From: Siphonodentalium dalli
Taxonomy: Eukaryota > Mollusca > Scaphopoda > Gadilida > Siphonodentaliidae
Direction: 5' to 3'
NCBI GenBank assembly: GCA_032622095.1
Contig: CP136061.1
Span: 25,918,991 to 25,982,990, forward strand
DNA length: 64,000 bases
A model generated the notes under the pieces. That model was not told the DNA's origin. It made no database searches and saw only the letters and a program-made list of their open reading frames with translations. The position numbers were made by a program, and so were the translations under genes. Below are positions 1-64,000 of the stretch, one piece after another. The stretch's first letter is position 1. Each line of letters begins with the position of its first letter.

Positions 1-1797
1 TGGGGAATCGAATGGTGTGCCCTCTATTGTGGACAATTGTTAAGTTAAATTGACGCTATTGTATTGTGCAGCATTGCTTTTGCAGTTATTGAAAGGACCT
101 ATTATTCCGATTCCCCACGAATACTAATCCGAGAAAATACCCAATGTGTCAAAAAATGCATCCCATATTTATAGAACCCATATATAGTCACATGGGGTGA
201 TCACAAATGTCACCGATACTTCCGCACATATGTTCACAAATACGATATGGCCAAATAACCTCACGATTAGCGCTAATATGTGAGTTATTATTTCAATTCC
301 CCACCAAAACTAAATCCTAGGTAGCTACCATATATAGGAGTCAATCTTACGCGATATTGGGGAAATTGTCGGGTTTCGTTTCAATGGGGAATAGAATGGT
401 GTGCCCTCTATTGTGGACAATCATTAAGTTAAATGGACGCTATTGTATTGTGCAGCCTTGCTTTTACAGTTATTGATAATTTTAAGTGAGATTTTGTCCC
501 ATTATGGGCTCACAGAGAGCAGTACAGTTCAATCATTTATAATCTGGCTACCTTATATGCGAGCCAGGATTCAGAAAAACCGATCGTGATTTTACGTAAA
601 ACGCTATCAATGCGAATTCGTTGGACATTGCGACACCAAATTATGAATGGACGTTCATATGGCCACCGGCCACCTTATGTAATCGACCGATCCAAGAAAT
701 TTCGTTCGGAAGAACCCGGATTAGGCCGGATATCATCGCTATTATTATGATATAGAGAGTAATCAATTGGGTGACAACCCCCCCCCCCCCCCATTTCGGG
801 GATGGTGGGATGTAATTATGCGTATTTGAGGCGGCCACCCACCCTCGCCGTCAAATCACCGATCCGAAAAAAACCCGTTCAAAAAGGACCTATTATTCCG
901 ATTCCCCACGAATACTAAATTCGAGAAAATCCCCAATGTGACAAAAAATGCATCCCATATTTATAAAACCCACCCATAGTCACACGGGGAGATCACAAAT
1001 GTCACCGATACTTCCGCACATATGTTCACAAATACGATATGGCCAAATAACCTCACGATTAGCGCTAATATGTGAGTTATTATTTCAATTCCCCACCAAA
1101 ACTAAACCCTAGGTAGTTACCATATATAGGAGTCAATCTTATGCGATATTGGGGAATTTGTCGGGTTTCGTTTCAATGGGGAATCGATTGGTGTGTCCTC
1201 TATTGTGGACAATTATTAAGTTAAATGGACGCTATTGTATTGTGCAGCCTTACTTTTGCAGTTATTATTAATTTTAAGTGGGGTTTTGTCCCATTATGGG
1301 CGCACAGAGAACATTACAGTTCAATTATTTCTAACCTGGCTACCATATATGCGAGCCAGCATTCAACAAAACCGATCGGGATTGTACATAAAACGCTGTC
1401 ACTGCGAATTCTTTGGACATTCCGACACCAAATTATGAGTGGACGTTTATATGGCCACCGTCCACCTTATGTAATCGACCGATCCAAGAAATTTCGTTCG
1501 GAAGAACCCGGATTAGGCCAGATATCATCGCTATTATTATGATATAGAGAGTTATCAATTGGGTGCCACCCCCCCCCCCCCTCATTTCTGTGAGGGTGGA
1601 ATGTATCTATGGGTATTTGAGGCGGCCACCCACACTCGTTGTCAAATCACCGATCCGAGAAAAGCCGTTCAAAAGGGACGTGTTATTCCGATTTCCCACG
1701 AATACTAAATTCGAGAAAATCCCCAATGTGACAATAAATGCATCCCATATTATAGAACCCATCTATAGTCACACGGGGCGATCATAAATATCACCGA
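1..1797 (+). repeat. Higher-order satellite block, left copy
   Basis: Positions 1-1797 match 4699-6487 almost base for base at an offset of 4695-4698. The shared features include the same internally deleted monomer (the second 'GACGCTATTGTATTGTGCAG' follows the first after only about 382 bp). Independent monomers would not share that deletion, so the two blocks arose by duplication of a multi-monomer unit. Confidence 0.88.
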
Positions 1798-3495
1798 TGG
1801 GGTGAAAATGGGGTACTGAACATTTTCGAGAACGGTAAAGATTTCGACCGATTTGACGGCATGGGTCGGTGGCCAGCCACAAATACACCATAGGAAACCC
1901 CCGACCCCACCAATCACCCCGGTGGTACCCGTCCGAGGGGGGGGGGGGTGAAAATGGGTTATGGAATATTTTCGATAACGGAAAAGATTTCGACCGATTT
2001 TACGACATGGGTCGGTGACCCGCCCCAAATACACCCTAGAAGCACACAGACCCCCCCCCCCCCCCATCGTTCACCACGGGGGTACACCCCAAGGTGATGA
2101 GCATGTGGTATGGACCATTTTCGAGAACGTTACGGATTTCGACCGATTTGGCGGTATGAGTGGGTGGCCTGCCACAAACACACCCTACACACACCCAACC
2201 CTCATCATCACCCGTGGGAGGTAGGCTACCACCCAAGGGGGTAAATATGGGGTATGGACCATTTTTGAGAACGGTAAGGATTTCAACTGATTTGACGGCG
2301 TGGGTGGGTGGCCAGCCACAAATACACACGAGAAACACACCTACCCCAACCATCATCCCCTGGGGTACCACCCGAGGGGGTAAAACTGGAGTATGGAAAT
2401 ATTCGAGAACCGTAAGTATTTCAACCGATTTGACGTTATGGGCGGGTGGCACACCCCAAATACACAATAGAAACACCCCACAACCGGGGGTACCACCCGA
2501 TGGGTGAAAATGGGGTATGGACCATTTTCGAGAACGGTAAGGATTTCGACCGATTTGTCGTCATGGGTGGGTGGCCCGCCCAAAATACAAACTAGAAACA
2601 CCCGAACTCCACCCATCACCCGGGGTGGGGGGTAACAATCCAAGGGGGTGAACATTGGGTATGGACCATTTTCGAGAACGGTAAGTATTTCGACCAATTT
2701 GACGGCAATTCGGGTGGGTGGCCTGCATGAAATACATCACAGAAAAACCACACCAACCTGTCAGCTGGGGGTACCACGCAAGGGGGTGAACATGAGGTAT
2801 CGACCATTTTCGAAAAGGAAAGGATTTCGACCGATTTGACTAGATGGGAGGGTGGCCCGCCAAAACCACACCATCGAAACACCCCGACACCACCAATCAC
2901 AACCGGAGGTACCAGCCCGAGGGGGTAAAAATTGGGTATGGACCATTTTCGAGAATTGTAAAGATTTCGACCGATTTGACGGCATGGATCGGTGGCCACC
3001 CCGAGATGAAAATGGGGTATGGACCATTTTCGAGAAAGCTAAGGACTTCAACCGATTTGATGGCATGGGTGGGTGGCCCACCCCAAATACACCATAGAAA
3101 CACCTCGACCCCACCAATCAGCCCGGAGGTACCAGCCCGAGGGTGTGAAAATGGGGTATGAAACATTTTCGAAAACGGTAAGGATTTCAACCGATTTGAC
3201 GGCATGGGTCGGTGGCCAGCCACAAATACACCATAGGAAACCCCCGACCCCACCAATCACCCCGGTGGTACCCGCCCCAGGGGGGTGGAAATGGGATATG
3301 GAATATTTTCCACAAGGGAAAAGATTTCGATGGATTTGACAGCATGGGTCGGTGACCCGCCCCAAATACACCATAGAAACACCCAGACCCCATCCTTCAC
3401 CACGGTGTCCCGCCCCAAATACACCCAAGAAATACCCCGATCCCCACCCATCACCACGGGAGTACCACCTGCGGGGGTGAAAATGTGGTATGGAC
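1798..3495 (+). repeat. 140-bp minisatellite inside the satellite
   Basis: About twelve diverged copies of a unit near 140 bp. The core 'GATTTCGACCGATTTGACGG' or a close variant lies near 1832, 1988, 2130, 2279, 2419, 2541, 2686, 2824, 2965, 3046, 3184 and 3325, giving steps of 122 to 156 bp and one short 81-bp step. The units are rich in G runs on one side and CACCC on the other. The array begins directly after the satellite motif ATCACCGATG and ends where the satellite resumes with ATTTATAGAACCCATC, so it sits inside a monomer. Overlapping open frames on both strands come from the repeat and are not genes. Confidence 0.92.
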
Positions 3496-4698
3496 CAGAT
3501 TTATAGAACCCATCTATAGTCACACGGGGCGATCACAAATGTCACCGATACTTCCTCACGATTAGCGCTAATATGTGAGTTATTATTTCAATTCCCCACC
3601 AAAACTAAATCCTAGGTAGCTACCATATATAGGAGTCAACCTGACGCGATATTGGGGAATTTGTCGGGTTTCGTTTCAATGGGGAATCGATTGGTGTGCC
3701 CTCTATTGTGGACAATTATTAAGTTAAATAGATTCTATTGTGTTTTGCAGCCGTGCTTTTGCAGTTATTGATAATTTTGAGTGGGGTTTTGTCCCATTAT
3801 GGGCACACAGAGAGCACTGCGGTTCATTCACTTCTAATCTGGCTACCAAATATATGCGAGCTAGGATTCAGCAAATCCGATCCCGATTTTACGACGTAAA
3901 ACGCCGTCCCTGCGAATTATTTGGACATTGCGACACCATTTTATGAGTGAACGTTCATATGGCCACCGGTCACCTTATGTAATCGAACGATCCAAGAAAT
4001 CTCGTTCGGAAGAACCCGGATTAGGCCGGATATCATCGCTATTATTATGATATAGAGAGTAATCAATTGGGTGACAACCACCGCCCCCCCATTTCGGGGA
4101 TGGTGGGATGTAATTATGTGTAATTAAGGCGGCCACCCACCCTCGCCGTCAAATCACCGATCCGAAAAAAACCCGTTCAAAAAGGACCTATTATTCCGAT
4201 TCCCCACGAATATTAAATTCGAGAAAATCCCCAATGTGACAAAAATGCATCCCATATTTATAGAACCAATCTATATAGTCACACGGGGCGATCACAAATG
4301 TCACCGATACTTCCGCACATATGTTCACAAATACGATATGGCCAAATAACCTCACGATTAGCGCTAATATGTAAGTTATTATTTCAATTCCCCACCAAAA
4401 CGAAACCCTAGGTAGCTACCATATATAGGAGTCAATCTTACGCGATATTGGGGAATTAGTCGGGTTTCGTTTCAATGGGAAATCGATTGGTGTGCCCTCT
4501 ATTCTGGACAATTATTAAGTTAAATGGACGCTATTGTATTGTGCAGCCTTGCTTTTGCAGTTATTGATAATTTTAAGTGGGGTTTTGTCCCATTATGGGC
4601 GCACAGAGAGCAGTACAGTTCAATCATTTTTAAACTGGCTACCATATATAGGAGCCAATCTTACGCGATATTGGGGAATTTGTCGGGTTTCGTTTCAA

Positions 4699-6487
4699 TG
4701 GGGAATCGAATGGTGTGCCCTCTATTGTGGACAATTGTTAAGTTAAATTGACGCTATTGTATTGTGCAGCATTGCTTTTGCAGTTATTGAAAGGACCTAT
4801 TATTCCGATTCCCCACGAATACTAATCCGAGAAATACCCAATGTGACAAAAAATGCATCCCATATTTATAGAACCCATATATAGTCACACGGGGTGATCA
4901 CAAATGTCACCGATACTTCCGCACATATGTTCACAAATACGATATGGCCAAATAACCTCACGATTAGCGCTAATATGTGAGTTATTATTTCAATTCCCCA
5001 CCAAAACTAAATCCTAGGTAGCTACCATATATAGGAGTCAATCTTACGCGATATTGGGGAAATTGTCGGGTTTCGTTTCAATGGGGAATAGAATGGTGTG
5101 CCCTCTATTGTGGACAATCATTAAGTTAAATGGACGCTATTGTATTGTGCAGCCTTGCTTTTACAGTTATTGATAATTTTAAGTGGGATTTTGTCCCATT
5201 ATGGGCTCGCAGAGAGCAGTACAGTTCAATCATTTATAATCTGGCTACCTTATATGCGAGCCAGGATTCAGAAAAACCGATCGCGATTTTACGTAAAACG
5301 CTATCAATGCGAATTCTTTGGACATTGCGACACCAAATTATGAATGGACGTTCATATGGCCACCGGCCACCTTATGTAATCGACCGATCCAAGAAATTTC
5401 GTTCGGAAGAACCCGGATTAGGCCGGATATCATCGCTATTATTATGATATAGAGAGTAATCAATTGGGTGACAACCCCCCCCCCCCCATTTCGGGGATGG
5501 TGGGATGTAATTATGTGTATTTGAGGCGGCCACCCACCCTCGCCGTCAAATCACCGATCCGAAAAAAACCCGTTCAAAAAGGACCTATTATTCCGATTCC
5601 CCACGAATACTAAATTCGAGAAAATCCCCAATGTGACAAAAAATGCATCCCATATTTATAAAACCCACCCATAGTCACACGGGGCGATCACAAATGTCAC
5701 CGATACTTCCGCACATATGTTCACAAATACGATATGGCCAAATAACCTCACGATTAGCGCTAATATGTGAGTTATTATTTCAATTCCCCACCAAAACTAA
5801 ACCCTAGGTAGCTACCATATATAGGAGTCAATCTTATGCGATATTGGGGAATTTGTCGGGTTTCGTTTCAATGGGGAATCGATTGGTGTGTCCTCTATTG
5901 ACGACAATTATTAAGTTAAATGGACGCTATTGTATTGTGCAGCCTTACTTTTGCAGTTATTATTAATTTTAAGTGGGGTTTTGTCCCATTATGGGCGCAC
6001 AGAGAACATTACAGTTCAATTATTTCTAACCTGGCTACCATATATGCGAGCCAGCATTCAACAAAACCGATCGGGATTGTACATAAAACGCTGTCACTGC
6101 GAATTCTTTGGACATTGCGACACCAAATTATGAGTGGACGTTTATATGGCCACCGTCCACCTTATGTAATCGACCGATCCAAGAAATTTCGTTCGGAAGA
6201 ACCCGGATTAGGCCAGATATCATCGCTATTATTATGATATAGAGAGTTATCAATTGGGTGCCACCCTCCCCCCATTTCTGTGAGGGTGGAATGTATCTAT
6301 GGGTATTTGAGGCGGCCACCCACAATTGTCGTCAAATCACCGATCCGAGAAAAGCCGTTCAAAAAGGACGTGTTATTCCGATTTCCCACGAATACTAAAT
6401 TCGAGAAAATCCCCAATGTGACAATAAATGCATCCCATATTATAGAACCCATCTATAGTCACACGGGGCGATCATAAATATCACCGA
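4699..6487 (+). repeat. Higher-order satellite block, right copy
   Basis: This is the second copy of the block at 1-1797. It differs by scattered substitutions and by the length of C runs. After its end the array continues with a normal monomer, whereas the left copy is followed by the minisatellite at 1798-3495. Confidence 0.88.
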
Positions 6488-7005
6488 TGCTTCCGCACAT
6501 ATGTTCACCGATGCGATATGGCCAAATAACCTCACGATTAGCGCTAATATGTGAGTTATTATTTCAATTCCCCACCAAAACTAAACCCTAGGTAGCTACC
6601 ATATATAGGAGTCAATCTTATCCGATATTGGGGAAATTGTCGGGTTTCGTTTCAATGGGGAATTGATTGGTGCGCCCTCTATTGTGGACAATTATTAAGT
6701 TAAATGGACGCTATTGTATTGTGCAGCCTTGCTTTTGCAGTTATTGATAATTTTAATTGGGGATTTGTCCCATTAAGGGCGCACAGAGGGCACTACAGTT
6801 CAATCATTTCTAACCTGGCTACCATATATGCGAGCCAGGATTCAGCAAAACCGATCGCGATTTTACGTAAAACGCTGTCACTGCGAATTCTTTGGACATT
6901 GCGACACCAAATTATGAGTGGACGTTCATATGGCCACCGTCCACCTTATGTAATCGACCGATCCAAGAAATCCCGCTCGAAAAAGCCCGGATCAGGCGGA
7001 TCAGC

Positions 7006-7734
7006 GTCGCTCGCTCCGGGGATTGGGGAATAATTTTTAACCCGCAATTTTTGAGTTCTCAATTTTTTCCCCATTTCGGGTCCTAATAATTTTTGCAGGA
7101 ATGACATCGTAAGGTCTCGACACGCGTTTTAAACAAACTTTTTTTTTTTTTTTAACCGGCGGATCGGATTTTAGGATCCTAAAAACAGAATTCCCCGATT
7201 TTCGTGATTTTCGGATTCGAAAAAAACCCGGAAGGCGTCTTTTGCCGGCAAATCGGTTTCTCATCCCCGAAAGAGCTATCGAAACTCTTTCGAATGACGC
7301 TTTGACCTGAATTTATAGGATCCGTTGGAGATCCTCTATATATAAGACATTTTAGACAAATTACGCGTAATATATTCCTAATACATGTAACTAATTTCCG
7401 TGTTTAGATCTTTCTAAGATGTCTTCAGTTTTAGACATTTAATTCATTTGATTTATATCTATCATATATGTTCTTGAATTGAATTGTTTAATGCGTAAAG
7501 CCACCATTTAATGTGGAACATACACACACATATATACACTATGTACCTGTATGTACATGAGGTATTTCAATAAGCATTTTAGTATCATATTACATATACG
7601 TTATGTAAATCACGAATCTCTCTGTCGATCGACTCACACAAATAGTGATACATATATAATAACTGAAATAAATTACATGTAAATGCTGTCAATAGTTTTT
7701 CTGAAGGCTAATTTCAGAAATATACTCACCCTTT
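7006..7734. other. Stretch without a recognised gene
   Basis: No supported gene. It contains a poly-T run at about 7139-7153, a short inverted motif around GAAAGAGCTATCGAAACTCT (7270-7291) and AT-rich sequence with small TATA and CA runs. It is the transition from satellite to single-copy-like DNA. Confidence 0.6.
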
Positions 7735-7975
7735 TCACGAGCGCGATATTAGCTCTATAGATATCAAGCCATAAAACTTTTCTTGCGTTGGAGATAGCCA
7801 ATTGTATTCTGGAATGTTCAGTTCTCGGATATCTCTAAATTCATCACATGTCGGTAGAAGATGACACTCATCCCCTATCCCGTTACTCAGGTATTACAAG
7901 GTATACTGTTGCGCCACCGCCCTTTTTCAATGGGGAGTCGGTGGTTTGCCTTTCTAAATTTCACCATATAAGGGA
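7735..7975 (-). mobile_element. Remnant of LINE reverse transcriptase C-terminus
   Basis: On the minus strand the translation gives NHRLPIEKGRW, a possible CN of a zinc-binding pair, and then in a shifted frame GIGDECHLLPTCDEF followed by a stretch ending at TGA (7737-7735). The same order (NHRLPIESGRW, CTLCNDGIGDEYHFV, IPEYYW, EKFYRLLSIE) is found in the larger LINE at 26604-28362. This is therefore a degraded 3' end of the same kind of non-LTR element, with at least one frameshift near 7885. Confidence 0.82.
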
Positions 7976-8393
7976 TCAGATGATCTGGCAAGTGAAGCAA
8001 ATACCGGCTAATAAAAGGGCTGGTTTTCATATTTCTGTAAAAATAAAGTTGGTCGTGATGAACAAGATGATTCTAAATCGATAAAAAGATTAGTCCAATG
8101 CTGCTTGATAAGAAAGGTCTGAATATTGCGAGTGTCCTGTTTAGATAAAGTGGACTGTGAATCCCAGGTAGAGCATAGCATTTTGAAACAATGTATTGAC
8201 ACACACTATACATACGACGAATTTAGGTTTGTTTGTTCTAATTTGACAACGTTGATTGCGTAATTTCAGGTACAGGTTGGCCCCTGAACGCCCATTCCCA
8301 ATACCGCATTGGATGACTGTTTGACGGCAACTAAACATTTCATAACAAACGCTGAAAAATACGATGCTGATTCCACCAGAATAGGCGTATCAG

Positions 8394-9045
8394 GTAAGAC
8401 ATATAATGTGCACAACACTCCAAGTGCTTGCACAAAGTGAAGAATTTGGTGAGTGAGTGAAGCTTTTTATTTTCCTAAGAATTGTAGAAAGTAATGGATG
8501 TACATGTATAGATAATGTTACGAGTTGAATAAATTTTCCAAGCAATCAATAGCATATATATCCTCAGTATACAATGCATTTTAGTCATTATAGTTTCAAC
8601 AGAATGTTATTCGAATTTTCTTTGAAGCGTACTCCTAATTAAAGATACATAATCCTAAATAATATTTCTTTGGCTTCGGGGGTAAAAAATATTTTATTAG
8701 AGTCGAGGAACCCACCCGTCAAATCTCAGAGTTATCAGGTATCGATGTTTCAATCTGTTCATGTTCACCACATGGAATATTTGGCGGCCTAGGAAATATT
8801 CGACGAGCCGACCAAATTTGGTTGAACAAAATGTTGCCAGTACTATATAACACGTTTTGGAACAGTTTATACCAGAGTTTACAGTGATTAGCGTTATTTG
8901 TTGGTAATTAATCGGTTGTGATAATTAAAGCGCCTTTTGAAGAAATGTTGTTGGAATATGATGATAGGACCGTCGAATCGGATTGTGTGCCGTTAAACTA
9001 TTTACGGAAACGATGATGGTTTCACAATAACGTGCCCTTTTGCAG
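8394..9045 (+). other. Intron of the esterase-like gene
   Basis: GTAAGA donor at 8394 and TTTTGCAG acceptor ending at 9045, 652 bp. It carries a solitary end of a TTAA-type miniature element (8643-8765). No other coding signal was seen. Confidence 0.75.
8643..8765 (+). mobile_element. Solitary end of piggyBac-like miniature element
   Basis: Starts directly after TTAA (8639-8642) with AGATACATAATCC, followed by TTTGGCTTCGGGGGTAAAAA and GAGTCGAGGAACCCACC. The same sequence block forms the inverted ends of the complete element at 58553-59004 and of the fragment at 61636-61737. The opposite end is missing here. Confidence 0.65.
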
Positions 9046-9725
9046 GTGACAGTGCTGGAGGCAACTTGGCTGCTGCTGTTTCACAAGCTCTCTCAAAAGG
9101 ACCAACAGAATTTGCTGTCATCGACCACCAAATACTCATCTACCCCATCCTACAAGCGTTCGACTTCAAAACGTCGTCAAAAATAAACAACAGTGATTAC
9201 TTGCTTCCGCTTCTTAGTACACGATCATGCGCAAAGTATTGGCTGCTATATTACAAGGGCGTGGCAGCGTTAGATCGCATTGATGACCTATTGGCTAATC
9301 GCCACATCAGTAAAGATCTGTTGAACTCAAAATACGCCGATTATGTAAATCATGAGTTACTTCCCACCAGATACCAATTCGATCGTCTTGCAGAAGATCA
9401 TTTTATACCGGAAGTTGACGCTGAGTTTTCGAAGGATTTCTGGAAGATATTAAATAATGAATCTTATTCGCCATTGATGGCAGACGATCTATCGGAGTTG
9501 CCGCCCACAATGATAATCACTGCCGAGTTTGACCCTCTTAGAGACGATGGTCTCATGTACGCAAGGCGATTGGGTGATGCTGGGGTCACAGTTAATCTGT
9601 ATCAAGTCAAAGGCGGTTTCCATGGTTACATCTCTGGATGAATTGTAAATTTCAAATTACTTGATAACACAATGGATGAAATTGTGAATTTCCTCAAAAT
9701 TGCGCATGGTTTAGAGAACCGATAA

Positions 9726-10132
9726 ACAAGAGGGCACCAAAGAATAATTCTTGTTTCCAACCTTCTTTTATTTTGTTTACATTTTAAATTTTGCACATCA
9801 TAGGCATGTAAGTGAAAGACTTGTTAAAGTACAGGGCGTCATGGTACGCACGGACATAAATTATACTTAATATGGAACTATGAGTAGTTTTGAATATACT
9901 CATCCCCCATACTACACTTGTTCAGAGATGTGCCGATAGATCATATGTTGTTATATGAAGGAACTCTTCATTGATATATGTGACGGCTGAAAAAAGAAAA
10001 GTAATTTGCAGCCGTTGTAGCATTTAGCGAGCATGTGTCGTTTACATTGCGATCGCGTTTCATTATCTGGGATACAACAGAGGAATTTGTGATATTTGTG
10101 ATATAGATTTCTCCTTCCGCTCAACAGGATGT
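9726..10132. other. Stretch downstream of esterase, no gene seen
   Basis: AT-rich sequence after the esterase exon. No clear polyadenylation signal context or open frame is supported. Confidence 0.5.
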
Positions 10133-10255
10133 ATGGTTTCGAGGTTGACATGAGGATTTATCAACCAGAGGAAATTAATATTCACCGAGGCCGCAGGCCG
10201 AGGTGAATATTAACTTCCAAGGGTTGATAAATCCTCATGTCAACCTCGAAACCAT
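10133..10255. mobile_element. Foldback hairpin (MITE-like)
   Basis: A near-perfect long palindrome. Outer arms are 'ATGGTTTCGAGGTTGACATG' onward and its reverse complement ending at 10255; an inner stem AATATTCACC...GGTGAATATT closes on the GC-rich tip CGAGGCCGCAGGCCG. A similar design, with different sequence, is present at 41155-41292. No target duplication could be fixed. Confidence 0.75.
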
Positions 10256-10462
10256 GCAATAAGTGTTTTATTATATGATCCACCAATGTTATCAAGCCAC
10301 AACAACTGTATGAGTATTGTGATTGAACTTCCACAAAAATCCGCTTAAAAATCTGTGAAATTCACCGAGAGATAGAACATTTTTCTACGGAGGACCAAGA
10401 GTGACAGTATTTCGATTGTTGAATTTAGCCTTGAGCTAAATATAATTGACTATATTGAAGGG

Positions 10463-10681
10463 ATGTGCCGTTGCTGTATCTTGGAGAGAGAGACTATTGA
10501 ACAACTACTGTTGGAATGTGAGATCTTAGAGTCGGTCAGAGGGGGTTGTCTTCAACATATCAAGAACATATATGACAAGAAAACCATAGTCAGAAATGGT
10601 AACGCTACCAAGATTATAGTATTACATATAAATAGAAATTATAAAAAATACATAAAATATTTTGATAACAATTGCGTTTAA
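10463..10681 (+). mobile_element. LINE C-terminal zinc-knuckle fragment
   Basis: A 72-codon frame starts MCRCCILERETIEQLLLECE. The C-x-x-C spacing followed by E-T-x-E-x-L-L-L-E-C is typical of the C-terminal region of non-LTR reverse transcriptases. Only this tail is present, with no RT domain next to it. The last part of this frame, from DKKTIVRNGNATK onward, is reused as the first sequence of every 3.67-kb tandem unit, so the tandem breakpoint lies inside this LINE remnant near 10574. Confidence 0.6.
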
Positions 10682-13600
10682 ACAAGTAATCCTTCAAATT
10701 ATTACTAACAAAGCAAGTAAACGACTGTGGGGTCACTCAACAGATTATAAAGACTTGGACTTAGTATGCTGTAAATACTAAAATTTAAATGAAATAATTA
10801 AAAGATAAAATTTAGCAAGTAGTAAAAGTTAATTTTCTCATTTTTTTTTCGGGTTAAATAAAGCAATAATTTAAATGTAGCATTTGGTTTAAAAAAAATG
10901 ATTGACCGTGGCTCTTCCAATAATTGCGCGACTGACCTGGTCAATTGTTCTTAAGAAGTTGTTTTGAGAATTACTATGGAGGGAAATAGTTATGGCTGTG
11001 GCTTCGCAAGTAATTAACTTGGTGACGTGGTGTTAACAAATCTGAACTCCAGTAAACCAAGGACGCTCCATACCAAATATAAGGTAAATTAATAATTCTT
11101 TAGAAGTTGTTTTAAGATTTACTATGGAGGGAAAGAATTGTGGTGCTGGCTTCGCAACTATTTGACATCATTGTAACAAATATAAATATTAGTCACTCAG
11201 GCAATAGATGTATCTATTCTGTATATTAAGTTATTGGGTCTTACGTGTCTTGAGATGTCTAAATAATTTTCGATGGACAGATCGCACAAGGGACCCACGC
11301 CAATCTTCTGTTGGGATTCCAATTGTTGGCTTATTAAATATGCACATATGCTTAAGATACAGTCGCGCACGAAGCACGCTCCCGTAAGTCAGGTTTTGGA
11401 TCCCAGTTAATGAAAATATCATTGAAATAATCGGTTTCCCCCAATAAACATCCATATATTCAATATACATGTTTTGGAGCAGAATTAGGCAGTCCATATT
11501 GGACGCCATCATGGAATTTATTTTGTTTTGTTTTAATTTTCACACATATTTATTAGTTATGTGGATGGAGTTCTCATTAAACCTCACATCCTTATATTGG
11601 TTACAGTAATTGCCCAAAGTAATTGACCACTTAACCAGATCAGACTTATTGGTAATTTTTCAGGATTTAAAATCCTGAAAAATTACAAATAATTCTGCTC
11701 TGGTTAAGTGGTCAATTACTTTGAACATTACTGTATGAGGATTGAGTTATCATTAAACCTCAAATCCTTATATTGGTTACAGTAATGCCCAAAGTAATTG
11801 ACCACTTAACCACAGCAGAATTATGGGTATTTTTTCAGCATTTAAAATCCTGATAAATTACCCATTATTCTGCTGTGCTTAAGTGGTCAATTACTTTGAA
11901 CATTACTGTATGAGGATTGAGTTATCATTAAACCTCAAATCCTTATATTGGTTACAGTAATGCCCAAAGTAATTGACCACTTAACCACAGCATAATTATG
12001 GGTAATTTTTCAGGATTTAAAATCATGAAAAAATACCCATAATTTTGCTGTGGTTAAGTGATCAATTACTTTGGACATTACTGTTTGTAGATGGAGTTAA
12101 ACCCCACAACAGTGTGTTGGGGATTTGGACCTTGACTTGGGACCTTTGGTTTTTAACTCAACAAATGCGCGTACACCATATACACAAATTTCTTATGTAA
12201 CCAGAGTTTTTCTTGGATAAGATGAGTTTGAAGCCTGCTAACATTTCAAAATGTTGTCAGTTTTGTATTCCCTGCAGCGGAACTCGACGCATTGAAGCAA
12301 AAGTTACAAGAGATAAAATGTGTACGTAACGAGACTATAATACAAATGAAAAAATAAATTCAGGGAGGGGTGGGCGATACAGGGAACTAAGGGTTGAACC
12401 GATATAAATTTATAGAGCGATAATGACCAATGTTGACATAATATGCATCTCAACTCTACTGAACATTGCAACAAGGCTGTAAAATAGGGGGTGTCAGAAT
12501 TTTAGTCATCTCTATATAGTGCCATAATAGTCATTTATGGACTTCTATAAGATGTTGGGTTGGTTATATGGACTCGGAGAAAAAGGGGTTTGTACCGATG
12601 AACTGACATAAATTAGTGGAGCGATGTTGCCATGTAATATATCGCGACTGTACTAAAGCAGCAATGATATAAAATTGGGGGGGGGGGTCTGAAATTATCT
12701 CTATGTCTATAGATGGCACCAGGATTATATAGAAAGGAATAGCAATTGATATACGTATACGGTATACTATAGTAATACCATAGACATATAAGTACAAGTA
12801 TCACGCGATACAATATTACGTAACGTGACTATACCGATGAAAGAAATAAATAAATTGGACCGGGATTAGAGGTTGGGTTGGTTATATGTGGATAATTTGA
12901 TATGGAATTCATACCGATGAAACGATACAAATTAGTGGAGCGATAAAGACCAATGTTGACACTTAGTCAGGCTATGCGGGAGAAAATAGGGGTTGATACG
13001 ATAGACCAAAATAAAATTGTCGGGTGATAATGACCAATGTTGATGTATAAAGTAACGCGACTGTACTGTCGCACAATTATCAGGTGTAACCGGTCAAATA
13101 TGGACTCTAGTGCCAATATGGAACAGCTCAGAAAATATTTGCAGGGTACAAAAATTTATTTAACATGGCATTTGCCATTAAAATCGATTTAAGTCAATAA
13201 AACTGTCATTTTTCAAAATTTTAAGCTGAAACTTGGTGTATGTGTGTGGGATACATATATATTCCTAAAATGACCAGTCCAGCGCGTAATTATGTTTTAG
13301 ATGGAAGAAATTGAATTTGTTTTCGATAATAAATTTGCAGCGTGGACGGGTCATTCCGGTCAACCCGGTCATCGAGTGCGCTCAATTTGTAAACAAAGTT
13401 TTGGTCAATAGTCGTTTTGGTCAAACTATCCCTTTTTAGATCGGGACAGCAGATCCGAATAGTAGCTAAGATGTATTTAGATAGAATTATCAAAAGAATT
13501 TGACCGATTCGGGTGTAGTTTAAGAGAATAGAGTGGAGAAATCTTGGTGATAATTCCAGAAAATAAAGATGGCGGAGAATATTCACAATGAAACTACCCA

Positions 13601-14236
13601 CAATTCACTTCACTACACCAGGGGGGGGTTCGCAATAGGTTACACATTATTTTCAGTCTATCAAATTATTTATATTTTCAACAACAAGTGACTTTAAGTT
13701 TACAATTTCAGCCTATCCTGACTCTATCGATACGATTTATCATATTTTCATAAACATATTATACACCGGTGGCGTTAACTTTACAATTTCAGCATCTACG
13801 TGATTCTATCGGTACGATTGAGTAATGGTACAAAACAAAATGTTCAAGAATACATTAGGGGCTCCCAATGGGTTATATATTATTTTCAGTCTATCAAATT
13901 ATTTATATTTTCAACAACATATTATTACACCGGTGACTTTAAGTTTACAATTTCAGCCTGTCCTGACTCTATCGATACGATTTATCATATTTTCATAAAC
14001 ATATTATACACCGGTGACGTTAACTTTACAATTTCGGCATCTACGTGATTCTATCGGTACGATTGAGTAAGGTACACAAAATCTCCAAGAATACATTCGC
14101 CCTGTCCACCACACAATATCAAACTCACAGAAGCTAGAAACACCACAGGTGGCGTAATGAGAAATAAAAACGATTTTTAACTGCTGTAACGCTTGTATCG
14201 CTCTGTATTAAGGGTTACTACTGGGACGCAGATAAC
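10574..14236 (+). repeat. 3.67-kb tandem unit, copy 1
   Basis: The first of three head-to-tail units. It starts at GACAAGAAAACCATAGTCAG inside the LINE tail and is 3663 bp long. In order it holds a direct duplication around TTACTATGGAGGGAAA (10970 and 11120), three TA-flanked MITEs (11604-12083), an internally repetitive stretch around 12380-13060 (several diverged copies of GTGGAGCGAT and GACCAATGTTGAC), and a roughly 230-bp direct duplication at 13640-14060 around TTTACAATTTCAGCC. No gene is recognised. Confidence 0.93.
11604..12083. mobile_element. Array of three palindromic Tc1/mariner-type MITEs (copy 1)
   Basis: Three elements, 11604-11733, 11780-11908 and 11955-12083. Each is an almost complete palindrome of about 130 bp starting CAGTAATGCCCAAAGTAATT, or the variant CAGTAATTGCCC in the first, and ending in the inverse. 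The first two are flanked by TA on both sides; the third has lost the right TA. Spacers of about 46 bp are nearly identical, so MITE plus spacer is itself a tandem repeat of 175-176 bp. CAGT ends with a TA duplication fit Tc1/mariner-derived MITEs. Confidence 0.85.
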
Positions 14237-17200
14237 GACAAGAAAACCATAGTCAGAAATGGTAACGCCACCAAGATTATAGTATTACATATAAATAGAA
14301 ATTATAAAAAATACATAAAATATTTTGATAACAATTGCGTTTAAACAAGTAATCCTTCAAATTATTACTAACAAAGCAAGTAAACGACTGTGGGGTCACT
14401 CAACAGATTATAGAGACTTGGACTTAGTATGCTGTAAATACTAAAATTTAAATGAAATAATTAAAAGATAAAATTTAGCAAGAAGTAAAAGTTAATTTTC
14501 TAATTTTTTTTTTTGGTTAAATAAAGCAATAATTTAAATGTAGCATTTGGTTTTTAAAAAATGATTGACCGTGGCTCTTCCAATAATTGCGCGACTGACC
14601 TGGTCAATTGTTCTTAAGAAGTTGTTTTGAGAATTACTATGGAGGGAACTAGTTATGGCTGTGGCTTCGCAAGTAATTAACTTGGTGACGTGGTGTTAAC
14701 AAATCTGAACTCCAGTAAACCAAGGACGCTCCATACCAAATATAAGGTAAATTAATAATTCTTTAGAAGTTGTTTTAAGATTTACTATGGAGGGAAAGAA
14801 TTGTGGTGCTGGCTTCGCAACTATTTGACCTCATTGTAACAAATATAAATATTAGTCACTCAGGCAATAGATGTATCTATTCTGTATATTAAGTTATTGG
14901 GTCTTACGTGTCTTGAGATGTCTAAATAATTTTCGATGGACAGATCGCACAAGGGACCCACGCCAATCTTCTGTTGGGATTCCAATTGTTGGCTTATTAA
15001 ATATGCACATATGCTTAAGATACAGTCGCGCGCGAAGCACGCTCCCGTAAGTCAGGTTTTGGATCCCAGTTAATGAAAATATCATTGAAATAATCGGTTT
15101 CCCCCAATAAACATCCATATATTCAATATACATGTTTTGGAGCAGAATTAGGCAGTCCATATTGGACGCCATCATGGAATTTATTTTGTTTTGTTTTAAT
15201 TTTCACACATATTTATTAGTTATGTGGATGGAGTTCTCATTAAACCTCACATCCTTATATTGGTTACAGTAATTGCCCAAAGTAATTGACCACTTAACCA
15301 GATCAGACTTATTGGTAATTTTTCAGGATTTAAAATCCTGAAAAATTACAAATAATTCTGCTCTGGTTAAGTGGTCAATTACTTTGAACATTACTGTATG
15401 AGGATTGAGTTATCATTAAACCTCAAATCCTTATATTGGTTACAGTAAAGCCCAAAGTAATTGACCACTTAACCACAGCAGAATTATGGGTATTTTTTCA
15501 GCATTTACAATCCTGATAAATTACCCATTATTCTGCTGTGCTTAAGTGGTCAATTACTTTGAACATTACTGTATGAGGATTGAGTTATCATTAAACCTCA
15601 AATCCTTATATTGGTTACAGTAATGCCCAAAGTAATTGACCACTTAACCACAGCATAATTATGGGTAATTTTTCAGGATTTAAAATCATGAAAAAATACC
15701 CATAATTTTGCTGTGGTTAAGTGAACAATTACTTTGGACATTACTGTTTGTAGATGGAGTTAAACCCCACAACAGTGTGTTGGGCATTTGGACCTTGACT
15801 TGGGACCTTTGGTTTTTAACTCAACAAATGCGCGTACACCATATACACACAAATTTCTTATGTAACCAGAGTTTTTCTTGGATAAGATGAGTTTGAAGCC
15901 TGCTAACATTTCAAAATGTTGTCAGTTTTGTATTCCCTGCAGCGGAACTCGACGCATTGAAGCAAAAGTTACAAGAGATAAAATGTGTACGTAACGAGAC
16001 TATAATACAAATGAAAAAATAAATTCAGGGAGGGGTGGGCGATACAGGGAACTAAGGGTTGAACCGATATAAATTTATAGAGCGATAATGACCAATGTTG
16101 ACATAATATGCATCTCAACTCTACTGAACATTGCAACAAGGCTGTAAAATAGGGGGTGTCAGAATTTTAGTCATCTCTATATAGTGCCATGATAGTCATT
16201 TATGGACTTCTATAAGATGTTGGGTTGGTTATATGGACTCGGAGAAAAAGGGGTTTGTACCGATGAACTGACATAAATTAGTGGAGCGATGTTGCCATGT
16301 AATATATCGCGACTGTACTAAAGCAGCAATGATATAAAATTGGGGGGTGGGGGGGGGGTACTGAAATTATCTCTATGTCTATAGATGGCACCAGGATTAT
16401 ATAGAAAGGAATAGCAATTGATATACGTATACGGTATACTATAGTAATACCATAGACATATAAGTACAAGTATCACGCGATACAATATTACGTAACGTGA
16501 CTATACCGATGAAAGAAATAAATAAATTGGACCGGGATTAGAGGTTGGGTTGGTTATATGTGGATAATTTGATATGGAATTCATACCGATGAAACGATAC
16601 AAATTAGTGGAGCGATAAAGACCAATGTTGACACTTAGTCAGGCTATGCGGGAGAAAATAGGGGTTGATACGATAGACCAAAATAAAATTGTCGGGTGAT
16701 AATGACCAATGTTGATGTATAAAGTAACGCGACTGTACTGTCGCACAATTATCTGGTGTAACCGGTCAAATATGGACTCTAGTGCCAATATGGAACAGCT
16801 CAGAAAATATTTGCAGGGTACAAAAATTTATTTAACATGGCATTTGCCATTAAAATCGATTTAAGTCAATAAAACTGTCATTTTTCAAAATTTTAAGCTG
16901 AAACTTGGTGTATGTGTGTGGGATACATATATATTCCTAAAATGACCAGTCCAGCGCGTAATTATGTTTTAGATGGAAGAAATTGAATTTGTTTTCGATA
17001 ATAAATTTGCAGCGTGGACGGGTCATTCCGGTCAACCCGGTCATCGAGTGCGCTCAATTTGTAAACAAAGTTTTGGTCAATAGTCGTTTTGGTCAAACTA
17101 TCCCTTTTTAGATCGGGACAGCAGATCCGAATAGTAGCTAAGATGTATTTAGATAGAATTATCAAAAGAATTTGACCGATTCGGGTGTAGTTTAAGAGAA

Positions 17201-17908
17201 TAGAGTGGAGAAATCTTGGTGATAATTCCAGAAAATAAAGATGGCGGAGAATATTCACAATGAAACTACCCACAATTCACTTCACTACACCAGGGGGGGG
17301 TTCGCAATAGGTTACACATTATTTTCAGTCTATCAAATTATTTATATTTTCAACAACAAGTGACTTTAAGTTTACAATTTCAGCCTATCCTGACTCTATC
17401 GATACGATTTATCATATTTTCATAAACATATTATACACCGGTGGCGTTAACTTTACAATTTCGGCATCTACGTGATTCTATCGGTACGATTGAGTAATGG
17501 TACAAAACAAAATGTTCAAGAATACATTAGGGGCTCCCAATGGGTTATATATTATTTTCAGTCTATCAAATTATTTATATTTTCAACAACATATTATTAC
17601 ACCGGTGACTTTAAGTTTACAATTTCAGCCTGTCCTGACTCTATCGATACGATTTATCATATTTTCATAAACATATTATACACCGGTGACGTTAACTTTA
17701 CAATTTCGGCATCTACGTGATTCTATCGGTACGATTGAGTAAGGTACACAAAATCTCCAAGAATACATTCGCCCTGTCCACCACACAATATCAAACTCAC
17801 AGAAGCTAGAAACACCACAGGTGGCGTAATGAGAAATAAAAACGATTTTTAACTGCTGTAACGCTTGTATCGCTCTGTATCAAGGGTTACTACTGGGACG
17901 CAGATAAC
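14237..17908 (+). repeat. 3.67-kb tandem unit, copy 2
   Basis: Nearly identical to copy 1, 3672 bp. Differences are single bases and lengths of G runs (for example around 16341-16358). All three MITEs are retained (15267-15746). Confidence 0.94.
15267..15746. mobile_element. Array of three MITEs (copy 2)
   Basis: The equivalent of 11604-12083 in the second tandem unit: 15267-15396, 15443-15571 and 15618-15746. Small substitutions only. Confidence 0.85.
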
Positions 17909-20900
17909 GACAAGAAAACCATAGTCAGAAATGGTAACGCCACCAAGATTATAGTATTACATATAAATAGAAATTATAAAAAATACATAAAATATTTTGA
18001 TAACAATTGCGTTTAAACAAGTAATCCTTCAAATTATTACTAACAAAGCAAGTAAACGACTGTGGGGTCACTCAACAGATTATAGAGACTTGGACTTAGT
18101 ATGCTGTAAATACTAAAATTTAAATGAAATAATTAAAAGATAAAATTTAGCAAGTAGTAAAAGTTAATTTTCTAATTTTTTTTTTTGGTTAAATAAAGCA
18201 ATAATTTAAATGTAGCATTTGGTTTTTAAAAAATGATTGACCGTGGCTCTTCCAATAATTGCGCGACTGACCTGGTCAATTGTTCTTAAGAAGTTGTTTT
18301 GAGAATTACTATGGAGGGAACTAGTTATGGCTGTGGCTTCGCAAGTAATTAACTTGGTGACGTGGTGTTAACAAATCTGAACTCCAGTAAACCAAGGACG
18401 CTCCATACCAAATATAAGGTAAATTAATAATTCTTTAGAAGTTGTTTTAAGATTTACTATGGAGGGAAAGAATTGTGGTGCTGGCTTCGCAACTATTTGA
18501 CCTCATTGTAACAAATATAAATATTAGTCACTCATGCAATAGATGTATCTATTCTGTATATTAAGTTATTGGGTCTTACGTGTCTTGAGATGTCTAAATA
18601 ATTTTCGATGGACAGATCGCACAAGGGACCCACGCCAATCTTCTGTTGGGATTCCAATTGTTGGCTTATTAAATATGCACATATGCTTAAGATACAGTCG
18701 CGCGCGAAGCACGCTCCCGTAAGTCAGGTTTTGGATCCCAGTTAATGAAAATATCATTGAAATAATCGGTTTCCCCCAATAAACATCCATATATTCAATA
18801 TACATGTTTTGGAGCAGAATTAGGCAGTCCATATTGGACGCCATCATGGAATTTATTTTGTTTTGTTTTAATTTTCACACATATTTATTAGTTATGTGGA
18901 TGGAGTTCTCATTAAACCTCACATCCTTATATTGGTTCCAGTAATGCCCAAAGTAATTGACCACTTAACCAGATCAGACTTATTGGTAATTTTTCAGGAT
19001 TTAAAATCCTGAAAAATTACAAATAATTCTGCTCTGGTTAAGTGGTCAATTACTTTGAACATTACTGTATGAGGATTGAGTTATCATTAAACCTCAAATC
19101 CTTATATTGGTTACAGTAATGCCCAAAGTAATTGACCACTTAACCACAGCATAATTATGGGTAATTTTTCAGGATTTAAAATCATGAAAAAATACCCATA
19201 ATTTTGCTGTGGTTAAGTGATCAATTACTTTGGACATTACTGTTTGTAGATGGAGTTAAACCTCACAACAGTGTGTTGGGCATTTGGACCTTGACTTGGG
19301 ACCTTTGGTTTTTAACTCAACAAATGCGCGTACACCATATACACAAATTTCTTATGTAACCAGAGTTTTTCTTGGATAAGATGAGTTTGAAGCCTGCTAA
19401 CATTTCAAAATGTTGTCAGTTTTGTATTCCCTGCAGCGGAACTCGACGCATTGAAGCAAAAGTTACAAGAGATAAAATGTGTACGTAACGAGACTATAAT
19501 ACAAATGAAAAAATAAATTCAGGGAGGGGTGGGCGATACAGGGAACTAAGGGTTGAACCGATATAAATTTATAGAGCGATAATGACCAATGTTGACATAT
19601 TATGCATCTCAACTCTACTGAACATTGCAACAAGGCTGTAAAATAGGGGGTGTCAGAATTTTAGTCATCTCTATATAGTGCCATAATAGTCATTTATGGA
19701 CTTCTATAAGATGTTGGGTTGGTTATATGGACTCGGAGAAAAAGGGGTTTGTACCGATGAACTGACATAAATTAGTGGAGCGATGTTGCCATGTAATATA
19801 TCGCGACTGTACTAAAGCAGCAATGATATAAAATTGGGGGGGGGTCTGAAATTATCTCTATGTCTATAGATGGCACCAGGATTACATAGAAAGGAATAGC
19901 AATTGATATACGTATACGGTATACTATAGTAATACCATAGACATATAAGTACAAGTATCACGCGATACAATATTACGTAACGTGACTATACCGATGAAAG
20001 AAATAAATAAATTGGACCGAGATTAGAGGTTGGGTTGGTTATATGTGGATAATTGGATATGGAATTCATACCGATGAAACGATACAAATTAGTGGAGCGA
20101 TAAAGACCAATGTTGACACTTAGTCAGGCTATGCATGAGAAAATAGGGGTTGATACGATAGACCAAAATAAAATTGTCGGGTGATAATGACCAATGTTGA
20201 TGTATAAAGTAACGTGACTGTACGGTCGCACAATTATCAGGTGTAACCGGTCAAATATGGACTCTAGTGCCAATATGGAACAGCTCAGAAAATATTTAAA
20301 ATCGATTTATGTCAATAAAACTGTCATTTTTCAAAATTTTAAGCTGAGACTTGGTGTTTGTGCGTGGGATAGTTATATATTCCTAAAATTACAGAGTACA
20401 GCACGTAATTATGTTTTAGATGGAAGAAATGAATTGTTTGCAATGATAAAATTTAACATGGCATTTGCCATTAAAATCGATTTATGTCAATAAAACTGTC
20501 ATTTTTCAAAATTTTAAGCTGAAACTTGGTGTATGTGCGTGGGATACATATATATTCCTAAAATGAGCAGTCCAGCGCGTAATTATGTTTTAGATGGAAG
20601 AAATTGAATTTGTTTTCGATAATAAATTTGCAGCGTGGACGGGTCATTCCGGTCAACCCGGTCATCGAGTGCGCTCAATTTGTAAACAAAGTTTTGGTCA
20701 ATAGTCGTTTTGGTCAAACTATCCCTTTTTAGACCGGGACAGCAGATCCGAATAGTAGCTAAGATGTATTTAGATAGAATTATCAAAAGAATTTGACCGA
20801 TTCGGGTGTAGTTTAAGAGAATAGAGTGGAGAAATCTTGGTGATAATTCCAGAAAATAAAGATGGCGGAGAATATTCACAATGAAACTACCCACAATTCA

Positions 20901-21377
20901 CTTCACTACACCAGGGGGGGGGGGGGGTTCGCAATGGGTTACATATTATTTTCAGTCTATCAAATTATTTATATTTTCAACAGCAAGTGACTTTAAGTTT
21001 ACAATTTCAGCCTATCCTGACTCTATCTATTACGATTGAGTAATGGTACAAAACAAAATGTTCAAGAATACATTAGGGGCTCCCAATGGGTTATATATTA
21101 TTTTCAGTCTATCAAATTATTTATATTTTCAACAACATATTATTACACCGGTGACTTTAAGTTTACAATTTCAGCCTGTCCTGACTCCATCGATACGATT
21201 TATCATATTTCCATAAACATATTATACACCGGTGACGTTAACTTTACAATTTCGGCATCTACGTGATTCTATCGGTACGATTGAGTAAGGTACACAAAAT
21301 CTCCAAGAATACATTCGCCCTGTCCACCACACAATATCAAACTCACAGAAGCTAGACACACGACAGGTGGCGTAATG
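17909..21377 (+). repeat. 3.67-kb tandem unit, copy 3, partial
   Basis: Follows copy 2 directly. It has lost one of the three MITE-plus-spacer units (only 18939-19067 and 19114-19242 remain). It has gained a duplication near 20305-20480 around AAAATCGATTTATGTCAAT, and it stops about 90 bp short of the unit end. Homology ends near GGTGGCGTAATGA at about 21377. Confidence 0.92.
18939..19242. mobile_element. Array of two MITEs (copy 3)
   Basis: 18939-19067 and 19114-19242. The middle MITE of the other copies is missing together with one spacer, which fits unequal exchange between the 175-bp units. The left TA of the first element is mutated (GGTTCCAGT). Confidence 0.85.
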
Positions 21378-22413
21378 AAATAACGAAAGAGGATTTCAAC
21401 AACTTGTCGACAAAGGATAAACTCAGTCATCCGGGGTAATGGGATTCACAGATTGCAGATTGAGGATTGTGAAGAGGTTGCAGCTCTGCTATCAAAACTA
21501 AAGATCAGCTGTATGCATCTATGCTATCGCTTGCACTGTACCAGAAAGAAGTATTCGATCGACAGAAAGAACATTGGTGGCGACGAATGACCGTGCACTG
21601 TGCATTTAAACCTATATATTTTATCCTCTAATATGGTGACGTTATGGTACCTGTAAATATGTACAGTTCACTCAACAAGTTGAGGTTGTCCGATGCTGGA
21701 CGGTTGGATTACAGAAGTAAGAAGTAAGTAACATTCATACTGTTGTTAACTGACAGCACAAGTTGTCTATTAAAATTGTTATACTCTATTTTGAACAAAA
21801 ATCAGACTAAAAATAATATAGTATGGAGGACCAGTTTGAACAAAATTAAAATTTTGTAACTTTGTATTTCTTAGTTCATGGTTCTTTTCTGTCACCACAT
21901 GTGTTATCGGAAATACACCTGCTCTATTGTTGTACTATTATTGCATATGTTTACATTAAAAATCAATGTTTGAAATTTGTAATAGTATGGAAGCCCACAT
22001 TGTCAAAAATATTTCAATTTCAAATTATGGTTAGGAATAATTATCGGGTGTTGTCGTGCATCTATTAATATAGTGAGAGTGGTAACCACATATTTAAAGT
22101 GGTTTATTAGTGTCTGACAGTATTCAACTGCGGAAGTCACAGATCAGATTGCAGTTGGTAAGATTGTTGAATTGTGGTGGTGGTGGTGGTGGTGGTGTTA
22201 CACATAGGTTTTGGTATCACACATGCAGATCTGTTGTTTGTTTACATACTGGTAGTGTTTCATAATTTTCATACTTTCACAAAGTTGCACTTGATTAATA
22301 ACTGTGGCTGCACAAAAAGCTAAAATTAAGGAGCAGCGGGAAACAATAGCATTTCTTGAGAAACAACTCAAGTCAGAGGGACAGTCTAGTAATTTAGCTG
22401 CACATGTTGTTTT
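21378..22413. other. Stretch with no recognised gene; GGT microsatellite
   Basis: Single-copy-like sequence after the tandem array. It has a (GGT)n microsatellite at about 22173-22197. An open frame from about 22304 reads AAQKAKIKEQRETIAFLEKQ, which is charged and coiled-coil-like, but it starts at GTG, not ATG. It may be an exon feeding the gag-like piece at 22414 in another frame. Confidence 0.45.
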
Positions 22414-22551
22414 ATGGAAAGGGAAAAAGAAATCAAAACTTTTTCGGGAGAGGATTCAGATGATTCAATATCAGATTGGGTTGAAGAGGTCAAGCGCCAA
22501 ATATGCCCAAGTCCCCACCCAAGCCAACACAGAAACGACAATTTATTTCAG
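22414..22551 (+). pseudogene. Possible gag-like exon of retrotransposon origin
   Basis: From ATG at 22414 a frame of 46 codons reads MEREKEIKTFSGEDSDDSIS and then DWVEEVKRQICPSP, and ends exactly at CAG|GTATGA, a good donor site. The pattern REK-x-I-x-x-FSG...I-x-DWVEE resembles the start of gag-like capsid domains of Ty3/gypsy elements and of domesticated gag genes. A coiled-coil-like frame lies just upstream (22304-22420) in a different frame, so either a frameshift or two separate signals are present. No protease, RT or integrase is visible nearby. The identity is inferred from a short match. Confidence 0.35.
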
Positions 22552-23681
22552 GTATGAATTATAGGCTGTAAAACAATTGAATTATATGAATTATAGACTG
22601 TAAAACAAAATAAGGAAATAATATGGAATAGTAGTAACTACTACTCCCGAAAAATATACTAAACGCGAGGAAAGCAGCAATTCGTGCCATTTCCAAGCTA
22701 AGAATACGATTGTAAATATCACCTTGTGTTACAATAGTTAAGAACGAAATGACAGAACCCGTGACTTTATAACTGCATACATTTGGCATAAATAATTAAA
22801 AGAATTATTATCCCGTTAATTAGCTACTAATTATATAATTTAGTTAATATAATACTGATTACAGTAGATATTAAATACAACTGAAATGTAATAAAATATT
22901 ACCTCAGGAGGCAATGCGACCGAACTCTCCGACGGTCAGTAGAAAAGAGAACGCGGTCAATACCAATCATATGTGTGTGCGTGGAAGCGTGACAAAGATA
23001 ATTGAGCTGTAAACAAAATGGTAAGGTGATAGTGGTACAAAATATGCTATAATATATAGTTAGGCATGCACACTCTCCTACATAATAAACGCAACTTTTG
23101 AGTGGGGATCAGGGAAAGATGCTTAATCACTCTAAGTGACGGAGGTTTTTGTTGCGAGTCGAATTTCCAAAATGAATTTCTTTCATTTGCTGTTTGATCC
23201 GTTTTAATTAATTCCAACTTTTTACAAAACTGATCGATCTTTCCAACTAGCGGCGATTAAAACACTCCTAATTGCGTAGTCACCAGGGTATACTTACTAT
23301 TTTCCCTCGGTTTGAACACATATACAAATATGCACAATATATGCATATGCATAGATAAAACTATGCATACTCGCAAATAAATAAAACTTCAGGTTGCGTT
23401 CAGATATCGCATTGCATAATGTCGCTATATGTTAATACACCGAAATTTGTTTTTATTTGCGATGGTCAATAAAAAAATTCGTTGTATATGGAATCGTTTG
23501 GCAGGATGTTATTGTTATTTACAAGAGTACGCATGTTGCTCATGTTACATTGTTATTGTTTTCTTTTGTCAATAAAATGTAATATACGTTCAATTTATCT
23601 CAAAATATGTTCCCAAATAAGTGGCTAAAATAGATTCAAAGTGGCTAAAAAAATTGGCATTTGGCTAAAACAATGGCTATA
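22552..23681. other. Stretch with no recognised gene
   Basis: AT-rich sequence with no exon or element that I can support. A short direct triplet of GTGGCTAAAA-like words lies just before the minisatellite (23621-23670). Confidence 0.5.
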
Positions 23682-24074
23682 GGGATGTCTGGACCAGCGG
23701 GAACACTGGACTAGGAGATGGTCCAATAAATGGATGTCTGGACCAGCGGGAACACTGGACTAGGACATGGTCCAATAAATGGATGTCTGGACCAGTGGGA
23801 ACACTGGACTAGGACATGGTCCAATAAATGGATGTCTGGACCAGCGGGAACACTGGACTAGGACATGGTCCAATAAATGGATGTCTGGACCAGCGGGAAC
23901 ACTGGACTAGGACATGGTCCAATAAATGGATGTCTGGACCAGCGGGAACACTGGACTAGAACATGGTCCAATAAATGGATGTCTGGACCAGCGGGAACAC
24001 TGGACTACGACATGGTCCAATAAAGGAATGTCTGGACCAGTGGGAACACTGGACTATGACATGGTCCAATAAAT
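23682..24074 (+). repeat. 49-bp minisatellite, eight copies
   Basis: Eight head-to-tail copies of a 49-bp unit; TCTGGACCAG occurs at 23688, 23737, 23786, 23835, 23884, 23933, 23982 and 24031. The unit contains the short inverted pair TGGACCA...TGGTCCA, so each repeat can fold. Copies differ by one to three bases. There are no variable spacers. Confidence 0.96.
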
Positions 24075-26026
24075 GGATGGAGTTAGGCACAGTCTCCCTT
24101 TAAAGACAGACAAGGCGTTCATAGTGGGTCGGTGTGCAAAATTATAAAATCACCAGTAAGGAGAGGTATTCTTATTATTCATCATTGGTAGCTCTCCAAA
24201 AACTAAATATTGTGTGATGACACGGTTGTTATTTAAATAAAGCTGGTACACCGATGTATCAATGTATATCTGGTGTTGCATGTACTTGTTGGTGACAGTA
24301 ATTTTAGACATTGGTGACTCGTAGATAAACTATCATATGGGATTTTAAGATGGCTTTTTATGGAAAATATGTATGTTGATTACAGTAAAAACCATCTCTA
24401 AAAAATTCATGAGATTCTAGTATTTTGGCTCAGAATGGTAGTTGATTGACCCAAAACTTCACCATGTATCCACCCCCGTGTACGTGGTATCGCCAAAACC
24501 GAGGGTATCGCCAAAACCGAGAATATGGGAAAGTCATTTTCACGTATATGATATGGGGATATGTTTGTTTCTCATCGTAATACAGACATCGAGCATCGTA
24601 TGTGTATGTCCACATGAAGCAGGAGTATTTATCCACTAGTTGTCATTTAGTTTTCCCAGATCAGACCATTAATGTTTTTTTGGCGAATTTTTTCAATGGT
24701 GTTTTTGCTTTTGCTCACTCAAATTTTCTAGAACATCCATTCACTAGTATAGTTCCTTGACTCACACGCTTCCAAAACAAATGCCGGTATATAGTTGAAT
24801 CTGTCAATGAAGCATACGATTTGACAGAATTAAAAAAATCCCTGTCGTTCTCAACATCAGCGCGATATGAAGGGACCACTGTCGGTCCAGAAAGATGCGA
24901 ACGGCACAGATGAAGATGCGCCAAACGCCGAGTTTCTGTGCAGTAAATATGCGTATTACTTAAGGAGTTGTGATGAGTTTTCGAGTGTTTTTATGTGTAT
25001 CTGAGACTGGTAAATTGGACTGCGAATGTCATCTGAAATATGAATCCATAACATATTCGAAATATTGTGTGCATATATATTATGAATGTGTTTCAATTGA
25101 AATTAATTGAACATTCATCCCAGCATTCAGATTTGCGATCTCAAGAACGTGAATGAATGATAACGCGATACCTTGATCACACGCACGTGAATGCTGCCGT
25201 TTCGCATGCATGCAGCTAATCGGTTATTCGTTTAGTATTAACATGCTTGGAGTTTGTATATAGACCACATATGCCAGACGACACGCTACGGCGTATCAAC
25301 GATTTGTCATAATCATGTTTATTTTACAGACTTTAAATTATAACTCGTTCCCACTCGAGTAGACCGTTACGCGACAATGAAACCGAATCATCTTATTGAA
25401 TATACATAATATATATATCGTATTGCTCCAAATTATGCAATTCTGGATTTTTTGAGAGTCATCAGATAAAAATGTAACGATTCTATGTTAACACACTAAA
25501 CATCCGAACATATATGTACACACACACACAACAAAGTTACTGCTATTTATAATAAACACTTCACTGTGGAACATGTGTATACTGCCATGATTGTTATGTG
25601 CACATGTAAATTGCACTATAGTTTATAACTTTTCTAATTTAGCCCTATATAGGACCACATATTTAGTGGGCATAATATTTACACAAGACTTCATTATGTT
25701 ATCGTATAGGTTGCATATACTGTAATTGATATGTATGTTTAACCGAAATGAATCTTATCTCCGTCCTGAGTTTGGTTTATGGTTCTAACCAAAATTGTTA
25801 TGGATGTTCAGCGTCAAGTCGCATCTGACTTTCCCTAACGCTTCGTCTATGGGCACAATTTCCAATGGCGCATCTGATTCAGACATGGTATTTCATAATA
25901 CTAAATTCGAGATGCCACAAAATATCCGCGCAACACACAAGGGACCGGACGAATTGACTGATTAAGGGATCAATTATAATTTTATTATGATTTTATGCAG
26001 ACTGGCTGTTTTTTCTTTGTTCACAG
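24075..26026. other. Stretch with no recognised gene
   Basis: Mostly AT-rich unique sequence with short CA/TA runs (25511-25532). A tandem 15-bp duplication ATCGCCAAAACCGAG lies at about 24490-24520. A minus-strand frame at 24715-24924 was inspected and not recognised. Confidence 0.5.
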
Positions 26027-26084
26027 ACAGAGATAATTGTTGTGATTATAGCTCCACTCGTGCAAACTTTCACGAGGCCCGATG
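26027..26084 (+). CDS. Candidate exon, C-type-lectin-like
   Basis: A 58-bp interval between a strong acceptor (TTTTTTCTTTGTTCACAG) and a consensus donor (GGTGAGT). One frame reads RDNCCDYSSTRANFHEAR. The pattern C-x-Y-x-x-S-T-x-A-x-F/W-x-E-A-R is typical of the beginning of C-type lectin domains. No neighbouring lectin exon was found, the exon is tiny, and other frames are also open, so this is only a candidate. Confidence 0.25.
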
Positions 26085-26603
26085 GTGAGTATAACGTGTC
26101 ATTCATCATAAATTTATTTGTCTTCGGGGAGAGTACTTGTTTTGTTGGGGCGGAGTCTTAACCTCTGTCAAACCGCTCAACAGAGAAAAATGGACACCAT
26201 AGCACATGGTGGCGGTCAGACGAGCAATTTCCAATGATAATTCTTATACAAAACATCACAGGAAAAAAGATAAATATTTATACGTGCTCTATCCGCGAAC
26301 ATACTAGTTATCCAATCAGTTTATTGCAAAGCTATGATTGAACACAGAACATGCAAATATATATACATATATGTACAATAGCAGGAAACTATTGGCTATA
26401 ATCTTATACTCATGCCACAGTCATAATACCATATAATATTTATATATCTTAATCCCGCTGGGTGAAGGCACGCCCATTCCCATTTTGTCACCCACATCGA
26501 ATAATGCAGGGGGAACAGCAGTTATATTTACCCCCGGTCTCAACAAATGGGATGTGTTTTGAAATGGGGAGGTTTTGCCCAGGCGGGTGGGGTCTTCAGT
26601 GTC
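26085..26603. other. Stretch with no recognised gene
   Basis: AT-rich sequence between the candidate exon and the 3' end of the LINE. It includes the GC-richer 3'-flank GGGGAGGTTTTGCCCAGGCG near 26568. It may contain the LINE 3' untranslated part. Confidence 0.4.
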
Positions 26604-28362
26604 TCAGAGTTTGGGCAGTTCCTTAAATGCACACTTGAGATATAATGCCAATCTCCGCAATATACTAATATTTTCAATCGACAGAAGTCTATAAAACTTT
26701 TCTTTGCTGTGATATTTCCAGTAATATTCCGGGATATATTTGATTCGGATATCATTAAGGTGTGAACTTGTAATTACAAAGTGGTATTCATCTCCTATTC
26801 CGTCATTACATAATGTACAAACTCTGTCATTCCGTTTTGATTTTTTCCACCGTCCACTTTCAATTGGTAATCGATGATTTGATGTCCTAATCTTAACAAT
26901 GCATTCGGCTAAATACCATGGAAGTTCAGTTAGATATCTTCTGATCGCCGGACGTACAGAAATACTACCATAGAAACCACCCCTTGATGGTGTAGCTACA
27001 TTTCCCAACCATTCCTGGTTAAACTGATCAATAAGTATGACCTTTATTCGTTTTACATCCGAGTGTGTTAGATCCCTCCTGCTCGTGAACATGGAGTTCT
27101 TTCCAGTATCTTGGAATGTCTGCTCTATAAACCGGAGCCATTTGAGGTCTCCACTGCTAGGCTGATTTCGATAAACGGTCAGTATTAATGTACACATATT
27201 TTTGGCGATAATCGAGCCCTCATTTGACATTAATTTCGACCAATACGTTAAGATTCTACATTTTATTTCAATTATTAAAGGATGGCGACCTAATTCTCCG
27301 TATACCATATAGATTGGTGTACTTTCTTTCATACCCATGATTATCTTGCAGAATTTGAGATGTACACTTTCGATTGATTTACAGGGTTCAAACCCCCAAA
27401 CTTCACTGCCATATAATAATATGGGTGCTACCATCGTATCAAAACGATGAAGCATGATATCCACAGGTAGTTCTAATTTTCTTACTTTATTCAACAGTGC
27501 ATACATCGCCTTCGTGCCAAGTTTGCACGTTTTCTTAATAGATCTACAAAATCTTCCTTTAAAGAAAACATTCACACCCAGATACTCAAATTCCTTTACC
27601 GTTTCCAAAGGTTTACCATTGAATATAAATGTCGGTACAATCTTAGGTAATCTTTTACAGAATATCACAACGTTTTTTTTTTATGCATTAACTTCTAGAC
27701 CCCATGCGTCCGCATAATCACTAAATGCCTGAATCGCTCTGTGCATAGTTGCCTCGTCGTCTGTCATTAGTACGGTATCATCCGCATATAACAAACATAA
27801 TATACCCACAAAGCATTTCAAATTGTCAAAAAATATTTCATCGAGATACTTTTAATTTTCGACCGCACAGTTACTGATAAATTCCTGCAAGTCATTCACA
27901 AATAAGGAGAACAAAAAAGGAGACATTAAATCTCCTTGAAAAAGGCCTATGTTGCTGGCAAAAAATTCAGAACGTTCTTGTTCTTTTTTCACACATGTTT
28001 TTATCTTGCTATACAGATTCCTCACTACCCTAAACAATTTACCATTTATTCCATTTTGCTGCATTTTAAGAAATTATCCCTCTCTCCACACACTATCGTA
28101 TGTTTTTTTTTAAATCTACAAATGCACAATAAAGTTTGCGCCCACTTACAAGATACATGTTAATGATATTGTGCAGAATAAATACATTATCAACAGTTGA
28201 GTGCTTTTTCTTGAACCCCGTTTGGTTTGTACCAATGAGACCAATTTCATCAGACAATTTGGAAAGTCTTCTATTCAAGATTGATGTAAACATCTTAGCG
28301 AAACAACTCAATAAAGTTATCCCCCTATACGAATCGGGGCTCTCACGATCACCGCTTTTCGA
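26604..28362 (-). mobile_element. Non-LTR retrotransposon reverse transcriptase, 5'-truncated and broken
   Basis: Read on the minus strand the pieces follow the order of a reverse transcriptase. SGDRESPDSYRGITLLSCFA and FKKKHSTVDNVFILH with VDLKK lie at about 28362-28093. KEQERSEFFASNIGLFQGDL and SPFLFSLFVNDL follow (28064-27852). The catalytic box LLYADDTVLM is near 27790. A 354-codon frame (27668-26604) holds the thumb region, NHRLPIESGRWKK and a CTLCNDGIGDEYH zinc-binding tail. Breaks: a frameshift in the poly-A run near 28105, another near 27850, and a stop next to another A run near 27685. The arrangement fits the CR1/jockey/L2 group, but the clade is not settled. There is no endonuclease domain: the element stops where the palindrome at 28361 begins. 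It is not active. Confidence 0.9.
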
Positions 28363-31275
28363 GAGTGGCTAAAATGCAAGCTTGGCGCCAAGCTTGGCAG
28401 TTTTTAAGGCAGGTGACTAAAAGACAAGCTTGGCGTTTTCAAATTTTTAAAAAGCCTTTTAAACGCTGTTTTCGGGTGAATTATGCGGGAATAGCACCAG
28501 TTAATTACTTATATGGCCCATTTTCGTAAATTAATCGACAATAGTGGCAGTAATGTCCCCGATTGGTTGGTTAATAGGGGGCGTGGTCACAAAATCAAAA
28601 CATCGTCTTTTTACGCAGATTTCTTGTCGGTTTTTGGTCGATTTCTCTTTTTAAACATCAGTTGGACTAAGTTTTTTATTCGAAACATGTTAAATGGTTA
28701 TCATTTATCACTCTCATAGTCGAGCTTGGCGGTTTTGAACATTATATACAAAGAATTTTTGACTTTTAGATGACCGACCACCGAACCGCCAACCTCGAAT
28801 AAAAAATCAAAATATTAAGCTGAATTTTCGCCGATTTCTCGTTTCTAAAACACGTTCCATCTAGTTTTTATGTAAAAACGTGTAAACTGATTATCATTCT
28901 TCACAAATATAATCGGGCTTGGCGGTTTTGAACATTATATACAAAGATTTTTTGACTTTTAGATGACCGACCACCGAACCGCCAAGCTCGAATAAAAAAT
29001 AAAAATATTAAGCTGAATTTTCGCCGATTTCTCGTTTCTAAAACACGTTCCATCTAGTTTTTATGTAAAAACGTGTAAAATGATTATCATTCTTCACAAA
29101 TATAATCGGGCTTGGCGGTTTTGAACATTATATACAAAGAATTTTTAACATTTTGATGACCGACCACCGAACCGCCAAGCTCGAATTTTAAATCAAAATA
29201 TAAAGCTGAATTTCGGCCGATTTCTCGTTTCTAAAACATGTCCCAGCTATTTTTCATGTAAAAATATGTAAAATCATTATCGTTCTTCACATATATACTC
29301 GAGCTTGGCGGTTTTTAACATTGTGTACTTAGAATTTTCGACTTTTATATGACCGCTCACCGAACCGCCAAGCCAAAATGCAAAAGATACCCAGACCAAA
29401 CCGAGGCAAAATGATACCCACCAAATATTGTCAACGTGTACCCATTAATGATCGTCCATGCAACTAATCAAACTTGTTCAATTATGTTATATTCTTGTTT
29501 CGATGTAGCATTGTGATTTAAATGGCACGTATATATAAGATAAGTTAGTCGTGTGTGGAACGGTCACAATGATAATATACATTAATTCCAGAGGGCAAAC
29601 TGTAATATAATTTAATTCTCCATTCACATTAAATTATTATTATTATTATTTGTTTTTGGGGGGGGGGATTTGACCCAGGAGGATTTGAAAGGACCTGAGA
29701 CGTCATTTTTTCTTTCTTTTTAGTGTAAACATATTTTTATTTCGAAAAAATGACGTCTCAGGTCCTTTCAAATCCTCCTGGGTCAAATCCCCCCCCCCAA
29801 AAACAAATAATAATAATAATAATTTAATGTGAATGGAGAATTAAATTATATTACAGTTTGCCCTCTGGAATTAATGTATATTATCATTGTGACCGTTCCA
29901 CACACGACTAACTTATCTTATATATACGTGCCATTTAAATCACAATGCTACATCGAAACAAGAATATAACATAATTGAACAAGTTTGATTAGTTGCATGG
30001 ACGATCATTAATGGGTACACGTTGACAATATTTGGTGGGTATCATTTTGCCTCGGTTTGTTCTGGGTATCATTTTGCATTGGCTTGGCGGTCATATAAAA
30101 GTCGAAAATTCTAAGTACACAATGTTAAAAACCGCCAAGCTCGAGTATATATGTGAAGAACGATAATCATTTTACATATTTTTACATGGAAAATAGCTGG
30201 GACATATTTTAGAAACGAGAAATCTCAGGAAATTCAGCTTCATATTTTGATTTTTTATTCGAGCTTGGCGGTTCGGTGGTCGGTCATCAAAATGTCAAAA
30301 ATTCTTAATATAAAATATTCAAAACCGCCAAGCTCGAGTATATTTGTGACGAATGATAATCATTTTACATGTTTTTACATAAAAACTAGCTGGAACGTGT
30401 TTTAGAAACGAGAAATCGACGGAAATTCAGCTTAATATTTTGATTTTTAATTCGAGCTTGGCGGTTCGGTGGTCGGTCATCTAAAAGTAAAAAATTCTTT
30501 GTATATAATGTTCAAAACTGCCAAGCCCGATTATATTTGTGAAGAATGATAATCATTTTACACGTTTTTACATAAAAACTAGATGGAACGTGTTTTAGAA
30601 ACGAGAAATCGGCGAAAATTCAACTTAATATTTTGATTTTTTATTCGAGCTTGGCGGTTCGGTGGTAGGTCATCTAAAAGTCAAAAATTCTTTGTATATA
30701 ATGTTCAAAACCGCCAAGCCCGATTATATTTGTGAAGAATGATAATCATTTTACACGTTTTTACATAAAAACTATATGGAACGTGTTTTAGAAACGAGAA
30801 ATCGGCGAAAATTCAGCTTAATATTTTGATTTTTTATTCGAGCTTGGCGGTTCGGTGGTAGGTCATCTAAAAGTCAAAAATTCTTCGCATATAATGTTCA
30901 AAACCGCCAAGCTCGACTATGAGAGTGATAAATGATAACCATTCAACATGTTTCGAATAAAAAACTTAGTCCAACTGATGTTTAAAAAGAGAAATCGACC
31001 AAAAACCGACAAGAAATCTGCGTAAAAAGTCGATGTTTTGATTTTGTGACCACGCCCCCTATTAACCAACCAATCGGGGACATTACTGCCACTATTGTCG
31101 ATTAATTTACGAAAATGGGCCATATAAGTAATTAACTGGTGCTATTCCCGCATAATTCACCCGAAAACAGCGTTTAAAAGGCTTTTTTAAAATTTGAAAA
31201 CGCCAAGCTTGTCTTTTAGTCACCTGCCTTAAAAACTGCCAAGCTTGGCGCCAAGCTTGCATTTTAGCCACTCTC
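28361..31275. mobile_element. Foldback element: 1.35-1.5 kb inverted arms with 193-bp tandem repeats
   Basis: A 2915-bp palindrome. Outer ends are GAGAGTGGCTAAAATGCAAG and its exact inverse. The loop is only 33 bp (29712-29744), between CGTCATTTTTT and AAAAAATGACG. Each arm contains tandem 193-bp units: CTTGGCGG starts at 28725, 28918, 29111 and 29304 on the left, while the inverse CCGCCAAG lies at 30132, 30325, 30518, 30711 and 30904 on the right. The right arm therefore has one more unit. Every unit is itself framed by AGCTTGGCGGTT and AACCGCCAAGCT. A 68-codon frame (MAHFRKLIDNSGSN...) occurs once per arm in mirror image (28513-28719 plus; 30917-31123 minus) and is of unknown meaning. The design recalls Drosophila FB/Galileo foldback elements; the sequence is unrelated as far as I can tell. 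Confidence 0.9.
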
Positions 31276-33078
31276 TAAATTGGTTAAGAGTTTCGTCCCC
31301 AGCGACAGCCATTTTTCTGGGTTTTTCACATTTCTAAAAATAGACAGCGGGAGGTTCTGGCAGCGTTCAGACATAGCGTAGCGAGGGAACTGAACACTGT
31401 TTGCAGCTTGACCTGGAAGTTGCAGAAGACAATTATACACAAGGACATTGGGTAAATATTTTTACACGAACACAAGTGAAAAACGGTACATGTGTGATTT
31501 ATATATGTCACCATATTCTATTTGTATACTGAATTTGATTAACTTCTAAGGATTTTTGTATTTATTAGAACGAACACAAGTGGGAATCGCGCTTGTTTTT
31601 CGTTGTTTAGTAGCATATAGTACACCCTGACTGCAATTGAGGGTGGTTCTTAAACAAGGCAATTGCGTATTCAGATTAATTAACAGATGTGTTGGCGACA
31701 TAATATTATGACTTATTGTCGAATTCACGCCATGAATATTAAAACCAAATCATGGTGTGATATTACATGGGGGAGGCTTGAGAGAAACGAAGCCGATTGG
31801 GCGGCCATCCATCCGATTTGACACCTCAATATAACATTTCTGCAGCTTCGGTCCTCAAAATATATACTCAAGAGTCGAGGAAACTGTCCCACATATTTCG
31901 AATTTTAAAGATATTTATTTTTACCTCTTTAGAATTTGTTGTCGGGTCGACAATAAATTATTCTTTAACTGTGTGTATGCTTCCATTGGCTAACACTGGC
32001 AAACATTGATTAGCGTTCTTTGAATATATACACAATGCAAATATATTAAACACATACGGTATATACATGGCAAATACTAGTTGGTGAACCCAACTATTCA
32101 AACAGAGCTAGACGCTCTCGAATAGTTGGGCCGCCGTAGCTTTATTCACGACCTCCAAGTGCTTTTCCATTATTATGAATTTTTCCCCCACTTATAACAT
32201 GAAAATACAAACATTGTATATAAATTATGTTGAAGACTAATCTGTTCTGAGTGAGTATCAACAAGCTACCCGACGAAAAAAATAAAAATGTGACATTTGT
32301 ACTTGTTTTAAAAATACATGGTAGACTGCTTGCCGAAAAACTATTTCGGGAAAAAAATAGACACTACCCCGCCTCATTTCAATCACCAAATTCACATATA
32401 ACTAGATGGTTTTATCTGCTACCATTATGTTGTAAGGTCAAGTGATAGTGGCAGATTACGAAGTCATTGTGTACAATACCTGACTCTTGAAATATAATCC
32501 GAACTTTGAGATAAATCCGAGACCGTTAATTTGTCAACATTTAAAACTTGATCTGTAGTAAATTGACGGAACGGAAAAGGCGGAACGAACTTTCAACTAC
32601 ATAACCGGAAAGGAGATCAGATAATTACGGGAACGATCGACCGAGTGAAAGCAACAGCAACAAATCATTTTTGAATTTTAAGTTTTAATAAACAATGGAG
32701 TTTGATTTCAAAGAAACAATGACCAAGGGCGTGGCGATATGTGCGGGGACACAATATAAAGTGTAAGCCAAGGCCGTGGCCGGCTCCAAATAAAATGTGT
32801 AAACGGGGTGTTATATGTTTGGACCGTTGTTTCTCAATGGATATTAATGAAATTTTGTATATATGTACGGGCTGAGGCATGGAATACACTAACGTTTGAA
32901 CTGTTTTTAAATTCACAAATTTGTCAATTTTCTTCAACTTTTTCGTTCTGGAACACACATTAATATTCAAATAGTGGTCTCGGTATCAAACGCCCAAGTT
33001 CCGACCACGTCGCCATCGCTATGCTTACATAAGATTTACGTGCCAAAGCATTAGCGACAATATGGAGTCGAAACCGAG
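31276..33078. other. Stretch with no recognised gene
   Basis: Next to the palindrome, a minus-strand ATG (31312) reads MAVAGDETLNQFREWL across the palindrome edge before a stop; it may be the start of a host exon cut by the insertion. A short inverted pair CCAACTATTC/GAATAGTTGG lies at about 32090-32130. Otherwise nothing recognised. Confidence 0.45.
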
Positions 33079-34142
33079 TAGAGATGGGCGGTTTTGATTT
33101 TTTATGTTCGGTTTCGGTTTTTCTGGGAGAAAAAACATCGGTTTCGGTTTTTTTTTTTACTAGATAGTGAAATTATACTGAAATGAATATACTTTCAAAG
33201 TAACCGCAATTAGAGTCAATAATGTCCCAATAACGTTAAATTTTAAACAACGGGACAAAATGCCGACGCAAACTGAATCCAACACGATAAGATGATACAA
33301 TTCGGTATTTAAAAAAATAAACACACCCATCTTCACTGTTTATCCCTTTCTGACATGTTTAAAACATATTTATCATATTATATGCATTGATTAGTGTCTG
33401 AGAATTCAACCACAAACAGCAGCAAATTCACAAACAGTGGGCGTCCTTGACCCGACTGTGTAACAATTATTGACACGTGTATGATTGACCCACATCCAAT
33501 GACTGCGGTGTGATCGCTTTGATGTGTGTGATGTTGCGACATATTTTACAAGCTGCACAATGGCTGCAAACTTCTACCAGATTACGTCACATCGGAATGT
33601 CCAGACGACCAAAGTGTTCATACCATTTACTTAAGTTTTCGAGTTAGCAGACGCTTCCATTTTTTTGGTTGGCGATTATTGCCTTATTTGGACTTGTGTA
33701 CGTTCGGCATTCATATAGTTAGCCGGACTCTGGTTTAAGCGACGTTTTTATGACATATTAAGCAGCGACATTTTTTTGCAGTCGTCTCCAGTTAGACGCG
33801 TAAAATAACTCCAAACAGGGCTTTTTGTTGAACCATGTTCGTTATTTTGTTCGGCCATATGTTTTGAAAAAGAACAAAAACAGTCGCCTATACGATATTA
33901 TAACAACACATATCTGAGACGAAATGGACACATTCCGATATAATATTGATCAGTGAGGCCGATAATTTGATAACAATATCAACTAATAAGTACCTGGGGA
34001 GGTATAATAAGTTGATTTAAGTGAAAAATAAACATAAACAAAAAATCGTAATATCGGTTTGAGCAGAATCGCGTGGGTCGGTTTTCGGTTTATTGTTAAA
34101 AATCGAAACTGAGTTGTTTTCTCGGTTAACCGCCCATCACTA
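33079..34142. mobile_element. hAT-like non-autonomous element
   Basis: Ends are TAGAGATGGGCGGTT on the left and the inverse of TAGTGATGGGCGGTT on the right (ACCGCCCATCACTA). Terminal sequence of this type is typical of hAT superfamily DNA transposons. Just inside are GGTTTCGGTTTTT runs at the left and TCGGTTTTCGG at the right. No transposase frame lies within the 1.06 kb. The 8-bp flanks (AAACCGAG and TCTGAATA) do not match, so the insertion is old, rearranged, or the ends are slightly misplaced. Confidence 0.6.
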
Positions 34143-35249
34143 TCTGAATATTATAGTCTTAGAGTCGTCAATTAGTTAAAGCCGATTACCTACGCCGATA
34201 AGTGACCGTATGGCTACCTTATATTACAATTTGACGACAGTTGGTAAGTTAAGGTGTCAATTTGGAAAATTCTCACTCAATTAAGATGGAAAGAGGTTGG
34301 AATAATAATTTGGACACTTAATAAGACACTTTAGCCACGCCCTTGATGATATATTATGATGATATTATGGCGATGATGATTTTAATAATAATATGTTGAT
34401 GTCGGATGATGACGATGGTGATTATGAAATGGTTACATGCATATATACATATATAATCATTAAGTTTATTTCTCATGTTTATAAATATTTGAATCGAAAA
34501 TAAACTCGAAACAAACAAGAACATGTTATAGCCGGAATCCAATTATGTTCGTTCCGTTTCCGATTCCTAATTCACTGTTTTGACGGATTTTTGCAAATAC
34601 AAAATGGCTGAAAGTTCGAGGCGGTAGAAATATGCTCTCGCTTTAAGCGAAGAATGACACGACTAACATCTTAAACATGCATTGACAACACACTAGAAAT
34701 GTACTAGAAGCTCTGATCTACAAGTATGTGGGAGTTTTGGTTGTTAAATAATATTTTTTAGTGTGTGTTATCGCTTGTGAAAAGTCGAGTAAATGTCCAT
34801 ACCAATGATTGGTGACGGAGTACTGCTTTCAGTGATATACAGTCCTGACTTTTATAGAGCTATGCTCTGATAATACAAGTCAGGTTTACGGACTAGGCAA
34901 ATACATGTAATGTTTGGGGAATTAGAAATAAGACAACAAACCAGGGGCTAAAGGTGTATATATGTGGCTTAACGGTCGCACCCCATTAATACAACTCTTG
35001 TGTATAGGCACATGAAACCCACAAGTTCAAACATGGTGTTAGACAATAAAAGCCCACATTTCATTTTTACCCCACAATTTCGGTCAGAAGTTGCAACGCA
35101 TTGGGCCGATTTGTACGGTATTGTATCGATATTATTAGTCCGAATTTTTCTTTAAAGTTAAAAATCTTTGTGGTTGAGTTAACAGATAATGCGTGTTGAA
35201 TTTGCCACTGTGGGGGTATGCTAGCACTCGAGTGCACACCTCTTGTTGA
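34143..35249. other. Stretch with GAT/ATG microsatellite
   Basis: No gene recognised. An impure trinucleotide run of GAT/ATG lies at about 34345-34422. The rest is AT-rich and unique-looking. Confidence 0.5.
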
Positions 35250-36110
35250 CTTAAAATTGGGTAAAAACCCCTATTTTCATATCATCACCATTTCTGCCCC
35301 ATGCAACTACCGGTATGTCTCCATCCAGGAGCTCAAGTGTATTTGAATAAAGGGCATCTCCTGCAGATATTTACAAAAAGCCATGGTCATAAAAAGGGAA
35401 TAAGGGGCTACATGGGCCTGCTTCCCTCGTGTGGTGGTCCTATATAGTCTCGAAAATTGAAGAAAAAACATATTTCCTAATGCATATCAGCATCACTGCT
35501 CATGATTGTTTATCTCCACCGGAGCTCTAGTGTTTTTGGTAAAAGGGACATCTCCTGCATATATATAAAATTATATACAAGTTCCATGGTCATAAACAGG
35601 GAATTAGGGGTCCATGGGGGGGGGCTTGCTTCCCTCATATGGTGTACAGCAACAATGGCAACAAGCCATATTTCCGACAAAATCCTGAAAAGTTACCCTT
35701 AATTTTGCTGTGGTTAAGGAGTCGATTACTTAGGGCATTACTGTACTTATTGACTTAAAATTGGGTAAAAAACCCTATTTTGATGTCAGCATCCTTGCCC
35801 CATGCAAGTATGTCTCCACTCTGGAACTCTAGTATATTTGAATAAAGGGGCATTTCATGCACAGATACATACCATATCCATGGTCATAAAAATGGAATTA
35901 GGGGTTACAGGGCCTGCTTCCCTCATGTGGTGGGCCTACATAGACTCGAAAATGGAAGAAAAACATATGTCCTAATGTATATCAGCATCCATGCCCCATG
36001 AATGTTTATCTCCACCAGAGCTCTAGTTTATTTGATAAAAGGGACATCTCCTGCACAGACATATACAAGTTCCATATATATGGTAATCTATGGAAAGTTC
36101 CAAGCCAAAG
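35250..36110 (+). repeat. Diverged direct repeats of an unknown family (forward)
   Basis: About four partial copies of a repeat containing, in order, TTAAAATTGGGTAAAAA, CCCCATG, TATCTCCACC-GAGCTCTAGT, AAAGGGACATCTCCTGCA, CCATGGTCATAAA, GGAATTAGGGG and CTTCCCTCATGTGGTG. Copies begin near 35252, 35505, 35752 and 35990. The same family appears inverted at 46545-46990. Confidence 0.75.
35647..35743. mobile_element. One-armed TA-flanked MITE
   Basis: Flanked by TA on both sides (35645-35646 and 35744-35745). It keeps the left tip CAG, part of the inner palindrome (GGCAACAAGCCATATTTCCG) and the complete right arm ending GGGCATTACTG. The left arm is deleted. The same family as 47852-48055. Confidence 0.75.
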
Positions 36111-36771
36111 GGTTGATTCAATTAATATTTCCAACAGTTGAAAGTATTGAAATAACAGTTAACTGTTGCAAAATTCCAACCCAGTGGGTGCAAATTTATG
36201 ACCCGTTTCTATTTGTGAATTCATGCATTCGTTATTGTCATAAAAGTAGGCCTACATTTGAGGGCTCGCAAATTACGTTTACGGATAGTCATATTACGGA
36301 AACGCAAACGTTATCGCTCGAAATTTATTCCCTGCGAGCACGGATGGTGCGCTTTGTTTTTACAGTTTCGGTATATACCGAAATCATCCCAGATAATCAC
36401 GAATATAGCATCAGATTTCTCCCCAGATATACCGTTAAAAGGCTACTGGAATCTGCCAATCTACTATTAATATGTGTGTATATATGTGGGTACTTCATAG
36501 AATCGAAAACGCGTGTAGGAACGGGCATCCCCACGGCAATGTCGGCAAATATATATGAGTGTGTCCTTTATAGACTCGAACCGATTGAGCTCAAACTTGC
36601 TAAATATTTACTGGGAAATTCCAGGCAATGCCGATTGAGCTCAAACTTGCTAACTACGGGAAGTGTCATATATATGTGTGTGTCCTTTATAGACTCGAAC
36701 CGATTGAGCTCAAACTTGCTAAATACGGGAAGTGTCATGGACGGGTTCATTGAAAAACAAAAACAAATCAG
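36111..36771 (+). repeat. Helitron internal sequence, also present at 39205-39640
   Basis: From about 36354 this stretch is almost identical to 39205 onward. It contains repeated GACTCGAACCGATTGAGCTC and the A-T rich TATATATGTGTG motif. A 274-codon frame crosses it, but that frame also covers unrelated repeat blocks. Confidence 0.7.
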
Positions 36772-37627
36772 CTATACTATATATTTTGAGACTTCGTATA
36801 TATATATGTATGTGTGTACTTCATAGAATCCAAAACGCGTGTACATATTGAGCTCAAACTTCCTATGTAAGTGTCAAATCCCACCGACACGACCGTGGTC
36901 GCGGTTTAGGGAAGCCCAGAGCACCCGTTCTCCAATCTCTGTCACAAAAAACGGCACTGCGGTGGTTAAGACATCAACGATCTTTATATTGACCTTATAC
37001 GGAGGTTTTAACAATTAACGCTCTTTATTGCAATGGACGTGGCTAAACGACTGACCCCATGCGTCCGAAATACGGATGCGGATTCCAATGGACGTGGCTA
37101 AACGACTGACCCCATGCGTCCGAAATACGGATGCGGACGAAATGCAATTATCTCGACTAAAAAGGCAGAATTGATCTAAGAGTTCGCAGAGGGATTTCGC
37201 GACGGGATTAATTGACTGTCCGCTCTGAAGTTTAGGACGGGGAGGACGTGTACTATGAATTAACTCATTGAAAAACAAAGAATGCGTTATCTCGGAAACG
37301 GGTGGAGCTATCGACTTGAAATTTGGTATGTGAATGTATCTTGCCCAGGATACGAATTTTATCGGGTCGCCGAGCCCGTGCGACGCCAGCTTCGCGCATG
37401 CGCAGACCAGATCTCGGAAACGGGTGGGGCTATCGACTTGAAATTTGGTTTTTGAATAACCCGGACAACGTCGGCTCAACAATTTCTTTCCGCCCGATGT
37501 GCCTTAAATCTTTAGGCACGGGTACCAAAATTTCTCTTGATTAAAAAGGCACAATTAACTCGTTGAAAAGCCAAAAAAATATGTCATGTTTCTGACCAAC
37601 GCCGCCAGTGGCGGGCTAACCTGCTAG
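36772..37627 (+). mobile_element. Helitron (non-autonomous), plus strand
   Basis: The 5' part CTATACTATATATTTTGAG matches the 5' ends of the neighbours, although the first TC is mutated. The 3' end has the stem GCCGCCAGTGGCGGGC (37601-37616) followed by TAACCTG and CTAG (37624-37627). A GC hairpin about ten bases before CTRR is the Helitron 3' signature. Inside lie a 63-bp tandem duplication (37033-37140) and one and a half 122-bp units containing GCGCATGCGC. There are no Rep or helicase frames. Confidence 0.8.
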
Positions 37628-38854
37628 TCTATACTATATATTTTGAGACTTCGTATATATGTGTGTGTGTACTTCATAGAATCCAAAACGCGTGTACAGA
37701 TTGAGCTCAAACTTCCTATGTAAGTGTCAAATACCACCGACACGACCGTGGTCGTGGTTTAGAGAAGCTCAGAGCACCCGTTCTCCAATCTCAAATCACC
37801 GCAAAGGCACGGCGTGGGTGAATCAAGTGATTATTTAATGAGCGTTTGTTTTTGACGCATCTCTATAAAGAGCGTCTGTTTGCCATTCAACGTTATTTGC
37901 ATCTGCAGAGAGATATACGGAACATACATTAAATTTAAAAAACATTTGTTTCTGACCAACCCTGCGAGCACGGATGGCGCGCTTTGTTTTTACAGTATAT
38001 AGTTATATACCGAAATCATCCCAGATAATCACGAATATAGCATCAGATTTCTCCCCAGATATACCGTTATAAAGCTACTGGAATCTGCCAATCTACGGGA
38101 AATTCCAGGGAATGCCGATTGAGCTCAAACTTGCTACCCACGGGAAGTGTCATATATATGAGTGTGTCCTTTATAGACTCGAACCGATTGAGCTCAAACT
38201 TGCTAAATAAGAAAATAGCCCACAAGCCGTAAATATCAACAACAACGATATTACTAAATACACGTTTTCGGCAATGTGAGAGTTTTCGGGGAGCCGTGAT
38301 GCCAACAACAAAGACCCGAAGCTCTGAATGCCAACAACAGATTCAATGCAATGTTATCTATTATGCAGAGAGATTTCACGACATTACGACGGGTACGGCA
38401 GACTAAAAATATTATGCAGACAGATTTCCCGACGGGAAGCGTTTGTTTTATATTCAATGCAATGTTATCGTAGAGAGATTACACGAAACAAAGAATGCGT
38501 TGTCTGTCGTTCCTAGGAAGGGGGGATTTCTACGGGTAAATTTTTCCGCCAGAAACAAAATAATTAATTAAAACAATTTACAATTTAATTAAAACAATTT
38601 AAAATTAACAAAAATTAACAATAAAAAAAAAATTCAGAAACAAAATATATTCGGTATGTAGTCCAACTTTGATCCCGGGAACAATTTCACGTGCGACCGT
38701 GTTCTCGACCTTGACCTCGCTCATATACGCTCATTTAGGCATGTTTCTTGACCGATTGAAAAATAGTTTGTCCAGACACTGTATATTCTGCCCAGACGGA
38801 GGTGATCACAAAGAAATCCCTAAATAGCCCGGACGAAGTCGGGCACATCAGCTA
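37628..38854 (+). mobile_element. Helitron (non-autonomous), plus strand, joined head to tail
   Basis: Starts TCTATACTATATATTTTG immediately after the CTAG of the previous element, with no spacer. Ends with the hairpin GCCCGGACGAAGTCGGGC (38827-38844), ACATCAG and CTA, where the next TCTATACTATATA begins. The final base of the expected CTAG appears lost. No coding frame of Rep/Hel type. Confidence 0.75.
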
Positions 38855-39639
38855 TCTATACTATATATTTTGAAAACTCCGTATATATATATATGTATAT
38901 ATGTGTGTACTTCATATAATCCAAAACGCGTGTACATATTGAGCTCAAACTTCCTATGTAAGTGTCAAATCACACCGACACGACCGTGGTCGCGGTTTAG
39001 AGAAGCTCAGAGCACCCGTTCTCCAATCTCAAATCATCGCAAAGGCACGGCGTGGGTTAATCAAGTGATTATTTAATGAGCGTTTGTTTTTGACGCATCT
39101 ATATAAAGAGCGTCTGTTTCCCATTCAACGTTATTAGCATCTGCATAGTTATACGGGAACGCAAACGTTATCGCTCGAAATTTATTCCCTGCGAGCACGG
39201 ATGGTGCGCTTTGTTTTTACAGTATATACCTTTGGTATATACCGAAATCATCCCAGATAATCACGAATATAGCATCAGATTTCTCCCCAGATATACCGTT
39301 AAAAGGCTACTGGAATCTGCCAATCTACTATTAATATGTGTGTATATATGTGGGTACTTCATAGAATCGAAAACGCGTGTAGGAACGGGCATCCCCACGG
39401 CAATGTCGGCAAATATATATGAGTGTGTCCTTTATAGACTCGAACCGATTGAGCTCAAACTTGCTAAATATTTACTGGGAAATTCCAGGCAATGCCGATT
39501 GAGCTCAAACTTGCTAACTACGGGAAGTGTCATATATATGTGTGTGTCCTTGATAGACTCGAACCGATTGAGCTCAAACTTGCTAAATACGGGAAGTGTC
39601 ATGGACGGGTTCATTGAAAAACAAAAACAAATCAGCTAT
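38855..39639 (+). mobile_element. Helitron, plus strand, 3' end unclear
   Basis: Begins TCTATACTATATATTTTG right after the preceding element. It continues through the shared internal blocks (CGAAATCATCCCAGATAATC, GATTGAGCTCAAACTTGC). It stops at ATCAGCTA, where another copy of the 5' sequence starts, without a visible hairpin, so the 3' end is truncated. Confidence 0.6.
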
Positions 39640-39865
39640 ACTATATATTTTGAGACTTCGTATATATATGTGTATGTGTGTACTTCATAGAATCCAAAAC
39701 GCGTGTACATATTGAGCTCAAACTTCCTATGTAAGTGTCAAATCCCACCGACACGACCGTGGTCGCGGTTTAGGGAAGCCCAGAGCACCCGTTCTCCAAT
39801 CTCTGTCACAAAAAACGGCACTGCGGTGGTTAAGACATCAACGATCTTTATATTGACCTTACACG
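39640..39865 (+). mobile_element. Helitron 5' fragment, plus strand
   Basis: Repeats the 5' sequence ACTATATATTTTGAGACTTC and the GACCGTGGTCGCGG block, then switches abruptly near 39865 to minus-oriented 122-bp units. Confidence 0.6.
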
Positions 39866-40255
39866 GCTCGGTGACCAGATAAAATTCATATCCGGGGCAA
39901 GATACATTCACATAGCAAATTTCAAGTCGATACCTCCACAGGTTTCCGAGATTTGGTCTGCGCATGCGCGAAGATGGCGTCGCACGGGCTCGGCGACCCG
40001 ATAAAATTCGTATCCGGGGCAAGATACATTCGCATAGTAAATTTCAAGTCGATAGCTCCACCCGTTTCCGATATATCGTCTGCGCATGCGCTGCACGGGC
40101 GTCGCACGGGCTCGTCAATACGAAAACGACGACCGCCTGGTCAAACTAGACACACGTACCAAGTTTCGTCCCGATCGGTCGAGAATCGTAGATTTGTATA
40201 AATGACAGACAGACAAACAGACACACAGACAGAGGTCTTCAAAATATATATGAGA
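39866..40255 (-). mobile_element. Helitron 5' part with 122-bp repeats, minus strand
   Basis: On the minus strand it begins TCTCATATATATTTTGAAG at 40255, immediately after the CTAG of the next element. It contains CAGACAGACA-type runs, GATCGGGACGAAACTTGG, and then 122-bp units with GCGCATGCGC at about 39960 and 40082. Its own 3' end is missing. Confidence 0.7.
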
Positions 40256-40821
40256 CTAGCCGATGAGCCCGACGTTGTCCGGGCTATTCAAAAACCAAAT
40301 TTCAAGTCGATAGCTCTACCCAGCCCGACGTTGTCCGGGCTATTCAAAAACCAAATTTCAAGTCGATAGCTCTACCCGTTTCCGAGATCTGGTCTTCTCA
40401 TGCGCGAATCTGGCGTCGCACGGGCTCGGCGACCCGACAAAATTCGTATCCGGGGCAAGGTACATTCACATACCAAATTTCAAGTCGATAGCTCCACCCG
40501 TTTCCGAGATCTGGTCTGCGCATGCGCCAAGCTGGCGTCGCACGGGCTCGGCGACCCGATACAATTGGTATCCCGGGCAAGATACATTCACATAGCAAAT
40601 TTCAAGTCGATAGCTCCACCCGTTTCCGAGATCTCGTCTGCGCATGCGCGAAGCGGGCGCCACATGGGCTCGCCAATACGACAACCTCGACCGCCTGGTC
40701 AAATTACACACACATACCAAGTATCGTCCCGATCGGTCGAGAATCGTAGATTTGTATAAATAACAGACAAACATACAGACAAACATACAGACAAACAGAG
40801 GTCTTCAAAATATATATGAGA
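40256..40821 (-). mobile_element. Helitron, 566 bp, minus strand
   Basis: The 5' end on the minus strand is TCTCATATATATTTTGAAG at 40821. The 3' end is the hairpin AGCCCGGACAACGTCGGGCT, CATCGG and CTAG at 40259-40256. Inside are three 122-bp tandem units (CATGCGC at 40399, 40521, 40643), each containing GCGCATGCGC and AAATTTCAAGTCGATAGCTC. The downstream neighbour starts at once with TCTCATATA, giving a CTAG|TC junction. Confidence 0.82.
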
Positions 40822-41023
40822 CTATACAGTCAATATAATTTTTTTGGTTTATATGATTTTTATTTTTTTATTTAGGTAAAATGGTGTATGTACAAATTGG
40901 ATAATTACAATCTGAAATAAGGAGATGAACATTCACTATATATAATTTAATAAGTGGACATTATAACCACGGAATATGGCGGCAAGCTTCAAACTTGAGT
41001 CGCTATATAGAAACAGTCGGTCA

Positions 41024-41119
41024 GCTGATTTGTGTGATCGTCAGACGTCCCTGATGTGCCGAAAAAGTCGGTCAGCTGATTCGTGTGATCGTCAGATGTA
41101 CGGCCCTGATGTGCCGAAA
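41024..41119 (+). repeat. Short tandem duplication, about 50 bp
   Basis: GTCGGTCAGCTGATT...CCTGATGTGCCGAAA occurs twice in a row with minor differences. Confidence 0.8.
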
Positions 41120-41154
41120 CTGGTTGAGATCATTCAGAGTTCATATAAGAAATG

Positions 41155-41292
41155 AACGGCGGTTTCAATGTGGTCATGGGATTTTGACCGCGAGAAAAAA
41201 TCAGCAAACTGCATGAACCCCGAAGGGGTTCATGCGGAGTTTGCTGATTTTTAATCGCGGTCAAAACACATGACCACGTTGAATCCGCCGTT
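41155..41292. mobile_element. Foldback hairpin (MITE-like)
   Basis: Arms begin AACGGCGG and end CCGCCGTT. Inner stems AATCAGCAAACT/AGTTTGCTGATT and GCATGAACCCC/GGGGTTCATGC close on the tip GAA. Small mismatches lie in the outer stem. The layout parallels 10133-10255, which also ends in a GC-rich tip. Confidence 0.75.
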
Positions 41293-41935
41293 TATTATTT
41301 ATATTTATATACTTAAATTCATAATGAACTAGGATTGTCTGTCTTTTCCACAATTTATTCATCTATTTAAATGAACGCATGGGTTCAGTTAAGAAAGTTT
41401 GAATCCTGGTTTTTTGAAAAACCAAACATTTTGAGAATCCGTTCACGGAGAACGAAAACAAAAACGCAATTTCACAGTTTAGTATACACATATGACAAAC
41501 TGTCTTGTTTAGCTGGTAACTAATGTAGACGTGTTGATTTCAAGAATGATATATGAAACTAACAATTAAGTTTCGGGGGGGGGGGGGTATTTGTAGTGGT
41601 AAGGAAAATGATAAAACGCTATTGAGTAGCGGGCTTTTGAACATCAACGCTCAGTAACACCGGGCAACAGCACTGATTATAGACCAAAATAAATTTATTG
41701 CCAAATCCGGACGTACTATATAGATACTCAAGCAGTCGGCAATCTCCGGTCATTTCCGGGACCAATGTGTTCATAAACATATGAACGACATTGGAAGTGA
41801 CGTCACGTTGCGTTCATAGGTTTATGAACGCATTGAATAAGGGGGCGTGTCTACCGTACCGCTATGGTGAAATCGGAAGAGATATTAGGTGTATGTAAAT
41901 ATACACATGTATGCGTAATTGCTTATCTATACTAT

Positions 41936-43218
41936 ATATTTTGAGACTTCGTATATATGTGTGTGTGTACTTCATAGAATCCAAAACGCGTGTAAAGATT
42001 GAGCTCAAACTTCCTATGTAAGTGTCAAATCCCACCGACACGACCGTGGTCGCGGTTTAGAGAAGCTCAGAGCACCCGTTCTCCAATCTCAAATCACCGC
42101 AAAGGCACGGCGGGGGTTAATCAAGTGATTATTTAATGAGCGTTTGTTTTTGACGCATCTCTATAAAGAGCGTCTGTTTCCCATTCAACGTTATTCGCAT
42201 CTGCAGAGTTATACGGGAACGCAAACGTTATCGCTCGAAATTTATTCCCTGCGAGCACGGATGGCGCGCTTTGATTTTACAGTATATATATACCTTCGGT
42301 ATATACCGAAATCATCCCAGATAATCACGAATATAGCATCAGATTTCTCCCCAGATATACCGTTATAAAGCTACTGGAATCTGCCAATCTACGGGAAATT
42401 CCAGGGAATGCCGATTGAGCTCAAACTTGCTACCTACGGGAAGTGTCATATATATGAGTGTGTCCTTTATAGACTCTAACCGATTGAGCTCAAACTTGCT
42501 AAATAAGTAAATAGCCCCCAAGCCGTAAATATCAACAACAACAATATTGCTACCTACGGGGAGCAACGTTATTAGCATCTGCAGAATTATGCAGAGAGAA
42601 AGTGCTTTCCTATTTTTAGAACGCAACACATGTTTACGTCGCGTTGGTGATTGAGGTTCACAACGGGGTTAATTGACTGTCCGCTCTTTGCGACGATGAG
42701 GTTCACGGCGGGGACTATTGACCAACACTCACAATTTCGTCTTTTGCATCAGATACCAACACCTCGACCGATCGGGACGAAACTTGGTACGTGAGAGTAG
42801 TTTGACCAGGTGGTCGTCGCTGTCGTATTGTCGTATGCGCAGACGAGATCTCGGAAACGGGTGGAGCTATCGACTTGAAATTTGCTATGTGAATGTATCT
42901 TGCGCCGGGTACAAATTTTATCGGGTCGCCGAGCCCGTGCGACGCCCGTGCAGCGCATGCGCAGACGAGATCTCGGAAACGGGTGGAGCTATCGACTTGA
43001 AATTTGGCATGTGAATGTATCTTGCGTCGGCTACAAATTTTCATGCGCAGACCAGGTCTCGGAAACTGGTGGAGCTACCGGGTACAAATTTTTCTTATTG
43101 AAACACGTGGAGCTAAAAATTAAAAAAAATATATATAAAAATGTCATGTTTCGGACAAGCCGCCGGTGGCGGGCTAACCTGCTAGACGAATGCCGCCAGT
43201 GGCGGGCTAACCTGCTAG
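41936..43218 (+). mobile_element. Complete non-autonomous Helitron, plus strand
   Basis: Inserted between A (41935) and T (43219), as Helitrons are. The 5' end is TCTATACTATATATTTTG. The 3' end is present twice in tandem: hairpin GCCGCCGGTGGCGGGC plus CTAG at 43182-43185, and hairpin GCCGCCAGTGGCGGGC plus CTAG at 43215-43218. Two 122-bp units (GCGCAGACGAGATCTCGG at 42837 and 42958) lie near the 3' end. No protein is encoded. Confidence 0.85.
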
Positions 43219-43685
43219 TATAATATAAATGATTCGCGAAACGTTCAAATTAAAAACTGAAGTGTACGAGTGTAGCAGTCATCATAATTTGGTTGTTTGC
43301 GCTTGAAACTTATTAATGAAAGTCTGATCTATAACAGCATAGCACTGATATTGGTAGTGCGAAGGCACCAGCTTGCGGAAGAATATCGGCAAGTTATAGA
43401 CTTCACCAACTTTGTAACTGAACATAAACATTTAAATGTTATATTTGAGTGCGTTTTGGTGCGCATCGTTTGATCTCCCACATGGAGCCTCACCTATCTT
43501 CTATCCTATATAATTTGAGAACTCCGTGTATTCGAGAGATAGCCCACACCCTCCGGACCTCAATGATATGATCGTGAATGAGTATTGATATACCCCACTA
43601 ATCTTTGACAAACACCAGTAATGGTGTGTAGATCATTTACATATATCTCCTATATATTTTGATACAATCTATCTAATTTACATAT
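43219..43685. other. Stretch between Helitrons, no gene seen
   Basis: AT-rich sequence without an open frame of note. Near 43500 there is a decayed copy of the Helitron 5' sequence (ATATAATTTGAGAACTCCG). Confidence 0.45.
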
Positions 43686-44339
43686 CTCTCTTATATATTT
43701 ATGTTTGTGTGTGTGTTGTACATCATACAAATCTACGATTCTCGACCGATCGGGACGAAACTTGGTACGTGTGTGTAGTATGACCAGGCGGTGGTCGATG
43801 TCGTATTGGCGAGCCCGTGCGACGACCGTGCAACGCATGCGCAGACGAGATCTCGGAAACGGGTGGAGCTATCGACTTGAAATTTGCTATGTGAATGTAT
43901 CTTGCGCCGGATACAAATGTTATCGGGTCGCCGAGCCCGTGCGACGCCCGTGCAGCGCATGCGCAGACGAGATCTCGGAAACGGGCGGAGCTATCGACTT
44001 GAAATTTGCTATGTGAATGTATCTTGCGCCGGGTACAAATTGTATCGGGTCGCCGAGCCCGTGCGACGCTCGTGCAGCGCATGCGCAGACGAGATCTCGG
44101 AAACGGGTGGAGCTATCGACTTCAAATTTGCTATGTGAATGTATCTTGCGCTGGGTACAAATTTTATCGACGAGCCCGTGCGACGCCAGCTTCGCGCATG
44201 CGCAGACAAGATCTCGGAAACGGGTGGAGCTACCAGGTAAAAACATTTCTTATTGAAACGCGTGGAGCTAAAAATAAAAAAAAAATATAAAAAAATAAAA
44301 TGTTTCGGACAAGCCGCCGGTGGCGGGCTAACATGCTAG
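43686..44339 (+). mobile_element. Helitron with four 122-bp units, plus strand
   Basis: Starts near TCTCTTATATATTTATG and runs through TTGTACATCATACAAATCTA and GACCGATCGGGACGAAACTT. Four tandem units of 121-122 bp follow (GCATGCGCAGACGAGATC near 43838, 43960, 44082, and a variant at 44198). The 3' end is hairpin GCCGCCGGTGGCGGGC and CTAG at 44336-44339. The next element follows at once. Confidence 0.78.
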
Positions 44340-45124
44340 TACTATATATTTTGAGACTTCGTATATATATATGTATGTACTTCATAGAATCGAAAACGGG
44401 TTGACCGATCGGGACCAAACTTCCTATCTAAAGGTAAAAGCCCACGGGAATCGTCGTAGTCGCGTTTTGGAGAAGCTCAGAGCACCCTTTATCCACTCCC
44501 AAATCACCGCAAAGGCACGGCGGGAGTTAATCAAGTGATTATTTAATGAGCGTTTGTTTTTGACGCATCTCTATAAAGAGCGTCTGTTTCCCATTCAACG
44601 TTATTAGCATCTGCAGAGTTATACGGGAACATTGACTGCATTTCCTATGCGGGGAGATTTATTGGATGTAGTACTCTTACAACATCATTGTTATTGTATG
44701 TATGACACTTAGGTCAGGGCTTAGTGGGGGTAGTTATAGGCATAATGCTTCTCAGAAATCCCGGTTACAAACCAACACTCACAATTTCGTATTTACGCAA
44801 ACGTTATCGCTCGAAATGTATTATGCAGAGAGAAAGTGCTTTCCTATTTTTAGAACGCAACACATGTTTACGTCGCGTTGGGGTTCACCACGGGGACTAT
44901 TGACCAACACTCACAATTTCGTCTTTTGCATCAGATACCAACACCTCGACCGATCGGAACGAAACTTGGTACGTGAGTGTGGCGCGCTTTGTTTGTACAG
45001 TATATTAAATCATCCCAGATAATCACGAATATACCATCAGATTTCTCCCCTGATATACCGTTATAAAGCTACTGGAATCTGCCAATCTACCATATAATTT
45101 GAGACTTCCGTATATATATATATA
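44340..45124 (+). mobile_element. Helitron fragments, plus strand
   Basis: Begins TACTATATATTTTGAGAC directly after CTAG; TCTA of the 5' end is lost. The interior is a mosaic of blocks seen in the other copies (GGCACGGCGGGAGTTAATC, ATGCAGAGAGAAAGTGCT, GATTTCTCCCCTGATATACC). A second decayed 5' motif lies near 45091. No hairpin end is seen before 45124. Confidence 0.6.
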
Positions 45125-45300
45125 CTAGAAGGTGACCCGACTTTTCAAGTCGATTGCTCCACCCGTTACCGAGATCTGGTCTGCGCATGCGCGAAGCTGG
45201 CGTCGCACGGGCTCGGCGACCCAATAAAATTCGTATCCGGGGCAAGATACATTCACATACCAAATTTCAAGTCGATAGCTCAACCCGTTACAGAGATATG
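45125..45300 (-). mobile_element. Helitron 3' end, minus strand
   Basis: On the minus strand the sequence CGACTTGAAAAGTCG forms a hairpin followed by GGTCACCTT and CTAG at 45128-45125, with T next to it, as expected for a Helitron 3' end. It carries more than one 122-bp-type unit. The 5' end is not visible. Confidence 0.65.
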
Positions 45301-46345
45301 TCATTTGCGGATACCTCGGCCGGTGATGAGTTAACGCGACATCGGCCTGTTAAGAGTTAACGCGATCACGTCACGATATGTTGATGGCGTAATATATTTT
45401 TTTACGCAATGATTTTCGATGATCGAAGCATGGTCCTGCGTTCTTCCCGATAATTAAAGTAGAAACTTTAAACGTACACAGGCGTGTGATGCATCATTGG
45501 AAAGATGAAGCCACACAGATTCTAACCGTGTAAATTATATGACTGGCAATTTATTATTCGCGCTATATCGAATCGATTTGTGAGCACCGAACTGAAATAT
45601 ATTAGCGCAAAACGGCGTAAAAACAGATTTGACCTCGGCACGTGAAAAGTTGACCTCGGATCTGAAAATCAATAGGCCTATGTTACTCCTGACCCGAAAA
45701 TATCCCCACATACCAAGTTTCATCGAAATCGGCTGGGCCATTTTCGAGTCCATCGATTACACACACACAGACAGATACACACACACCCTTGTTTGTATAG
45801 GTTACGTTGCGGGGACCCCATGAGAAACCAACCAGAAACCAGCGTTATGGGGACACATGTTTCCCATGGAGCTACAGGGTTGATATATTCACAAGTGATG
45901 CACAGTGTCTCGGTATTGTACTAAATTGTATAATTAGTTAGCTCTATAACTATATTTTCAAAGGGACCGTAGTTGTGGGGACACATTGTGAGGACGTCCT
46001 CATATGGCTGGTTCGATTCATTACTTCACTATTATGCACAACATCTGGAAGTCCATACATTGTAAGGACATTTGCATGTCCCCACAATGAAGCACACAAG
46101 CACAGATTGTTTCATAAACTAGTTACGTCATGGGGTCACATTACGGACGTACTCACAAAAATGGTTCCATTTATTACACACCTCCCATATTGTTTGACTC
46201 GGGTCCCCACCACCGGATCAACTCGGCGATAGACAATGTTTTATGGATTTAAACAATAACAGAGTAGGGTTATTGTTTACATCCATGAACACATCAACAA
46301 TGTGGCGCGCAGAGTTAATCATATGTAATGCCATGGGAGGCCCTT
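45301..46345. repeat. Mixed old repeats, no gene
   Basis: 45620-45800 is a transposon tail with ACCAAGTTTCATCGAAATCG and CACACACAGACAG. 45815-46215 contains several GTGGGGACAC/GTCCCCAC words in both orientations (45976, 46078, 46203), probably another old element. No coding frame is supported. Confidence 0.5.
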
Positions 46346-47100
46346 TTCACATTTATTATTCATTTACGCTTTGCTTAAGCGCAAATAACCTCTTATCATT
46401 TTCGCTTAAGCACAAATATTTACGCTTAAGCGTAAATCATTTGCGCTTAAGCGCAAATCATTTACCTTAAGCGCAAATAAAAATTAATATTCATTGATCC
46501 CCCTGAATTAATTTTAAATGGCACAGGCCTAAACACATCACTCAAGTCTATATAGGCCCACCATATGAGGGAAGCAATCCCCCAGTAACCCCTAGATTCC
46601 TTTTATGACCATGGAAATGGTAGATCTGTGCAGGGTATGTCTCTTTTATAAAATATACTAGATCTCTGGGATGGAGACACAAATTGATGGAGACAGGGAT
46701 GCTGATAATATGAAAATAGGGTTTTTCCCCCTATTTCAAGTCAATAAGTACACCATATAAGGGAAGTAACCCCTAATTCCCTTTTTATGGCCATGGAAAT
46801 GGTATATATCTGTACAGGAGACGTCCCTTTAATAAAATATACTAGAGCTCTGGGAATGAAGTACCAATTATTCGGACACCAGGGACAGAGATGCTGATAT
46901 GCATATGGAAATATGTTTTTTTTCAACTTTCGAGCCTGTATGGGGCTATTACTATGGGCCCATAATAATATACTATGAGATGGACTCAATCATTCACAAT
47001 CAGAGAGAAGTAAGGGAGTGGTAAGTATTTCCGCTTAAGCGCAAATAAATTGAGACACATATTTGCGCTTAATTAAGCGCAAATAAATAATAAATGTGAA
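46346..47100. mobile_element. TIR element with AAGCGC palindromic repeats
   Basis: Ends are TTCACATTTATTATTCATTT on the left and the near-exact inverse AAATAAATAATAAATGTGAA on the right. Next to each end are copies of a short palindromic word: TTTGCGCTTAAGCGCAAA and variants, six or so on the left (46372-46480) and two or three on the right (47030-47085). The interior (46545-46990) is the inverted counterpart of the repeat family at 35250-36110. No transposase. No clear target duplication. Confidence 0.7.
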
Positions 47101-47851
47101 GTATCTGAAGGGATGAATCAATACTTTTTGGATACAAATTGTGTCAACATGACACCAAAAGTGCATGCGAATGCATAACATCATATATCCGTAAAATTCA
47201 ACCAGAATTTCATTGTAACGTCAATTCTGAATTAAACGGAAATGATCATCGCTGTTATCTAGCTGACTGAATCGCAAATCAGATAGGTTGTCGGATGGGT
47301 CCATTCGAATATTCAAATTCAATTTAATGTAGCTTTTAAAGTGGTGTACATGTGAAAAGAATGTCTGTAGGTTCGTTACCGACTTCGGTGTGGGTCATGT
47401 ATGGCGGCGAGAAGAACTGTCTCTCGCGAGGAACCTCATCTCCCTATGGGGGACTCGGTTGTACCATCGCTTTTCAACAGGTCTCTCGCCGCCATACATG
47501 ACAAATACCTCGGTCGGAAACTAATACTTACCATGACCCTATGCGAAGTTTCAGAAATTCGAACATTGCCAGACCCAAATTCGAACTTAATCAGTGCATT
47601 GTATAGAACTCAAGTTATCATCTGAACAACTCAGAAACAAAATATTCCATATTGAAAAAGGGCAATAACTCAGTTGAATATTGTCTGAATGGAACCAATT
47701 TCTAATTTTAGTCACGTCCTCTTTTTATTACGATACCTAACAAGTTTGGAGGTGATTGATTAATAAATACTACACTTGTCAATCGGATAACCCCCAAAAA
47801 ACTACATATTCTTCAAATAAGTTGAAAATGTACATACATCGGTCAATAATA
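47101..47851. other. Stretch with a 19-bp inverted pair
   Basis: No gene recognised. At 47394-47502 the word GTCATGTATGGCGGCGAGA is followed about 70 bp later by its perfect inverse. The remainder is AT-rich. Confidence 0.55.
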
Positions 47852-48055
47852 CAGTAATGCTCTAATTAATCGACCCCTTCGCCACAGCAGAATTATGGGT
47901 AACTTTTCAGGATTTAGTCGGAAATATGGCTTGTTGCCATTCATTGGAAAGCTCTCGCCGAGAGCTTTCAGGTGAATGGCAACAAGCCATATTTCCGACT
48001 AAATCCTGAAAAGTTTTCTGCTGTGGTTAAGGGGTTGATTAATAGAGCATTACTG
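47852..48055. mobile_element. Palindromic Tc1/mariner-type MITE, 204 bp
   Basis: Flanked by TA (47850-47851 and 48056-48057). It starts CAGTAATGCTCTAATTAATC and ends with the inverse. The inner palindrome is built on GGCAACAAGCCATATTTCCG and closes on CTCTCGCCGAGAG. Related to the element at 35647 and, through its ends, to the MITEs in the 3.67-kb units. Confidence 0.88.
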
Positions 48056-48057
48056 TA

Positions 48058-49494
48058 GTTGTTGGGCCGGACCAAATGTGATATGTGTTTACTTGTAATT
48101 ATACCACATACCAACATTTGATGCCATTGATAAATATACCATTCAGACAACGAAGTTTGATTGATGGGCATAAAGATGGATGCTGGGGCCTGGGGACACT
48201 TATATTCGTGCTGAAATTGTACCCTTCGTCTAGACAATGTGACTACCTGGGATCAAACAGGTTAAAATGTTTTGGCATTTCAGTGTCTGCAGTTGGCTGA
48301 TAGAAGTGAAGCAATTGAGGTCTACCAGAATATGAGTAATTTCATCCCCAGTGATATATCACAATATTTTGTAACAATAGGTAGAGTTAAAAGTGTCCCT
48401 TCCAACTTAAGATGGCCAACGTAACAGCTTCAATAAGGTGGGAAAAATAAATAAAACACCTATCAACATAGATAACCAATTTTTGAGGATATCTACAAAT
48501 AGTCCGTAAACAATTTACAACATGCAATGGTTTATATCGATTACTACAAATGAATTAAGGAGTTTTCTCCAAAAGTGACCCAGGATTGTGAAACATGACT
48601 GAAATTGTTTGGACAACACATTGAACACAACAGTTACAACAACAAGTGAAATCATGTTGTGTAACATATCATCGGACGGAACATTTTTAATATATGTACT
48701 GTAGTACACACAAGGGGCACTGAAATGTCCAAAATTGCAGTGCTAAGCCAAATGGTAGCAGTTTCCAACTCTAACAGTGGTCATAAACATCAGCTTGAGG
48801 TCCCACATGTACATTATAGCCATTAAATATATAGCACCATATAATTTTACTAAAAATGTCATGTCATATTTTCATATTTGTGACAAATTTATGTTATCGA
48901 AAAATTATCAATAGTCAGCCCGATATTCACAATTTGATGACACCTGGAACTCTGTCAAGTTGACCACATTTAAGATGCCAATAAGCCCATCTCATAGAGT
49001 TAGATTGAATGACGAAAATTGATTCAACATAATTTTATTCACAGAAAATAAAATTAACAGTTATTACAATATGAAACAAATAGCAAAAGTGACAAAAACA
49101 TGCTTCTTATACTCAGAAGACATTATTTAGACATATTGAAACCATAAAGCCAATCTACAGCTAGGTGTCAGTTTTCCACTAACTTTTAAAACAACTCAAT
49201 TTTGTTCTGACATGTGATAAAACTTTACTGCATTGTAACTAATTTATCATTCTGATTTGAACAAAGTATGCCTTTTCACAGCACATAAATATAGAAGATA
49301 GCAAATATATATTCAATTTCCAAACTCACTGATGGTGAAATGGTAGCTAGAATTTGTCTTGCCATCTCAATTGAAAAGTGTAATGCCCACATCAATTAAA
49401 AGGGCTAATGTAAATTATACATACATTGTACAAAACAAAAATAATATTAAACAAAATGACAAATAAATCTGAACCACTAGTAATTCATACAAAT
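48058..49494. other. Stretch with no recognised gene
   Basis: About 1.4 kb of AT-rich, unique-looking sequence with no exon or repeat I can support. Confidence 0.5.
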
Positions 49495-49561
49495 TATGTC
49501 AATTCTACTTTAATAGTGATCATATAAATTATATGATCACTATTAAAGTAGAATTGACATA
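49495..49561. repeat. Perfect palindrome, 33-bp arms, 1-bp loop
   Basis: TATGTCAATTCTACTTTAAT... is followed after a single A (49528) by its exact inverse. There are no mismatches in 33 bp and no spacer, so the structure is either very young or maintained. Confidence 0.93.
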
Positions 49562-49850
49562 CTTTATATGATATAACACAGACACCCAGAATACTATGAC
49601 ATCAGGCCAAAATTTGGTGTAGAAGATAATAATTGTCATCTCTTTGGAGCTTTGTATACATGTACATATATTTAAGGTCAAGGTCAGATGAGGTCTTGTG
49701 AATCTTACAGTTTTTGTAATTTTTATCCCAGTCAGAATAATTGTCAGCAAGTGAAGTACATACTACATAGTAAAGTTAACTATCAACATGAACTGCATTT
49801 CATATAGCTCCCAATGGTTGTGGCTACGACAGACATGTGAGGGTGTCAGA
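49562..49850. other. Stretch with no recognised gene
   Basis: AT-rich sequence, nothing recognised. Confidence 0.4.
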
Positions 49851-51118
49851 CCGATTCTCCGAAGACCTATTACTACGAAGGCCCACAACTCCGAAGACCC
49901 GATTCTCCGACGGCCCACAACTCCGAAGACCCGATTCTCCGACGGCCAATAACTCCGAAGATCCGATTCTCCGAAAGCCCATAACTCCTAAGGGACGATT
50001 CTCCGAAGACCTATAACTCCGAAGACCTATAACTCCGAAGGGCCGATTCTCCGAAGACCTATAACTCCGAAGGCCCGATTCTCCGACGGCCCATAACTCC
50101 GAAGGTCCGATTCTCCGAAGATTTTGTTTTATCGGTGAATTATCGTTTACTAAATAGTGTACAGTCCAGTGGCGAAGCCAAGGGGTCCCAAAATTCCTAC
50201 TGCCCCCATTAAATCTCTACTTGCTATTTCAGACAATATGGGCCCCTACCAAAACATGTCCAATGTCATGTAAACGCCCGGAAATCGTTCATGGGGCATC
50301 AACATATTCAAACTTTTCCTACTGCCCCCACCTAAATGGGAATTCTGGCCCGCCACTGATGATACACCAGATACTATAACGTTACGTTGGCCCATGAGAT
50401 GCCAGAGTAAAATGTACAGGGGTGAACGGGGAAGAACTTGTCCTTTTTTCATATATAAAATGAACTTGATTGCATCAAATCACCCCAATGCAGTCGGATG
50501 TGCACAGTTTAATCATATTAATTGTATTAAGACGTACATTGTGGCAAAATAATTGTATTTCTTACATAAATTTAAGCATTCTGTGGAAAATTAAGGCTTG
50601 TCGCACACTACTGGTGGTGTAGATATCACCTTATTATAATACATAGTTAACGTTTCCAATATATGAGGGCCCCTTCCCCCCTTTTCGTACGCCGGATTCC
50701 ACCCATTTTGGACCGTACGCCGGATTCCAGACGTCAATTTGAAGCTGGACGCCGGATTCCAGGGTTAATTTGAAACTCGACGCCGGATTCCAGTGTCAAT
50801 TTGAAGCTGGAGGCCGGATTCCATGGTAAATTTGAAGCTGGATTCCTGATTCCAGGGGGGGGGGTATATTATCTACATGTACATGTTCCATACAAAATAT
50901 AACCATACGCGAGGGATTTCCGGACGTTTACATGACATTTGACACGTTTTTTGGGGGGCGGTCTTCCCTAGGGCCCCATTGACTCCGTCACTGGACTGTA
51001 CACTATTTAATAAGCGATAAAACATGATCTTCGGAGAATCGGACCTTCGGAGAATCGGCCCTTCGGAGTTATAGACCTTCGGAGTTATGGGCGTTCGGAG
51101 TTATAGGCCTTCGGAGTT
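49851..51118. mobile_element. Inverted-repeat element with minisatellite ends
   Basis: The left end is an array of CCGATTCTCCGAAG and ATAACTCCGAAG words (49851-50120). The right end is the inverse array (51030-51118). Both are followed inward by matching non-repetitive inverted sequence: GTTTTATCG..., TAAATAGTGTACAGTCCAGT, and further in CATGTAAACG(C/T)CCGGAAAT. The inside also has a 31-bp minisatellite. No protein frame. Tandem repeats at the tips of inverted arms recall foldback elements. Confidence 0.8.
50691..50850 (+). repeat. 31-bp minisatellite, five copies
   Basis: GCCGGATTCC at 50691, 50719, 50751, 50782 and 50813; the unit also contains CAATTTGAAGCTGGA. Confidence 0.9.
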
Positions 51119-51674
51119 TTGTGTTACGTCATTCGTAGTATTTGACCCGGAACTCGGCTGAAGGTTAGGCTATTCAGCCTATTGCGTCGAATTACGAAAT
51201 CGCGTTTTGAATGTTTCTCTTTTCCCGCACGATAAAAAGAGGTCTTCGCACGAACCAAAAATGATAAAACTTCCCAATTTATAAGTAAAAATACCCAAAT
51301 GAAGGAGTCTATGTAGGTCCCGAAGGAGTCTATAGACTCTTTGATGTAGAGTTCTGATGGAGAAAATGTAGGTCGATCTATTTTTGTCATAACTCTGACG
51401 TATTTTGACCTGGGAGAAAAAATCGAAATCGAGGCTCACTACGAGCATGCCAGTTTTAAATATAGAAACAGGGAATCTCGACAAATGGCGATATCGGCGA
51501 CAAACAAATAATCGAAAACAACACATAAAATAAACATAGCAAAAACGGGGCACAGTAAAAATGTCAGAACGCCACGAGGTTTTACGTCGTTTTTGATGAC
51601 GTCATGGAGTGAAACGGAGTAGAGTGACACCAACGTACGAATTTGTCTGATCGCCATACACTCTTAACAAATTA
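51119..51674. other. Stretch with no recognised gene
   Basis: Contains a 20-bp direct duplication (GAAGGAGTCTAT at 51300 and 51322). Overlapping minus-strand frames up to 124 codons were inspected and show no recognised domain. Confidence 0.45.
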
Positions 51675-52159
51675 GGTTCCCCGAAGAACCAAATATGGTT
51701 CCGGGGAATGTCTCCTATGTGGAACCAGTTAAGAACCAACCAAGAACCAACTTTTGGTTCTTCAATTAGGTTCCCCGAAGAACCAAATTGAAGAACCCAA
51801 AGTTGGTTCTTGGTAGGTTCTTTATAGAACCAAATTGAAGCACCCAAAGTTGGTTCTTGGTAGGTTCTTTATAAAACCAAATTGAAGAACCCAAAGTTGG
51901 TTCTTGGTAGGTTCTTTATAGAACCAAATTGAAGAACCCAAAGTTGGTTCTTGGTAGGTTCTTTATAGAACCAAATTGAAGAACCAAAAGTTGGTTCTTG
52001 GTAGGTTCTGTATAGAACCAAATTGAAGAACCCAAAGTTGGTTCTTGGTTGGGTTCTTTATAGAACCAGTAGGTTCTTCAGTTTGGTTCTTGATTGGTTC
52101 TACATTGGTTCCACATAGGAGACATTTCCCCGGAACCAAATTGGGTTCTTCGTGGAACC
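51675..52159. mobile_element. Inverted-repeat element with 47-bp tandem repeats
   Basis: Ends of about 50 bp are inverted: GGTTCCCCGAAGAACC...GGTTCCGGGGAATGTCTCC and its counterpart GGAGACATTTCCCCGGAACC...GGAACC. Between them are six copies of a 47-bp unit (CAAAGTTGG at 51798, 51845, 51892, 51939, about 51986, 52033). Each unit contains GGTTCTT and AGAACC in inverted sense, so the whole element can fold many ways. No protein. Confidence 0.85.
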
Positions 52160-53138
52160 AAGTATCCCACCACCCGATTCTCATTTTCACAGCCTTTAGG
52201 GTATGATAACTTGACACAAAACTTTCCATCTGTGGACATTTGAAAAATGGCCATGTATTTTATAACTCAAATTATATATTTATATCTGTTAATGTACAAC
52301 AAACATTTAAAAACAATATCTGAGGAAAACTGATTTCATAACCATGCAAAAACAAAAGAAAAATGTTTTATCAACATAAACTTGGGTTTAAAATCGATGC
52401 AAATTTTAGTGCCTGGCAAATTGCATATCACCACATGAATACTACTTGGTGTGGTATAACTCAAAAGTATAACAGAATCGTGTTGAAAATAATCGGTTCA
52501 ATCAGCATATGAACAAATTTAAATTAAAAATGCAGGATGTCACAATTCATAACTCTGCCAAATTTCATCTTGTTATACCGCCGTGCAAGTTATCTAAAAA
52601 ACTAGTGGGCTTTTTCTATTTGGCTGCTACACTACAGGGTTTTCTCGGTATAATTACCATGTCGGTTGATAATCGTAATCTTATTGTGATTAAAGATAGA
52701 TTATCTCTTCGTAACACGGTCGATATAGTTTCCTAGTTATAAAATAATGAGTCGAAGACCCCTAATGATATAAATTATTGGGTCAGTTTATCGGGCTAAT
52801 TTTAGAACGAATTCCTTCAAAATCGTGGAAACGTACGGAAATGTTCGGGTGTACTCGGCAATTAGGCCTACTACATAAAGCATCACCGATTCGATACATT
52901 CATAAATTTGAAACAAGCCCGGCAAAAATAACCGAATACTTTGGTCATCGTAATGGATTGAGATAATACGCACGGACGTACTCAGGTACATTACAACATA
53001 TATAAACCACTTTATTATTCCGTTATGTGCAAACAAAACACACATACTTTAGTTTTAGCTGTGTTTTATTCGCTAATAAACCTATTGCAAGTCGTGTGGC
53101 CGGGAAGAGATAATCTATTATCTATCTATTTTATCCTC
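52160..53138. other. Stretch with no recognised gene
   Basis: AT-rich single-copy-like sequence. A plus-strand frame at 52509-52736 has no recognised domain. Confidence 0.45.
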
Positions 53139-56100
53139 TGTATAGGGACATTATTACATGGATGTGCATATTTTTTATGATTCATTGTTTATCCTCTGTG
53201 ATGTCCTAACATTTAATTACCAGGCTGGAAAGAGAATTCCCCTTTAAGTTTGCAAACTGTCACACTTTAAGCATGTTATAACACTCAAAATACAGTTCTC
53301 CAAAACATTTGTTCCATAGTCAATTATCAAGAAAAGGCACAAAATACAACAGCATTATTAAAAAACTTGTTACTTCTTTTTAAAGGATTTGTCTAGTCAA
53401 CATTTTTATCCTCTTGATTGATGCCCGCTGTTCCACTGATCACCATGCCAAAAACATTTTTGCGATAGGCCGATCACAACTGAAGTTATGCCGATCTAAA
53501 AGTCATTAATGGATTTTCGAGTCAGAATCTTATTTAATGTACTGTGCCGCCACAGAATGGACGAGTGACGACACGTAGCGGCGAAAGACTTGTAAGGATG
53601 GCTGTTTATCTACCGCGATGTGCGACAATATCTTATTGTTTATGCATACGTCACATACGGTGTAGGCGTCGCACATATATAGTCGCAAATAATATCTGAC
53701 TAAATGCCGTTTTGGGGTAAAAAATATGCTAATTGTTTTATTTTTCGGTCCCGTTCGCCCCAAATTTCTTAAAGGGGCACAACTAATTATAGTATATAAC
53801 ATATAACCAAATGATCGGACCTTCGGATGTGATATTGTTTACATACATGTAATCGGACCCGAGGAATCTTATTAATTAGGTCCCATCGACATCATATGTT
53901 TAAAAGGGCATTCGTAATTACTTTAATTAATTAATTAATTACTTAAGTAGTTAATAAATAATGATATACGCAAAATGGTTGCAATCTGGTCAGTGAAGAT
54001 TGAAACACGAGGATAACTTGGCCGGAGTGTAGTGAAACAAGGGGTACGCATCTAAGATGCTTTTGTCGAGTTTTTTGGCAGTCGAACCAAACTTCTGCCA
54101 ATAAGGTGCACAACCCCCGGGAAAAAGAGTTGGACGGTGGTATATTATTGCAATAGACCTATATACCAAATATTAATTGAATCCGTTAATATTTCATTGA
54201 GTTATCGCACGAACGGTGATAAAATTGTGATTAAATTAGACAAACTAAGACCCATAAGTCCGGAAAAAAATTCGGACAAACCAGCTTTTCGAACTCGTCA
54301 AAGATATTGTTGCAATAGACTCATATACCAAATATAGTTTAAATCGGTTAATATTTCATCGAGTTATCGCGCTAACAGTGATAAAATTGCTAAAAATAGA
54401 CAAACTAAGACCCATAACTCCGCGAAAAAAATTTGGACAAACCTGGTTTTCGAACTCGTTCGAGATATTGTTGCAGAACACTCATATACCAAATATTGTT
54501 GAGATCGGTTAATATTTCATCAAGTTATCGCGCTAACGGTGATAACTTTGCTAAAAATAGACAACCTAAGACCCATAACTGCGCGAAAACAACTCGGACA
54601 AACCTGGTTTTCGAACTCGTCCGAGATATTGTTGCAGGAGACTCACATACCAAATATTGTTGAAATCAGTTAATATTTCATCGAGTTGTCGCGCTAACGG
54701 TGATACAATTGCTAAAAATAGACAAACTAAGACCCATAACTCTGCGAAAAAAATTCGAACAAACCTGGTTTTCGAACTCGTCCGAGATATTGTTGCAGGA
54801 GACTCATATACCAAATATTGTTGAAATCTGTTAATATTTCATCGAGTTATCGCGCTATCGGTGATAAAATTGCTAAAAAATAGACAAACTAATACCCATA
54901 ACTCCTCGAAAAATATTTGGACAAACCTGGTTTTCGAACACGTCCGAGATATTGTTGCAAGAGTCTCATATACCACATATTGTTGAAATTGGTTAATATT
55001 TGCGTGAGTTATCGCGCTATCGGTGAAAAACTTAACTAAAAACCATCCAAGATGGATAACTCTTGTAAAAAAGGTTCGGACATGGCCCATTTTATACAGG
55101 CAGTAAATAGTCATTGGGAGCAACTGCCATACCAACATTTTTTTGAATCCGTTCACAAATGTCAAAGTTATAAGGCATTCTTTAGGTCCGTCCGCCCGCC
55201 CGCCCGCCCGCACGCCGCCGCCCGCCAACCGTCCCTCGCCAAACCATAAGTCGAGTTTTTGAAAAACTCGACTAATAAATTACGTTGACCCATGACGACT
55301 TAAAAGTGCAAACATGACGAATAAAGAGCGTTTGTTGTCAGCTTATAAATAAATTATGTAGGAAAATTGGTAGAGGTGGGTGATATGAGCTGACGAGGGG
55401 ATGTCATTGGATAGGAGCCTTTGAACTCAAATGTCTCAAACGGGGACCAAAAAAGTATACTAGGAATAAAGAGCGTTTATTAACAGTTTTTGTGGGAAAA
55501 TTGGTGCTCGAAAGTAAAATTATTTAATTAAATTTATTATTAGGGCATCTGATGTAGATGTAACCTATTTAATAAGATCAAACATCTATACCAATTGTTT
55601 TACATATATTCTAAGCAGATAATGAACGCTCTTTATTGTTCACGATGACGTCAGCTCAGATCACCCACGTCTACCAATTATCATACATAATATATTTCTA
55701 AGCTGACAACAAACGCTCTTTATTTGTCATGTTTGCACTTTTAAGTCGTCTTGGGTCAACGTCATTTATTTCACTACACTCCGGCCAAGTTATCCTCGTG
55801 TTTCAATCTTCACTGACCAGATTGCAACCATTTTGCGTATATCATTATTAATTAATTAATAAATTAAAGTAATTATGAGTGCCCTTTTAAGACATCTGAT
55901 GTCGATGGGACCTAATTAATAAGATTCTCCGGGTCCGATTACATGTATGTAAACAATATCACATCCGAAGGTCCGATCATTTGGTCGCTGGCCTCTAATT
56001 ACTATAATTAGTTGTGTCCCTTTAAGAAATCTGGGGCGAACAGGACCGAAAAATAAAACAATTAGCATATATAAACCCCAAAACGGCATTTAGTCAGATA

Positions 56101-56654
56101 TTATTTGCGACTATATATGTGCGACGCCTACACCATATGTGACGTATGCATAAACAATAAGATATTGTCGCGCATCGCGGTAGATAAACAGCCATCATTA
56201 CAAGTCTTTGACCGCCACGTGTCGCCACTCGTTCATACTGTGACGTCACAGTACATTAAATAAGATTCTGACTCCAAAATCCATTAATGACTTTTAGATC
56301 GGCATAACTTCAGTTGTGATCGGCCTATCGCAAAAATGTTTTCGGCATGGTGATCAGTGGAACCGCGGGCATCGATCAAGAGGATAAAAATGTTGACTAG
56401 ACAAATCCTTTAAAAAGAAGTAACAAGTTTTTTAATAATGCTGTTGTATTTTGTGCCTTTTCTTGATAATTGACTATGGAACAAATGTTTTGGAGAACTG
56501 TATTTTGAGTGTTATAACATGCTTAAAGTGTGACAGTTTGCAAACTTAAAGGGGAATTCTCTGTCCAGCCTGGTAATTAAATGTTAGGACATCACAGAGG
56601 ATAAACAATGAATCATAAAAAATATGCACATCCATGTAATAATGTCCCTATACA
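53139..56654. mobile_element. Large foldback element: 890-bp arms around tandem repeats
   Basis: Left arm 53139-54037 pairs with right arm 55769-56654. The outer end TGTATAGGGACATTATTACA is matched by its inverse at 56654, and the inner end CCGGAGTGTAGTGAAA by TTTCACTACACTCCGG. Mismatches are few. The 1.7-kb centre holds tandem units of about 160 bp and a second, nested inverted pair (55280-55410 and 55640-55765) around AATAAAGAGCGTTTGTTGTC. No protein frame is found in the arms. No clear target duplication. Confidence 0.88.
54140..55273 (+). repeat. 160-bp tandem repeats ending in a hairpin
   Basis: The phrase GACCCATAACTCCGCG or a variant occurs at about 54249, 54410, 54572, 54732 and 54893, each followed by CAAACCTGGTTTTCGAACTC, ATATTGTTGCA, CATATACCAAATATTGTTG and ATCGAGTTATCGCGC. 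The block ends with CGCCCG runs (55193-55213) and a perfect 12-bp-arm hairpin AGTCGAGTTTTT-G-AAAAACTCGACT (55249-55273). A hairpin after tandem repeats hints at a Helitron- or Helentron-like end, but no CTRR follows. Confidence 0.8.
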
Positions 56655-57599
56655 TGTACTGTCTATCTTACTGAAATAAGTCTGATTAACGGACCTTCTG
56701 AATAACTGACCTCTTGAATAGAGGACCTTCTGAATAAAGTACCATACTCATCTGTACAACACAAAAAGTACCAACATTCCGCAGTGCGAGCAAGCTTGTT
56801 TCCATATCAAGTGCATTGCTCAACATTATATTTGTCCAGATTGTTTTGGTTTCAACTGTACGTTCCAGTTCGAAAATTAATGTTATATTATTAGTCACAT
56901 GAATATTAGAAGTACCATAGAGTCATAGACACAATTAAGTGCTGATAAAATAGTTTTTCAAATACGGTTTTTGTTTCGCTGTCTGTAGTTCTTTGGAGAT
57001 AATTTTATATAATATATTGTACGATCGAGATCGGAGCGTGTAGGGAAAACAAATCGGTGGTAGGAAGCTATCTGCAATTAAAATTGTATATACGATCGAG
57101 ATTGCAAGGTATGTGCCTCCCCCATCTTTGGTCGGAAGAAGTCTATGATAAAGATCGTAGGACAAAGATCGCAGCGTGTGCCGCGGAATTACTATAGTTA
57201 CACATTTTCCCATTTGTCGACACCCACGGAGGTTCTAATATTACGAATCTATGCCAAAGGTATCGAGCTGAATCGAACCATCGATGCGGTTTCGAGCCGA
57301 GTCGAATCTCGAACCGTTCGCAGGTCCCTATTTGCCATGTACCCACATGAAACAAAAAAATGTCATGACATCCACAAATTTGGATTTTATAAGCATTTTC
57401 AACAAATACCATGTGCCACATTTGCATGAGTGTGATATAACGACGAAATGTGCACGAGTTACCGGTAGAATTTCTGAAACTTTCGATGTTGACATAAACA
57501 ATTTGGTGGTCGGCGACAACGTACATGTAAATAATTTTTGACTCATTGAGTTTATTCGGCCCAATGCCCGGAATAACACAGGAAAGGTTCAAGACGAAG
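56655..57599. other. Stretch with no recognised gene
   Basis: Short reiterations of GGACCTTCTGAATA lie at 56690-56735 and ACGATCGAGAT at 57023 and 57092. Opposing open frames of 149 (minus) and 94 (plus) codons overlap at 57143-57592 and have no recognised domain. Confidence 0.45.
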
Positions 57600-58004
57600 T
57601 CAAGTCCTTATTTCCACTGTGGTCCCGTGAGTCGGTCGGATGACTCAAATTTTGATCAGGTAATTTTGACATTTTAACCGTGACTTCATCACCACGGTAG
57701 GGTTCTTTAACGTGTGCACATTGTTGCACACGGGACAGCCATTAACGTCGGATCCCGATCCAACGGTGTGCCTAAAACAGTGTCATCCCTGGACATGACA
57801 CCGCAGAGGAGCGGATGTACGAAATTCGCCCAGTGCATGTTTTTTCAAATCAATGTCATCAATGGCTGATTTGTGATGCCCATGGTACTGGGGATGCATA
57901 TGGCAACACAAAGTCCGACCGATACCGTGTCGGATTCGAACCCTCGACCGTGTCGAAGGTGAAGCTCAGAGGTCGACCCACAAACCAACTGAGCTATCCG
58001 CTCC
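57600..58004 (-). mobile_element. tRNA-derived SINE
   Basis: On the minus strand the head from 58004 reads GGAGCGGATAGCTCAGTTGG and carries an A-box (TAGCTCAGTTGG, about 57996-57985) and a B-box (GGTTCGAATCC, 57942-57932), the internal RNA polymerase III promoter. The body includes the hairpin GTGTGCA...TGCACAC next to CGTTAAAGAACCCT (57705-57735), a motif I associate with SINEs of marine invertebrates. The anticodon region is not tRNA-like, so this is not a functional tRNA. Confidence 0.75.
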
Positions 58005-58552
58005 TTTTCTGTCAACTACATTGAATTCTAATGCAACGTGGATGCACCAGTAGAAGATGAACCTCCAACACGAAGAAATGCCTCCATAAATTTTGTATCA
58101 AATGGAACAAATTGATGATACGGTTTATAACATGTCAGATGACAATGTATAACATATGATAATAACTCTCTAAATAGTAACTTTTAGTTGAAAATATTAT
58201 TAAATGTGTTTTTGTCGCGATTTCCTCTGGTCATACGTTTATATGTAGCATGTGTCTGAATGAAACTGCCAGTTGGGACTTTTGATCTGAATTTATCTTT
58301 TTCCTTTTAAAAAAATTGTTTCTAACATATAATTTTTGTTTTGTTTCGATTAATGTTTGATATGAAGGATGGCTAAATTCAAGCTATAAAACTGTTTGAA
58401 TATTGCAGTAAAATATTAAATTTAAAATGGCTATTAACAGGTGTAATTTGCCATGCCACAACGATGCTCTTATGATGGATACATTTAGTGGATATATTTC
58501 CGTATATTATATGGAAATATATCCACTGAATAAATATTGAAGGCTTCCTTAA
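58005..58552. other. Stretch with small hairpin, no gene
   Basis: AT-rich. At 58487-58527 AGTGGATATATTTCC is followed by its inverse GGAAATATATCCACT with an 11-bp loop. Nothing else recognised. Confidence 0.55.
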
Positions 58553-59004
58553 AGGTACTCAATCCGAACAGAGGGTCCCCATCTCAACAGATTCCAACAA
58601 CAACAATCCGACCAGAGGGTCCTATATTACTATTTCTTTGGCTTTGGGGGTAAAAAATATTTGATTCGAGTCGAGGAACCCATCAAACAAAGCTCAGAGT
58701 TATTAGATATTGATTTTTGAATTTTTTTATATTCTCGAGATGAGTACTAATAATTGCCGTCAATTTCGTAACCTGCTCGAGATGTGTACACCAAAACACT
58801 TTCAAACAGACAAGGATGTATAACTCTAAAATCAACTGGTAATAATAACGCAATTTTGACTGAGTTCTTGGCCGGAAAGTATTCCCGATAATGAAAAATA
58901 ATAGATTTCTTTGATGGGTGACTTCCTCGACTCGAATCAAATATTTTTGACCTCCGAAGCCATTGAAATAGTAATTGAGAGGAGTTTTATCGGATTGAGT
59001 ACCT
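58553..59004. mobile_element. piggyBac-like MITE with TTAA duplications
   Basis: TTAA at 58549-58552 and 59005-59008 flank inverted ends AGGTACTCAATCCGA and TCGGATTGAGTACCT. Further inside, GGTAAAAAATATTTGATTCG with GAGTCGAGGAA on the left is mirrored on the right. It is 452 bp with no transposase. TTAA target duplications are characteristic of piggyBac-type transposons. Confidence 0.85.
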
Positions 59005-59299
59005 TTAAAGTGGTGTTATGTAAGTCATCAACTTTGACAAGTAGCAATCACTCTTATTGGCATTAATGAAACTTATCTGTACCTGGATACTTGTGTCTCT
59101 TATCAATACCCTTGCAATATATCGCTGATGCATGCCCCTCTGTAAAAGTTTACAATAACCAAATTCCCCGTGATAAAATAAAATGAAGAAAAAAAATGGA
59201 ACCCCCCCCCCCCCCCGCCCCTGTTTTTTTGGCCCGGTTACCGGAAACACAGGTATATTTTTATTTTGCCTAAGGGACAAAAGAGTACATATAGAATAC
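59005..59299. other. Sequence downstream of the SAM exon
   Basis: Presumed intron. It contains a poly-C run (59202-59217) next to GGCCCGGTTACCGGAAAC. No second exon was recognised. Confidence 0.45.
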
Positions 59300-59438
59300 C
59301 TGTTATAGTTTGAACTGTCATCCTTGTTCAATTTCTCCAGATGTTTCAGTACTTTGCATTGAGTTTTTATAGTTGGCACCAACCTCTCAATCATCCTTTC
59401 TGTCATTTCCAACAGTGTTTCCCCATCGATGTCTTGCT
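59300..59438 (-). CDS. SAM-domain gene, second coding exon
   Basis: Minus-strand exon between acceptor TTTTGTATAG and donor GTATTC. Together with the last base of the start exon (63593) it reads EQDIDGETLLEMTERMIERL and then VPTIKTQCKVLKHLEKLNK. This is the second half of a sterile alpha motif: F-K-E-Q-D-I-D-G-E-x-L-L-x-M is the usual helix 3-4 sequence, and the L-K-H-L-x-K-L helix closes the fold. SAM domains bind other SAM domains, RNA or lipids; which applies here cannot be told. The exon leaves phase 2, so at least one further exon must lie at lower coordinates or beyond the window; I could not find it. Confidence 0.75.
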
Positions 59439-60021
59439 CTATACAAAACAAAATACAAATGACCATGTGATGTCATACTATGGTATTAAGATGGACATGC
59501 AAAACCAAATAAGTTATATGAGTTAGAAATGCACTTGCAACAACTACCGGTATGATGTTGTATTCATATTACTCACTTATAAACTTAAAATTAAAAGGGA
59601 CATTTCGGTGTTCAGTCTTGTACTGCCCAAAATAACGAATACACCAACATTTCTGTCTATTCTTATTAAATTTCTACCCTAGTCGCTCTGTCTAAGATTG
59701 TGTGACAATTTTGTTACTGTTCATTTTGCTCCCCAAACAATCAAGACATTCCAATTACTATATCAACCTGCCGATTGCCAATTCAGTTTATCCGTTGATT
59801 ACTATTCAGTATCATGTATATATAGACATATTAGGTCCCTGCAAATCGGCGATTTTATGTCAAACCGAATCAGCCTTGAAGTTTCGAATCGAACCGAATC
59901 TCGAATCATGAAACCAAATAATCATATCGAGTTATACATATAGGCTATACTACATAGTGAACGTAAAATACCGTGGTCTATACATGTAGCTGGGAAGCGA
60001 TTTACTGTTACTGATTGGGGA

Positions 60022-61155
60022 TAGGGCTGGACGATATTAACGAAAATAAAAACCGCGATTTTTGGAAATTAAAACAGCGGTTAACGATATAATGACGGTT
60101 TTTTTAAAACAGATACAAGAAACTGAAAACAATTTCTTACTGTTAGCTAGAATCACATCATTGTCATTAATTTTGACAAGTTGACGACGGGAATAACGTA
60201 CCCGGTACACAACCACTCAACCAGTGACAACCTCATGCTCGATCGATATTCGGAATGAAAAGTAAATTCACTGGTTAAATTCCGCTATTCGGACAATTTC
60301 GTTCCGGTGACTTGACAAATTCTGGTATATACCGGTAATTAATAAAACCATTATCTCGTCTATGCCAAAACTAAAAGTGTTCTATACTATAGTATCTTTT
60401 TCTAACTCGATATGTTCAACTATGTTGAGTAAATATATATGCTGTTCCCGATGACACTTGCGTCGCTTGACAACTGGAAATGTGGTTTACCTTCAAGACA
60501 AATTTGACAATGAGGTTCAGTCTTTTAGCGAAGTCCAAACAGTGGGAAACACACGTAGTACATAACTTTTGGAATTCGGCCAAGCAAGGACACCATGTAT
60601 TGTTGGGCGGGTTTGACGCCCTAATTCTATACAATTGGTTTAACCAATCGCAGTGAGTGGTTTCTTCTAGACGAGAAGAGGGCGGTATCTTCGCCCATTT
60701 ATTATTTTGATTGACGGTGCATGTGCATCATTGTACCTAAGGAAGAGGCGTGGTATAACTGACATTCATATCGATCTATCACCTGATCAGTCATCGATTC
60801 ATTTGGTGAATTCTCTTGTAATAAATATTTCGCAGGGAAGTCGGAGGGTTTGTGTAATATTGTGAGCGAAAGAGGGACGTATTCTGGGTTTTCATATCCC
60901 CCCAATTTCGTTAGTCGTTCTAAACGTTGTTTACTAAGATGATTGAATATTGAAAATATCAGGACACGGGATTTAGTTGGAATTTAAAACTTAACTCGAT
61001 TTAGGCTTGAGTTGAACTATTTATTTGTATATACGCTTATGATTGGATGGCACCCACTGATTGCCGACGATATTACGATTATTTTAGATTAGACGATATT
61101 ACTATTGAAATTTTAACCGAGTATTGTCGATTAATCGGGAAACCGCCCAGCACTA
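60022..61155. mobile_element. hAT-like non-autonomous element with 8-bp TSD
   Basis: A perfect 8-bp duplication ATTGGGGA flanks it (60014-60021 and 61156-61163). Terminal sequences are TAGGGCTGGACGATATT and the inverse of TAGTGCTGGGCGGTTT. Eight-base duplications and TAG-x-GCTGGGCG ends are hAT features. The 1134-bp interior has no transposase frame. It lies in the intron of the SAM-domain gene. Confidence 0.85.
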
Positions 61156-61350
61156 ATTGGGGATAGATTCCATTTTCGGTTCTCGGATCGAGATTTTTGC
61201 AACGCAGTGAAAATTTAGCGCAGAATTTTGATCGTCCGAATTAATGTTAATGAATATTAAAACAAACTAGTTATTTGTAATTTACCAACCAACTACCCAA
61301 AATACAGTCCAATGGAGGCAACAAAACAATATACATGTATTTATATTATA

Positions 61351-61520
61351 CTAGCAGATTGCCCGCCTCCGCGCAGGCTTTGGTTACTCCCAGGGCCGAA
61401 GTACATATACCTACGAAATTTGAACTCGATCGGTTCAGTAGTTTTCGAGTTTATAACTGGCTTATTTTGATGAGCGGAATACGCTCATATTGGCATTACT
61501 AGTATTTAGCCTCAATGCAC
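61351..61520 (-). mobile_element. Helitron 3' end, minus strand
   Basis: Read on the minus strand, a GC hairpin GCCTGCGCGGAGGCGGGC is followed by AATCTG and CTAG (61354-61351), then T, the expected Helitron 3' arrangement. It also has the phrase AAATTTGAACTCGATCGGTT seen in other elements. The 5' end is not visible. Confidence 0.65.
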
Positions 61521-61635
61521 ACTGGTAAAACAGACGCTCTTTATCAATACGCAAGAACCAAATTCGATTAAATGTCGTGCGCCAATAAATCGAGGCGTGA
61601 AAATGTTTATATTTCAAAAATTAATATTTTATCAC

Positions 61636-61737
61636 TCTGAACTTAGTTGGGTGGGTTCCCCGACTTGAATCTAATATGTTTTACCCCCGAAGCCGAAGAA
61701 ATAGTAATTTAGGTGGGTTTAATCGGATTATGCATAT
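61636..61737 (-). mobile_element. Solitary end of piggyBac-like miniature element
   Basis: Ends at TTAA (61738-61741) with ATATGCATAATCC on the minus strand, then TTCTTCGGCTTCGGGGGTAA and GTCGGGGAACCCACC. The same family as 8643-8765 and related to 58553-59004. The other half is absent. Confidence 0.65.
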
Positions 61738-61948
61738 TTAAGCTGCACGTTCACATGTTAGAACACATGCACAATGCCAACATATATACATGTATACACA
61801 GTTCTACATTATACATATACATGTATGAGGCTGTAGATCGCTTGGTTTACTGCATATATGGAGCGCATGGGTGTGGGTCAAATACGATGATTCTAAATAT
61901 ATACAAATCCCGACGAGAGCGCCCTAACACATATGTTAGCTATGACAA

Positions 61949-63437
61949 CTAACTTGAATAAGGGGCCTTTGCTTTTAGTGATAGCCAACTGACTACTACC
62001 TGTCCCTGTGTAGCAAAAAAATAAATAAATTCCTTTTTCACGCCATAAACTTTACTATTTGTGGGATCAATTTCAATGGCAGAAAGATGTTCCTTGTGAA
62101 TTCTCTCTGTCCTAAGTTTACAACTTTCTGGTCCTACATTCTGTTCTGTAAATATTTTGCTTAGGTTTTTGTAAGGAATCATGCAAAATCTGCACACACG
62201 ACCAGAATTAAAACATCCTGAAAATCCTGCCATATTATGTGCAGAAAGGTTATCAGCGGACACTGCAGCTAGAGCACCATAGCAATTAACAACATTTCCA
62301 TTCAAACACAGTGTAATGCCCTCAGTTGACAACGTTATTAAGTCCTCAATGAGTGGTTTCAGAACTTGTTGAAAAGAGTACTTTTCCAGAAATCGGTTTC
62401 TAATCAGCACAGAAAGATATATATTACGCAGCTGTGACCGGTACCTCGGAGCAACGTTCCCGATTGAAAAATAAAATGCACACAATTTATGGACTGTTTT
62501 CTTTGATCCAAGTGGGTTTACTACTTCAAATTCGTCACTGTAAAGAAAAATCTGCAGTGCATTTGGATGTTCTTTGAAAATGTCATGATTTTTGAAAATC
62601 TCGCCATCTTGATATTCATATAAAATATCGCTGTTGGTACAATTATTGGGCCTGTCTGACAATTCAGCTGATCTATCCAGAATGTGGGATTCGACAGATG
62701 TATGCTCAGGTACCATCTTTAAGACATCCATTATTGGAACATAATAAAATGATTCTTTTTTTCCTTTGTTAAAACCTAACACATATTCCTTTGGTTCAAT
62801 ATAGTTCAAGTTTGATTTACAGTACTTCTGCAATTGATAGTTTGATCGTAGTGACTGCAGACTGTCGGTAAGAACATCGCGACTTTTAACAAAAAATTCA
62901 GTTCTGAATTATCAGATACATCTATCACACTTTCCTGAAGTTTTTGGTCAACCAATTCCTTAAAAGAGTCCACAAGATAATTCAGAAGAAGCACAGTGTC
63001 ACATGCAACAGTTTCTTGAATAGTCCTTGGTAAAACATGCTTTTCACGCAATTTAAGGATAAATAATGTTATTTGATTATTTATATTCTCAATCAACATG
63101 TCATGTGTCAGTGTTGTTGATTCACTTTCGGCATCACTCTCTTCATGTAATTCACTGGAAATGTACCCATCAGCCACGTTTAGTTCGGTTTCAGTGTCCA
63201 GATGATTATTCCCATCATCAACATCTAAACCTCCAGTTAGAGAAAGGCAGAATTATGGGTGCTTTCTATGGATGTGTTTCCTGTACGACAAAATCTTAGA
63301 ATATGTGTGTATGCATCCATTTAATCCACAACAGATAGAAAAGTTAGCTTCATGATGGTGACACAATTGTAGGTGTGCAATGAACTTATTTATTGTAAAC
63401 TTTTTGTTGGACAATATTGACATTGAAAATCCTTCAT
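61949..63437 (-). pseudogene. C2H2 zinc-finger plus transposase-like protein, broken
   Basis: Reading down the minus strand: ATG at 63437 with MKDFQCQYCPTK; a frameshift; then KFIAHLQLCHHHEANFSICC and GCIHTYSKILSYRKHIHRKH, a C2H2-finger pattern; an in-frame TAA (63255-63253); an acidic stretch ELHEESDAESESTT; helical sequence; a second frameshift by a T6 run near 62888; and then 294 codons (62833-61949) including ALQIFLYSDEFEVVNPLGSK, KLCAFYFSIGNV and AAVSADNLSAHNMAGFSG followed by GRVCRFCM. This order, as I remember it, matches multicopy predicted proteins in fish and marine invertebrates thought to derive from a cut-and-paste transposase; I did not verify the superfamily. The C-terminal part is missing after about 62010. 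It sits inside the SAM gene's intron, same strand. Confidence 0.7.
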
Positions 63438-63592
63438 GTTCAAATCAAAGCAGACGACGTCGAAATAAGCTGATAAGTTATGGCGGCAAATTCCAGCCAA
63501 ATTTGTCACGGTCACGGAACTTCGGACGGAAGTGATCGTAAAGTGAATAACAATTGGAACCGTTACGTACAATGAAAATATCGATGGCTTAC

Positions 63593-63710
63593 CTTTGAAT
63601 GCTCCTTTCAATTCGCCCATGCAGCAAATATCCAACCACTCGCAAACTTGTTCCGGTGTCCATGTTTTAACACAAACAGAAAGAATATCTTGACTTTCAC
63701 TCGCAGACAT
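63593..63710 (-). CDS. SAM-domain gene, start exon
   Basis: ATG at 63710 in a good context (GAAAATGT). The exon codes for MSASESQDILSVCVKTWTPE and QVCEWLDICCMGELKGAFK and ends at AAAG|GTAAGC. W-T-P-E-Q-V-C-E-W-L is the start of a SAM domain (helix 1). The exon has 117 bases plus one, and joins in frame with the exon at 59300-59438 to give F-K-E-Q-D-I-D-G-E, completing the fold. The intron is about 4.15 kb and full of transposons. An alternative is that this exon joins to the zinc-finger/transposase-like frames at 63.4-61.9 kb, but those begin with their own ATG and are disrupted. Confidence 0.75.
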
Positions 63711-64000
63711 TTTCAAAACAAGCGGCTAATGACTTCGCGCATGCCCAATAATCTTGTAAGTCGCAGACAAGTCTACAGTATTGATCAGTGACGTACGTAG
63801 AAGGGGTTGCTGGGGCGCCTATTTGGAAAGGTGTTTTAAAGAAGTTTTGATGCTAGAATATAACACATATTTAGACTTTGATATCCTACTTAGTATGTCT
63901 CATAAATTGTTGGCCTATTGGAAAAGATGGCGAAGTTGATTTTATGTAGAAAATCGTTCACGTTGAAGAGGTTTGTCTGGTATTATAGGCCTACAGGTGC
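63711..64000 (-). promoter_or_regulatory. Presumed 5' flank of the SAM-domain gene
   Basis: Sequence upstream of the start codon. No TATA box at a convincing distance. CGCGCATGCCCAATAATC near 63737-63754 is the only GC-rich patch. The assignment rests only on position. Confidence 0.3.

Follow-up and report, generated by a model that had tools for sequence, protein, structure and literature searches.

The window analysed here (64,000 bp of contig CP136061.1 from the scaphopod Siphonodentalium dalli, positions counted from its first letter) holds, within 28 kb, four structures combining inverted arms with tandem arrays, here called E1 to E4. The arms and arrays of all four were confirmed, far beyond chance. 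The preliminary description had placed them roughly correctly, but the boundaries or relations of each needed correction. The features are as follows, those without a sign having no strand assigned.

28361–31275: E1, whole copy of a Mutator/Foldback-type non-autonomous transposon, ends GAGAGTGGCTAAAATGC...GCATTTTAGCCACTCTC, without target duplication in this copy
28361–28682 (+): left outer domain of E1, 99.4 % identical to the right one
28683–29373 (+): left array of E1, 3.6 copies of a 193-bp unit (Tandem Repeats Finder)
29374–30087: inner palindrome of E1, its core domains matching at 99.4 %; lacks the ~1-kb loop of other copies
30088–30953 (−): right array of E1, 4.5 copies of the 193-bp unit (Tandem Repeats Finder)
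30954–31275 (−): right outer domain of E1, inverted-arm match, 99.4 % to the left one
46012–51125: larger dispersed repeat carrying E2, aligning with C3:184.34 Mb at 97.5 % identity across 5.1 kb; its right part is absent from the window
49842–51118: E2, with minisatellite inverted ends, left end GGTGTCAGACCGATTCTCCG at 49842, right end truncated in the window
51659–64000: CACTA/EnSpm-like transposon, from its left end, CACTCTTAACAA, found in independent flanks, to at least the window end; linked to a transposase gene
51675–52159: E3, subterminal repeat block with GGTTCT/AGAACC motifs and 47-bp units, self-inverted match 70.4 %
53139–56654: E4, palindrome interrupted by an insertion, within the CACTA-like transposon; arms 53139–54040/55766–56654, 93.6 %
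53139–54040 (+): left arm of E4, outer piece, inverted match to the right arm
54041–55274 (+): Helentron-like insertion between the left-arm pieces, edges uncertain by a few bases, with 160-bp units (54142–55042) and a CCGC microsatellite (55188–55226)
55275–55395 (+): left arm of E4, inner piece, 92.6 % to 55649–55770 reversed
55649–56654 (−): right arm of E4, uninterrupted; the joined left arm is identical to it at 960 of 1007 positions
61952–62908 (−): transposase-like open frame, with a Pfam Transposase_21 match (E 9.8e-4) that falls short of the curated cut-off; four C3 places carry 96 % relatives
63393–63725 (−): SAM-like segment lying upstream of that frame, Pfam SAM_2 at E 0.016, a weak match below cut-off

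E1 ends exactly at 28361 and 31275, and its inverted arms align over 28357–29373 and 30263–31279 with 95.7 % identity; the 193-bp units proposed earlier for the arms were found as arrays in both. Exact 26-base tips occur 382 times in the genome (187 and 195), compared to none for the reversed control, and the left outer domain reached a displayed identity of 100 % in all 40 places scored, the best 40 of 819 candidates. Among 15 copies with both flanks read, a 9-bp target duplication was perfect in nine, matched at 8/9 in two and at 7/9 in one, and was not present in three, the window copy being one of these; 0 of 90 mismatched flank pairs reached 8/9 or better. Three copies (L011, L014 and L017), whose right tip lies beyond the stretch read, are left out of this count. 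Conserved tips, together with duplications in most copies read, make E1 a true foldback family of the FB kind, as had been suggested.

The arms of E1 vary in a regular manner. Complete 193-bp units number one to seven per left arm (28 counted arms of 30), and first units are 98.3 % alike across copies, whereas the first and last units within one copy are only 85.3 % alike; middle units are 95.5 % alike across copies. Unequal exchange among the middle units would change arm length, and recombination between the arms could invert or remove the loop, which measures ~1 kb in other copies and occurs in both orientations. In the window copy no similarity between the 193-bp unit and the outer domain was found at E ≤ 1e-3; an array piece 76–81 % like the outer domain is present at 4 of 30 E1 loci. 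A stretch inside one E1 copy (L075) resembles, by eye, a LINE endonuclease. E1 is abundant in this 2.2-Gb genome, with many near-identical copies, and since its units vary in number and their positions can be read across copies, it offers a good system for watching foldback arms grow.

The 9-bp duplication, the conserved tips and the long composite inverted ends, whose tandem units vary, are traits of the Mutator/Foldback kind, which E1 fits. Galileo and the P superfamily duplicate 7 bp of target, and the 9 bp of E1 speak against this assignment. Target duplications of Mutator-like elements (MULEs) range from 8 to 11 bp (PMC6446971). A MULE transposase made elsewhere presumably cuts E1 at its GAGAGTGG ends, giving insertion with a 9-bp duplication. 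This partner is presumed, because no match to PF10551 (MULE) lay within 50 kb of the 100 tips listed of the 382 (C1, C2 and early C3), with 150 of 813 MULE candidates scored, 58 of them on C1–C3. An autonomous E1 was rejected for tip pairs 11.3 and 8.0 kb apart: interior samples consisted of arm and distant loop-like sequence, the longest open frame being at most 104 codons in 551 bases.

E2 had been described as lying at 49851–51118. Its minisatellite-filled inverted ends stand, but the left end is at 49842, the right end is missing, and the whole is nested in a larger repeat. The arms (50015–50189/50971–51118) are 73.7 % identical and contain arrays of 16-, 32- and 48-bp units. Of 30 E2 loci, the window copy included, 28 have the left side in common at least as far back as 49346, which rules out a free-standing element here. 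Free copies do exist: their 8-bp duplications are perfect in three of five insertions and match at 7/8 in the other two, and one further copy is without a right end. Exact ends were found 161 times in the genome and never in the control. E2 is thus a genuine transposon, unrelated to E1, and its inverted ends are filled with minisatellite. It is very probably a cut-and-paste element with a minisatellite based on 16 bp in its ends, which jumped into the larger repeat and was then copied along with it. The target duplications of hAT and Merlin elements are 8 bp long; that of E2 is compatible with hAT, Merlin or MULE and does not discriminate among the enzymes that might move it. Among 100 listed E2 ends, one had a MULE match at 2.8 kb and three at 23–47 kb, MULE being the sole superfamily searched.

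The inverted structure of E3 with its 47-bp units is likewise real, but E3 is not the separate element it was taken for. It is a subterminal block of the transposon starting at 51659, which also contains E4. E3 and E4 matches coincide at the same five places on C3; at the three of these where both were read through, they are colinear with the window. The left end of the transposon has five different flanks among six copies (the window, C3:18.93, C3:55.94, C3:56.81, and one flank common to C3:55.48 and C3:56.58) and occurs at three further loci. This rejects a plain segmental duplication, although the sequence that follows the 5.1-kb stretch on its right is common to all five C3 copies. Five transposase copies are 96–100 % alike, window included, and each of them is found at a distance of 10–40 kb from such an end, always in the same relative orientation, while the relative that comes next is 54 % alike; no transposase gene was found for the C3:56.58 copy among 125 scored matches. 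The ends are of the inverted CACT... type, at the left in the window and at both ends of a 3.4-kb relative at C7:125.78 Mb, the one complete relative read, which runs CACTC...GAGTG with TA on both sides. This relative has GGTTCT/AGAACC clusters at both ends and one stray motif between, in keeping with the direct and inverted subterminal repeats of CACTA/EnSpm transposons. E3 probably holds binding sites of the transposase. Counting against the CACTA-like reading, the Transposase_21 match stays under its cut-off, the window and C3 copies part at ~56765, and end and gene are 10 to 40 kb apart depending on the copy; the far end was not seen up to the window end or in the next 2 kb. The linkage of E3 and E4 to the transposase gene is strong.

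The 160-bp units of E4 (161 bp by repeat search) had been placed between its arms. They lie instead in an insertion within the left arm, which resumes at 55275–55395; the right arm, being uninterrupted, shows the empty site of this insertion. The insertion family also occurs free, with 4705 candidates, of which 40 were scored, window included, all at 89 % or above. The arm ends of E4 are not conserved from copy to copy, a finding that the preliminary description had named as one that would refute its reading: the one-arm match starts only at base 242 in all five C3 places, and window positions 53128–53379 are absent from the three C3 copies with the junction read. Since the array is a nested family and the ends of the palindrome vary between copies, the reading of E4 as an independent foldback element was rejected. 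It seems that a palindrome was caught inside the CACTA-like transposon and that the array arrived with a rolling-circle-like element landing in one arm. In five copies of the insertion no target duplication is evident; the 3′ palindrome is intact in three, imperfect in one and missing in one, and the window copy has it. A T directly after CTAA, as in canonical Helitrons, was present in two of six copies read. Judged by its structure, the insertion is Helentron/HINE-like.

Taken together, the 28 kb very probably contain four repeat structures of at least three separate origins: a Mutator-type foldback transposon (E1), an unrelated cut-and-paste transposon (E2) and parts of a CACTA/EnSpm-like transposon (E3 and E4). 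The four had been viewed as sequence-unrelated elements of one design. No two of them are similar at E ≤ 1e-3, but two are parts of one transposon and the design is not single. A possibly undescribed group, in which all four families would belong to one foldback superfamily and depend on a single transposase, would account for inverted arms and tandem units in all four within so short a distance. It is nonetheless extremely unlikely given the pairwise dissimilarity, the 9-bp and 8-bp duplications and different ends of E1 and E2, and the tie of E3 and E4 to a CACTA-type gene, the E4 array being a nested element; ends, duplication length, transposase or sequence common to E1–E4 were looked for and none was found. 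The other proposal, a process such as template switching that locally turns any sequence into inverted arms with tandem units, could draw on the differing outer arm of E4 and on further inverted arrays at 39865–44232. A simple deletion in an ancestor of the C3 copies could, however, account for the E4 difference. As the tips of E1 and E2 recur exactly at hundreds of distant places, with target duplications in most copies read, their form is inherited by transposition and not made locally, and we consider such a process very improbable.

Tandem units do lie at or just inside the ends of E1, E2 and E3, and convergence is a possibility, if a tentative one: elements of different superfamilies may each have gained iterated two-way end repeats, repeated binding sites being favoured. 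TNPA recognises the subterminal repeats of maize Spm/En (PMC2613891), and the arm repeats of Galileo contain additional binding sites (PMC4079207). The sites in E1–E3 units are, however, putative, and the varying unit number of E1 fits neutral exchange as well. That three unrelated cut-and-paste lineages (Mutator-like E1, 8-bp E2, CACTA-like E3) independently filled their ends with two-way tandem units, the iterated sites raising transposition, is a doubtful proposition; were it true, the foldback form would have arisen repeatedly by adaptation rather than marking a lineage. The locus also calls for caution: what looks alike here goes back to a foldback transposon, to minisatellite ends, to the subterminal repeats of a CACTA element and to an insertion nested in another element.

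The sea-urchin TU elements share the plan of E2, with short tandem units in inverted ends and 8-bp duplications, a likeness of plan and not of compared sequence. Sea urchin is named as a foldback host in the Tetris paper (PMC4079207). According to the same paper, Tetris of Drosophila virilis resembles E1 in description, its arms comprising an outer domain, a variable run of tandem units (~220 bp, compared to 193 bp in E1) and an inner domain; it makes 8–10 bp duplications, was put in Mutator by its authors, has no autonomous copy found, and is reported in three structurally complete copies, compared to 382 exact E1 tips (PMC4079207). Tm1 of root-knot nematodes, also compared by description, is a Mutator/Foldback element with composite inverted ends of variable length and 9-bp duplications, but it has a motif of ~14 bp and includes a copy that codes for transposase, whereas none was found for E1 (PMC3169594). 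E1 is presumably a new family, as set against such named systems rather than a full library of published transposons. Soybean Tgmt, a CACTA/EnSpm transposon, shares with the host of E3 and E4 its large size, the CACT ends and subterminal repeats in both direct and inverted orientation, and the tnp2-type transposase of such elements has a weak match here; Tgmt makes a 3-bp duplication, whereas here the ends start CACTC and the sole complete relative is flanked by TA (PMC2613891). The insertion in E4 resembles Helentron/HINE elements such as DINE-1 (PMC4067079) and the bivalve pearl-type elements (PMC5139131) in its subterminal inverted repeat, palindrome near the 3′ end, central tandem repeats, microsatellite and lack of an evident target duplication.

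Inverted arms with tandem arrays were present at all four sites for which the preliminary description had reported them (self-comparison, Tandem Repeats Finder). The arms of E1 and E4 are 93-96 % identical across 0.9-1.0 kb, and those of E2 and E3 are weaker (70-74 %). The window lies at C1:25918991-25982990 in a genome of 2.23 Gb and nine contigs. The likeness of the four structures is in part a coincidence of nesting and in part, perhaps, a convergence on repeat-filled ends. The features concerned are:

28361-31275, E1, foldback structure with 193-bp units in its arms
49842-51118, E2, element with minisatellite ends
51659, left end of a CACTA/EnSpm-like transposon
51675-52159, E3, repeat cluster next to that left end
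53139-56654, E4, long palindrome with a tandem array
61952-62908, minus strand, transposase-like frame

E1 has the anatomy of a foldback transposon with Mutator-type duplications. The tip GAGAGTGG starts E1 in all 30 fetched loci, and the exact 26-base tip occurs 382 times in the genome (187 forward, 195 reverse; reversed control, 0). The outer 326 bp of the arm gave 819 candidates, and the best 40, which were scored, each have a near-full-length match shown as 100 % (three additional matches were partial, one of them 81 %); because these were the best of 819, they overstate the likeness of the family. In 15 copies, 10 of them chosen from the listing as facing tip pairs less than 6 kb apart, both flanks were read: 9-bp duplications were perfect in nine, matched at 8/9 in two and at 7/9 in one, and were lacking in three, including the window copy (flanks CCGCTTTTC and TAAATTGGT). 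When left and right flanks from different copies were paired, 0 of 90 pairings reached 8/9. Of the MULE-domain hits from the genome search, in which 150 of 813 candidates were scored, none was found within 50 kb of the 100 tips listed of the 382; these tips are on C1, C2 and early C3, where 58 of the hits lie.

The run of 193-bp units varies in length among the 30 loci. The left arm could be counted in 28 and holds 1 to 7 complete units, most commonly 3 or 4; of the other two, L025 has no unit past the outer domain and the first unit of L016 is incomplete. In the 22 copies with at least three units, first units are 98.3 % alike between copies, first and last units inside one copy 85.3 %, and middle units about 95 % both within and between copies. 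This position-specific likeness indicates that the array gains and loses units chiefly towards its middle, the pattern expected from unequal exchange. A non-coding loop of about 1 kb is enclosed in several copies, in opposite orientation in L073 and L074; the window copy lacks it. At L012 (C1:166.065 Mb) an E1 copy adjoins the tip of another without target duplication. At C2:193655201-193665565 two E1 tip pairs, each of exactly 2987 bp, are shifted by 7.4 kb relative to each other, probably through a tandem duplication that includes E1.

E2 lies within a larger repeat, of which the part at 46012-51125 is present in the window; a C3:184.34 Mb copy matches that part with 97.5 % identity, and there E2 measures 1415 bp. 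At least 82 bp to the left of E2 are common to all 30 best-scoring loci (window included), and the sharing reaches 49346 or beyond in 28 of them, stopping at 49704 in L042 and at 49760 in L044. Six further copies, more diverged or partial, were fetched. One (C8:47.1 Mb) is also within the larger repeat and one is without the right end; four have new flanks with 8-bp duplications, perfect in two (GATTACTC, AAAGCAAT) and at 7/8 in two. Within the larger repeat, CATGTGAG stands on either side of E2. The new flanks and the duplications, that inside the larger repeat included, show E2 to be a transposon that was inserted there and then copied along with it. Its ends read GGTGTCAGACCGATTCTCC and, reversed, GGTTACGTAGCGATTCTCC, with the minisatellite next to them; the left-end pattern occurs 161 times in the genome (control, 0). 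Between the 100 listed ends and the MULE hits (150 of 813 candidates scored), one distance was 2.8 kb and three were 23-47 kb. At the closest of these (C2:169770111-169772893), a 401-base sample of the intervening sequence shows other palindromic repeats. In L047, one copy of the larger repeat, about 740 bp are inserted immediately to the left of E2, between what looks like an 8-bp duplication (window 49820-49827).

E3 and E4 had been described as two separate elements, which was not borne out. Long matches to the E4 arm occur at five other places, every one on C3; E3 matches the same five, and in the three copies read across both, colinearity with the window starts at about 51657. The window diverges from all five at about 56765, beyond which they are alike among themselves save for an insertion in two. 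Among the six copies the left end, CACTCTTAACAA (in the C3:56.81 Mb copy, CAATCTTAACAA), has five different flanks, one being shared by C3:55.48 and C3:56.58 Mb. It also occurs at three loci with a different interior, and TA precedes it at eight of the nine places. Of these three loci, the one at C7:125.78 Mb has the form of a complete 3.4-kb element bounded by CACTC...GAGTG; GGTTCT/AGAACC motifs cluster at both of its ends, with one stray between, and E3 is a motif cluster of this kind. To the right of E3 and E4, the minus strand holds the transposase-like frame (Transposase_21, E 9.8e-4, below the cut-off) and a weak SAM match. Among 125 matches scored of 177 candidates, the frame's protein has four relatives at 96 %, all on C3 and one with an internal stop codon; the next best is at 54 %, and C3:56.58 Mb, the sixth E3/E4 place, showed no such gene. 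Each of the five copies of this frame, that in the window among them, has an E3-type end at a distance of 10.3 to 39.5 kb, always in the same relative orientation. We read E3 and E4 as parts of one large CACTA/EnSpm-like transposon, in which E3 forms the subterminal repeats.

The tandem array of E4 came by insertion, since the central piece (54055-55285) lies inside the left arm, which continues past it at 55275-55395, and the right arm is uninterrupted; the joined left arm is identical to the right at 960 of 1007 positions. This piece alone has 4705 candidates in the genome, and the 40 scored (window included) are 89-100 % identical over the full query or the greater part of it. Both ends were read in five copies, which have in common a 5' ACAAGGGGTACGCATC (A for C in one) and a 3' CTCGACTAA; the palindrome preceding the latter is intact in three copies, imperfect in a fourth and missing from the fifth, and no target duplication was evident in these five. 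The central piece is most likely a nested rolling-circle-like element. In each of the five C3 copies, similarity to one E4 arm starts no earlier than base 242 (junction read in three). The ends of the palindrome are therefore not conserved between copies, a check that the preliminary description had itself named.

Other repeats occur in the window. An additional inverted pair, absent from the preliminary description, lies at 39865-40797 and 42763-44232 (arms with tandem units of about 122 bp, about 81-88 % identical), and weaker inverted matches (35242-36075/46542-46944 and 37289-37474/45143-45314) are roughly concentric around it. Similar 175-bp arrays at 11558-12099, 15221-15762 and 18893-19258 are spaced by about 3.67 kb, and an 81-bp array comes after each (at 13688, 17360 and 21123); together they make up a tandem duplication on a larger scale that contains the arrays. 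A very regular 49-bp minisatellite (8.1 copies, 96 %, Tandem Repeats Finder) occupies 23683-24079. The open frame at 9066-9641, which matches the alpha/beta hydrolase fold (Abhydrolase_3, E 8.7e-22), is likely a host gene exon.

The literature compared concerned foldback families, bivalve Helitron-type repeats and CACTA elements; in the portions of the open-licence literature available, compared by description and not by sequence, no description of these window sequences was found. According to the available part of PMC4079207, Tetris has three-part arms, units of about 220 bp and duplications of 8-10 bp; compared by description, E1 has the same three-part arms. MULE target duplications are given as 8-11 bp in the part of PMC6446971 available, and Tm1, as excerpted from PMC3169594, combines composite ends and 9-bp duplications with a Phantom-type MULE transposase. 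E1 is most likely a new member of the known foldback kind. The same excerpt of PMC3169594 relays a proposal by others that FB-like families arose independently from simple transposons through growth of their ends; the suggestion in the preliminary description of a process converting elements into this form is thus, as far as that excerpt goes, already published, as repeated convergence.
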